Below, in pieces: positions 1 through 64,000 of a DNA stretch of 64,000 nucleotides (position 1 is its first letter; every line of letters starts with the position of its first letter). Source of the stretch: Hippasteria phrygiana (taxonomy: Eukaryota; Echinodermata; Asteroidea; Valvatida; Goniasteridae); contig JAZGUH010000725.1 in the NCBI GenBank assembly GCA_037893225.1, positions 248,001 through 312,000 of the forward strand, read 5' to 3'. The translations under genes and the position numbers were made by a program. The notes below the pieces were generated by a model. That model did not search any database, was not told where the DNA came from, and saw only the letters and a program-made list of their open reading frames with translations.

Positions 1-1551
1 GCACGACAACCTTGGACTGTCCTAACAACATGGTGTTCTCCCAGCATGCATCGCAGTGTGAACTGACCTGCAGTAACTTCAACAGCATGATGTCATGTCC
101 GTACCAGACCAAGCCCGGGTGCACCTGCCCGGATGGGCTTCTGCTTAATGTATGTCACTATTAATACATAAGTTATTTTGACAAAGAAACACAATGTCGC
201 TTCCCAGGATGTATCGTAAAGTTGGGGCGTGATCGCTGGCTATATGACATTATAACATAGGATATTATGCCGCACCACCGGTAATCCTTACCTTAGGACC
301 CCGTTCCATATAAGAGAACGAAGGAGACAGTTTATGCTTCGGAACTTACCTCAATATTTTGCGATGATACAGGCAGGAAAAGTCACTCTGTGTGCTTGAA
401 ATCATCTAAATAGTTCTCTAAGATATCATGTTGAATATGAGCAAGCTTAATTTTGTGGAAAGAGGGCAGGGTTTTGATTTATGAGGGAAATTATGGGGTA
501 AAACGGCAACATCTCTGACTGCAAAGGTAGGAAAGTCACATTTTCTTTGAAAGTGCATTTCAAAATTACAACAAACATGAGTTAATCTGAAAAAAAATTG
601 CTTTAGCCTGCAAAAGTCACTTTGGTACTGTAAAGTCATCTGCAAAAGTCAGTTTTGAATGGAACTCGTAAACAAAATAGAGGTGTCCTGAAGGTAACGA
701 TTACCGTACCACCAATGTTTTTGTATCAAACTCTCATTTTCATATAAAATTGTCTGAAGCATATTTGTGATGTTTATACCATCAGGTCGACGTTTGCGTG
801 GAGCCCAGTTCCTGCCCATGTACTCACAATGGAGTGTCTTATGAACCTGGAAGCAGTATAGTCAATGACTGCAATCACTGGTAAGCGCTCAGCAGTATCT
901 CGTCTGGTAACTAGCATTGCTTCTAAAATTATCGGCGATTGTGTAGTGTAGGGCCCCTCTTTAGTTTTGATGAAATTAGATTCAAGGGTATTTTATCTCA
1001 TTCCAAAATGACTTTTTCAACCTAAAGCAGACTTCTCTTTCTATTGACAAAGTTTTTTGTAATTTTGAACAGTTTATTTCGGTATAAAATGCAATTTTCT
1101 TACGCGCTTTACAGCAGTTGCTATACGAATGAACGCGGTTTTGCGTGTTTACTGTGCGTCGCGGTGATCGCCATCTTTATTTTCGTGTTGCGTTTTGTCG
1201 TCCTCATCGCCGCTTTACCCCAAAATTTCCCTCAAAAACTAAAACCCTGCCCTTTATCTATGGCATACCTGTTGGTTTGTAATGTCGCTAACTAGTTTGG
1301 CAATTCCAATAACCATGATAACCTAAAAGTGGATTTTTGTTCCCTATAGGGAACAGGGCCCTACACTACACAATCGCCAAATTATCGGCAACCACATTAT
1401 TATCGGTAACCTGTGAGGTAAATAAGTCGGTCGTTAAGTCATGCATTGTTTGAAAGAATGTCATTGTATTTATCGTTATGTTGTTCTTTTATATCCTTTT
1501 GCAGCACTTGTCACAACAGAACCTGGCAATGTACTTCGCATTCATGTCCCG
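1..1551 (+). CDS. Exons 1-3: TIL domain and E (VWC-like) module, end of a preceding D assembly
   Basis: Exons are 1-149 (5' end cut by the window), 786-880 and 1505-1551; phases at the junctions are 0, 2 and 1, and donors are GTATGT, GTAAGC and GTAAGA. Exon 1 encodes a trypsin-inhibitor-like Cys-rich module (CPNNMVF, then CELTC and [12 protein letters not shown]). Exons 2-3 encode the E module ([16 protein letters not shown], then [13 protein letters not shown]). In VWF, mucins and SCO-spondin this TIL-E pair closes a VWD-C8-TIL-E assembly, so another VWD and C8 should lie upstream of base 1. HNRT contains an N-glycosylation sequon (NRT). Confidence 0.8.
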
Positions 1552-4500
1552 GTAAGATTTACAAAAGCTAAAACAGCTTCTTTTCATGATATCTTATTTA
1601 TTTATTTGTGCCTTTCTCATTTTCCTATTGCTTATTATTCAGCCTTTTTTTTCTGTATACTTCTCTATACTTGTGTTGAATTAATGCATAGACATTTGAT
1701 CGGCTTTTGGAAGGTTCTATGAGCCAAATAAACAAATTGCGTCGATTGTCTTGTATCTCAATCTTACTATCCAGCAACGTGCATGGCAGTCGGCGACGCC
1801 CACTACTCCACCTTCGATGGGAAATCCTACACCTTCCCAGGCCAATGCCGTTACGTCCTAACCAAGGAGATGTATGGAACGTTTCTCGTCACCGCGCAGA
1901 ACGTTCCCTGCGGAACCGATGGAGTGACCTGTACAAAGTGCATCCACGTGCAGATTAAGAGCGTCTTGATTAGGTTGCTTCGTGGACGTGATGTCCTTGT
2001 AAACGAGAATCACGTGACACTACCCAAAGTGTACAACGAGATCACCATTCTGAAGAGCGGAGTGTTTACCATCATCAGATGGGAAGACAAGCTAGAGGTT
2101 CGATGGGATGGAGGTGAATTTTCATGCATATTCATAAGCTAATATGTCGTCTTCCATTCTTGATAAATCCCATCTACCGTAGCACATTTTCTCCTTAAAA
2201 CTGAAACACACAGTGCTCGATGTTACTTTTCTTAATAATAAATAAGATGGTTTAAGATGAAACGTCAAATTAAAAGTTTAAACTTTTAAAGCTGAGATAA
2301 CTGAATATTGGTCTCGTGACATTCAAGCATGAAAATAAATGGATACCCTGATTCAAAGCAAATTCAGACGCCAAACGCGCCAAAGTGTTGATGACGCAAC
2401 CGATGCTTGTTTAAGGACTGAAGCTTGTTTTGATTGTAAATGTAAACAGTTGATAAATATTTTAACAGTTTTTTATCATCGAATTAGCCAGTTCTCGGAG
2501 CTGCACAATTCAAGGAGATCATCACATGGCTCTTTTGTAAATCCTTCAATCTTATCTCTTCCTCTTTTTTTTTTTTAAATGAACAGCCACCCGCGTCTAC
2601 ATCAAGGTTTCTCCCCACTTTGCCGGTAGTGTGGTTGGCCTTTGTGGCAACTTCGACAATAATGCAGAGAATGATTTCACCAGCCGCTACGGGATGAAGG
2701 AAGCTCGCGCAGATACCTTCGCCAACAGCTGGAAGGACAATCCATTATGCGCAGATGTAGACTACAAGAAACACAAAGACCAATGCGTGGTGAGATTAAG
2801 ATCAAGTATCGCGTCAAGTAGTTCATTTGTTATAAATGAGGATATGTCGTCCTTGATTTGTCTAAATGATGGAAAGGAATTATGGACGCTCTTTGGTTTC
2901 CATGTGTGTTTTGTCTGTTATCATGGGGCTGTTGGGCATCTTATTCTATGAAAGAAAGTAAGTGGTTTGTTTGATGAAAGAAAGTAAGAGATGGTAACAA
3001 TTCGAGGAGATTCAACATGATAGCTGTGGTAGATTATGAAATCTTGGGTGTAACCCAGGTGAACGACAGTGCCGGCTTGGGTTGGCACAATGCCGGTTTG
3101 GCTGGCACAATACCGGTTTGGATGGCACAATATCGATTTGGACGGCACAATGCCGGTTTGGCCGGCACAATGCCGGTTTGGATGGCACAATGCCGGTTTG
3201 GACGGCACAATGCCGGTTTGGACGGCACAATACCGGTTTGGATGGCACAATGTCGGTTTGGCCGGCACAATACCTGTTTCGACGGCACAATACCGGTTTG
3301 GATGGCACAATGCCGGTTTGGACGGCACAATGTCGGTTTGGCCGGCACAATACCTGTTTGGACGGCACAATACCTGTTTGGACGGCACAATGCCTGTTTG
3401 GACGGCACAATGCCTGTTTGGACGGCACAATACCTGTTTGGACGGCACAATATCTGTTAGGACGGCACAATACCGGTTTGGATGGCACAATACCGGTTTG
3501 GCCAGCACAATACCGGTTTGGATGGCACAATATCGATTTGGACGGCACAATGCCGGTTTAGACGGCACAATGCCGGTTTGGCCGGCACAATACCTGTTTG
3601 GACGGCACAATACCGGTTTGGATGGCACAATACCGGTTTGGATGGCACAATACCGGTTTGGCTGGCACAATACCTGTTTGGACGGCACAATATCTGTTAG
3701 GACGGCACAATACCGGTTTGGATGGCACAATACCAGTTTGGCCAGCACAATATCGATTTGGACGGCACAATGCCGGTTTAGACGGCACAATGCCTGTTTG
3801 GACGGCACAATGCCGGTTTGGCCAGCATAATGCCGGTTTGGCCGGCACAATGCCAGTTTTGCCGGCACAATGCCGGTTTGGCCAGCACAATGCCAGTTTG
3901 GCAGGTACATTGCCAGTTTGGTGGGCACAGTGCCGGTTTTGTGAGGACATTTTCGTTTTTTGCCGTACCATTATCTTGTTTTCTAGGACTGTGCCGATTT
4001 GGTTTGGCTGCGAATATAATCTCTTTGAAAATATGTAGGGAAAAAAAATAACCAAACGAAATATTGTGTTAATATCATGTTTTTTCCCAGTTGAATCAAA
4101 ACCGACTGACGTGGTCCAAGAAACGATGTAACATCCTGAGACACGAGATGTTCCATCCCTGTCATGAAGTAGTCAACCCAGAGATGTTTATCAAATGGTG
4201 TGAATATGACTCATGTGGGTGAGTAACAACAACCAAACAATTGAAATTTTACTACACTGCAATAATTATGTTGTTACATGCGGTATCCATGTGGTAAATA
4301 ATTCGGTATTAATGCCACGCTGTGTCAATTTTTGTGTAGTGTAAAAAGAAATCATGCCCGTTGAATAAATGAATATACCTGGGAAGGATTTTCACTTTTG
4401 CACCGAGTGTTAAACTTTGTTATTTTTCTTCAGATGTAACTCCGATTTCGACTGTGAGTGTCTGTGTACGGCACTAGCAGCATACGGAGAAGAATGCAAC

Positions 4501-7500
4501 AGACATGACATACATATCCAATGGAGATCGGACGACCTGTGTCGTAAGTGTTTTTTTCCTAAATTATTTAAATTTCAGAATTAAAAATTACTAGTGTCAA
4601 ATTTAGTTTTGTAATGAAATAAAACATAAATGCTGCAACGATGAGGCCACGACATGCCGAGCGACCCTGTAAAATGCATCCTGAAAGATAGAGCAAGTAT
4701 TTTAGACGGACAGAGACAAAAAGGGACTCCTTATTCTCGACATCAACGCATGTGGAGTACAGTTGCTCAAAGACCGTCACGCAATCCGATTGGAAGCACC
4801 TAATCGGTGCAATGTTTTGCATTGCTTCCACCACAGCCTTGCAGTGTGACTATGGCTATGTCTACATGGCTTGTGGTCCCATCTGTCCGGTGACGTGCGA
4901 CACTATTAACGAGGAGCCTAATTGCGACTTCTGTAAGGGCTGCGTGGAGGGATGTCACTGCCCCGAGGGAACCATAGAACACGGTAAGTTACGAATCAAC
5001 AAAGATTCATTTTTAGCGAATTTCTAGATATTAGCGTGTGTCACTTCGTCCCAATATATTTAAAAATAATTGTCACTTTTCGATTTTAAGGGACCACTTG
5101 AATGTTAAAAGCATTTTAAATACTTTTTTTGTTTTAATATCTTCACTTGTTCTATGTGCCATTTGAAATAATCATTTTAGAATGCTGTAAAACTTGGATG
5201 GGCTATCCCCGATATTCTATATTTATGTGATCGTCTTTTGATAATTTGTAAGCCAAGAAATAATTACATTTGTATACTGTCAGCGCCGGGTTTGCTTTGA
5301 ATTACGCCTCGGTACCGGTACGTGTTAATTATTTCGTTGGATTGTATTTTGTCTCTCCAGACGGCAGGTGTATCTCTGCAAGTGATTGCACCTGTAAGCA
5401 TAACGACATGCGATATCCACCAGGCACTAAGATCACTATTGACTGCAGGAACTGGTAAACCTAGCAAATATTCAATATATTTATAGAATCACTTTAAAGG
5501 TAGTATACAACATTTGCTTTTGCTGTAATTTTCAGAAATGAATGGATTTGGGGGTTAGTATTTTATAGAAAATACTGTAACACTGACCTGTTTAAAGTTT
5601 TGTGTGCATAGCTGCTGGGAACGGAAAACAAAGAGAAAAAAATGCTATTCTTGTCTGGTTTCTTGACTCTACTTCAGACAAAATGAAGCAATTTACAGAC
5701 GTCTGGAAATGATCAGGTCAGGGGACTAGACTATTTCCAATGATGGTCGGTTGACCATCGCTGAAAAGTGATACAAAAATTCACTTTTCTTGAAAATGAC
5801 AGCACACCAGGTGCCATGATTTCACAGGATGCTTGAAACTATTATTTACTTACAATAAAGTAAGGTATTTCATAATAATTCAGTATTTTGTTTTATGTTT
5901 GCAAGTGTTGTTTTACCTTTAAGTGATTCTGATTTTTTCTGCTTGAACAATAACGATTGGGCACCTGTAAATTTAGACTATAAATAACTTTGAACACTGG
6001 TGCATTATTTTCATCGTGTCATGTCACATAAAGCTAAATCTTTATAGTTATCTGTTGAACACCATTTGTCCTGCTTTTCTTTTGGAATTTACAGCGTTTG
6101 CGAGGATGGCAAGTTTGCATGTGTTGGGCAACCGTGCTCTGGTAAGCTATTAACCGACCACAATTATAAATAATGACCTATACCAGACCCCTACCTGAGG
6201 GGGGAGGGGTGCGGTGCACACTCTCTTCTCCTAAAATATTGTTCTCCAGCAAGATCCCACTTTATACAAAAGGAGCACCGACTTGTATTTTACTCCATGA
6301 ATGCAAATCTCTTGAGACGATTCCGCAGAATCTCTGTCGACTGCTTCATTTGGCATGGCAGAGATCCACAAGCCCCATTACCCACTGTTATTATAATTTA
6401 TATTTTTTATTTATTTTTTATTTTTTTATTTTTTATTTTTTTTAAACGAACCAAGAAAAGACCTTTAATTTCACAATTGAATTGGTTTGATGACTAAGGG
6501 TGGAGTGGTTAATCTGTCGTCAGGCCAGGCCGTCGAAAAGCCTGGCTAAGCCCCTGGAACGCCCGGGATTGTACACAATAAACTGCCCAATAATTCTGGA
6601 GTCCAGCCGGCTCCCATTGTTCTCCCAGACTTGACTGACAGCCGAGGCATCTTTTGATGTACAGATTAGTGGGTACAGATTAGTGTGGGAGGGGCTACAA
6701 CCAGGCCTGGCCTGGCAGAGGCTGGGCTTTATTGATTAGTTGATGCTCTATTGTTAGGTGATTTGTGGCTCACAATAGCAAGAGTAAAAGCCCGAAGGCC
6801 CGGGCATGGCTGGGCTTTTCAAAGGCCTGGCCCGACCACAGATTAACCACTCCTCCCTAATGCGTTGTATGGAAATATCACACACAAATTCTCCCCAAAA
6901 TTTGAAGAAAAAAGAAGTTGGAAAGTGTAGCCGTTCGCACGGTAGTCAACGGCTGTTTTAACATAAAACGGTTATTATATCTGCATATGGTTAAACTTTT
7001 TTATCCTCAACTGTCAAGATTGTTGTACAAGGTACGCTACACTTTATGTAACCTTATCCTGCTGAATCTAAATGAATCTGACAAATGCAAAGTGTGGATT
7101 CCAACTATATTTGTGGTCTAATAATTTTTACATGAGTTTTCAAATTCAGTTTGACGTATGTCTGAATATGTAGGCTCTTTTGTGATAAATGTACGGCTCA
7201 CACTATCAGGGCAATCTCAAGACCGTCAGTTAAATTTTTTTTTCTCTCTATATTTTCTTGAAACTACCAGGTGTAAAGAAGGAATGCAAGTTGGACGAGT
7301 TTGCATGCAGCAACGGTCATTGCATTCCCATTGATTGGACATGTGATACGGCGGATGATTGCGGCGATGGGTCAGATGAGGTCAACTGTAGTAAGTGTGA
7401 ATCTTTTATCGTCATAAAACAGGAGTTGCCATAGGCTAATAAAGTCTGATAAACGTCCCCAAAAATTGTAACGTTTACTGTAAAACAACATTGGAGATAG

Positions 7501-10500
7501 TTGCAATCCACAAGTAATGATAACACAAATGTATTTTTTTTTTGTAGCAATACAATGTTGTCCTGACGAGTTTACCTGCGCCAATGGACAGTGCATTGAG
7601 AATGTCTTCCTGTGTGACGGGGTTCCAGACTGCGCTGATCATTCTGATGAATACAGCTGTCGTGAGTACTTGAAAGTTCTTCCTTTCATTTAGAGAGTGC
7701 TAGAGTTTCCATTACATTTCGTAGATGGTTTGCACACCTGATCAAAACCATGACAATTACTGCAGGCTGCCGTCTTGGTAAAAAAAAAAGTACAACACAT
7801 TTAATTGTAATGAAAAATTGTGAGCTGAGCTCAGCTCAGCTCAGCTCAGCTCAGCTCAGCTCAGCTCAGCTCAGCTCAGCTCAGCTCAGCTCAGCTCAGC
7901 TCAGCTCAGCTCAGCTCAGCTCAGCTCAGCTCAGCTCAGCTCAGCTCAGCTCAGCTCAGCTCAGCTCAGCTCAGCTCAGCTCAGCTCAGCTCAGCTCAGC
8001 TCAGCTCAGCTCAGCTCAGCTCAGCTCAGCTCAGCTCAGCTCAGCTCAGCTCAGCTGAACACGTGACATCATGTGCAATCCATATCTTACGTTAATCTAC
8101 CAAGAACTTGCCTTTGAGAATATGTATATTTCAGGTCAATCCAGTCAGTTAGCAGTTTCCAGCAGTTTAATTCATTTTCAAGAACGAAAGAAGACAGTTG
8201 TTTTGATTGTGACCTGATTTGTCTCCTTTTAAACAGCCGCTCCACAGTGCAAGAGGGAGGAGTTCCAATGTCATAAAGGTCACTGCATTCCAATCCACTT
8301 TCGATGTGATGGAGAGTTTGACTGTGGTTTCAATGACACAACAGATGAAGATGGTTGCAGTAAGTATGACAATGAAATAGACAAAGAAAACTGGCAGGAG
8401 CGGGATTCGAACCTGCAACTTCTGGAATGCCGTACCGGTGCTCTACCAACTGAGCTATCTTGCCCTATGTTGGCGGTCTCCCAAATACTCAGTTCTCTCT
8501 ATTCGGGGGGTGCTATTCAGAAGTCATAAACCAATTGAAGAATGCCATGTAGCCAGGGATCACGCCCAATTAGGCTCCTGCCAATTTTCTTTGTTCACTT
8601 TGAAAATTTATTCAAATTTACCTAGCCAGTTTGCCCCGTAGTTCCCTTGTGGTTTGTTTGACGTAATTCTAGAACTGTTAGATTTAAAATGGAATAAAGT
8701 TATTCATCGTGGTATATGACAACAATACGTATATCTACTCTCTCACGATGTAGTCAACGATGTGGACTGCGACGTTTCGACTGCACACTGCTGGTCTTCA
8801 TCAGGCGGTGGTGGAGACCTTATATACGTTTCCTGGGGATCCAGTTCTCCTGCGGTGCTGCACGGTCATTGGCTGGTGCAACGACCCGGTCACTGGCTGG
8901 CTACGACCCGGTCATTGGCTGGTGCAACGACCCGGTCATTAGGCAAGAATCTAATGTTTTTCATGCTGTCTCCTTACTTACAGTCACAGGACCGGGTTGT
9001 GGTGTGCGGGAAATCCAGTGCAGTAAGAATGGAATGTGTTTGTCGTTATCTCATCGGTGTGATGGTCATGATGACTGCGGAGATGGTAGTGATGAACAAG
9101 GTTGTAACGGTAAGATCATTAACATATTTACCCAAATGTAAAATGGGCAAGTTCTTAACTAGGGTTAGGAAAGATGGAGGAAATGGGGTGGGACCTGTCG
9201 TTATGCCACTTCGACTTTTGTCAACATCACTCTGTTTCACTTACAAATTCAGCTTGTTTATTGGTTAAACATTTTGAAACAATTGCTTTGATTGAATTAG
9301 CCCCCATCTGATATTCCTTTATAAACAAATAATTGTTTGAATATCCAATGTGGTTGAATAATTTCTTGTGATTTCATTTGTTCAGACTGCTACTGTCGGA
9401 ACAACTTCACCTGTGTGGGCATCTGTCAGTGCCTTGCAGTCAGCATGGTTTGCGATGGCGTTCCACAGTGTGACGACGGCTCAGATGAATCAGGTCTTCT
9501 GTGTGAATGTGAGTTGAAACACACCCCCCCCCCACATCAATGTAGAATATGGAGAACTTTCCATACGCCATCAGTCTCGTTTATCTTGTCTTTGTCGATA
9601 TCTGTGTCTCTGTGTCCCATATGTGTTGTCTTGTTCTGGAATAAGTCTCCATTTCACTATTTAGCTTCAGCCCTTCTCAGAAAGCCTCCTTATCTGCATT
9701 TCAACCATTTCTGCATTTTTGTAAAATAATAAGTGAATTGTTTACCCCTTGTTTCCGGCTGTCATTGATTGGGGCTGGTGTGCCACACTTGGCACCACAA
9801 TGAATAGAGTGGTCCTAATATAGAGTACCGAAGTGATGACATCATTGCAATGTTTGGAACCAGAATACTTTTGTGTCAATGTGTTTGCATGGCTGGCTGT
9901 TTACAAAGGAACAGTCGAAATCTCCATTTGTTTTGGAGCCAGTTGTCGTGCCAACTGACGTCAGACTTCGGTAATCTTTTCATTACACTCCCATCCAAGA
10001 CCAATGTAGTTGAAACATGAATGGATTGAGTAAGTGCAGGAATGCGCGTATAGAAGACAGCCGGACAGGTGGTCTGTTTCAAATGCTAGAAAAATGTTGT
10101 TGAATTGAAGCTCTAGTACAATCAACCCAAGGTGCCGTAATCCTCTACCGATGACAAAGAATACATAGAATATTCTTGGATCATTTGTCTATATACAGCT
10201 TGCAGGTACCACCTGTGTGATACGGGGGAATGCATCACGTTTGATAAACTCTGCAATGAGGTTCATGACTGTAAGAACGGAGAGGACGAGAGAGATTGCA
10301 GCAAATCAAGTAAGGGAGCTTGGAGACGATAAGCCAGTTCGGTATCGCAAAGGTCAAAGGTTATCCGGGATAAAATTGCCGACGTAATGTCACGCCATGT
10401 TGACGCGAACGCCCATTCCGATTGAAATTGACACGTGCGCGCTGTGCGAACACCTTTTGCGTCTTTTGCGTTCACATGTGCGTGTAGGTCACACGGGTCA

Positions 10501-13500
10501 TTCGGGATAAAATGTCATTGTGCATATGCACAGTTGAAATACCGAACTGGCTTAAGAGAGAGTTAGCATGAAAAAAACATGGTGCAGATTTGAGGTCTTT
10601 CTGGTAATTAAACCAAGGATTCCTCAAAAGCAAAGGGCACTTCACAACAATTGAAACCAATTTCATAATGACCGAATGTTTATAAAGATTCCTGGCGAGT
10701 ATAATCACAATTTAATCTATTTATCTTCATCCCATTCATCAGCACCTGTTCCCACCTGCTCTGGATTCACTTGTGACAATGGCAACTGTGTTCCACAGCT
10801 CTATGTCTGCGATCGTACCGATGATTGTGGAGATGGTTCTGACGAAGCTCATTGTAAGTCTTGATGATTGGTCAATAGTCCATCATGTGCACTTCCTAGT
10901 TGTACCATTCGTACAGAAAGATTTGAAAGTGGAAAATGACCAATACTGATGTGATCTCAAATGCTTAGTTGAGGTCAAATGCTGGTTGTTTTTATAGAGC
11001 ACACGTGTGAAATGCCACACCCAGAAAAGTATCAATAACACGTTTATATTTAACTGTCGTTTTTCATAAATACTTTTTTCTATTGTTAGGTTACTCGTGG
11101 TTTTGCATGCATGTCCTATTTGGGGCAAAATTTAAGGCTACATTGCCTGATATCGATTTTTAGCCAAGACTTTTCATTTTTACGGAAAAGTAGCCACATT
11201 TTGATCTTATATCTTTAAAAAGGCAAAAATGAAAATCAACAGGTAAATATGAACGCGTTCACTGTAGAATTTTACGTAAAAAATGTAGAAGACCCAGTTT
11301 TTTTGAAATTTGGAAAAGGAGTCTGAATTTTTTTTGAATTGTTCTAAACAATTATAAAATCTTAAATTGTTTTTATCCTCAAGCAAACTTGAATCCTTGA
11401 TCCTGATTGGTCGATCCGTGGCACCTGAGAGTGTGATAAAAACCCATATCACATGGCCCATATACACACTCCGAATTGCACTGTTCTAATTCTGCGAATT
11501 GCGCGATACGCAAAACGCAGTGCTGCACAATCCATTGGTAATTCAAAAGCTGCGCGTTTGCGTCCCATGTGGATCGTCACGTCTTCGGCGCACACGTATT
11601 ACGTTTTCCAGATAGCTCCCGTTTCTCCTGCAGGATAGTGCTGGCTGTTAATGATGCGTGCGTGTACGTGGTACAGGTTTCGCGCACAGCGCCGTGCGTG
11701 TTCCATCTTTACTGCGCGTCAAGTTTGCTTGAAGATAAATTCGTTATCCCACTCGCGCTCGTGGAACACGGAAAATGTAGTGCGTCTGTGTCCCATATTC
11801 CACTCGGCCTCGTGGAATATGGGACACGGACGCACTACATTATTCCGTGTTCCACTCGGCGCTCGTGGGATAACTTATATTATAGATACTCGCAATTTTA
11901 AGGGGTGCTTGACAAAATTGGGAGAGTTAGGCCTATAGCTCTTGCAAACCAATTACCCATACAAACAAAAACCTATGTTAACTTATTTGTTCTCTATTTC
12001 CAGGTACCACCGTGACAATATCCCCAACATCAGGTAAAAATCATTTGCTGCAGTGTAAACGAGCAGAATAAAAGCAGAGCCTGTGTCCCTGATTAATCTT
12101 TTTTTTGGAAATATGCGAATGTAAATGATTTTAACATTATTTCCGATTCGCTCAATGAAAGTCAGTCAGATGTGGCAAGATGTGTGAAATTTTCGTGTGA
12201 ATTATTTTTTGTTAAAGGAAGAGATCAGGGCCCAATTTCATAAAGCTGTTAAGCACACAAATTTGCTTAGCATGAAAATGTCTTGCTTAATAAAAACAGG
12301 TTACCAGCCAAAAATCAATGTAATTTTCGCGCTAAGCAAACAACAGCTGAATACCAGTCAAAAGCAATATTCCACACATGGAAATCTGGTTGGTAATCCA
12401 GTTTTTATCAAGGAAGCATTTGCGTGCTAAGCAAATGTTTGTGCTTAACAGCTTTATGAAATTGGCCCCAGGGCCCAATTTAATGGCTCTGCTCACCGTT
12501 AGTGAAAAATCGCCGCCTACTGTAGTAGAAAATTCTGTGCTTACGGCAAGCGTATTTCACGCGTTAGCGGGGAATTTTGGCTCCTGAGCATGCGTACATC
12601 CCGTAACTAAGGATTCTGTGCTTACAGGGTTAGCGCAGAATTTTTCCACTAGCGCTGTTAGTGCAAAATGGTGATCGTAAGCGCGGAAAGCTGTGGTTAG
12701 CAGAGCCATGAAATTGGGCACTGAGGAGATGCCACAGCGGTAACATTAAAAACTGTAATAAGCCGGTTCGGTATCTCAAAGGTCAAAGGTTATTCGGGAT
12801 AAGATTGCTGACGTAATGTCACGCCATGTTTACGCGAACGCCCATTCTGATTAAATATAACACGTGCGCGTTGTGCGACCACCCTTTGCGTTCACACGCG
12901 CGCGTTAGGTCACGCGGGTCATTCGGGGTAAAATGTCATTGCGCACATGCACAGTTGAAATACCGAACTGGCTTATTGGCAAGAATGGGTCAGTTGATAG
13001 CATATTTACATGCAGTGATGTCAGATATATATAGAAGGTGCACAAGACTTGAAGGTAGTATACAACATTTGCAAACATCAGAAAACAAAACTACTGAATT
13101 ATTACGAAATACGGGTACCGTATTTGACTATATGTAAATAATAGTCTCAAGCATCCTGTGAAATCATGGCACCTGGTGTGCTGTCATTTTAAAGAAAAGT
13201 GGAATGTTTGTATCAATTTCCAGTTACGATCGGCCATTCATCGTTGGGAATAGTCTAGTTCCCTGACCTTATAATTATTTGACGTCTATAAATTGCTCCG
13301 TTTTGCCTGAAGTACGGTCAGGCAACCAGACTACTAGAATAGCATTTTTTTTCTCTCTGTTTTCCCAACATCTATGCACACAAAACTTTTAACAGCCCCA
13401 ATCCATTCATTTCTGAAATTTGTTTGATCTTACTTAAAACACACCTTAATTTTTCGTACAATTATCGGCACAGGGTTCACTTCAGCCACTCCTGCTAGGA

Positions 13501-16500
13501 ATGAGTCGCGCTCCACAGCACCACCGAGCCAGAAAGAAACAGGGCCGACCATTGTTACAACAGAGGGTAAAGATTAAAAAGTGGCTATTTAAAGGATCTC
13601 AATAAGTACCGGTACCAAAGTGATGACATTCCTGTCCAATATCTAGAACTATATCCGCACCAGGGGCCAATTTCATAGAGCTGCTTAAGCACAAAATTTG
13701 CTTAAGCACAAAAAAACCTTGCTTTAATAGTAAAATCAGGTTACCAGCCAAAATTCCATGTGATTTTTATGCTAAGCAAACAACAGCTAAATACCAGTCA
13801 CAAGCAATATATATACCACATGAAGTTTTAGCTGGTAACCTGATTTTACTAAGCAAGGTTTTTTTGTGCTTAAGCAAATTGTGTGCTTAAGCAGCTCTAT
13901 GAAATTGGCCCCAGTATGTTAGCAGGACCAATAATGAAGCCAATACTTCAAAAATCACGATGTGTTTAAAACAATCCCATTTTCACAATGCTCAGCACTG
14001 TAGCCATCGATCATTACATTTTTGTTAGAAGCAGTTGTAATATCAACTGATAATCTACTTCGGTCTTCTAAAGTATCCGGTGTAATTTATCAGAAGAAAA
14101 TCTTGAAACTTAAACTAGTGATCAGTATAAACGATAACGGTTAGATAAATTCTCTGTCATATTTTGATGCAAACTCAAGGAAAACAACTTTAGTTCAGAA
14201 AGTGTGATTTGACGATCTTGCCAGACCAAGACAGCTAACGGCTCTTTTCTATAATGCCATTCTTGTTTGATCTCGGTGATAGAATTTTCTACGGGAGCTC
14301 TTGCACTAGACCAGCCACAAACCGTGCCGACCAAAGTCATAGTAACCACAACAAATGTTGTGACAACTCCCCTCGGGACAACAACGGAGGAAACAACAAC
14401 AATCAAAACAACATTGCCAGCCCTGTCGTCAACAGCAGGTAAGACCAGTATCCTAACGGGGTGAACATTTTGGCTGGCTGGTAATCTGGGTACAGCCAAT
14501 TGATAATAATCTTGTCTACTTTTATTCTGCCAGAAACCGAGACAACAAGAGTGGTTTCCACCGTAACCGAAAGCACGACTGGTGCTGTCACGACAACCGA
14601 AGAAGTGAAAACTACCACCGTTACAACTGCTGCCGGGGAAGAGCTGACCACAGTCACAACATCAGTGCCGCTTGTGTCCACAACTCCAGGCTACTGCCTA
14701 GAACTAATGGGTGAACAGGCAGGACTTGAAGTAGAGCAATCTGCTGATGGCAAGTCCAGCCTTGACGAGACTACCGGAACATGGAAGATACCAGCGCCGA
14801 TAACAGAGGACAGAGCAAAGACACCAAAGCTGGTGACTGAGTTTTCCAAAGTGTCGGTTGTCAGGGGTATTAGACTGACCAACGTGGCAGACGGTCTTGG
14901 CTTTGTGCCGACTGAGACCATTGTGATGACTCTGGCAGTGTCCTACAGGAGTCCAGGAGAGGAGGAGTTCCTTGAAGTTCCAGAGGAGAAGACAGGTCAA
15001 GCGGTAAGTGGTTGAATCTTTTGCAAGAAATATCGCCGTTGGTGTAGATTAGTGATTTGGCCTAAAACTTGGCCGTTGGAGTGCTGGCGTATTATAAACT
15101 GAGTTGTATTTTCTGTCATTTTCCAGCTTGTGACATTGACTCTGGAGCCCGAAATGACCGAGACTTATCTCTTGCCCGAAGTGTCTTCTCTGGATGGTGT
15201 GACCGGCATTCGTCTGGAGGTAGTCGGAATCAGTGGGGCCAATTCCACAAACCTAGTTGTAGACATTCTGGGCTGTGTAAAAGGTGAGTAAGAATGGAAT
15301 CAGAAATGTTTGATTTGGCTAGAGTAGAAGCCCGAGCCGATGGATACTTAAAAAAAAAATTTGTGTGCTGTGAGATCTTGAACACTAACAGCTTTTTGTT
15401 TTGGTGTCGTATTTGTTTGGTTTTTGTAATAGAATTGTCTACTGGAGCTCCTGCAAGAGAACAGCCACAAACCGTGCCGACCAAAGTCATAGTAACCACA
15501 ACAAATGTTGTGACAACTCCCCTCGGGACAACAACGGAGGAATCAACAACAATCAAAACAACATTGCCAGCCCTGTCTTCAACAGCAGGTAAGACCAGTA
15601 TCCTAACGGGGTGAAAATTTTGGCTGGCTGGTAATCTGGGTACAGCCAATTGATAATAATCTTGTCTACTTTTATTCTGCCAGAAACCGAGACAACAAGA
15701 GTGGTTTCCACCGTAACCGAAAGCACGACTGGTGCTGTCACGACAACCGAAGAAGTGAAAACTACCACCGTTACAACTGCTGCCGGGGAAGAGCTGACCA
15801 CAGTCACAACATCAGTGCCGCTTGTGTCCACAACTCCAGGCTACTGCCTAGAACTAATGGGTGAACAGGCAGGACTTGAAGTAGAGCAATCTGCTGATGG
15901 CAAGTCCAGCCTTGACGAGACTACCGGAACATGGAAGATACCAGCGCCGATAACAGAGGACAGAGCAAAGACACCAAAGCTGGTGACCGAGTTTTCCAAA
16001 GTGTCGGTTGTCAGGGGTATTAGACTGACCAATGTGGCAGACGGTCTTGGCTTTGTGCCGACTGAGACCATTGTGATGACTCTGGCAGTGTCCTACAGGA
16101 GTCCAGGAGAGGTGGAGTTCCTTGAAGTTCCAGAGGAGAAGACAGGTCAAGCGGTAAGTGGTTGAATCTTTTGCAAGAAATATCTCCGTTGGTGTAGATT
16201 GGTGATTTGGCCTAAAACTTGGCCGTTCGAGTGGTGGCGTATTATAGACGGAGTTGTATTTTCTGTCATTTTCCAGCTTGTGACATTGACTCTGGAGCCC
16301 GAAATGACCGAGACTTATCTCTTGCCCGAAGTGTCTTCTCTGGATGGTGTGACCGGCATTCGTCTGGAGGTAGTCGGAATCAGTGGGGCCAATTCCACAA
16401 ACCTAGTTGTAGACATTCTGGGCTGTGTAAAAGGTGAGTAAGATTGGAATCAGAAATGTTTGATTTGGCTAGAGTAGAAGCCCGAGCCGATGGGATACTT

Positions 16501-19500
16501 TTGAGGGAAAAAATAGTGTGGTGTGAGATCTTGAACACTGACGGGTTTTTGTTTTGGTGTCGTATTTGTTTGGTTTTTGTAATAGAATTGTCTACTGGAG
16601 CTCCTGCAAGAGACCAGCCACAAACCGTGCCGACCAAAGTCATAGTAACCACAACAAATGTTGTGACAACTCCCCTCGGGACAACAACGGAGGAAACAAC
16701 AACAATCAAAACAACATTGCCAGCCCTGTCGTCAACAGCAGGTAAGACCAGTATCCTAACGGGGTGAACATTTCGGCTGGCTGGTAATCTGGGTACAGCC
16801 AATTAATAATAATCTTGTCTACTTCTATTCTGCCAGAAACCGAGACAACAACAGTGGTTTCCACCGTAACCGAAAGCACAACTGGTGCTGTCACGACAAC
16901 CGAAGAAGTGAAAACTACCACCGTTACAACTGCTGCCGGGGAAGAGCTGACCACAGTCACAACATCAGTGCCGCTTGTGTCCACAACTCCAGGCTACTGC
17001 CTAGAACTAATCGGTGAACAGGCAGGACTTGAAGTAGAGCAATCTGCTGATGGCAAGTCCAGCCTTGACGAGACTACCGGAACATGGAAGATACCAGCGC
17101 CGATAACAGAGGACAGAGCAAAGACACCAAAGCTGGTGACTGAGTTTTCCAAAGTGTCGGTTGTCAGGGGTATTAGACTGACCAACGTGGCAGACGGTCT
17201 TGGCTTTGTGCCGACTGAGACCATTGTGATGACTCTGGCAGTGTCCTACAGGAGTCCAGGAGAGGAGGAGTTCCTTGAAGTTCCAGAGGAGAAGACAGGT
17301 CAAGCGGTAAGTGGTTGAATCTTTTGCAAGAAATATCGCCGTTGGTGTAGATTGGTGATTTGGCCTAAAACTTGACCGTTGGAGGGGTTGCATATTATAA
17401 ACTGAGTTGTATTTTCTGTCATTTTCCAGCTTGTGACATTGACTCTGGAGCCCGAAATGACCGAGACTTATCTCTTGCCCGAAGTGTCTTCTCTGGATGG
17501 TGTGACCGGCATTCGTCTGGAGGTAGTCGGAATCAGTGGGGCCAATTCCACAAACCTAGTTGTAGACATTCTGGGCTGTGTAAAAGGTGAGTAAGATTGG
17601 AATCAGAAATGTTTGATTTGGCTAGAGTAGAAGCCCGAGCCGATGGGATACTTTTGAAGAAAATAGATTGTGTGCTGTGAGATCTTGATCACTGACAGGT
17701 TTTTGTTTTGGTGTCGTATTTGTTTGGTTTTTGTAATAGAATTGTCCACTGGAGCTCCAGGAAGAGACCAGCCACAAACCGTGCCGACCAAAGTCAAAGT
17801 AAGCACAACAAATGTTGTGACAACTCCCCTCGGGACAACAACGGAGGAAACAACAACAATCAAAACAACATTGCCAGCCCTGTCGTCAACAGCAGGTAAG
17901 ACCAGTATCCTAACGGGGTGAACCTTTTGGCTGGCTGGTAATCTGGGTACAGCCAATTGATAATAATCTTGTCTACTTTTATTCTGCCAGAAACCGAGAC
18001 AACAAGAGTGGTTTCCACCGTAACCGAAAGCACAACTGGTGCTGTCACGACAACCGAAGAAGTGAAAACTACCACCGTTACAACTGCTGCCGGGGAAGAG
18101 CTGACCACAGTCACAACATCAGTGCCGCTTGTGTCCACAACTCCAGGCTACTGCCTAGAACCAATAGGTGAACAGGCAGAACTTGAAGTAGAGCAATCTG
18201 CTGATGGCAAGTCCAGCCTTGACGAGACTACCGGAACATGGAAGATACCAGCGCCGATAACAGAGGACAGAGCAAAGACACCAAAGCTGGTGACCGAGTT
18301 TTCCAAAGTGTCGGTTGTCACGGGTATTAGACTGACCAACGTGGCCGACGGTCTTGGCTTTGTGCCGACTGAGACTATTGTGATGACTCTGGCAGTGTCC
18401 TACAGGAGTCCAGGAGAGGTGGAGTTCCTTGAAGTTCCAGAGGAGAAGACAGGTCAAGCGGTAAGTGGTTGAATCTTTTGCAAGAAATATCTCTGTTGGT
18501 GTAGATTGGTGATTTGGCCTAAAACTTGGCCGTTCGAGTGGTGGCGTATTATAGACTGAGTTGTATTTTCTGTCATTTTCCAGCTTGTGACATTGACTCT
18601 GGAGCCCGAAATGACCGAGACTTATCTCTTGCCCGAAGTGTCTTCTCTGGATGGTGTGACCGGCATTCGTCTGGAGGTAGTCGGAATCAGTGGGGCCAAT
18701 TCCACAAACCTAGTTGTAGACATTCTGGGCTGTGTAAAAGGTGAGTAAGATTGGAATCAGAAATGTTTGATTTTGCTAGAGCAGAAGCCCGAGCCGATGG
18801 GATGCTTTTGAGGGAAAAATATAGTGTGGTGTGAGATCTTGAACACTGACGGGTTTTTGTTTTGGTGTCGTATTTGTTTGGTTTTTGTAATAGAATTGTC
18901 TACTGGAGCTCCTGCAAGAGACCAGCCACAAACCGTGCCGACCAAAGTCATAGTAACCACAACAAATGTTGTGACAACTCCCCTCGGGACAACAACGGAG
19001 GAATCAACAACAATCAAAACAACATTGCCAGCCCTGTCTTCAACAGCAGGTAAGACCAGTATCCTAACGGGGTGAACATTTTGGCTGACTGGTAATCTGG
19101 GTACAGCCAATTGATAATAATCTTGTCTACTTTTATTCTGCCAGAAACCGAGACAACAAGAGTGGTTTCCACCGTAACCGAAAGCACGACTGGTGCTGTC
19201 ACGACAACCGAAGAAGTGAAAACTACCACCGTTACAACTGCTGCCGGGGAAGAGCTGACCACAGTCACAACATCAGTGCCGCTTGTGTCCACAACTCCAG
19301 GCTACTGCCTAGAACTAATGGGTGAACAGGCAGGACTTGAAGTAGAGCAATCTGCTGATGGCAAGTCCAGCCTTGACGAGACTACCGGAACATGGAAGAT
19401 ACCAGCGCCGATAACAGAGGACAGAACAAAGACACCAAAGCTGGTGACCGAGTTTTCCAAAGTGTCGGTTGTCAGGGGTATTAGACTGACCAACGTGGCA

Positions 19501-22500
19501 GACGGTCTTGGCTTTGTGCCGACTGAGACCATTGTGATGACTCTGGCAGTGTCCTACAGGAGTCCAGGAGAGGAGGAGTTCCTTGAAGTTCCAGAGGAGA
19601 AGACAGGTCAAGCGGTAAGTGGTTGAATCTTTTGCAAGAAATATCGCCGTTGGTGTAGATTGGTGATTTGGCCTAAAACTTGACCGTTGGAGGGGTTGCA
19701 TATTATAAACTGAGTTGTATTTTCTGTCATTTTCCAGCTTGTGACATTGACTCTGGAGCCCGAAATGACCGAGACTTATCTCTTGCCCGAAGTGTCTTCT
19801 CTGGATGGTGTGACCGGCATTCGTCTGGAGGTAGTCGGAATCAGTGGGGCCAATTCCACAAACCTAGTTGTAGACATTCTGGGCTGTGTAAAAGGTGAGT
19901 AAGATTGGAATCAGAAATGTTTGATTTGGCTAGAGTAGAAGCCCGAGCCGATGGGATACTTTTGAAGAAAATAGATTGTGTGCTGTGAGATCTTGATCAC
20001 TGACAGGTTTTTGTTTTGGTGTCGTATTTGTTTGGTTTTTGTAATAGAATTGTCCACTGGAGCTCCAGGAAGAGACCAGCCACAAACCGTGCCGACCAAA
20101 GTCAAAGTAAGCACAACAAATGTTGTGACAACTCCCCTCGGGACAACAACGGAGGAAACAACAACAATCAAAACAACATTGCCAGCCCTGTCGTCAACAG
20201 CAGGTAAGACCAGTATCCTAACGGGGTGAACCTTTTGGCTGGCTGGTAATCTGGGTACAGCCAATTGATAATAATCTTGTCTACTTTTATTCTGCCAGAA
20301 ACCGAGACAACAAGAGTGGTTTCCACCGTAACCGAAAGCACAACTGGTGCTGTCACGACAACCGAAGAAGTGAAAACTACCACCGTTACAACTGCTGCCG
20401 GGGAAGAGCTGACCACAGTCACAACATCAGTGCCGCTTGTGTCCACAACTCCAGGCTACTGCCTAGAACCAATGGGTGAACAGGCAGGACTTGAAGTAGA
20501 GCAATCTGCTGATGGCAAGTCCAGCCTTGACGAGACTACCGGAACATGGAAGATACCAGCGCCGATAACAGAGGACAGAGCAAAGACACCAAAGCTGGTG
20601 ACCAAGTTTTCCAAAGTGTCGGTTGTCACGGGTATTAGACTGACCAACGTGGCCGACGGTCTTGGCTTTGTGCCGACTGAGACCATTGTGATGACTCTGG
20701 CAGTGTCCTACAGGAGTCCAGGAGAGGTGGAGTTCCTTGAAGTTCCAGAGGAGAAGACAGGTCAAGCGGTAAGTGGTTGAATCTTTTGCAAGAAATATCT
20801 CCGTTGGTGTAGATTGGTGATTTGGCCTAAAACTTGGCCGTTCGAGTGGTGGCGTATTATAGACTGAGTTGTATTTTCTGTCATTTTCCAGCTTGTGACA
20901 TTGACTCTGGAGCCCGAAATGACCGAGACTTATCTCTTGCCCGAAGTGTCTTCTCTGGATGGTGTGACCGGCATTCGTCTGGAGGTAGTCGGAATCAGTG
21001 GGGCCAATTCCACAAACCTAGTTGTAGACATTCTGGGCTGTGTAAAAGGTGAGTAAGATTGGAATCAGAAATGTTTGATTTTGCTAGAGCAGAAGCCCGA
21101 GCCAATGGGATGCTTTTGAGGGAAAAATATAGTGTGGTGTGAGATCTTGAACACTGACGGGTTTTTTGTTTTGGTGTCGTATTTGTTTGGTTTTTGTAAT
21201 AGAATTGTCTACTGGAGCTCCTGCAAGAGACCAGCCACAAACCGTGCCGACCAAAGTCATAGTAACCACAACAAATGTTGTGACAACTCCCCTCGGGACA
21301 ACAACGGAGGAATCAACAACAATCAAAACAACATTGCCAGCCCTGTCTTCAACAGCAGGTAAGACCAGTATCCTAACGGGGTGAACATTTTGGCTGACTG
21401 GTAATCTGGGTACAGCCAATTGATAATAATCTTGTCTACTTTTATTCTGCCAGAAACCGAGACAACAAGAGTGGTTTCCACCGTAACCGAAAGCACGACT
21501 GGTGCTGTCACGACAACCGAAGAAGTGAAAACTACCACCGTTACAACTGCTGCCGGGGAAGAGCTGACCACAGTCACAACATCAGTGCCGCTTGTGTCCA
21601 CAACTCCAGGCTACTGCCTAGAACTAATGGGTGAACAGGCAGGACTTGAAGTAGAGCAATCTGCTGATGGCAAGTCCAGCCTTGACGAGACTACCGGAAC
21701 ATGGAAGATACCAGCGCCGATAACAGAGGACAGAGCAAAGACACCAAAGCTGGTGACCGAGTTTTCCGAAGTGTCGGTTGTCACGGGTATTAGACTGACC
21801 AACGTGGCAGACGGTCTTGGCTTTGTGCCGACTGAGACCATTGTGATGACTCTGGCAGTGTCCTACAGGAGTCCAGGAGAGGAGGAGTTCCTTGAAGTTC
21901 CAGAGGAGAAGACAGGTCAAGCGGTAAGTGGTTGAATCTTTTGCAAGAAATATCGCCGTTGGTGTAGATTGGTGATTTGGCCTAAAACTTGACCGTTGGA
22001 GGGGTTGCATATTATAAACTGAGTTGTATTTTCTGTCATTTTCCAGCTTGTGACATTGACTCTGGAGCCCGAAATGACCGAGACTTATCTCTTGCCCGAA
22101 GTGTCTTCTCTGGATGGTGTGACCGGCATTCGTCTGGAGGTAGTCGGAATCAGTGGGGCCAATTCCACAAACCTAGTTGTAGACATTCTGGGCTGTGTAA
22201 AAGGTGAGTAAGATTGGAATCAGAAATGTTTGATTTGGCTAGAGTAGAAGCCCGAGCCGATGGGATACTTTTGAAGAAAATAGATTGTGTGCTGTGAGAT
22301 CTTGATCACTGACAGGTTTTTGTTTTGGTGTCGTATTTGTTTGGTTTTTGTAATAGAATTGTCCACTGGAGCTCCAGGAAGAGACCAGCCACAAACCGTG
22401 CCGACCAAAGTCAAAGTAAGCACAACAAATGTTGTGACAACTCCCCTCGGGACAACAACGGAGGAAACAACAACAATCAAAACAACATTGCCAGCCCTGT

Positions 22501-25500
22501 CTTCAACAGCAGGTAAGACCAGTATCCTAACGGGGTGAAAATTTTGGCTGGCTGGTAATCTGGGTACAGCCAATTGATAATAATCTTGTCTACTTTTATT
22601 CTGCCAGAAACCGAGACAACAAGAGTGGTTTCCACCGTAACCGAAAGCACGACTGGTGCTGTCACGACAACCGAAGAAGTGAAAACTACCACCGTTACAA
22701 CTGCTGCCGGGGAAGAGCTGACCACAGTCACAACATCAGTGCCGCTTGTGTCCACAACTCCAGGCTACTGCCTAGAACTAATGGGTGAACAGGCAGGACT
22801 TGAAGTAGAGCAATCTGCTGATGGCAAGTCCAGCCTTGACGAGACTACCGGAACATGGAAGATTCCAGCGCCGATAACAGAGGACAGAGCAAAGACACCA
22901 AAGCTGGTGACTGAGTTTTCCAAAGTGTCGGTTGTTAGGGGTATTAGACTGACCAACGTGGCAGACGGTCTTGGCTTTGTGCCGACTGAGACCATTGTGA
23001 TGACTCTGGCAGTGTCCTACAGGAGTCCAGGAGAGGAGGAGTTCCTTGAAGTTCCAGAGGAGAAGACAGGTCAAGCGGTAAGTGGTTGAATCTTTTGCAA
23101 GAAATATCGCCGTTGGTGTAGATTAGTGATTTGGCCTAAAACTTGGCCGTTGGAGTAGTGGTGGCGTATTATAAACTGAGTTGTATTTTCTGTCATTTTC
23201 CAGCTTGTGACATTGACTCTGGAGCCCGAAATGGCCGAGACTTATCTCTTGCCCGAAGTGTCTTCTCTGGATGGTGTGACCGGCATTCGTCTAGAGGTAG
23301 TCGGAATCAGTGGGGCCAATTCCACAAACCTAGTTGTAGACATTCTGGGCTGTGTAAAAGGTGAGTAAGATTGGAATCAGAAATGTTTAATTTGGCTAGA
23401 GCAGAAGCCCGAGCCGATGGGATGCTTTTGAGATAAAGAAATAGTGTGGTGTGAGATCTTGAACACTGACGGGTTTTTGTTTTGGTGTCGTATTTGTTTG
23501 GTTTTTGTAATAGAATTGTCTACTGGAGCTCCTGCAAGAGACCAGTCACAAACCGTGCCGACCAAAGTCATAGTAACCACAACAAATGTTGTGACAACTC
23601 CCCTCGGGACAACAACGGAGGAATCAACAACAATCAAAACAACATTGCCAGCCCTGTCTTCAACAGCAGGTAAGACCAGTATCCTAACGGGGTGAACATT
23701 TTGGCTGGCTGGTAATCTGGGTACAGCCAATTGATAATAATCTTGTCTACTTTTATTCTGCCAGAAACCGAGACAACAAGAGTGGTTTCCACCGTAACCG
23801 AAAGCACGACTGGTGCTGTCAAGACAACCGAAGAAGTGAAAACTACCACCGTTACAACTGCTGCCGGGGAAGAGCTGACCACAGTCACAACATCAGTGCC
23901 GCTTGTGTCCACAACTCCAGGCTACTGCCTAGAACCAATGGGTGAACAGGCAGGACTTGAAGTAGAGCAATCTGCTGATGGCAAGTCCAGCCTTGACGAG
24001 ACTACCGGAACATGGAAGATACCAGCGCCGATAACAGAGGACAGAGCAAAGACACCAAAGCTGGTGACCGAGTTTTCCAAAGTGTCGGTTGTCACGGGTA
24101 TTAGACTGACCAACGTGGCAGACGGTCTTGGCTTTGTGCCGACTGAGACCATTGTGATGACTCTGGCAGTGTCCTACAGGAGTCCAGGAGAGGAGGAGTT
24201 CCTTGAAGTTCCAGAGGAGAAGACAGGTCAAGCGGTAAGTGGTTGAATCTTTTGCAAGAAATATCTCCGTTGGTGTAGATTGGTGATTTGGCCTAAAACT
24301 TGGCCGTTGGAGTGGTGGCGTAACTGAGTTGTATTTTCTTTCATTTTGCAGCTTGTGACATTGACTCTGGAGCCCGAAATGGCCGAGACTTATCTCTTGC
24401 CCGAAGTGTCTTCTCTGGATGTTGTGACCGGCATTCGTCTAGAGGTAGTCGGAATCAGTGGGGCCAATTCCACAAACCTAGTTGTAGACATTCTGGGCTG
24501 TGTAAAAGGTGAGTAAGATTGGAATCAGAAATGTTTAATTTGGCTAGAGCAGAAGCCCGAGCCGATGGGATGCTTTTGAGATAAAGAAATAGTGTGGTGT
24601 GAGATCTTGAACACTGACGGGTTTTTGTTTTGGTGTCGTATTTGTTTGGTTTTTGTAATAGAATTGTCTACTGGAGCTCCTGCAAGAGACCAGTCACAAA
24701 CCGTGCCGACCAAAGTCATAGTAACCACAACAAATGTTGTGACAACTCCCCTCGGGACAACAACGGAGGAATCAACAACAATCAAAACAACATTGCCAGC
24801 CCTGTCTTCAACAGCAGGTAAGACCAGTATCCTAACGGGGTGAACATTTTGGCTGGCTGGTAATCTGGGTACAGCCAATTGATAATAATCTTGTCTACTT
24901 TTATTCTGCCAGAAACCGAGACAACAAGAGTGGTTTCCACCGTAACCGAAAGCACGACTGGTGCTGTCAAGACAACCGAAGAAGTGAAAACTACCACCGT
25001 TACAACTGCTGCCGGGGAAGAGCTGACCACAGTCACAACATCAGTGCCGCTTGTGTCCACAACTCCAGGCTACTGCCTAGAACCAATGGGTGAACAGGCA
25101 GGACTTGAAGTAGAGCAATCTGCTGATGGCAAGTCCAGCCTTGACGAGACTACCGGAACATGGAAGATACCAGCGCCGATAACAGAGGACAGAGCAAAGA
25201 CACCAAAGCTGGTGACCGAGTTTTCCAAAGTGTCGGTTGTCACGGGTATTAGACTGACCAACGTGGCAGACGGTCTTGGCTTTGTGCCGACTGAGACCAT
25301 TGTGATGACTCTGGCAGTGTCCTACAGGAGTCCAGGAGAGGAGGAGTTCCTTGAAGTTCCAGAGGAGAAGACAGGTCAAGCGGTAAGTGGTTGAATCTTT
25401 TGCAAGAAATATCTCCGTTGGTGTAGATTGGTGATTTGGCCTAAAACTTAGCCGTTCGAGTGGTGGCGTAACTGAATTGTATTTTCTTTCATTTTGCAGC

Positions 25501-28500
25501 TTGTGACATTGACTCTGGAGCCCGAAATGGCTGAGACTTATCTCTTGCCCGAAGTGTCTTCTCTGGATGGTGTGACCGGCATTCGTCTAGAAGTAGTCGG
25601 AATCAGTGGGGCCAATTCCACAAACCTAGTTGTAGACATTCTGGGCTGTGTAAAAGGTGAGTAAGATTGGAATCAGAAATGTTTAATTTGGCTAGAGCCG
25701 AAGCCCGAGCCGATGGGATGCTTTTGAGATAAAAAAATAGTGTGGTGTGAGATCTTGAACACTGACGGGTTTTTGTTTTGGTGTCATATTTGTTTGGTTT
25801 TTGTAATAGAATTGTCTACTGGAGCTCCTGCAAGAGACCAGTCACAAACCGTGCCGACCAAAGTCATAGTAACCACAACAAATGTTGTGACAACTCCCCT
25901 CGGGACAACAACGGAGGAATCAACAACAATCAAAACAACATTGCCAGCCCTGTCTTCAACAGCAGGTAAGACCAGTATCCTAACGGGGTGAACATTTTGG
26001 CTGGCTGGTAATCTGGGTACAGCCAATTGATAATAATCTTGTCTACTTTTATTCTGCCAGAAACCGAGACAACAAGAGTGGTTTCCACCGTAACCGAAAG
26101 CACGACTGGTGCTGTCAAGACAACCGAAGAAGTGAAAACTACCACCGTTACAACTGCTGCCGGGGAAGAGCTGACCACAGTCACAACATCAGTGCCGCTT
26201 GTGTCCACAACTCCAGGCTACTGCCTAGAACCAATGGGTGAACAGGCAGGACTTGAAGTAGAGCAATCTGCTGATGGCAAGTCCAGCCTTGACGAGACTA
26301 CCGGAACATGGAAGATACCAGCGCCGATAACAGAGGACAGAGCAAAGACACCAAAGCTGGTGACCGAGTTTTCCAAAGTGTCGGTTGTCACGGGTATTAG
26401 ACTGACCAACGTGGCAGACGGTCTTGGCTTTGTGCCGACTGAGACCATTGTGATGACTCTGGCAGTGTCCTACAGGAGTCCAGGAGAGGAGGAGTTCCTT
26501 GAAGTTCCAGAGGAGAAGACAGGTCAAGCGGTAAGTGGTTGAATCTTTTGCAAGAAATATCTCCGTTGGTGTAGATTGGTGATTTGGCCTAAAACTTAGC
26601 CGTTCGAGTGGTGGCGTAACTGAATTGTATTTTCTTTCATTTTGCAGCTTGTGACATTGACTCTGGAGCCCGAAATGGCTGAGACTTATCTCTTGCCCGA
26701 AGTGTCTTCTCTGGATGGTGTGACCGGCATTCGTCTAGAAGTAGTCGGAATCAGTGGGGCCAATTCCACAAACCTAGTTGTAGACATTCTGGGCTGTGTA
26801 AAAGGTGAGTAAGATTGGAATCAGAAATGTTTAATTTGGCTAGAGCCGAAGCCCGAGCCGATGGGATGCTTTTGAGATAAAAAAATAGTGTGGTGTGAGA
26901 TCTTGAACACTGACGGGTTTTTGTTTTGGTGTCATATTTGTTTGGTTTTTGTAATAGAATTGTCTACTGGAGCTCCTGCAAGAGACCAGTCACAAACCGT
27001 GCCGACCAAAGTCATAGTAACCACAACAAATGTTGTGACAACTCCCCTCGGGACAACAACGGAGGAATCAACAACAATCAAAACAACATTGCCAGCCCTG
27101 TCTTCAACAGCAGGTAAGACCAGTATCCTAACGGGGTGAACATTTTGGCTGGCTGGTAATCTGGGTACAGCCAATTGATAATAATCTTGTCTACTTTTAT
27201 TCTGCCAGAAACCGAGACAACAAGAGTGGTTTCCACCGTAACCGAAAGCACGACTGGTGCTGTCAAGACAACCGAAGAAGTGAAAAGTACCACCGTTACA
27301 ACTGCTGCCGGGGAAGAGCTGACCACAGTCACAACATCAGTGCCGCTTGTGTCCACAACTCCAGGCTACTGCCTAGAACCAATGGGTGAACAGGCAGGAC
27401 TTGAAGTAGAGCAATCTGCTGATGGCAAGTCCAGCCTTGACGAGACTACCGGAACATGGAAGATACCAGCACCAATAACAGAGGACAGAGCAAAGACACC
27501 AAAGCTGGTGACCGAGTTTTCCAAAGTGTCGGTTGTCACGGGTATTAGACTGACCAACGTGGCAGACGGTCTTGGCTTTGTGCCGACTGAGACCATTGTG
27601 ATGACTCTGGCAGTGTCTTACAGGAGTCCAGGAGAGGAGGAGTTCCTTGAAGTTCCAGAGGAGAAGACAGGTCAAGCGGTAAGTGGTTGAATCTTTTGCA
27701 AGAAATATCGCCGTTGGTGTAGATTAGTGATTTGGCCTAAAACTTGGCCGTTGGAGTAGTGGTGGCGTATTATAAACTGAGTTGTATTTTCTGTCATTTT
27801 CCAGCTTGTGACATTGACTCTGGAGCCCGAAATGGCCGAGACTTATCTCTTGCCCGAAGTGTCTTCTCTGGATGGTGTGACCGGCATTCGTCTAGAGGTA
27901 GTCGGAATCAGTGGGGCCAATTCCACAAACCTAGTTGTAGACATTCTGGGCTGTGTAAAAGGTGAGTAAGATTGGAATTAGAAATGTTTCATTTGGCTAG
28001 AGCAGAAGCCCGAGCCGATGGGATGCTTTTGAGATAAAGAAATAGTGTGGTGTGAGATCTTGAACACTGACGGGTTTTTGTTTTGGTGTCGTATTTGTTT
28101 GGTTTTTGTAATAGAATTGTCTACTGGAGCTCCTGCAAGAGACCAGCCACAAACCGTGCCGACCAAAGTCATAGTAACCACAACAAATGTTGTGACAACT
28201 CCCCTCGGGACAACAACGGAGGAATCAACAACAATCAAAACAACATTGCCAGCCCTGTCTTCAACAGCAGGTAAGACCAGTATCCTAACGGGGTGAACAT
28301 TTTGGCTGGCTGGTAATCTGGGTACAGCCAATTGATAATAATCTTGTCTACTTTTATTCTGCCAGAAACCGAGACAACAAGAGTGGTTTCCACCGTAACC
28401 GAAAGCACGACTGGTGCTGTCAAGACAACCGAAGAAGTGAAAACTACCACCGTTACAACTGCTGCCGGGGAAGAGCTGACCACAGTCACAACATCAGTGC

Positions 28501-31500
28501 CGCTTGTGTCCACAACTCCAGGCTACTGCCTAGAACCAATGGGTGAACAGGCAGGACTTGAAGTAGAGCAATCTGCTGATGGCAAGTCCAGCCTTGACGA
28601 GACTACCGGAACATGGAAGATACCAGCGCCGATAACAGAGGACAGAACAAAGACACCAAAGCTGGTGACCGAGTTTTCCAAAGTGTCGGTTGTCACGGGT
28701 ATTAGACTGACCAACGTGGCAGACGGTCTTGGCTTTGTGCCGACTGAGACCATTGTGATGACTCTGGCAGTGTCCTACAGCAGTCCAGGAGAGGAGGAGT
28801 TCCTTGAAGTTCCAGAGGAGAAGACAGGTCAAGCGGTAAGTGGTTGAATCTTTTGCAAGAAATATCGGTGTTGGTGTAGATTGGTGATTTGGCCTAAAAC
28901 TTGGCCGTTGGAGTGGTGGCGTAACTGAGTTGTACTTTTTTTCATTTTGCAGCTTGTGACATTGACTCTGGAGCCCGAAATGGCCGAGACTTATCTCTTG
29001 CCCGAAGTGTCTTCTCTGGATGGTGTGACCGGCATTCGTCTAGAGGTAGTCGGAATCAGTGGGGCCAATTCCACAAACCTAGTTGTAGACATTCTGGGCT
29101 GTGTAAAAGGTGAGTAAGATTGGAATCAGAAATGTTTAATTTGGCTAGAGCAGAAGCCCGAGCCGATGGGATGCTTTTGAGATAAAGAAATAGTGTGGTG
29201 TGAGATCTTGAACACTGACGGGTTTTTGTTTTGGTGTCGTATTTGTTTGGTTTTTGTAATAGAATTGTCTACTGGAGCTCCTGCAAGAGACCAGCCACAA
29301 ACCGTGCCAACCAAAGTCATAGTAACCACAACAAATGTTGTGACAACTCCCCTCGGGACAACAACGGAGGAATCAACAACAATCAAAACAACATTGCCAG
29401 CCCTGTCTTCAACAGCAGGTAAGACCAGTATCCTAACGGGGTGAACATTTTGGCTGGCTGGTAATCTGGGTACAGCCAATTGATAATAATCTTGTCTACT
29501 TTTATTCTTCCAGAAACCGAGACAACAAGAGTGGTTTCCACCGTAACCGAAAGCACGACTGGTGCTGTCAAGACAACCGAAGAAGTGAAAACTACCACCG
29601 TTACAACTGCTGCCGGGGAAGAGCTGACCACAGTCACAACATCAGTGCCTCTTGTGTCCACAACTCCAGGCTACTGCCTAGAACCAATGGGTGAACAGGC
29701 AGGACTTGAAGTAGAGCAATCTGCTGATGGCAAGTCCAGCCTTGACGAGACTACCGGAACATGGAAGATACCAGCGCCGATAACAGAGGACAGAGCAAAG
29801 ACACCAAAGCTGGTGACCGAGTTTTCCAAAGTGTCGGTTGTCACGGGTATTAGACTGACCAACGTGGCAGACGGTCTTGGCTTTGTGCCAACTGAGACCA
29901 TTGTGATGACTCTGGCAGTGTCCTACAGCAGTCCAGGAGAGGAGGAGTTCCTTGAAGTTCCAGAGGAGAAGACAGGTCAAGCGGTAAGTGGTTGAATCTT
30001 TTGCAAGAAATATCGGTGTTGGTGTAGATTGGTGATTTGGCCTAAAACTTGGCCGTTGGAGTGGTGGCGTAACTGAGTTGTATTTTTTTCATTTTGCAGC
30101 TTGTGACATTGACTCTGGAGCCCGAAATGGCCGAGACTTATCTCTTGCCCGAAGTGTCTTCTCTGGATGGTGTGACCGGCATTCGTCTAGAGGTAGTCGG
30201 AATCAGTGGGGCCAATTCCACAAACCTAGTTGTAGACATTCTGGGCTGTGTAAAAGGTGAGTAAGATTGGAATCAAAAATGTTTAATTTGGCTAGAGCAG
30301 AAGCCCGAGCCGATGGGATGCTTTGAGATAAAAAAATAGTGTGGTGTGAGATCTTGAACACTGACGGGTTTTTGTTTTGGTGTCGTATTTGTTTGGTTTT
30401 TGTAATAGAATTGTCTACTGGAGCTCCTGCAAGAGACCAGTCACAAACCGTGCCGACCAAAGTCATAGTAACCACAACAAATGTTGTGACAACTCCCCTC
30501 GGGACAACAACGGAGGAATCAACAACAATCAAAACAACATTGCCAGCCCTGTCTTCAACAGCAGGTAAGACCAGTATCCTAACGGGGTGAACATTTTGGC
30601 TGGCTGGTAATCTGGGTACAGCCAATTGATAATAATCTTGTCTACTTTTATTCTGCCAGAAACCGAGACAACAAGAGTGGTTTCCACCGTAACCGAAAGC
30701 ACGACTGGTGCTGTCAAGACAACCGAAGAAGTGAAAACTACCACCGTTACAACTGCTGCCGGGGAAGAGCTGACCACAATTACAACATCAGTGCTGCTTG
30801 TGTCCACAACTCCAGGCTACTGCCTAGAACCAATGGGTGAACAGGCAGGACTTGAAGTAGAGCAATCTGCTGATGGCAAGTCCAGCCTTGACGAGACTAC
30901 CGGAACATGGAAGATACCAGCGCCGATAACAGAGGACAGAGCAAAGACACCAAAGCTGGTGACCGAGTTTTCCAAAGTGTCGGTTGTCACGGGTATTAGA
31001 CTGACCAACGTGGCAGACGGTCTTGGCTTTGTGCCGACTGAGACCATTGTGATGACTCTGGCAGTGTCCTACAGGAGTCCAGGAGAGGAGGAGTTCCTTG
31101 AAGTTCCAGAGGAGAAGACAGGTCAAGCGGTAAGTGGTTGAATCTTTTGCAAGAAATATCGGTGTTGGTGTAGATTGGTGATTTGGCCTAAAACTTGGCC
31201 GTTGGAGTGGTGGTGTAACTGAATTGTATTTTCTTTAATTTTGCAGCTTGTGACATTGACTCTGGAGCCCGAAATGGCTGAGACTTATCTCTTGCCCGAA
31301 GTGTCTTCTCTGGATGGTGTGACCGGCATTCGTCTAGAGGTAGTCGGAATCAGTGGGGCCAATTCCACAAACCTAGTTGTAGACATTCTGGGCTGTGTAA
31401 AGGGTGAGTAAGATTGGAATCAGAAATGTTTAATTTGGCTAGAGCCGAAGCCCGAGCCGATGGGATGCTTTTGAGATAAAAAAATAGTGTGGTGTGAGAT

Positions 31501-34500
31501 CTTGAACACTGACGGGTTTTTGTTTTGGTGTCATATTTGTTTGGTTTTTGTAATAGAATTGTCTACTGGAGCTCCTGCAAGAGACCAGTCACAAACCGTG
31601 CCGACCAAAGTCATAGTAACCACAACAAATGTTGTGACAACTCCCCTCGGGACAACAACGGAGGAATCAACAACAATCAAAACAACATTGCCAGCCCTGT
31701 CTTCAACAGCAGGTAAGACCAGTATCCTAACGGGGTGAAAATTTTGGCTGGCTGGTAATCTGGGTACAGCCAATTGATAATAATCTTGTCTACTTTTATT
31801 CTGCCAGAAACCGAGACAACAAGAGTGGTTTCCACCATAACCGAAAGCACGACTGGTGCTGTCAAGACAACCGAAGAAGTGAAAAGTACCACCGTTACAA
31901 CTGCTGCCGGGGAAGAGCTGACCACAGTCACAACATCAGTGCCGCTTGTGTCCACAACTCCAGGCTACTGCCTAGAACCAATGGGTGAACAGGCAGGACT
32001 TGAAGTAGAGCAATCTGCTGATGGCAAGTCCAGCCTTGACGAGACTACCGGAACATGGAAGATACCAGCGCCGATAACAGAGGACAGAGCAAAGACACCA
32101 AAGCTGGTGACCGAGTTTTCCAAAGTGTCGGTTGTCACGGGTATTAGACTGACCAACGTGGCAGACGGTCTTGGCTTTGTGCCGACTGAGACCATTGTGA
32201 TGACTCTGGCAGTGTCCTACAGGAGTCCAGGAGAGGAGGAGTTCCTTGAAGTTCCAGAGGAGAAGACAGGTCAAGCGGTAAGTGGTTGAATCTTTTGCAA
32301 GAAATATCGGTGTTGGTGTAGATTGGTGATTTGGCCTAAAACTTGGCCGTTGGAGTGGTGGCGTAACTGAGTTGTATTTTCTTTCATTTTGCAGCTTGTG
32401 ACATTGACTCTGGAGCCCGAAATGGCCGAGACTTATCTCTTGCCCGAAGTGTCTTCTCTGGATGGTGTGACCGGCATTCGTCTAGAGGTAGTCGGAATTA
32501 GTGGGGCCAATTCCACAAACCTAGTTGTAGACATTCTGGGCTGTGTAAAAGGTGAGTAAGATTGGAATCAAAAATGTTTAATTTGGCTAGAGCAGAAGCC
32601 CGAGCCGATGGGATGCTTTGAGATAAAAAAATAGTGTGGTGTGAGATCTTGAACACTGACGGGTTTTTGTTTTGGTGTCGTATTTGTTTGGTTTTTGTAA
32701 TAGAATTGTCTACTGGAGCTCCTGCAAGAGACCAGTCACAAACCGTGCCGACCAAAGTCATAGTAACCACAACAAATGTTGTGACAACTCCCCTCGGGAC
32801 AACAACGGAGGAATCAACAACAATCAAAACAACATTGCCAGCCCTGTCTTCAACAGCAGGTAAGACCAGTATCCTAACGGGGTGAACATTTTGGCTGGCT
32901 GGTAATCTGGGTACAGCCAATTGATAATAATCTTGTCTACTTTTATTCTGCCAGAAACCGAGACAACAAGAGTGGTTTCCACCGTAACCGAAAGCACGAC
33001 TGGTGCTGTCAAGACAACCGAAGAAGTGAAAACTACCACCGTTACAACTGCTGCCGGGGAAGAGCTGACCACAGTCACAACATCAGTGCCGCTTGTGTCC
33101 ACAACTCCAGGCTACTGCCTAGAACCAATGGGTGAACAGGCAGGACTTGAAGTAGAGCAATCTGCTGATGGCAAGTCCAGCCTTGACGAGACTACCGGAA
33201 CATGGAAGATACCAGCGCCGATAACAGAGGACAGAGCAAAGACACCAAAGCTGGTGACCGAGTTTTCCAAAGTGTCGGTTGTCACGGGTATTAGACTGAC
33301 CAACGTGGCAGACGGTCTTGGCTTTGTGCCGACTGAGACCATTGTGATGACTCTGGCAGTGTCCTACAGGAGTCCAGGAGAGGAGGAGTTCCTTGAAGTT
33401 CCAGAGGAGAAGACAGGTCAAGCGGTAAGTGGTTGAATCTTTTGCAAGAAATATCGGTGTTGGTGTAGATTGGTGATTTGGCCTAAAACTTGGCCGTTGG
33501 AGTGGTGGCGTAACTGAGTTGTATTTTCTTTCATTTTGCAGCTTGTGACATTGACTCTGGAGCCCGAAATGGCCGAGACTTATCTCTTGCCCGAAGTGTC
33601 TTCTCTGGATGGTGTGACCGGCATTCGTCTAGAGGTAGTCGGAATTAGTGGGGCCAATTCCACAAACCTAGTTGTAGACATTCTGGGCTGTGTAAAAGGT
33701 GAGTAAGATTGGAATCAGAAATGTTTAATTTGGCTAGAGCAGAAGCCCGAGCCGATGGGATGCTTTTGAGGAAAAAAAATAGTGTGGTGTGAGATCTTGA
33801 ACACTGACGGGTTTTTGTTTTGGTGTCATATTTGTTTGGTTTTTGTAATAGAATTGTCTACTGGAGCTCCTGCAAGAGACCAGTCACAAACCGTGCCGAC
33901 CAAAGTCATAGTAACCACAACAAATGTTGTGACAACTCCCCTCGGGACAACAACGGAGGAATCAACAACAATCAAAACAACATTGCCAGCCCTGTCTTCA
34001 ACAGCAGGTAAGACCAGTATCCTAACGGGGTGAACATTTTGGCTGGCTGGTAATCTGGGTACAGCCAATTGATAATAATCTTGTCTACTTTTATTCTGCC
34101 AGAAACCGAGACAACAAGAGTGGTTTCCACCATAACCGAAAGCACGACTGGTGCTGTCAAGACAACCGAAGAAGTGAAAAGTACCACCGTTACAACTGCT
34201 GCCGGGGAAGAGCTGACCACAGTCACAACATCAGTGCCGCTTGTGTCCACAACTCCAGGCTACTGCCTAGAACCAATGGGTGAACAGGTAGGACTTGAAG
34301 TAGAGCAATCTGCTGATGGCAAGTCCAGCCTTGACGAGACTACCGGAACATGGAAGATACCAGCGCCGATAACAGAGGACAGAGCAAAGACACCAAAGCT
34401 GGTGACCGAGTTTTCCAAAGTGTCGGTTGTCACGGGTATTAGACTGACCAACGTGGCAGACGGTCTTGGCTTTGTGCCGACTGAGACCATTGTGATGACT

Positions 34501-37500
34501 CTGGCAGTGTCCTACAGGAGTCCAGGAGAGGAGGAGTTCCTTGAAGTTCCAGAGGAGAAGACAGGTCAAGCGGTAAGTGGTTGAATCTTTTGCAAGAAAT
34601 ATTGGTGTTGGTGTAGATTGGTGATTTGGCCTAAAACTTGGCCGTTGGAGTGGTGGCGTAATTGAGTTGTATTTTCTTTCATTTTGCAGCTTGTGACATT
34701 GACTCTGGAGCCCGAAATGGCCGAGACTTATCTCTTGCCCGAAGTGTCTTCTCTGGATGGTGTGACCGGCATTCGTCTAGAGGTAGTCGGAATCAGTGGG
34801 GCCAATTCCACAAACCTAGTTGTAGACATTCTGGGCTGTGTAAAAGGTGAGTAAGATTGGAATCAGAAATGTTTAATTTGGCTAGAGCAGAAGCCCGAGC
34901 CGATGGGATGCTTTTGAGGAAAAAAAATAGTGTGGTGTGAGATCTTGAACACTGACGGGTTTTTGTTTTGGTGTCGTATTTATTTGGTTTTTGTAATAGA
35001 ATTGTCTACTGGAGCTCCTGCAAGAGACCAGCCACAAACCGTGCCGACCAAAGTCATAGTAACCACAACAAATGTTGTGACAACTCCCCTCGGGACAACA
35101 ACGGAGGAATCAACAACAATCAAAACAACATTGCCAGCCCTGTCTTCAACAGCAGGTAAGACCAGTATCCTAACGGGGTGAACATTTTGGCTGGCTGGTA
35201 ATCTGGGTACAGCCAATTGATAATAATCTTGTCTACTTTTATTCTGCCAGAAACCGAGACAACAAGAGTGGTTTCCACCGTAACCGAAAGCACGACTGGT
35301 GCTGTCAAGACAACCGAAGAAGTGAAAACTACCACCGTTACAACTGCTGCCGGGGAAGAGCTGACCACAGTCACAACATCAGTGCCGCTTGTGTCCACAA
35401 CTCCAGGCTACTGCCTAGAACCAATGGGTGAACAGGCAGGACTTGAAGTAGAGCAATCTGCTGATGGCAAGTCCAGCCTTGACGAGACTACCGGAACATG
35501 GAAGATACCAGCGCCGATAACAGAGGACAGAGCAAAGACACCAAAGCTGGTGACCGAGTTTTCCAAAGTGTCGGTTGTCACGGGTATTAGACTGACCAAC
35601 GTGGCAGACGGTCTTGGCTTTGTGCCGACTGAGACCATTGTGATGACTCTGGCAGTGTCCTACAGAAGTCCAGGAGAGGAGGAGTTCCTTGAAGTTCCAG
35701 AGGAGAAGACAGGTCAAGCGGTAAGTGGTTGAATCTTTTGCAAGAAATATCGGTGTTGGTGTAGATTGGTGATTTGGCCTACGTTGGAGTGGTGGCGTAA
35801 CTGAATTGTATTTTCTTTCATTTTGCAGCTTGTGACATTGACTCTGGAGCCCGAAATGGCTGAGACTTATCTCTTGCCCGAAGTGTCTTCTCTGGATAAT
35901 GTGACCGGCATTCATCTAGAGGTAGTCGGAATCAGTGGGGCCAATTCCACAAACCTAGTTGTAGACATTCTGGGCTGTGTAAAAGGTGAGTAAGATTGGA
36001 ATCAGAAATGTTTAATTTGGCTAGAGCCGAAGCCCGAGCTGATGGGATGCTTTTGAGATAAAAAAATAGTGTGGTGTGAGATCTTGAACACTGACGGGTT
36101 TTTGTTTTGGTGTCATATTTGTTTGGTTTTTGTAATAGAATTGTCTACTGGAGCTCCTGCAAGAGACCAGTCACAAACCGTGCCGACCAAAGTCATAGTA
36201 ACCACAACAAATGTTGTGACAACTCCCCTCGGGACAACAACGGAGGAATCAACAACAATCAAAACAACATTGCCAGCCCTGTCTTCAACAGCAGGTAAGA
36301 CCAGTATCCTAACGGGGTGAACATTTTGGCTGGCTGGTAATCTGGGTACAGCCAATTGATAATAATCTTGTCTACTTTTATTCTGCCAGAAACCGAGACA
36401 ACAAGAGTGGTTTCCACCATAACCGAAAGCACGACTGGTGCTGTCAAGACAACCGAAGAAGTGAAAACTACCACCGTTACAACTGCTGCCGGGGAAGAGC
36501 TGACCACAGTCACAACATCAGTGCCGCTTGTGTCCACAACTCCAGGCTACTGCCTAGAACCAATGGGTGAACAGGCAGGACTTGAAGTAGAGCAATCTGC
36601 TGATGGCAAGTCCAGCCTTGACGAGACTACCGGAACATGGAAGATACCAGCGCCGATAACAGAGGACAGAGCAAAGACACCAAAGCTGGTGACCGAGTTT
36701 TCCAAAGTGTCGGTTGTCACGGGTATTAGACTGACCAACGTGGCAGACGGTCTTGGCTTTGTGCCGACTGAGACCATTGTGATGACTCTGGCAGTGTCCT
36801 ACAGGAGTCCAGGAGAGGAGGAGTTCCTTGAAGTTCCAGAGGAGAAGACAGGTCAAGCGGTAAGTGGTTGAATCTTTTGCAAGAAATATCGGTGTTGGTG
36901 TAGATTGGTGATTTGGCCTAAAACTTGGCCGTTGGAGTGGTGGCGTAACTGAGTTGTATTTTCTTTCATTTTGCAGCTTGTGACATTGACTCTGGAGCCC
37001 GAAATGGCCGAGACTTATCTCTTGCCCGAAGTGTCTTCTCTGGATGGTGTGACCGGCATTCGTCTAGAGGTAGTCGGAATTAGTGGGGCCAATTCCACAA
37101 ACCTAGTTGTAGACATTCTGGGCTGTGTAAAAGGTGAGTAAGATTGGAATCAAAAATGTTTAATTTGGCTAGAGCAGAAGCCCGAGCCGATGGGATGCTT
37201 TGAGATAAAAAAATAGTGTGGTGTGAGATCTTGAACACTGACGGGTTTTTGTTTTGGTGTCGTATTTGTTTGGTTTTTGTAATAGAATTGTCTACTGGAG
37301 CTCCTGCAAGAGACCAGTCACAAACCGTGCCGACCAAAGTCATAGTAACCACAACAAATGTTGTGACAACTCCCCTCGGGACAACAACGGAGGAATCAAC
37401 AACAATCAAAACAACATTGCCAGCCCTGTCTTCAACAGCAGGTAAGACCAGTATCCTAACGGGGTGAACATTTTGGCTGGCTGGTAATCTGGGTACAGCC

Positions 37501-40500
37501 AATTGATAATAATCTTGTCTACTTTTATTCTGCCAGAAACCGAGACAACAAGAGTGGTTTCCACCGTAACCGAAAGCACGACTGGTGCTGTCAAGACAAC
37601 CGAAGAAGTGAAAACTACCACCGTTACAACTGCTGCCGGGGAAGAGCTGACCACAGTCACAACATCAGTGCCGCTTGTGTCCACAACTCCAGGCTACTGC
37701 CTAGAACCAATGGGTGAACAGGCAGGACTTGAAGTAGAGCAATCTGCTGATGGCAAGTCCAGCCTTGACGAGACTACCGGAACATGGAAGATACCAGCGC
37801 CGATAACAGAGGACAGAGCAAAGACACCAAAGCTGGTGACCGAGTTTTCCAAAGTGTCGGTTGTCACGGGTATTAGACTGACCAACGTGGCAGACGGTCT
37901 TGGCTTTGTGCCGACTGAGACCATTGTGATGACTCTGGCAGTGTCCTACAGGAGTCCAGGAGAGGAGGAGTTCCTTGAAGTTCCAGAGGAGAAGACAGGT
38001 CAAGCGGTAAGTGGTTGAATCTTTTGCAAGAAATATCGGTGTTGGTGTAGATTGGTGATTTGGCCTAAAACTTGGCCGTTGGAGTGGTGGCGTAACTGAG
38101 TTGTATTTTCTTTCATTTTGCAGCTTGTGACATTGACTCTGGAGCCCGAAATGGCCGAGACTTATCTCTTGCCCGAAGTGTCTTCTCTGGATGGTGTGAC
38201 CGGCATTCGTCTAGAGGTAGTCGGAATTAGTGGGGCCAATTCCACAAACCTAGTTGTAGACATTCTGGGCTGTGTAAAAGGTGAGTAAGATTGGAATCAG
38301 AAATGTTTAATTTGGCTAGAGCAGAAGCCCGAGCCGATGGGATGCTTTTGAGGAAAAAAAATAGTGTGGTGTGAGATCTTGAACACTGACGGGTTTTTGT
38401 TTTGGTGTCATATTTGTTTGGTTTTTGTAATAGAATTGTCTACTGGAGCTCCTGCAAGAGACCAGTCACAAACCGTGCCGACCAAAGTCATAGTAACCAC
38501 AACAAATGTTGTGACAACTCCCCTCGGGACAACAACGGAGGAATCAACAACAATCAAAACAACATTGCCAGCCCTGTCTTCAACAGCAGGTAAGACCAGT
38601 ATCCTAACGGGGTGAACATTTTGGCTGGCTGGTAATCTGGGTACAGCCAATTGATAATAATCTTGTCTACTTTTATTCTGCCAGAAACCGAGACAACAAG
38701 AGTGGTTTCCACCATAACCGAAAGCACGACTGGTGCTGTCAAGACAACCGAAGAAGTGAAAAGTACCACCGTTACAACTGCTGCCGGGGAAGAGCTGACC
38801 ACAGTCACAACATCAGTGCCGCTTGTGTCCACAACTCCAGGCTACTGCCTAGAACCAATGGGTGAACAGGTAGGACTTGAAGTAGAGCAATCTGCTGATG
38901 GCAAGTCCAGCCTTGACGAGACTACCGGAACATGGAAGATACCAGCGCCGATAACAGAGGACAGAGCAAAGACACCAAAGCTGGTGACCGAGTTTTCCAA
39001 AGTGTCGGTTGTCACGGGTATTAGACTGACCAACGTGGCAGACGGTCTTGGCTTTGTGCCGACTGAGACCATTGTGATGACTCTGGCAGTGTCCTACAGG
39101 AGTCCAGGAGAGGAGGAGTTCCTTGAAGTTCCAGAGGAGAAGACAGGTCAAGCGGTAAGTGGTTGAATCTTTTGCAAGAAATATTGGTGTTGGTGTAGAT
39201 TGGTGATTTGGCCTAAAACTTGGCCGTTGGAGTGGTGGCGTAATTGAGTTGTATTTTCTTTCATTTTGCAGCTTGTGACATTGACTCTGGAGCCCGAAAT
39301 GGCCGAGACTTATCTCTTGCCCGAAGTGTCTTCTCTGGATGGTGTGACCGGCATTCGTCTAGAGGTAGTCGGAATCAGTGGGGCCAATTCCACAAACCTA
39401 GTTGTAGACATTCTGGGCTGTGTAAAAGGTGAGTAAGATTGGAATCAGAAATGTTTAATTTGGCTAGAGCAGAAGCCCGAGCCGATGGGATGCTTTTGAG
39501 GAAAAAAAATAGTGTGGTGTGAGATCTTGAACACTGACGGGTTTTTGTTTTGGTGTCGTATTTATTTGGTTTTTGTAATAGAATTGTCTACTGGAGCTCC
39601 TGCAAGAGACCAGCCACAAACCGTGCCGACCAAAGTCATAGTAACCACAACAAATGTTGTGACAACTCCCCTCGGGACAACAACGGAGGAATCAACAACA
39701 ATCAAAACAACATTGCCAGCCCTGTCTTCAACAGCAGGTAAGACCAGTATCCTAACGGGGTGAACATTTTGGCTGGCTGGTAATCTGGGTACAGCCAATT
39801 GATAATAATCTTGTCTACTTTTATTCTGCCAGAAACCGAGACAACAAGAGTGGTTTCCACCGTAACCGAAAGCACGACTGGTGCTGTCAAGACAACCGAA
39901 GAAGTGAAAACTACCACCGTTACAACTGCTGCCGGGGAAGAGCTGACCACAGTCACAACATCAGTGCCGCTTGTGTCCACAACTCCAGGCTACTGCCTAG
40001 AACCAATGGGTGAACAGGCAGGACTTGAAGTAGAGCAATCTGCTGATGGCAAGTCCAGCCTTGACGAGACTACCGGAACATGGAAGATACCAGCGCCGAT
40101 AACAGAGGACAGAGCAAAGACACCAAAGCTGGTGACCGAGTTTTCCAAAGTGTCGGTTGTCACGGGTATTAGACTGACCAACGTGGCAGACGGTCTTGGC
40201 TTTGTGCCGACTGAGACCATTGTGATGACTCTGGCAGTGTCCTACAGAAGTCCAGGAGAGGAGGAGTTCCTTGAAGTTCCAGAGGAGAAGACAGGTCAAG
40301 CGGTAAGTGGTTGAATCTTTTGCAAGAAATATCGGTGTTGGTGTAGATTGGTGATTTGGCCTACGTTGGAGTGGTGGCGTAACTGAATTGTATTTTCTTT
40401 CATTTTGCAGCTTGTGACATTGACTCTGGAGCCCGAAATGGCTGAGACTTATCTCTTGCCCGAAGTGTCTTCTCTGGATAATGTGACCGGCATTCATCTA

Positions 40501-43500
40501 GAGGTAGTCGGAATCAGTGGGGCCAATTCCACAAACCTAGTTGTAGACATTCTGGGCTGTGTAAAAGGTGAGTAAGATTGGAATCAGAAATGTTTAATTT
40601 GGCTAGAGCCGAAGCCCGAGCTGATGGGATGCTTTTGAGATAAAAAAATAGTGTGGTGTGAGATCTTGAACACTGACGGGTTTTTGTTTTGGTGTCATAT
40701 TTGTTTGGTTTTTGTAATAGAATTGTCTACTGGAGCTCCTGCAAGAGACCAGTCACAAACCGTGCCGACCAAAGTCATAGTAACCACAACAAATGTTGTG
40801 ACAACTCCCCTCGGGACAACAACGGAGGAATCAACAACAATCAAAACAACATTGCCAGCCCTGTCTTCAACAGCAGGTAAGACCAGTATCCTAACGGGGT
40901 GAACATTTTGGCTGGCTGGTAATCTGGGTACAGCCAATTGATAATAATCTTGTCTACTTTTATTCTGCCAGAAACCGAGACAACAAGAGTGGTTTCCACC
41001 ATAACCGAAAGCACGACTGGTGCTGTCAAGACAACCGAAGAAGTGAAAAGTACCACCGTTACAACTGCTGCCGGGGAAGAGCTGACCACAGTCACAACAT
41101 CAGTGCCGCTTGTGTCCACAACTCCAGGCTACTGCCTAGAACCAATGGGTGAACAGGCAGGACTTGAAGTAGAGCAATCTGCTGATGGCAAGTCCAGCCT
41201 TGACGAGACTACCGGAACATGGAAGATACCAGCGCCGATAACAGAGGACAGAGCAAAGACACCAAAGCTGGTGACCGAGTTTTCCAAAGTGTCGGTTGTC
41301 ACGGGTATTAGACTGACCAACGTGGCAGACGGTCTTGGCTTTGTGCCGACTGAGACCATTGTGATGACTCTGGCAGTGTCCTACAGGAGTCCAGGAGAGG
41401 AGGAGTTCCTTGAAGTTCCAGAGGAGAAGACAGGTCAAGCGGTAAGTGGTTGAATCTTTTGCAAGAAATATCGGTGTTGGTGTAGATTGGTGATTTGGCC
41501 TAAAACTTGGCCGTTGGAGTGGTGGCGTAACTGAGTTGTATTTTCTTTCATTTTGCAGCTTGTGACATTGACTCTGGAGCCCGAAATGGCCGAGACTTAT
41601 CTCTTGCCCGAAGTGTCTTCTCTGGATGGTGTGACCGGCATTCGTCTAGAGGTAGTCGGAATTAGTGGGGCCAATTCCACAAACCTAGTTGTAGACATTC
41701 TGGGCTGTGTAAAAGGTGAGTAAGATTGGAATCAAAAATGTTTAATTTGGCTAGAGCAGAAGCCCGAGCCGATGGGATGCTTTGAGATAAAAAAATAGTG
41801 TGGTGTGAGATCTTGAACACTGACGGGTTTTTGTTTTGGTGTCGTATTTGTTTGGTTTTTGTAATAGAATTGTCTACTGGAGCTCCTGCAAGAGACCAGT
41901 CACAAACCGTGCCGACCAAAGTCATAGTAACCACAACAAATGTTGTGACAACTCCCCTCGGGACAACAACGGAGGAATCAACAACAATCAAAACAACATT
42001 GCCAGCCCTGTCTTCAACAGCAGGTAAGACCAGTATCCTAACGGGGTGAACATTTTGGCTGGCTGGTAATCTGGGTACAGCCAATTGATAATAATCTTGT
42101 CTACTTTTATTCTGCCAGAAACCGAGACAACAAGAGTGGTTTCCACCGTAACCGAAAGCACGACTGGTGCTGTCAAGACAACCGAAGAAGTGAAAACTAC
42201 CACCGTTACAACTGCTGCCGGGGAAGAGCTGACCACAGTCACAACATCAGTGCCGCTTGTGTCCACAACTCCAGGCTACTGCCTAGAACCAATGGGTGAA
42301 CAGGCAGGACTTGAAGTAGAGCAATCTGCTGATGGCAAGTCCAGCCTTGACGAGACTACCGGAACATGGAAGATACCAGCGCCGATAACAGAGGACAGAG
42401 CAAAGACACCAAAGCTGGTGACCGAGTTTTCCAAAGTGTCGGTTGTCACGGGTATTAGACTGACCAACGTGGCAGACGGTCTTGGCTTTGTGCCGACTGA
42501 GACCATTGTGATGACTCTGGCAGTGTCCTACAGGAGTCCAGGAGAGGAGGAGTTCCTTGAAGTTCCAGAGGAGAAGACAGGTCAAGCGGTAAGTGGTTGA
42601 ATCTTTTGCAAGAAATATCGGTGTTGGTGTAGATTGGTGATTTGGCCTACGTTGGAGTGGTGGCGTAACTGAATTGTATTTTCTTTCATTTTGCAGCTTG
42701 TGACATTGACTCTGGAGCCCGAAATGGCTGAGACTTATCTCTTGCCCGAAGTGTCTTCTCTGGATAATGTGACCGGCATTCGTCTAGAGGTAGTCGGAAT
42801 CAGTGGGGCCAATTCCACAAACCTAGTTGTAGACATTCTGGGCTGTGTAAAAGGTGAGTAAGATTGGAATCAGAAATGTTTAATTTGGCTAGAGCCGAAG
42901 CCCGAGCCGATGGGATGCTTTTGAGATAAAAAAATAGTGTGGTGTGAGATCTTGAACACTGACGGGTTTTTGTTTTGGTGTCATATTTGTTTGGTTTTTG
43001 TAATAGAATTGTCTACTGGAGCTCCTGCAAGAGACCAGTCACAAACCGTGCCGACCAAAGTCATAGTAACCACAACAAATGTTGTGACAACTCCCCTCGG
43101 GACAACAACGGAGGAATCAACAACAATCAAAACAACATTGCCAGCCCTGTCTTCAACAGCAGGTAAGACCAGTATCCTAACGGGGTGAAAATTTTGGCTG
43201 GCTGGTAATCTGGGTACAGCCAATTGATAATAATCTTGTCTACTTTTATTCTGCCAGAAACCGAGACAACAAGAGTGGTTTCCACCATAACCGAAAGCAC
43301 GACTGGTGCTGTCAAGACAACCGAAGAAGTGAAAAGTACCACCGTTACAACTGCTGCCGGGGAAGAGCTGACCACAGTCACAACATCAGTGCCGCTTGTG
43401 TCCACAACTCCAGGCTACTGCCTAGAACCAATGGGTGAACAGGCAGGACTTGAAGTAGAGCAATCTGCTGATGGCAAGTCCAGCCTTGACGAGACTACCG

Positions 43501-46500
43501 GAACATGGAAGATACCAGCGCCGATAACAGAGGACAGAGCAAAGACACCAAAGCTGGTGACCGAGTTTTCCAAAGTGTCGGTTGTCACGGGTATTAGACT
43601 GACCAACGTGGCAGACAGTCTTGGCTTTGTGCCGACTGAGACCATTGTGATGACTCTGGCAGTGTCCTACAGGAGTCCAGGAGAGGAGGAGTTCCTTGAA
43701 GTTCCAGAGGAGAAGACAGGTCAAGCGGTAAGTGGTTGAATCTTTTGCAAGAAATATCGGTGTTGGTGTAGATTGGTGATTTGGCCTAAAACTTGGCCGT
43801 TGGAGTGGTGGCGTAACTGAGTTGTATTTTCTTTCATTTTGCAGCTTGTGACATTGACTCTGGAGCCCGAAATGGCCGAGACTTATCTCTTGCCCGAAGT
43901 GTCTTCTCTGGATGGTGTGACCGGCATTCGTCTAGAGGTAGTCGGAATTAGTGGGGCCAATTCCACAAACCTAGTTGTAGACATTCTGGGCTGTGTAAAA
44001 GGTGAGTAAGATTGGAATCAAAAATGTTTAATTTGGCTAGAGCAGAAGCCCGAGCCGATGGGATGCTTTGAGATAAAAAAATAGTGTGGTGTGAGATCTT
44101 GAACACTGACGGGTTTTTGTTTTGGTGTCGTATTTGTTTGGTTTTTGTAATAGAATTGTCTACTGGAGCTCCTGCAAGAGACCAGTCACAAACCGTGCCG
44201 ACCAAAGTCATAGTAACCACAACAAATGTTGTGACAACTCCCCTCGGGACAACAACGGAGGAATCAACAACAATCAAAACAACATTGCCAGCCCTGTCTT
44301 CAACAGCAGGTAAGACCAGTATCCTAACGGGGTGAACATTTTGGCTGGCTGGTAATCTGGGTACAGCCAATTGATAATAATCTTGTCTACTTTTATTCTG
44401 CCAGAAACCGAGACAACAAGAGTGGTTTCCACCGTAACCGAAAGCACGACTGGTGCTGTCAAGACAACCGAAGAAGTGAAAACTACCACCGTTACAACTG
44501 CTGCCGGGGAAGAGCTGACCACAGTCACAACATCAGTGCCGCTTGTGTCCACAACTCCAGGCTACTGCCTAGAACCAATGGGTGAACAGGCAGGACTTGA
44601 AGTAGAGCAATCTGCTGATGGCAAGTCCAGCCTTGACGAGACTACCGGAACATGGAAGATACCAGCGCCGATAACAGAGGACAGAGCAAAGACACCAAAG
44701 CTGGTGACCGAGTTTTCCAAAGTGTCGGTTGTCACGGGTATTAGACTGACCAACGTGGCAGACGGTCTTGGCTTTGTGCCGACTGAGACCATTGTGATGA
44801 CTCTGGCAGTGTCCTACAGGAGTCCAGGAGAGGAGGAGTTCCTTGAAGTTCCAGAGGAGAAGACAGGTCAAGCGGTAAGTGGTTGAATCTTTTGCAAGAA
44901 ATATCGGTGTTGGTGTAGATTGGTGATTTGGCCTAAAACTTGGCCGTTGGAGTGGTGGCGTAACTGAGTTGTATTTTCTTTCATTTTGCAGCTTGTGACA
45001 TTGACTCTGGAGCCCGAAATGGCCGAGACTTATCTCTTGCCCGAAGTGTCTTCTCTGGATGGTGTGACCGGCATTCGTCTAGAGGTAGTCGGAATTAGTG
45101 GGGCCAATTCCACAAACCTAGTTGTAGACATTCTGGGCTGTGTAAAAGGTGAGTAAGATTGGAATCAGAAATGTTTAATTTGGCTAGAGCAGAAGCCCGA
45201 GCCGATGGGATGCTTTTGAGGAAAAAAAATAGTGTGGTGTGAGATCTTGAACACTGACGGGTTTTTGTTTTGGTGTCATATTTGTTTGGTTTTTGTAATA
45301 GAATTGTCTACTGGAGCTCCTGCAAGAGACCAGTCACAAACCGTGCCGACCAAAGTCATAGTAACCACAACAAATGTTGTGACAACTCCCCTCGGGACAA
45401 CAACGGAGGAATCAACAACAATCAAAACAACATTGCCAGCCCTGTCTTCAACAGCAGGTAAGACCAGTATCCTAACGGGGTGAACATTTTGGCTGGCTGG
45501 TAATCTGGGTACAGCCAATTGATAATAATCTTGTCTACTTTTATTCTGCCAGAAACCGAGACAACAAGAGTGGTTTCCACCATAACCGAAAGCACGACTG
45601 GTGCTGTCAAGACAACCGAAGAAGTGAAAAGTACCACCGTTACAACTGCTGCCGGGGAAGAGCTGACCACAGTCACAACATCAGTGCCGCTTGTGTCCAC
45701 AACTCCAGGCTACTGCCTAGAACCAATGGGTGAACAGGTAGGACTTGAAGTAGAGCAATCTGCTGATGGCAAGTCCAGCCTTGACGAGACTACCGGAACA
45801 TGGAAGATACCAGCGCCGATAACAGAGGACAGAGCAAAGACACCAAAGCTGGTGACCGAGTTTTCCAAAGTGTCGGTTGTCACGGGTATTAGACTGACCA
45901 ACGTGGCAGACGGTCTTGGCTTTGTGCCGACTGAGACCATTGTGATGACTCTGGCAGTGTCCTACAGGAGTCCAGGAGAGGAGGAGTTCCTTGAAGTTCC
46001 AGAGGAGAAGACAGGTCAAGCGGTAAGTGGTTGAATCTTTTGCAAGAAATATTGGTGTTGGTGTAGATTGGTGATTTGGCCTAAAACTTGGCCGTTGGAG
46101 TGGTGGCGTAATTGAGTTGTATTTTCTTTCATTTTGCAGCTTGTGACATTGACTCTGGAGCCCGAAATGGCCGAGACTTATCTCTTGCCCGAAGTGTCTT
46201 CTCTGGATGGTGTGACCGGCATTCGTCTAGAGGTAGTCGGAATCAGTGGGGCCAATTCCACAAACCTAGTTGTAGACATTCTGGGCTGTGTAAAAGGTGA
46301 GTAAGATTGGAATCAGAAATGTTTAATTTGGCTAGAGCAGAAGCCCGAGCCGATGGGATGCTTTTGAGGAAAAAAAATAGTGTGGTGTGAGATCTTGAAC
46401 ACTGACGGGTTTTTGTTTTGGTGTCGTATTTATTTGGTTTTTGTAATAGAATTGTCTACTGGAGCTCCTGCAAGAGACCAGCCACAAACCGTGCCGACCA

Positions 46501-49500
46501 AAGTCATAGTAACCACAACAAATGTTGTGACAACTCCCCTCGGGACAACAACGGAGGAATCAACAACAATCAAAACAACATTGCCAGCCCTGTCTTCAAC
46601 AGCAGGTAAGACCAGTATCCTAACGGGGTGAACATTTTGGCTGGCTGGTAATCTGGGTACAGCCAATTGATAATAATCTTGTCTACTTTTATTCTGCCAG
46701 AAACCGAGACAACAAGAGTGGTTTCCACCGTAACCGAAAGCACGACTGGTGCTGTCAAGACAACCGAAGAAGTGAAAACTACCACCGTTACAACTGCTGC
46801 CGGGGAAGAGCTGACCACAGTCACAACATCAGTGCCGCTTGTGTCCACAACTCCAGGCTACTGCCTAGAACCAATGGGTGAACAGGCAGGACTTGAAGTA
46901 GAGCAATCTGCTGATGGCAAGTCCAGCCTTGACGAGACTACCGGAACATGGAAGATACCAGCGCCGATAACAGAGGACAGAGCAAAGACACCAAAGCTGG
47001 TGACCGAGTTTTCCAAAGTGTCGGTTGTCACGGGTATTAGACTGACCAACGTGGCAGACGGTCTTGGCTTTGTGCCGACTGAGACCATTGTGATGACTCT
47101 GGCAGTGTCCTACAGAAGTCCAGGAGAGGAGGAGTTCCTTGAAGTTCCAGAGGAGAAGACAGGTCAAGCGGTAAGTGGTTGAATCTTTTGCAAGAAATAT
47201 CGGTGTTGGTGTAGATTGGTGATTTGGCCTACGTTGGAGTGGTGGCGTAACTGAATTGTATTTTCTTTCATTTTGCAGCTTGTGACATTGACTCTGGAGC
47301 CCGAAATGGCTGAGACTTATCTCTTGCCCGAAGTGTCTTCTCTGGATAATGTGACCGGCATTCATCTAGAGGTAGTCGGAATCAGTGGGGCCAATTCCAC
47401 AAACCTAGTTGTAGACATTCTGGGCTGTGTAAAAGGTGAGTAAGATTGGAATCAGAAATGTTTAATTTGGCTAGAGCCGAAGCCCGAGCTGATGGGATGC
47501 TTTTGAGATAAAAAAATAGTGTGGTGTGAGATCTTGAACACTGACGGGTTTTTGTTTTGGTGTCATATTTGTTTGGTTTTTGTAATAGAATTGTCTACTG
47601 GAGCTCCTGCAAGAGACCAGTCACAAACCGTGCCGACCAAAGTCATAGTAACCACAACAAATGTTGTGACAACTCCCCTCGGGACAACAACGGAGGAATC
47701 AACAACAATCAAAACAACATTGCCAGCCCTGTCTTCAACAGCAGGTAAGACCAGTATCCTAACGGGGTGAACATTTTGGCTGGCTGGTAATCTGGGTACA
47801 GCCAATTGATAATAATCTTGTCTACTTTTATTCTGCCAGAAACCGAGACAACAAGAGTGGTTTCCACCATAACCGAAAGCACGACTGGTGCTGTCAAGAC
47901 AACCGAAGAAGTGAAAAGTACCACCGTTACAACTGCTGCCGGGGAAGAGCTGACCACAGTCACAACATCAGTGCCGCTTGTGTCCACAACTCCAGGCTAC
48001 TGCCTAGAACCAATGGGTGAACAGGCAGGACTTGAAGTAGAGCAATCTGCTGATGGCAAGTCCAGCCTTGACGAGACTACCGGAACATGGAAGATACCAG
48101 CGCCGATAACAGAGGACAGAGCAAAGACACCAAAGCTGGTGACCGAGTTTTCCAAAGTGTCGGTTGTCACGGGTATTAGACTGACCAACGTGGCAGACGG
48201 TCTTGGCTTTGTGCCGACTGAGACCATTGTGATGACTCTGGCAGTGTCCTACAGGAGTCCAGGAGAGGAGGAGTTCCTTGAAGTTCCAGAGGAGAAGACA
48301 GGTCAAGCGGTAAGTGGTTGAATCTTTTGCAAGAAATATCGGTGTTGGTGTAGATTGGTGATTTGGCCTAAAACTTGGCCGTTGGAGTGGTGGCGTAACT
48401 GAGTTGTATTTTCTTTCATTTTGCAGCTTGTGACATTGACTCTGGAGCCCGAAATGGCCGAGACTTATCTCTTGCCCGAAGTGTCTTCTCTGGATGGTGT
48501 GACCGGCATTCGTCTAGAGGTAGTCGGAATTAGTGGGGCCAATTCCACAAACCTAGTTGTAGACATTCTGGGCTGTGTAAAAGGTGAGTAAGATTGGAAT
48601 CAAAAATGTTTAATTTGGCTAGAGCAGAAGCCCGAGCCGATGGGATGCTTTGAGATAAAAAAATAGTGTGGTGTGAGATCTTGAACACTGACGGGTTTTT
48701 GTTTTGGTGTCGTATTTGTTTGGTTTTTGTAATAGAATTGTCTACTGGAGCTCCTGCAAGAGACCAGTCACAAACCGTGCCGACCAAAGTCATAGTAACC
48801 ACAACAAATGTTGTGACAACTCCCCTCGGGACAACAACGGAGGAATCAACAACAATCAAAACAACATTGCCAGCCCTGTCTTCAACAGCAGGTAAGACCA
48901 GTATCCTAACGGGGTGAACATTTTGGCTGGCTGGTAATCTGGGTACAGCCAATTGATAATAATCTTGTCTACTTTTATTCTGCCAGAAACCGAGACAACA
49001 AGAGTGGTTTCCACCGTAACCGAAAGCACGACTGGTGCTGTCAAGACAACCGAAGAAGTGAAAACTACCACCGTTACAACTGCTGCCGGGGAAGAGCTGA
49101 CCACAGTCACAACATCAGTGCCGCTTGTGTCCACAACTCCAGGCTACTGCCTAGAACCAATGGGTGAACAGGCAGGACTTGAAGTAGAGCAATCTGCTGA
49201 TGGCAAGTCCAGCCTTGACGAGACTACCGGAACATGGAAGATACCAGCGCCGATAACAGAGGACAGAGCAAAGACACCAAAGCTGGTGACCGAGTTTTCC
49301 AAAGTGTCGGTTGTCACGGGTATTAGACTGACCAACGTGGCAGACGGTCTTGGCTTTGTGCCGACTGAGACCATTGTGATGACTCTGGCAGTGTCCTACA
49401 GGAGTCCAGGAGAGGAGGAGTTCCTTGAAGTTCCAGAGGAGAAGACAGGTCAAGCGGTAAGTGGTTGAATCTTTTGCAAGAAATATCGGTGTTGGTGTAG

Positions 49501-52500
49501 ATTGGTGATTTGGCCTAAAACTTGGCCGTTGGAGTGGTGGCGTAACTGAGTTGTATTTTCTTTCATTTTGCAGCTTGTGACATTGACTCTGGAGCCCGAA
49601 ATGGCCGAGACTTATCTCTTGCCCGAAGTGTCTTCTCTGGATGGTGTGACCGGCATTCGTCTAGAGGTAGTCGGAATTAGTGGGGCCAATTCCACAAACC
49701 TAGTTGTAGACATTCTGGGCTGTGTAAAAGGTGAGTAAGATTGGAATCAGAAATGTTTAATTTGGCTAGAGCAGAAGCCCGAGCCGATGGGATGCTTTTG
49801 AGGAAAAAAAATAGTGTGGTGTGAGATCTTGAACACTGACGGGTTTTTGTTTTGGTGTCATATTTGTTTGGTTTTTGTAATAGAATTGTCTACTGGAGCT
49901 CCTGCAAGAGACCAGTCACAAACCGTGCCGACCAAAGTCATAGTAACCACAACAAATGTTGTGACAACTCCCCTCGGGACAACAACGGAGGAATCAACAA
50001 CAATCAAAACAACATTGCCAGCCCTGTCTTCAACAGCAGGTAAGACCAGTATCCTAACGGGGTGAACATTTTGGCTGGCTGGTAATCTGGGTACAGCCAA
50101 TTGATAATAATCTTGTCTACTTTTATTCTGCCAGAAACCGAGACAACAAGAGTGGTTTCCACCATAACCGAAAGCACGACTGGTGCTGTCAAGACAACCG
50201 AAGAAGTGAAAAGTACCACCGTTACAACTGCTGCCGGGGAAGAGCTGACCACAGTCACAACATCAGTGCCGCTTGTGTCCACAACTCCAGGCTACTGCCT
50301 AGAACCAATGGGTGAACAGGCAGGACTTGAAGTAGAGCAATCTGCTGATGGCAAGTCCAGCCTTGACGAGACTACCGGAACATGGAAGATACCAGCGCCG
50401 ATAACAGAGGACAGAGCAAAGACACCAAAGCTGGTGACCGAGTTTTCCAAAGTGTCGGTTGTCACGGGTATTAGACTGACCAACGTGGCAGACGGTCTTG
50501 GCTTTGTGCCGACTGAGACCATTGTGATGACTCTGGCAGTGTCCTACAGGAGTCCAGGAGAGGAGGAGTTCCTTGAAGTTCCAGAGGAGAAGACAGGTCA
50601 AGCGGTAAGTGGTTGAATCTTTTGCAAGAAATATTGGTGTTGGTGTAGATTGGTGATTTGGCCTAAAACTTGGCCGTTGGAGTGGTGGCGTAATTGAGTT
50701 GTATTTTCTTTCATTTTGCAGCTTGTGACATTGACTCTGGAGCCCGAAATGGCCGAGACTTATCTCTTGCCCGAAGTGTCTTCTCTGGATGGTGTGACCG
50801 GCATTCGTCTAGAGGTAGTCGGAATCAGTGGGGCCAATTCCACAAACCTAGTTGTAGACATTCTGGGCTGTGTAAAAGGTGAGTAAGATTGGAATCAGAA
50901 ATGTTTAATTTGGCTAGAGCAGAAGCCCGAGCCGATGGGATGCTTTTGAGGAAAAAAAATAGTGTGGTGTGAGATCTTGAACACTGACGGGTTTTTGTTT
51001 TGGTGTCGTATTTATTTGGTTTTTGTAATAGAATTGTCTACTGGAGCTCCTGCAAGAGACCAGCCACAAACCGTGCCGACCAAAGTCATAGTAACCACAA
51101 CAAATGTTGTGACAACTCCCCTCGGGACAACAACGGAGGAATCAACAACAATCAAAACAACATTGCCAGCCCTGTCTTCAACAGCAGGTAAGACCAGTAT
51201 CCTAACGGGGTGAACATTTTGGCTGGCTGGTAATCTGGGTACAGCCAATTGATAATAATCTTGTCTACTTTTATTCTGCCAGAAACCGAGACAACAAGAG
51301 TGGTTTCCACCGTAACCGAAAGCACGACTGGTGCTGTCAAGACAACCGAAGAAGTGAAAACTACCACCGTTACAACTGCTGCCGGGGAAGAGCTGACCAC
51401 AGTCACAACATCAGTGCCGCTTGTGTCCACAACTCCAGGCTACTGCCTAGAACCAATGGGTGAACAGGCAGGACTTGAAGTAGAGCAATCTGCTGATGGC
51501 AAGTCCAGCCTTGACGAGACTACCGGAACATGGAAGATACCAGCGCCGATAACAGAGGACAGAGCAAAGACACCAAAGCTGGTGACCGAGTTTTCCAAAG
51601 TGTCGGTTGTCACGGGTATTAGACTGACCAACGTGGCAGACGGTCTTGGCTTTGTGCCGACTGAGACCATTGTGATGACTCTGGCAGTGTCCTACAGAAG
51701 TCCAGGAGAGGAGGAGTTCCTTGAAGTTCCAGAGGAGAAGACAGGTCAAGCGGTAAGTGGTTGAATCTTTTGCAAGAAATATCGGTGTTGGTGTAGATTG
51801 GTGATTTGGCCTAAAACTTGGCCGTTGGAGTGGTGGCGTAACTGAGTTGTATTTTTTTCATTTTGCAGCTTGTGACATTGACTCTGGAGCCCGAAATGGC
51901 CGAGACTTATCTCTTGCCCGAAGTGTCTTCTCTGGATGGTGTGACCGGCATTCGTCTAGAGGTAGTCGGAATCAGTGGGGCCAATTCCACAAACCTAGTT
52001 GTAGACATTCTGGGCTGTGTAAAAGGTGAGTAAGATTGGAATCAGAAATGTTTAATTTGGCTAGAGCCGAAGCCCGAGCCGATGGGATGCTTTTGAGATA
52101 AAAAAATAGTGTGGTGTGAGATCTTGAACACTGACAGGTTTTTGTTTTGGTGTCGTATTTGTTTGGTTTTTGTAATAGAATTGTCTACTGGAGCTCCTGC
52201 AAGAGACCAGCCACAAACCGTGCCGATCAAAGTCAAAGTAAGCTCAACAAATGTTGTGACAACTCCCCTCGGGACAACAACGGAGGAAACAACAACAATC
52301 AAAACAACATTGCCAGCCCTGTCGTCAACAGCAGGTAAGACCAGTATCCTAACGGGGTGAACCTTTTGGCTGGCTGGTAATCTGGGTACAGCCAATTAAT
52401 AATAATCTTGTCTACTTTTATTCTGCCAGAAACCGAGACAACAAGAGTGGTTTCCACCATAACCGAAAGCACGACTGGTGCTGTCACGACAACCGAAGAA

Positions 52501-55500
52501 GTGAAAACTACCACCGTTACAACTGCTGCCGGGGAAGAGCTGACCACAGTCACAACATCAGTGCCGCTTGTGTCCACAACTCCAGTCTACTGCCTAGAAC
52601 CAATGGGTGAACAGGCAGGACTTGAAGTAGAGCAATCTGCTGATGGCAAATCCAGCCTTGACGAGACTACCGGAACATGGAAGATACCAGCACCAATAAC
52701 AGAGGACAGAGCAAAGACACCAAAGCTGGTGACTGAGTTTTCCAAAGTGTCGGTTGTCAGGGGTATTAGACTAACCAACGTGGCAGACGGTCTTGGCTTT
52801 GTGCCGACTGAGACCATTGTGATGACTCTGGCAGTGTCCTACAGGAGTCCAGGAGAGGAGGAGTTCCTTGAAGTTCCAGAGGAGAAGACAGGTCAAGCGG
52901 TAAGTGGTTGAATCTTTTGCAAGAAATATCGGTGTTGGTGTAGATTGGTGATTTGGCCTAAAACTTGGCCGTTGGAGTGGTGGCGTAACTGAGTGGTATT
53001 TTCTTTCATTTTGCAGCTTGTGACATTGACTCTGGAGCCCGAAATGGCCGAGACTTATCTCTTGCCCGAAGTGTCTTCTCTGGATGGTGTGACCGGCATT
53101 CGTCTAGAGGTAGTCGGAATCAGTGGGGCCAATTCCACAAACCTAGTTGTAGACATTCTGGGCTGTGTAAAAGGTGAGTAAGATTGGAATCAGAAATGTT
53201 TAATTTGGCTAGAGCAGAATCCCGAGCCGATGGGATACTTTGAGGAAAAACAATTGTGTGGTGTGAGATCTTGAACACTGACGGGTTTTTTTTTGGTGTC
53301 GTATTTGTTTGGTTTTTGTAATAGAATTGTCTACTGGAGCTCCTGCAAGAGACCAGACACAAACCGTGCCGACCAAAGTCATAGTAACCACAACAAATGT
53401 TGTGACAACTCCCCTCGGGACAACAACGGAGGAATCAACAACAATCAAAACAACATTGCCAGCCCTGTCTTCAACAGCAGGTAAGACCAGTATCCTAACG
53501 GGGTGAACATTTTGGCTGGCTGGTAATCTGGGTACAGCCAATTGATAATAATCTTGTCTACTTTTATTCTGCCAGAAACCGAGACAACAAGAGTGGTTTC
53601 CACCATAACCGAAAGCACGACTGGTGCTGTCACGACAACCGAAGAAGTGAAAACTACCACCGTTACAACTGCTGCCGGGGAAGAGCTGACCACAGTCACA
53701 ACATCAGTGCCGCTTGTGTCCACAACTCCAGGCTACTGCCTAGAACCAATGGGTGAACAGGCAGGACTTGAAGTAGAGCAATCTGCTGATGGCAAATCCA
53801 GCCTTGACGAGACTACCGGAACATGGAAGATACCAGCGCCGATAACAGAGGACAGAGCAAAGACACCAAAGCTGGTAACTGAGTTTTCCAAAGTGTCGGT
53901 TGTCAGGGGTATTAGACTAACCAACGTGGCAGACGGTCTTGGCTTTGTGCTGACTGAGACCATTGTGATGACTCTGGCAGTGTCCTACAGGAGTCCAGGA
54001 GAGGAGGAGTTCCTTGAAGTTCCAGAGGAGAAGACAGGTCAAGCGGTAAGTGGTTGAATCTTTTGCAAGAAATATCGGTGTTAGTGTAGATTGGTGATTT
54101 GGCCTAAAACTTGGCCATTGGAGTGGTGGCGTAACTGAGTTGTATTTTCTTTCATTTTGCAGCTTGTGACATTGACTCTGGAGCCCGAAATGGCCGAGAC
54201 TTATCTCTTGCCCGAAGTGTCTTCTCTGGATGGTGTGACCGGCATTCGTCTAGAGGTAGTCGGAATCAGTGGGGCCAATTCCACAAACCTAGTTGTAGAC
54301 ATTCTGGGCTGTGTAAAAGGTGAGTAAGATTGGAATCAGAAATGTTTAATTTGGCTAGAGCAGAATCCCGAGCCGATGGGATACTTTGAGGAAAAACAAT
54401 TGTGTGGTGTGAGATCTTGAACACTGACGGGTTTTTGTTTTGGTGTCGTATTTGTTTGGTTTTTGTAATAGAATTGTCTACTGGAGCTCCTGCAAGAGAC
54501 CAGCCACAAACCGTGCCGATCAAAGTCAAAGTAAGCTCAACAAATGTTGTGACAACTCCCCTCGGGACAACAACGGAGGAAACAACAACAATCAAAACAA
54601 CATTGCCAGCCCTGTCGTCAACAGCAGGTAAGACCAGTATCCTAACGGGGTGAACCTTTTGGCTGGCTGGTAATCTGGGTACAGCCAATTGATAATAATC
54701 TTGTCTACTTTTATTCTGCCAGAAACCGAGACAACAAGAGTGGTTTCCACCGTAACCGAAAGCACAACTGGTGCTGTCACGACAACCGAAGAAGTGAAAA
54801 CTACCACCGTTACAACTGCTGCCGGGGAAGAGCTGACCACAATTACAACATCAGTGCCGCTTGTGTCCACAACTCCAGGCTACTGCCTAGAACCAATGGG
54901 TGAACAGGCAGGACTTGAAGTAGAGCAATCTGCTGATGGCAAGTCCAGCCTTGACGAGACTACCGGAACATGGAAGATACCAGCACCAATAACAGAGGAC
55001 AGAGCAAAGACACCAAAGCTGGTGACTGAGTTTTCCAAAGTGTCGGTTGTCACGGGTATTAGACTGACCAACGTGGCAGACAGTCTTGGCTTTGTGCCGA
55101 CTAAGACCATTGTGATGACTCTGGCAGTGTCCTACAGGAGTCCAGGAGAGGAGGAGTTCCTTGAAGTTCCAGAGGAGAAGACAGGTCAAGCGGTAAGTGG
55201 TTGAATCTTTTGCAAGAAATATCGCCGTTGGTGTAGATTGGTGATTTGGCCTATTAACGTGGCCGTTGGAGTGGTGCCGTAATTGAGTTGTATTTTCTTT
55301 CATTTTGCAGCTTGTGACATTGACTCTGGAGCCCGAAATAGCCGAGACTTATCTCTTGCCCGAAGTGTCTTCTCTGGATGGTGTGACCGGCATTCGTCTA
55401 GAGGTAGTCGGAATCAGTGGGGCCAATTCCACAAACCTAGTTGTAGACATTCTGGGCTGTGTAAAAGGTGAGTAAGATTGGAATCAGAAATGTTTAATTT

Positions 55501-58500
55501 GGCTAGAGCAGAAGCCCGAGCCGATGGGATGCTTTTGAGGAAAAAAAATAGCGTGGTGTGAGATCTTGAACACTGACGGGTTTTTGTTTTGGTGTCGTAT
55601 TGGTTTGGTTTTTGTAATAGAATTGTCTACTGGATCTCCTGCAAGAGACCAGCCACAAACCGTGCCGACCAAAGTCATAGTAACCACAACAAATGTTGTG
55701 ACAACTCCCCTCGGGACAACAACGGAGGAATCAACAACAATCAAAACAACATTGCCAGCCCTGTCTTCAACAGCAGGTAAGACCAGTATCCTAACGGGGT
55801 GAACATTTTGGCTGGCTGGTAATCTGGGTACAGCCAATTGATAATAATCTTGTCTACTTTTATTCTGCCAGAAACCGAGACAACAAGAGTGGTTTCCACC
55901 GTAACCAAAAGCACGACTGGTGCTGTCACGACAACCGAAGAAGTGAAAACTACCACCGTTACAACTGCTGTCGGGGAAGAGCTGACCAAAGTCACAACAT
56001 CAGTGCCACTTGTGTCCACAACTCCAGGCTACTGCCTAGAACCAATGCGTGAACAGGCAGGACTTGAAGTAGAGCAATCTGCTGATGGCAAGTCCAGCCT
56101 TGACGAGACTACCGGAACATGGAAGATACCAGCGCCGATAACAGAGGACAGAGCAAAGACACCAAAGCTGGTGACCGAGTTTTCCAAAGTGTCGGTTGTC
56201 ACGGGTATTAGACTGACCAACGTGGCAGACGGTCTTGGCTTTGTGCCGACTGAGACCATTGTGATGACTCTGGCAGTGTCCTACAGGAGTCCAGGAGAGG
56301 AGGAGTTCCTTGAAGTTCCAGAGAAGAAGACAGGTCAAGCGGTAAGTGGTTGAATCTTTTGCAAGAAATATCGGTGTTGGTGTAGATTGGTGATTTGGCC
56401 TAAAACTTGGCCGTTGGAGTGGTGGCGTAACTGAGTTGTATTTTCTTTCATTTTGCAGCTTGTGACATTGACTCTGGAGCCCGAAATGGCCGAGACTTAT
56501 CTCTTGCCCGAAGTGTCTTCTCTGGATGGTGTGACCGGCATTCGTCTAGAGGTAGTCGGAATCAGTGGGGCCAATTCCACAAACCTAGTTGTAGACATTC
56601 TGGGCTGTGTAAAAGGTGAGTAAGATTGGAATCAGAAATGTTTAATTTGGCTAGAGCAGAAGCCCGAGCCGATGGGATGCTTTTGAGGAAACAAAATAGT
56701 GTGGTGTGAGATCTTGAACACTGACGGGTTTTTTGTTTTGGTGTCGTATTTGTTTGGTTTTTGTAATAGAATTGTCTACTGGAGCTCCTGCAAGAGACCA
56801 GCCACAAACCGTGCCGACCAAAGTCATAGTAACCACAACAAATGTTGTGACAACTCCCCTCGGGACAACAACGGAGGAATCAACAACAATCAAAACAACA
56901 TTGCCAGCCCTGTCTTCAACAGCAGGTAAGACCAGTATCCTAACGGGGTGAACATTTTGGCTGGCTGGTAATCTGGGTACAGCCAATTGATAATAATCTT
57001 GTCTACTTTTATTCTGCCAGAAACCGAGACAACAAGAGTGGTTTCCACCGTAACCAAAAGCACGACTGGTGCTGTCACGACAACCGAAGAAGTGAAAACT
57101 ACCACCGTTACAACTGCTGCCGGGGAAGAGCTGACCAAAGTCACAACATCAGTGCCACTTGTGTCCACAACTCCAGGCTACTGCCTAGAACCAATGCGTG
57201 AACAGGCAGGACTTGAAGTAGAGCAATCTGCTGATGGCAAGTCCAGCCTTGACGAGACTACCGGAACATGGAAGATACCAGCGCCGATAACAGAGGACAG
57301 AGCAAAGACACCAAAGCTGGTGACCGAGTTTTCCAAAGTGTCGGTTGTCACGGGTATTAGACTGACCAACGTGGCAGACGGTCTTGGCTTTGTGCCGACT
57401 GAGACCATTGTGATGACTCTGGCAGTGTCCTACAGGAGTCCAGGAGAGGAGGAGTTCCTTGAAGTTCCAGAGGAGAAGACAGGTCAAGCGGTAAGTGGTT
57501 GAATCTTTTGCAAGAAATATCGGTGTTGGTGTAGATTGGTGATTTGGCCTAAAACTTGGCCGTTGGAGTGGTGGCGTAACTGAGTTGTATTTTCTTTCAT
57601 TTTGCAGCTTGTGACATTGACTCTGGAGCCCGAAATGGCCGAGACTTATCTCTTGCCCGAAGTGTCTTCTCTGGATGGTGTGACCGGCATTCGTCTAGAG
57701 GTAGTCGGAATCAGTGGGGCCAATTCCACAAACCTAGTTGTAGACATTCTGGGCTGTGTAAAAGGTGAGTAAGATTGGAATCAGAAATGTTTAATTTGGC
57801 TAGAGCAGAAGCCCGAGCCGATGGGATGCTTTTGAGGAAACAAAATAGTGTGGTGTGAGATCTTGAACACTGACGGGTTTTTGTTTTGGTGTCGTATTTG
57901 TTTGGTTTTTGTAATAGAATTGTCTACTGGAGCTCCTGCAAGAGACCAGCCACAAACCGTGCCGACCAAAGTCATAGTAACCACAACAAATGTTGTGACA
58001 ACTCCCCTCGGGACAACAACGGAGGAATCAACAACAATCAAAACAACATTGCCAGCCCTGTCTTCAACAGCAGATAAGACCAGTATCCTAACGGGGTGAA
58101 CATTTTGGCTGGCTGGTAATCTGGGTACAGCCAATTGATAATAATCTTGTCTACTTTTATTCTGCCAGAAACCGAGACAACAAGAGTGGTTTCCACCGTA
58201 ACCGAAAGCACGACTGGTGCTGTCAAGACAACCGAAGAAGTGAAAACTACCACCGTTACAACTGCTGCCGGGGAAGAGCTGACCACAGTCACAACATCAG
58301 TGCCGCTTGTGTCCACAACTCCAGGCTACTGCCTAGAACCAATGGGTGAACAGGCAGGACTTGAAGTAGAGCAATCTGCTGATGGCAAGTCCAGCCTTGA
58401 CGAGACTACCGGAACATGGAAGATACCAGCGCCGATAACAGAGGACAGAGCAAAGACACCAAAGCTGGTGACCGAGTTTTCCAAAGTGTCGGTTGTCACG

Positions 58501-61500
58501 GGTATTAGACTGACCAACGTGGCAGACGGTCTTGGCTTTGTGCCGACTGAGACCATTGTGATGACTCTGGCAGTGTCCTACAGGAGTCCAGGAGAGGAGG
58601 AGTTCCTTGAAGTTCCAGAGGAGAAGACAGGTCAAGCGGTAAGTGGTTGAATCTTTCGCAAGAAATATCGGTGTTGGTGTAGATTGGTGATTTGGCCTAA
58701 AACTTGGCCGTTGGAGTGGTGGCGTAACTGAGTTGTATTTTCTTTCATTTTGCAGCTTGTGACATTGACTCTGGAGCCCGAAATGGCCGAGACTTATCTC
58801 TTGCCCGAAGTGTCTTCTCTGGATGGTGTGACCGGCATTCGTCTAGAGGTAGTCGGAATCAGTGGGGCCAATTCCACAAACCTAGTTGTAGACATTCTGG
58901 GCTGTGTAAAAGGTGAGTAAGATTGGAATCAGAAATGTTTAATTTGGCTAGAGCAGAAGCCCGAGCCGATGGGATGCTTTTGAGGAAAAAAAATAGTGTG
59001 GTGTGAGATCTTGAACACTGACGGGTTTTTGTTTTGGTGTCGTATTTGTTTGGTTTTTGTAATAGAATTGTCTACTGGAGCTCCTGCAAGAGACCAGCCA
59101 CAAACCGTGCCGACCAAAGTCATAGTAACCACAACAAATGTTGTGACAACTCCCCTCGGGACAACAACGGAGGAATCAACAACAATCAAAACAACATTGC
59201 CAGCCCTGTCTTCAACAGCAGGTAAGACCAGTATCCTAACGGGGTGAACATTTTGGCTGGCTGGTAATCTGGGTACAGCCAATTGATAATAATCTTGTCT
59301 ACTTTTATTCTGCCAGAAACCGAGACAACAAGAGTGGTTTCCACCGTAACCGAAAGCACGACTGGTGCTGTCAAGACAACCGAAGAAGTGAAAACTACCA
59401 CCGTTACAACTGCTGCCGGGGAAGAGCTGACCACAGTCACAACATCAGTGCCACTTGTGTCCACAACTCCAGGCTACTGCCTAGAACCAATGGGTGAACA
59501 GGCAGGACTTGAAGTAGAGCAATCTGCTGATGGCAAGTCCAGCCTTGACGAGACTACCGGAACATGGAAGATACCAGCGCCGATAACAGAGGACAGAGCA
59601 AAGACACCAAAGCTGGTGACCAAGTTTTCCAAAGTGTCGGTTGTCACGGGTATTAGACTGACCAACGTGGCAGACGGTCTTGGCTTTGTGCCGACTGAGA
59701 CCATTGTGATGACTCTGGCAGTGTCCTACAGGAGTCCAGGAGAGGAGGAGTTCCTTGAAGTTCCAGAGGAGAAGACAGGTCAAGCGGTAAGTGGTTGAAT
59801 CTTTCGCAAGAAATATCGGTGTTGGTGTAGATTGGTGATTTGGCCTAAAACTTGGCCGTTGGAGTGGTGGCGTAACTGAGTTGTATTTTCTTTCATTTTG
59901 CAGCTTGTGACATTGACTCTGGAGCCCGAAATGGCCGAGACTTATCTCTTGCCCGAAGTGTCTTCTCTGGATGGTGTGACCGGCATTCGTCTAGAGGTAG
60001 TCGGAATCAGTGGGGCCAATTCCACAAACCTAGTTGTAGACATTCTGGGCTGTGTAAAAGGTGAGTAAGATTGGAATCAGAAATGTTTAATTTGGCTAGA
60101 GCAGAAGCCCGAGCCGATGGGATGCTTTTGAGGAAAAAAAATAGTGTGGTGTGAGATCTTGAACACTGACGGGTTTTTGTTTTGGTGTCGTATTTGTTTG
60201 GTTTTTGTAATAGAATTGTCTACTGGAGCTCCTGCAAGAGACCAGCCACAAACCGTGCCGACCAAAGTCATAGTAACCACAACAAATGTTGTGACAACTC
60301 CCCTCGGGACAACAACGGAGGAATCAACAACAATCAAAACAACATTGCCAGCCCTGTCTTCAACAGCAGGTAAGACCAGTATCCTAACGGGGTGAACATT
60401 TTGGCTGGCTGGTAATCTGGGTACAGCCAATTGATAATAATCTTGTCTACTTTTATTCTGCCAGAAACCGAGACAACAAGAGTGGTTTCCACCGTAACCG
60501 AAAGCACGACTGGTGCTGTCAAGACAACCGAAGAAGTGAAAACTACCACCGTTACAACTGCTGCCGGGGAAGAGCTGACCACAGTCACAACATCAGTGCC
60601 ACTTGTGTCCACAACTCCAGGCTACTGCCTAGAACCAATGGGTGAACAGGCAGGACTTGAAGTAGAGCAATCTGCTGATGGCAAGTCCAGCCTTGACGAG
60701 ACTACCGGAACATGGAAGATACCAGCGCCGATAACAGAGGACAGAGCAAAGACACCAAAGCTGGTGACCAAGTTTTCCAAAGTGTCGGTTGTCACGGGTA
60801 TTAGACTGACCAACGTGGCAGACGGTCTTGGCTTTGTGCCGACTGAGACCATTGTGATGACTCTGGCTGTGTCCTACAGGAGTCCAGGAGAGGAGGAGTT
60901 CCTTGAAGTTCCAGAGGAGAAGACAGGTCAAGCGGTAAGTGGTTGAATCTTTTGCAAGAAATATCGGTGTTGGTGTAGATTGGTGATTTGGCCTAAAACT
61001 TGGCTGTTGGAGTGGTGGCGTAACTGAGTTGTATTTTCTTTCATTTTGCAGCTTGTGACATTGACTCTGGAGCCCGAAATGGCCGAGACTCATCTCTTGC
61101 CCGAAGTGTCTTCTCTGGATGGTGTGACCGGCATTCGTCTAGAGGTAGTCGGAATCAGTGGGGCCAATTCCACAAACCTAGTTGTAGACATTCTGGGCTG
61201 TGTAAAAGGTGAGTAAGATTGGAATCAGAAATGTTTAATTTGGCTAGAGCAGAAGCCCGAGCCGATGGGATGCTTTTGAGGAAAAAAAATAGTGTGGTGT
61301 GAGATCTTGAACACTGACGGGTTTTTGTTTTGGTGTCGTATTTGTTTGGTTTTTGTAATAGAATTGTCTACTGGAGCTCCTGCAAGAGACCAGCCACAAA
61401 CCGTGCCGACCAAAGTCATAGTAACCACAACAAATGTTGTGACAACTCCCCTCGGGACAACAACGGAGGAATCAACAACAATCAAAACAACATTGCCAGC

Positions 61501-64000
61501 CCTGTCTTCAACAGCAGGTAAGACCAGTATCCTAACGGGGTGAACATTTTGGCTGGCTGGTAATCTGGGTACAGCCAATTGATAATAATCTTGTCTACTT
61601 TTATTCTGCCAGAAACCGAGACAACAAGAGTGGTTTCCACCGTAACCGAAAGCACGACTGGTGCTGTCAAGACAACCGAAGAAGTGAAAACTACCACCGT
61701 TACAACTGCTGCCGGGGAAGAGCTGACCACAGTCACAACATCAGTGCCGCTTGTGTCCACAACTCCAGGCTACTGCCTAGAACCAATGGGTGAACAGGCA
61801 GGACTTGAAGTAGAGCAATCTGCTGATGGCAAGTCCAGCCTTGACGAGACTACCGGAACATGGAAGATACCAGCGCCGATAACAGAGGACAGAGCAAAGA
61901 CACCAAAGCTGGTGACCGAGTTTTCCAAAGTGTCGGTTGTCACGGGTATTAGACTGACCAACGTGGCAGACGGTCTTGGCTTTGTGCCGACTGAGACCAT
62001 TGTGATGACTCTGGCAGTGTCCTACAGGAGTCCAGGAGAGGAGGAGTTCCTTGAAGTTCCAGAGGAGAAGACAGGTCAAGCGGTAAGTGGTTGAATCTTT
62101 TGCAAGAAATATCGGTGTTGGTGTAGATTGGTGATTTGGCCTAAAACTTGGCCGTTGGAGTGGTGGCGTAACTGAGTTGTATTTTCTTTCATTTTGCAGC
62201 TTGTGACATTGACTCTGGAGCCCGAAATGGCCGAGACTTATCTCTTGCCCGAAGTGTCTTCTCTGGATGGTGTGACCGGCATTCGTCTAGAGGTAGTCGG
62301 AATCAGTGGGGCCAATTCCACAAACCTAGTTGTAGACATTCTGGGCTGTGTAAAAGGTGAGTAAGATTGGAATCAGAAATGTTTAATTTGGCTAGAGCAG
62401 AAGCCCGAGCCGATGGGATGCTTTTGAGGAAAAAAAATAGTGTGGTGTGAGATCTTGAACACTGACGGGTTTTTGTTTTGGTGTCGTATTTGTTTGGTTT
62501 TTGTAATAGAATTGTCTACTGGAGCTCCTGCAAGAGACCAGCCACAAACCGTGCCGACCAAAGTCATAGTAACCACAACAAATGTTGTGACAACTCCCCT
62601 CGGGACAACAACGGAGGAATCAACAACAATCAAAACAACATTGCCAGCCCTGTCTTCAACAGCAGGTAAGACCAGTATCCTAACGGGGTGAACATTTTGG
62701 CTGGCTGGTAATCTGGGTACAGCCAATTGATAATAATCTTGTCTACTTTTATTCTGCCAGAAACCGAGACAACAAGAGTGGTTTCCACCGTAACCGAAAG
62801 CACGACTGGTGCTGTCAAGACAACCGAAGAAGTGAAAACTACCACCGTTACAACTGCTGCCGGGGAAGAGCTGACCACAGTCACAACATCAGTGCCACTT
62901 GTGTCCACAACTCCAGGCTACTGCCTAGAACCAATGGGTGAACAGGCAGGACTTGAAGTAGAGCAATCTGCTGATGGCAAGTCCAGCCTTGACGAGACTA
63001 CCGGAACATGGAAGATACCAGCGCCGATAACAGAGGACAGAGCAAAGACACCAAAGCTGGTGACCGAGTTTTCCAAAGTGTCGGTTGTCACGGGTATTAG
63101 ACTGACCAACGTGGCAGACGGTCTTGGCTTTGTGCCGACTGAGACCATTGTGATGACTCTGGCAGTGTCCTACAGGAGTCCAGGAGAGGAGGAGTTCCTT
63201 GAAGTTCCAGAGGAGAAGACAGGTCAAGCGGTAAGTGGTTGAATCTTTTGCAAGAAATATTGGTGTTGGTGTAGATTGGTGATTTGGCCTAAAACTTGGC
63301 CGTTGGAGTGGTGGCGTAATTGAGTTGTATTTTCTTTCATTTTGCAGCTTGTGACATTGACTCTGGAGCCCGAAATGGCCGAGACTTATCTCTTGCCCGA
63401 AGTGTCTTCTCTGGATGGTGTGACCGGCATTCGTCTAGAGGTAGTCGGAATCAGTGGGGCCAATTCCACAAACCTAGTTGTAGACATTCTGGGCTGTGTA
63501 AAAGGTGAGTAAGATTGGAATCAGAAATGTTTAATTTGGCTAGAGCAGAAGCCCGAGCCGATGGGATGCTTTTGAGGAAAAAAAATAGTGTGGTGTGAGA
63601 TCTTGAACACTGACGGGTTTTTGTTTTGGTGTCGTATTTATTTGGTTTTTGTAATAGAATTGTCTACTGGAGCTCCTGCAAGAGACCAGCCACAAACCGT
63701 GCCGACCAAAGTCATAGTAACCACAACAAATGTTGTGACAACTCCCCTCGGGACAACAACGGAGGAATCAACAACAATCAAAACAACATTGCCAGCCCTG
63801 TCTTCAACAGCAGGTAAGACCAGTATACTAACGGGGTGAACATTTTGGCTGGCTGGTAATCTGGGTACAGCCAATTGATAATAATCTTGTCTACTTTTAT
63901 TCTGCCAGAAACCGAGACAACAAGAGTGGTTTCCACCGTAACCGAAAGCACGACTGGTGCTGTCAAGACAACCGAAGAAGTGAAAACTACCACCGTTACA
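1..64000 (+). CDS. Giant secreted VWD/LDLa/mucin-like repeat protein, partial at both ends
   Basis: This is a single multi-exon gene. I joined every exon by splice sites and phase: 19 upstream exons (2310 coding bases), 43 full three-exon units (783 bases each) and part of unit 44. This gives about 12,075 residues with no in-frame stop. Domain order is TIL-E, VWD-C8-TIL-E, seven LDLa modules, Thr/Ser linker, then 44 or more copies of a Thr-rich linker plus a 153-residue Cys-bounded domain. All domains are extracellular, so the product should be secreted or on the surface; no membrane segment is visible. The start resembles SCO-spondin and gel-forming mucins (VWD assemblies then LDLa). The F5/8C-like repeats recall sea-star footprint proteins. 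It could be a mucus, adhesive or extracellular-matrix protein. Signal peptide, start and stop lie outside the window. The gene model is firm; the function is inferred. Confidence 0.88.
150..785. other. Intron 1 with a diverged piece of the 934-1378 element
   Basis: About 47 bp at 462-508 match, in reverse complement, 1209-1254 of the element in the next intron (both carry CCCTGCCCT and TTTCCCTCA blocks). No other structure was recognised. Confidence 0.45.
934..1378. mobile_element. Non-autonomous DNA transposon (MITE) with 8-bp target duplication
   Basis: The element is bounded by 23-bp inverted repeats (GGCGATTGTGTAGTGTAGGG and its complement). It is flanked by a perfect 8-bp direct repeat, AAATTATC, at 926-933 and 1379-1386. 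An 8-bp duplication is typical of hAT-type elements; no transposase is present in its 445 bp. It lies in the intron between exons 2 and 3. Confidence 0.8.
1775..2789 (+). CDS. Exons 4-5: von Willebrand factor type D domain
   Basis: Exon 4 is 1775-2113 and exon 5 is 2587-2789. Exon 4 opens with the VWD signature [14 protein letters not shown] followed by [13 protein letters not shown]. Exon 5 carries the calcium-loop region [14 protein letters not shown]. The usual CGLCG motif, linked in VWF and mucins to disulfide exchange during multimerisation, reads VGLCG, so its first cysteine is missing. The end of exon 5 ([13 protein letters not shown]) starts the C8 module. Exon 5 ends at GTG before GTGAGA, phase 0. 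VWD domains of this type build disulfide-linked polymers in mucins; whether this one does is unknown. Confidence 0.9.
2114..2586. other. Intron 4, no recognised element
   Basis: Plain AT-rich intron with a T tract just before the acceptor (about 2563-2576). Nothing else was recognised. Confidence 0.6.
3061..3960. repeat. 20-bp minisatellite, about 45 copies
   Basis: Consensus GGCACAATRCCGGTTTGGMY, arranged head to tail in perfect 20-bp register without a single indel; the outermost copies are degenerate. The main variants are A/G at the R position and GAC, GAT, GCC or GCT between the units. It sits in the intron between exons 5 and 6. The unit has no stop in most frames, which creates long spurious reading frames on both strands. 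Confidence 0.95.
4091..4543 (+). CDS. Exons 6-7: C8 domain
   Basis: Exon 6 is 4091-4218 (phase 0 in, 2 out) and exon 7 is 4434-4543 (phase 2 in, 1 out). The translation runs through [44 protein letters not shown] and ends at DDLC. The spacing and the Cys-rich CxCxC segment are those of the C8 domain that follows VWD in VWF, mucins, zonadhesin and SCO-spondin. The two exons are separated from the VWD by the minisatellite-bearing intron (2790-4090). Confidence 0.87.
4837..6141 (+). CDS. Exons 8-10: TIL domain and E module closing the D assembly
   Basis: Exons are 4837-4983, 5361-5454 and 6095-6141. The first acceptor is CCACAG at 4831-4836; the nearby TTGCAG would give an immediate in-frame stop, so the upstream site was chosen. 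The protein reads [18 protein letters not shown], then [15 protein letters not shown] (TIL), then [28 protein letters not shown] and [13 protein letters not shown] (E module). The exon phases (1, 2, 1) and sizes repeat those of exons 2-3 (95 and 47 bp against 94 and 47), showing that the two D assemblies arose by duplication. Confidence 0.86.
4984..5360. other. Intron 8, no recognised element
   Basis: AT-rich intron between exons 8 and 9. No repeat or gene was recognised. Confidence 0.6.
5490..5926 (+). mobile_element. MITE-like element, copy 1 of an inverted pair
   Basis: The terminal inverted repeats begin CACTTTAAAGGTAGTATACA and end as the complement of CACTTAAAGGTAAAACAACA. The internal sequence (for example CACCAGGTGCCATGATTTCA) recurs in reverse complement at 13048-13448. 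There is no coding content. Confidence 0.7.
6391..6446. repeat. T-rich low-complexity tract
   Basis: A run of TTTAT/TTTTTT within intron 10. The preceding 6180-6390 looks like worn repeat DNA, but no family was recognised. Confidence 0.7.
6495..6860. mobile_element. MITE with long inverted ends
   Basis: The left end contains GGAGTGGTTAATCTGTCGTC and the right end the near-complement (GACCACAGATTAACCACTCC). The similarity continues inward through GGCCAGGCC and AAAAGCC for about 35 bp or more. The element is 366 bp, has no coding content, and lies in the intron between exons 10 and 11. Confidence 0.7.
7271..7390 (+). CDS. Exon 11: LDLa module 1
   Basis: A class 1-1 exon encoding one LDL-receptor class A repeat with six cysteines: [13 protein letters not shown], then [15 protein letters not shown] and a final Cys. 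The acidic DCGDGSDE loop that binds calcium in LDLa modules is complete. Its phase symmetry matches the following six LDLa exons. Confidence 0.92.
7548..7661 (+). CDS. Exon 12: LDLa module 2
   Basis: A class 1-1 exon with acceptor TTTGTAG. It encodes [13 protein letters not shown], then [15 protein letters not shown] and a final Cys. It has one extra cysteine at the start, and the calcium loop reads DCADHSDE instead of DCxDGSDE. The fold should be kept; calcium affinity is uncertain. Confidence 0.9.
7831..8055. repeat. (TCAGC)45 pentanucleotide array
   Basis: Forty-five perfect TCAGC units (225 bp), with no substitution visible. Two units in the opposite orientation (TGAGC TGAGC) lie at 7821-7830, and the right end closes with TGA, so the left junction is palindromic. 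It lies in the intron between exons 12 and 13. Confidence 0.97.
8237..8359 (+). CDS. Exon 13: LDLa module 3, altered calcium loop
   Basis: A class 1-1 exon encoding [13 protein letters not shown], then [20 protein letters not shown]. The six cysteines are present, but the last loop is lengthened and rewritten (GFNDTTDED where GDGSDE is usual) and gains an NDT sequon. It may have lost normal calcium binding. Confidence 0.88.
8393..8464 (-). tRNA. tRNA-like sequence (Ala GGC-like), probably pseudogene or SINE head
   Basis: The minus strand folds as a tRNA. It has a 7-bp acceptor with one mismatch, A box TAGCTCAGTTGG (perfect), B box GGTTCGAATCC (perfect), and a TTTT stretch right after the 3' end as a Pol III stop. 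The anticodon position reads GGC with C at 33 instead of the invariant U, the anticodon stem has two mismatches, and the T stem has one. Eukaryotes read Ala GCY codons with AGC (IGC), not GGC, so a working tRNA is unlikely. It could be transcribed by Pol III. Confidence 0.6.
8762..8813 (-). ncRNA. Hammerhead-ribozyme-like motif
   Basis: On the minus strand, CTGATGA (8804-8798) is followed by a short GAC/GTC-closed arm, GAAAC (8778-8774) and the cleavage-site triplet GTC (8773-8771). That is the order of a type I hammerhead core. The flanks form a short stem I with one mismatch (GCAGT against ACCGC). Stem III would be only AC/GT with no loop, but ACGT is self-complementary, so a dimeric form could close it. 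Such minimal hammerheads are known from Penelope-like elements and retrozymes. Activity is not shown. Confidence 0.45.
8863..8942. repeat. Short minisatellite, 22-24 bp unit
   Basis: Three full units, CGGTCATTGGCTGG followed by TGCAACGACC or CTACGACC, and a fourth partial unit ending CGGTCATTAG. Confidence 0.8.
8984..9109 (+). CDS. Exon 14: LDLa module 4
   Basis: A class 1-1 exon with acceptor TTACAG. It encodes [15 protein letters not shown], then [15 protein letters not shown] and a final Cys: a standard six-Cys LDLa with an intact acidic loop. The acceptor lies about 40 bp downstream of the Penelope-like repeat remnant. Confidence 0.91.
9386..9508 (+). CDS. Exon 15: LDLa module 5
   Basis: A class 1-1 exon encoding [15 protein letters not shown], then [15 protein letters not shown] and a final Cys. 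The acidic loop is intact. There are two additional cysteines in the first half, and an NFT sequon. The donor is GTGAGT. Confidence 0.9.
9509..10198. other. Intron 15, no firm element
   Basis: It contains a C9 run (about 9526-9534). CCGGCTGTC near 9757 has its complement near 10058-10066, with too little matching sequence inside to call a transposon. Confidence 0.5.
10199..10309 (+). CDS. Exon 16: LDLa module 6, divergent
   Basis: A class 1-1 exon encoding [18 protein letters not shown], then [15 protein letters not shown]. Cysteine spacing is LDLa-like, but the Phe before the second Cys is missing and the loop reads KNGEDE instead of GDGSDE. The exon is open, and its phase fits both neighbours. 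Confidence 0.85.
10330..10554. mobile_element. TA-flanked MITE, copy 1
   Basis: Inverted ends AGCCAGTTCGGTAT, bounded by TA on both sides as in Tc1/mariner-type insertion. The 225-bp body has no coding content and closely matches copy 2 at 12759-12975. It lies in the intron between exons 16 and 17. Confidence 0.8.
10743..10853 (+). CDS. Exon 17: LDLa module 7
   Basis: A class 1-1 exon encoding [11 protein letters not shown], then [15 protein letters not shown]. The last cysteine codon of the module is split: its T is the last exon base and GT comes from exon 18. It is a standard LDLa with a complete acidic loop and closes the run of seven. Confidence 0.91.
11373..11738. repeat. Fold-back element with 20-bp inverted ends
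   Basis: TTATCCTCAAGCAAACTTGA at 11373-11392 is matched by its complement at 11719-11738 with one mismatch. It is probably a MITE; its right end abuts the palindrome at 11743-11874. Confidence 0.6.
11743..11874. repeat. 132-bp near-perfect palindrome
   Basis: Two arms of about 62 bp beginning GTTATCCCAC and ending GTGGGATAAC around a short centre near 11808. Few mismatches separate the arms. It would form a long hairpin in RNA or a cruciform in DNA. Confidence 0.85.
12004..13566 (+). CDS. Exons 18-19: Thr/Ser-rich linker between LDLa run and repeat array
   Basis: Exon 18 (12004-12033) is a 30-bp microexon reading [10 protein letters not shown]; its first two bases complete the last LDLa cysteine. 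Exon 19 (13474-13566) reads [19 protein letters not shown] and then [11 protein letters not shown]. Both are class 1-1, like repeat exon A. Exon 19 contains an NES sequon. Composition suggests an O-glycosylated spacer. The microexon was placed because it is the only small open piece that restores the Cys codon and keeps phase. Exon 18 is less certain than exon 19. Confidence 0.68.
12228..12469. mobile_element. MITE family 1, copy 1
   Basis: The inverted ends begin GGCCCAATTTCATAAAGCTG and run through GTTAAGCACA. The internal GGTTACCAGCCAAAA is shared with the copy at 13663-13912. It is directly abutted by the next element at 12470. Confidence 0.78.
12470..12722. mobile_element. MITE family 2
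   Basis: The ends are CCCAATTTAATGGCTCTGCT on the left and AGCAGAGCCATGAAATTGGG on the right. It shares only the outer CCCAATTT with family 1; the interior is unrelated. No coding content. Confidence 0.75.
12759..12975. mobile_element. TA-flanked MITE, copy 2
   Basis: Same family as 10330-10554: ends AGCCGGTTCGGTAT and ATACCGAACTGGCT, TA at both borders, and a shared interior (GACGTAATGTCACGCCATGT). Confidence 0.8.
13048..13448 (-). mobile_element. MITE-like element, copy 2, inverted relative to 5490-5926
   Basis: It reads through the same internal blocks as 5490-5926 on the opposite strand. Its left end is GAAGGTAGTATACAACATTT. The right end is more worn, so the border is approximate. Confidence 0.65.
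13663..13912. mobile_element. MITE family 1, copy 2
   Basis: A 250-bp element with inverted ends GGGGCCAATTTCATAGAGCT, continuing GCTTAAGCAC. Same family as 12228-12469. It lies in the intron just before the repeat array. Confidence 0.82.
14283..15283 (+). repeat. Unit 1 (left edge of array)
   Basis: Exons A 14283-14438, B 14534-15003, C 15127-15283. The start of A is diverged ([10 protein letters not shown] instead of [10 protein letters not shown]); from the CAGCCAC of A onwards it matches the other units. T type at B20, L58, R111, C11 Thr. Confidence 0.9.
15433..16433 (+). repeat. Unit 2
   Basis: Exons A 15433-15588, B 15684-16153, C 16277-16433. A10 is Glu (AREQ) and A38 Ser; B20 Thr, L58, R111, V144 (EVEF). 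Confidence 0.9.
16586..17586 (+). repeat. Unit 3
   Basis: Exons A 16586-16741, B 16837-17306, C 17430-17586. B begins ETETTTVV (Arg6 replaced by Thr) and has I59 (LELIG); R111. Confidence 0.9.
17740..18740 (+). repeat. Unit 4
   Basis: Exons A 17740-17895, B 17991-18460, C 18584-18740. A reads GAPGRD with KVKVS at A18-22. B has P58, I59, E64 (QAELE), T111 and V144. First member of the two-unit period. Confidence 0.9.
18894..19894 (+). repeat. Unit 5
   Basis: Exons A 18894-19049, B 19145-19614, C 19738-19894. A38 Ser; B has L58, T95 (RTKTPK) and R111. Confidence 0.9.
20048..21048 (+). repeat. Unit 6
   Basis: Exons A 20048-20203, B 20299-20768, C 20892-21048. A has GAPGRD and KVKVS as in units 4 and 8; B has P58, K103 (VTKFS), T111 and V144. 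Confidence 0.9.
21203..22203 (+). repeat. Unit 7
   Basis: Exons A 21203-21358, B 21454-21923, C 22047-22203. B has L58, E106 (FSEVS) and T111. Pairs with unit 5 in the two-unit period. Last unit with Thr at C11. Confidence 0.9.
22357..23360 (+). repeat. Unit 8
   Basis: Exons A 22357-22512, B 22608-23077, C 23204-23360. A is of the unit 4/6 kind (GAPGRD, KVKVS). B has L58 and R111. The B-C intron is the longest (126 bp). C is the first with Ala at C11 (EPEMAET), which all later units share. Confidence 0.9.
23514..24508 (+). repeat. Unit 9 (first K-type unit)
   Basis: Exons A 23514-23669, B 23765-24234, C 24352-24508. A12 is Ser (DQSQT). B20 changes from Thr to Lys, with P58 and T111. C24 is Val (LDVVTG). 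The B-C intron switches to the 117-bp form ending TTTTGCAG. Confidence 0.9.
24662..25656 (+). repeat. Unit 10
   Basis: Exons A 24662-24817, B 24913-25382, C 25500-25656. Its B protein is identical to that of unit 9; C24 returns to Gly. Confidence 0.9.
25810..26804 (+). repeat. Unit 11
   Basis: Exons A 25810-25965, B 26061-26530, C 26648-26804. Protein as unit 10; the B-C intron and the silent GAA at C31 are shared with unit 10. Confidence 0.9.
26958..27961 (+). repeat. Unit 12
   Basis: Exons A 26958-27113, B 27209-27678, C 27805-27961. B27 is Ser (KSTTV). Its B-C intron is the 126-bp form otherwise seen only in unit 8, so its 3' half was copied from that type. Confidence 0.9.
28115..29109 (+). 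repeat. Unit 13
   Basis: Exons A 28115-28270, B 28366-28835, C 28953-29109. A12 Pro; B has T95 and S139 (SYSSPG). Confidence 0.9.
29263..30256 (+). repeat. Unit 14
   Basis: Exons A 29263-29418, B 29514-29983, C 30100-30256. B keeps S139; its acceptor is TTCCAG instead of TGCCAG. The B-C intron is 116 bp, one T shorter, a form shared with unit 33. Confidence 0.9.
30409..31403 (+). repeat. Unit 15
   Basis: Exons A 30409-30564, B 30660-31129, C 31247-31403. B reads [11 protein letters not shown] (V41I and P46L). The intron before A has the short GCTTTGAGAT form that marks a-type units. Confidence 0.9.
31557..32551 (+). repeat. Unit 16 (d-like)
   Basis: Exons A 31557-31712, B 31808-32277, C 32395-32551. 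B has I11 (STITES) and S27. The A-B intron has GTGAAAATTT instead of GTGAACATTT, shared with unit 26. Confidence 0.9.
32704..33698 (+). repeat. Unit 17 (a-type)
   Basis: Exons A 32704-32859, B 32955-33424, C 33542-33698. Consensus K-type protein with A12 Ser. First unit of the four-unit, 4582-bp period. Confidence 0.9.
33852..34846 (+). repeat. Unit 18 (b-type)
   Basis: Exons A 33852-34007, B 34103-34572, C 34690-34846. B carries I11, S27 and V63 (EQVGLE). Confidence 0.9.
35000..35985 (+). repeat. Unit 19 (c-type)
   Basis: Exons A 35000-35155, B 35251-35720, C 35829-35985. A12 Pro. The B-C intron is 9 bp shorter (108 bp). C reads [11 protein letters not shown]24N creates a second N-glycosylation sequon and R29H follows. 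Confidence 0.9.
36139..37133 (+). repeat. Unit 20 (d-type)
   Basis: Exons A 36139-36294, B 36390-36859, C 36977-37133. B has I11 but keeps T27, the only clear coding difference from unit 24. Confidence 0.9.
37286..38280 (+). repeat. Unit 21 (a-type)
   Basis: Exons A 37286-37441, B 37537-38006, C 38124-38280. Protein as unit 17, exactly 4582 bp downstream of it. Confidence 0.9.
38434..39428 (+). repeat. Unit 22 (b-type)
   Basis: Exons A 38434-38589, B 38685-39154, C 39272-39428. I11, S27, V63 as in unit 18, 4582 bp away. Confidence 0.9.
39582..40567 (+). repeat. Unit 23 (c-type)
   Basis: Exons A 39582-39737, B 39833-40302, C 40411-40567. Short 108-bp B-C intron and [10 protein letters not shown] as in unit 19. 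Confidence 0.9.
40721..41715 (+). repeat. Unit 24 (d-type)
   Basis: Exons A 40721-40876, B 40972-41441, C 41559-41715. I11 and S27 with A63. Confidence 0.9.
41868..42853 (+). repeat. Unit 25 (a/c chimera)
   Basis: Exons A 41868-42023, B 42119-42588, C 42697-42853. The 5' part is a-type (short GCTTTGAGAT before A, A12 Ser). The 3' part is c-type (108-bp B-C intron, LDNVTG), but C29 is Arg. Confidence 0.9.
43007..44001 (+). repeat. Unit 26 (d-like)
   Basis: Exons A 43007-43162, B 43258-43727, C 43845-44001. I11, S27, and S121 (VADSLGF). Shares the GTGAAAATTT intron variant with unit 16. Confidence 0.9.
44154..45148 (+). repeat. Unit 27 (a-type)
   Basis: Exons A 44154-44309, B 44405-44874, C 44992-45148. 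Protein as units 17 and 21. Confidence 0.9.
45302..46296 (+). repeat. Unit 28 (b-type)
   Basis: Exons A 45302-45457, B 45553-46022, C 46140-46296. I11, S27, V63 as in units 18 and 22. Confidence 0.9.
46450..47435 (+). repeat. Unit 29 (c-type)
   Basis: Exons A 46450-46605, B 46701-47170, C 47279-47435. Short B-C intron and [10 protein letters not shown] as in units 19 and 23. Confidence 0.9.
47589..48583 (+). repeat. Unit 30 (d-type)
   Basis: Exons A 47589-47744, B 47840-48309, C 48427-48583. I11, S27, A63 as in unit 24. Confidence 0.9.
48736..49730 (+). repeat. Unit 31 (a-type)
   Basis: Exons A 48736-48891, B 48987-49456, C 49574-49730. Protein as units 17, 21 and 27; 4582 bp after unit 27. 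Confidence 0.9.
49884..50878 (+). repeat. Unit 32 (b-type position)
   Basis: Exons A 49884-50039, B 50135-50604, C 50722-50878. I11 and S27, but Ala at B63 where units 18, 22 and 28 have Val. Confidence 0.9.
51032..52025 (+). repeat. Unit 33 (c / unit-14 chimera)
   Basis: Exons A 51032-51187, B 51283-51752, C 51869-52025. The 5' part is c-type (A12 Pro, GTCGTATTTATTTGG before A). The B-C intron has no 9-bp deletion and matches unit 14 (ATTTTTTTCATTTTGCAG). C reads DGVTGIRLE. Confidence 0.9.
52179..53173 (+). repeat. Unit 34 (return to T type)
   Basis: Exons A 52179-52334, B 52430-52899, C 53017-53173. A reads [12 protein letters not shown]20 is Thr again, with I11, V53 (TPVYCLE), P58 and R111. 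The K block ends here. Confidence 0.9.
53325..54319 (+). repeat. Unit 35
   Basis: Exons A 53325-53480, B 53576-54045, C 54163-54319. A12 is Thr (DQTQT). B has I11, T20, R111 and L126 (FVLTETI). Confidence 0.9.
54472..55467 (+). repeat. Unit 36
   Basis: Exons A 54472-54627, B 54723-55192, C 55311-55467. A reads [11 protein letters not shown] as in unit 34. B has I41, S121 and K128 (PTKTI). C10 is Ile (EPEIAET). Confidence 0.9.
55621..56615 (+). repeat. Unit 37
   Basis: Exons A 55621-55776, B 55872-56341, C 56459-56615. A reads STGSPARD. B has K13 (VTKSTT), V34 (TAVGEE), K40, R60 (EPMREQ) and K152 (PEKKTG). Confidence 0.9.
56770..57764 (+). repeat. Unit 38
   Basis: Exons A 56770-56925, B 57021-57490, C 57608-57764. 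Shares K13, K40 and R60 with unit 37, so the two are recent sisters. Last T-type unit in the window. Confidence 0.9.
57918..58912 (+). repeat. Unit 39: exon A donor mutated GT to AT
   Basis: Exons A 57918-58073, B 58169-58638, C 58756-58912. The donor of A reads CAG|ATAAGA at 58074, where all other units read CAG|GTAAGA. B and C are intact consensus K type. Skipping A would keep the frame. Confidence 0.9.
59066..60060 (+). repeat. Unit 40
   Basis: Exons A 59066-59221, B 59317-59786, C 59904-60060. B103 is Lys (VTKFS), shared with unit 41. Confidence 0.9.
60214..61208 (+). repeat. Unit 41
   Basis: Exons A 60214-60369, B 60465-60934, C 61052-61208. B103 Lys as in unit 40; C14 is His (ETHLL). 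Confidence 0.9.
61362..62356 (+). repeat. Unit 42
   Basis: Exons A 61362-61517, B 61613-62082, C 62200-62356. Consensus K-type protein with A12 Pro. Confidence 0.9.
62510..63504 (+). repeat. Unit 43
   Basis: Exons A 62510-62665, B 62761-63230, C 63348-63504. Consensus protein. Its B-C intron has the ATATTGGTG and GTAATTGAG changes seen after b-type units 18, 22, 28 and 32. Confidence 0.9.
63658..64000 (+). repeat. Unit 44, cut by window end
   Basis: Exon A 63658-63813, exon B from 63909, truncated after 92 bases. The intron before A carries the c-type GTATTTATTTGG variant, so an abcd-like order may resume here. Confidence 0.88.

Follow-up and report, generated by a model that had tools for sequence, protein, structure and literature searches.

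The window analysed here, the whole stretch of 64,000 nucleotides from Hippasteria phrygiana contig JAZGUH010000725.1 (C725:248001-312000), carries the beginning of an array of near-identical three-exon cassettes, which continues to the end of the contig in 117 intact copies and is joined by a continuous exon chain to a head of VWD and LDLa modules. We consider it rather probable that the whole represents a single gene whose product is a secreted glycoprotein that forms polymers, a mucin-like gel or glue. If spliced as drawn, its product could be among the longest proteins known.

Cassettes of constant length

Cassettes were located with fuzzy anchors for all six exon edges, and the search recovered exactly the 43 complete cassettes and one cut copy given in a preliminary description of the window, with the first exon at 14283 (Table 1). 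In 43/43 complete cassettes the exons measure exactly 156, 470 and 157 nt (A, B and C; sum 783 nt), are free of stops and keep the frame, adding 261 residues each as described before; with phases of 1-1 (A), 1-0 (B) and 0-1 (C), the frame is kept throughout the array in the window and would be kept by any number of cassettes. The computed 12,074 residues for the window agree with the earlier figure of about 12,075. Intron 1 is fixed at 95 nt, intron 2 has 108-126 nt and intron 3 149-154 nt. GT/AG is present at 257 of the 258 splice sites in the window, the lone exception being in unit 39, where exon A has AT as its donor. The near-invariance of exons and introns alike was also recovered, with a mean pairwise divergence between the 43 copies of 1.1-1.6% for exons (A 1.6%, B 1.1%, C 1.2%) and 0.8-3.7% for introns (intron 1 0.8%, introns 2 and 3 3.6-3.7%). 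Whole units are distinct in 34 of 43 cases and their proteins in 28 of 43.

Table 1. Features of the window (positions on the window scale)
Feature	Position	Strand	Details
D' module	1..1551	+	TIL exon 1-149, E-type exons 786-880, 1505-1551; Pfam TIL 34.5 bits; exon chain
D3 assembly VWD-C8-TIL-E	1775..6141	+	Pfam VWD 88.2 and 38 bits, C8 32.4, TIL 31.5
D3 exons	1775-2113, 2587-2789, 4091-4218, 4434-4543, 4837-4983, 5361-5454, 6095-6141	+	
Seven LDLa-like exons, extent	7271..10853	+	Pfam LDLa and Cys pattern
LDLa-like exons	7271-7390, 7548-7661, 8237-8359, 8984-9109, 9386-9508, 10199-10309, 10743-10853	+	
Thr-rich mini-exon, 30 nt	12004..12033	+	first two bases complete last Cys codon of LDLa 7
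Thr/Ser-rich linker exon directly before array	13474..13566	+	
43 complete cassettes	14283..63504	+	A 156, intron 95, B 470, intron 108-126, C 157, intron 149-154 nt
Cassette 1 exon A	14283..14438	+	Thr-rich linker
Cassette 1 exon B	14534..15003	+	Thr-rich linker, then initial two thirds of Cys-bounded domain
Cassette 1 exon C	15127..15283	+	domain end (LVVDILGC)
Unit 39 exon A	57918..58073	+	donor AT, not GT
44th cassette	63658..64000	+	cut at window end, resumes on contig

Domain structure of the head

A splice-edge search, guided by exon edges proposed by eye and with the version nearest to these chosen, yielded a stop-free, phase-consistent chain of 22 exons from base 1 of the window to the end of cassette 1. 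The chain encodes TIL-E and VWD-C8-TIL-E, then the seven LDLa-like modules and, after two short exons rich in Thr/Ser, the cassette. Together with the coding constraint described below, it lends support to the earlier proposal that the array belongs to one giant secreted protein headed by VWD and LDLa modules. Pfam LDLa was detected in three of the four LDLa-like exons scanned (none for 8984-9109), and the other three exons were recognised by their Cys pattern within the chain.

Upstream of the window, tblastn of the D3 protein in combination with Pfam located VWD-C8-TIL twice more, as D1 (C725:240801-244331) and D2 (C725:244516-247007); the VWD of D2 was found by tblastn, its Pfam tail scoring 18.9 bits, below the cut-off of 22.9. 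Still further upstream are an EGF module at about C725:239832 (EGF_2, 31.5 bits), an EMI-like half at about C725:238659 (18.8 bits, under the Pfam cut-off of 25) and, at C725:237070, a putative start exon, chosen by eye, whose product looks like a signal peptide. The order D1-D2-D'-D3 is that of the gel-forming mucins and VWF, and three VWD followed by a run of LDLa is that of SCO-spondin. In the CGLC motif of VWD domains, the first Cys has a role in multimer assembly; D3 reads VVGLCG and the D2 piece VAGLCG, so that this Cys is absent in both.

D3 aligns with MUC2 D3 at 217 bits (309-residue query) and, considering the FCGBP and VWF alignments only, with D2, D3 and D1 of VWF at 217, 165 and 136 bits (357-residue query). 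Its best whole-chain match in the PDB is FCGBP (8rde_A), which comes out on top because it contains many D assemblies; single FCGBP assemblies score 106-132 bits among those printed, below VWF D2, and FCGBP is a chain of D assemblies, whereas here a linker-domain array follows.

Extent of the array

Within the assembly (944 Mb, 1285 contigs), the letters were read for 50 kb before the window and for everything after it to the end of C725. The array runs to this end with 117 intact cassettes, all of 156/470/157 nt and stop-free, with canonical splice sites at 699 of 702 positions and three broken; the earlier count of 43 cassettes and a cut 44th is thus right for the window and too low for the gene. 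Two further copies at the extreme end of C725 are riddled with one-base indels, noise that is confined to the last 2.3 kb; we read them as an unpolished contig end and excluded them from the cassette counts. The minimum length from the letters read is 769 + 117 x 261 = 31,306 residues, the head before the window being extra.

An exon C query on the assembly returned 117 matches on C725 and 33 on the minus strand of contig C826, with 150 of 541 candidates scored; as 391 of 541 were left unscored in this search and in a second one with a late-type exon C query, arrays elsewhere in the assembly are possible. With the late-type query, C826 from 360791 down to 347088 aligns with C725 from 382485 up to 396188. 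At this offset 13/13 copy labels (E-value plus open-frame length) and 12/12 spacings agree, as against 10/18 at the next best offset, so that the two contigs either overlap or hold two copies of one region. Past the overlap, C826, on which copies are known from exon C positions only, contributes 14 late-type and at least six more divergent exon C copies. Together, the two contigs hold at least 137 exon C copies, corresponding to 35,757 residues (about 35,800 if spliced), and the gene has at least 117 cassettes, probably 137 or more.

Coding constraint and history of the array

The 117 copies contain 183 distinct variants from their consensus (83 synonymous, 100 nonsynonymous, 0 stop), where the same base changes, if placed at random, would be expected to give 53 synonymous, 124 nonsynonymous and 5.3 stop. 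In 3000 simulated trials, zero stops occurred in 0.6% and 83 or more synonymous variants in 0/3000; the null assumes that variants are independent, which block duplication partly violates, and each distinct variant was counted once. The 43 window copies alone give a weak signal (30 synonymous, 46 nonsynonymous, 0 stop; joint P 0.0055). No exon length change was found in 91,611 nt of the 117 copies, whereas introns 2 and 3 do vary in length. Given the lack of indels and stops and the synonymous excess, the cassette exons look coding.

The exon A donor AT is found again in unit 54 (window-scale 75124), and an exon A acceptor AT in a later unit, about unit 64 (window-scale 86621). Skipping of exon A would be frame-neutral (phase 1-1).

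Several blocks of units recur along the array. Units 17-19 reappear in full and without any change at 21-23 and 27-29, units 30-35 likewise at 45-50, and a 15-unit block is duplicated (29-43 and 44-58) with at most two exon differences per unit. The duplicated block carries the broken donor of unit 39 over to unit 54, and since both share it, the mutation is older than the duplication and unlikely to be a read error. On C725, 94 of 116 whole units are distinct, and units 92-117 differ from units 1-43 by 6.5-6.7%. Duplicated blocks together with unit divergence are the pattern of unequal crossing-over. Since intron 1 varies no more than the exons do, the copies are alike through homogenisation and not through selection alone.

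Linker and Cys-bounded domain

Over its 104 residues the linker consensus has 42.3% Ser+Thr and 6.7% Pro, a Ser/Thr/Pro-rich (PTS) composition. The Cys-bounded domain that follows has 153 residues, and both cysteines are invariant in 117/117 copies. In the one 261-residue unit scanned, no Pfam family, CysD included, was detected at E up to 1, and a PDB search with the domain returned no significant chain.

The domain had been described as F5/8C-like. In favour of this are the end cysteines, which are 152 apart, equal to factor VIII C2 (146-147 in three other F5/8C domains), the LGC motif at the C-terminus and a local score, albeit a weak one; against it, 0/9 sequences match the F5/8C family profile at E up to 10, a range in which most matches beyond about 0.1 are already removed by the HMMER filters, and hhalign of the domain with this profile gave a probability of 1.4%. 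The local hhalign score against four F5/8C domains was 18.4 (18.3 with template inserts stripped), with a scoring core that spans 8-21 columns and lies at the C-terminus, by the LGC motif; it was reached by 2/150 column shuffles with default settings and by 0/150 with -mact 0, and in a repeat of the shuffle test by 0/150 with inserts kept and 1/150 with inserts stripped. In global mode, the score with template inserts kept was 18.1 over 134 columns and exceeded 150/150 shuffles. With inserts stripped it was 5.4 over 3 columns, within about 1 sd of the mean for 100 shuffled templates (2.8, sd 2.6), the reversed template scoring 4.3; the window consensus alone scored 3.0, and genuine F5/8C domains left out singly 179-239. 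On account of this fragility of the global alignment, kinship to F5/8C, which we had initially held to be rather probable, is now put at an even chance, its basis being the Cys spacing, the LGC motif and the local score.

AlphaFold2 gave a mean pLDDT of 37.5 for a construct that runs from the exon B part through the intron into exon C (TGA read as W, 36 intron-coded residues inside) and of 50.9 for the exon B part alone, too low in both cases for a usable model of the fold. A carbohydrate-binding-module match below threshold (E 0.044, 2/9 members) was given no weight.

Relatives of the cassette

Protein searches returned 14 short proteins (P0001-P0014). Seven of these (P0001-P0007) are 67-88% identical to exon B and lie on contigs of 1.2-1.4 kb, about one cassette, which suggests that these contigs are collapsed arrays of the same kind. 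In P0010, an exon C-like piece is joined to a Thr-rich exon ending in TTPG and shows the linker-domain border; P0010-P0014, from other assemblies, appear as a second cassette subfamily, the exon C of P0010 being 31% identical to that of the window. Searches with two peptide patterns gave 45 pattern matches in viral contigs and 114 in bacterial and archaeal contigs, with 0 confirmed relatives in either set. A broad-term search of titles and abstract starts, in literature excluding most subscription journals, found no description of the cassette.

Comparison with known repeat proteins

The preliminary description considered it unusual that exons and introns should both be near-identical. The near-identity holds, but there is a precedent in human LPA, whose KIV-2 units of 5.5 kb and two exons occur in up to more than 40 copies (PMC4378929, from the available part of its text). 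They are likewise in-frame exon-plus-intron cassettes, near-identical and in tens of copies, and differ in having two exons that encode a kringle in place of three that encode a linker and a domain. In chicken Muc13, too, the mucin domain is made from many near-identical exons; it is, however, a membrane mucin with one exon per repeat and a PTS-only repeat, as far as the available text of PMC1552070 describes it. The same source reports that in gel-forming mucins PTS alternates with CysD, much as the Thr-rich linkers here alternate with a Cys-bearing globular domain. With these mucins and VWF the gene further shares the D1-D2-D'-D3 head, D3 matching MUC2 D3 and VWF D2 along the entire assembly; unlike in either, D3 is followed by LDLa modules and by a three-exon linker-domain unit free of Pfam families, in a far higher copy number. 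Also among the related work is PMC8261243.

Working model and alternatives

In the mechanism we propose, disulphides in the head (a possible EMI half, EGF, D1, D2, D' and D3) would join one molecule to the next, as they do in SCO-spondin, von Willebrand factor and gel-forming mucins. The seven LDLa-like modules come after it, and the cassettes, at least 117 and probably 137 or more of them, would form a rod-like tail. The 104-residue Thr-rich linkers would be O-glycosylated and stiff. Between them, the Cys-bounded domain of 153 residues would be a globular bead, perhaps with the beta-sandwich fold of discoidin, in the place that CysD has in vertebrate mucins; such beads would keep the glycan brushes apart and may bind one another or sugars. 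The outcome would be a gel or a reversible glue; a role in matrix, mucus or adhesion is suggested by the architecture. The array would expand through unequal crossing-over, homogenised introns included. The likeness to VWF, mucins and SCO-spondin is meant as one of working mode; membership of any single family is not claimed. Against the model stand the missing first Cys in D3 and in the D2 piece, the lack of a significant Pfam or PDB match for the domain, its low-scoring structure predictions and the three broken splice sites on C725.

Tentatively, and with the balance somewhat against it, this may be extended to a VWF-like secreted polymer of more than 36,000 residues, with at least 137 mucin linkers and beads of a new, discoidin-related type, kept uniform by unequal crossing-over of whole cassettes; relatives in other genomes would have arrays of this kind, which short-read contigs show collapsed to single cassettes. 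Human titin has about 34,000-36,000 residues, and the proposed chain would be longer. If spliced as drawn, the gene would be a natural test case for the ways in which secreted polymers of great length are synthesised, fold and stay uniform, and its near-identical introns are a clear record of unequal crossing-over within a coding array. The Cys-bounded domain is a candidate bead domain for bio-inspired glues. Huge proteins have been reported to be most numerous in two echinoderm proteomes (PMC11573180, available part of the text).

Several other readings draw on the same observations. The gene may be a SCO-spondin orthologue of glial (Reissner-type) secretion, in which a linker and FA5/8C-like unit was amplified in place of thrombospondin repeats. 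Chick SCO-spondin has the same module types, namely EMI, three VWD, TIL, LDLa and one FA5/8C (PMC8487547), and echinoderm radial glia are positive with SCO-spondin antibodies (PMC10570448), both as given in the available parts of these papers; three VWD, TIL, the LDLa run, the order D1-D2-D'-D3-LDLa, the possible EMI half and a domain that is maybe FA5/8C would fit. The EMI match lies under its cut-off, however, the tail, as far as read, consists of at least 117 repeats of a single cassette, and the VWD/C8/TIL/LDLa front end is shared by limpet P-vulgata_3 (VWD x3, C8 x2, TIL x2, LDLa x5), a secreted protein of adhesive foot mucus, of 1604 aa and with no comparable repeat reported in the available text of PMC7333891. 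The front end is therefore no proof of a neural role, and we regard orthology to SCO-spondin as rather unlikely. The limpet protein at the same time speaks for a mucin of adhesive or footprint type, and the gene could then be the source of a protein resembling Asterias rubens Sfp12a/b/c, which are described as Thr-rich and repetitive, without a known domain, partial (425-442 aa) and from a poorly assembled locus (PMC9382459, available text). The array may account for such unassemblable Thr-rich sea-star footprint fragments; yet Sfp12 is likened by description only and Thr-rich repeats are common, which makes this reading unlikely in our view.

The array may also be read only in part. Exon skipping or alternative exons, or promoters and poly(A) sites inside the array, might yield shorter proteins and no full-length product, and the symmetric exon A, which lacks its donor in two copies and its acceptor in one, could be skipped in frame. 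Against this, the 117 copies show coding constraint as a set, and each keeps its exon lengths and open frame; we consider partial reading rather unlikely. The identical units, the repeated blocks and the two noisy copies might raise the suspicion of an artefact of assembly or of a repeat in decay, but the distinctness of most whole units, the divergence between early and late ones and the open exons of constant length, with noise only at the contig end, led us to set the artefact aside as very improbable.

Other elements in the region

In the introns of the head, a tRNA-Ala-like element (window 8392-8464, minus strand, 48.6 bits, Rfam), either a gene or a tRNA-derived repeat, lies between LDLa exons and was the sole match of Rfam and ARAGORN on the window. 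A minisatellite with a 20-nt unit (window 3084-3939, 42.8 copies) occupies an intron of the D3 assembly, and an AGCTC pentamer array (window 7823-8056, 46.8 copies at 99%) one between LDLa exons. Two related MITE-like long inverted repeats adjoin the start of the array, with arms of 94 nt at 77% (window 12228-12469) and 62 nt at 98% (window 13663-13912). About 21.6 kb upstream of the window, an open frame of 398 codons (L003, C725:226355-227548) resembles, by eye, a rhodopsin-class receptor.
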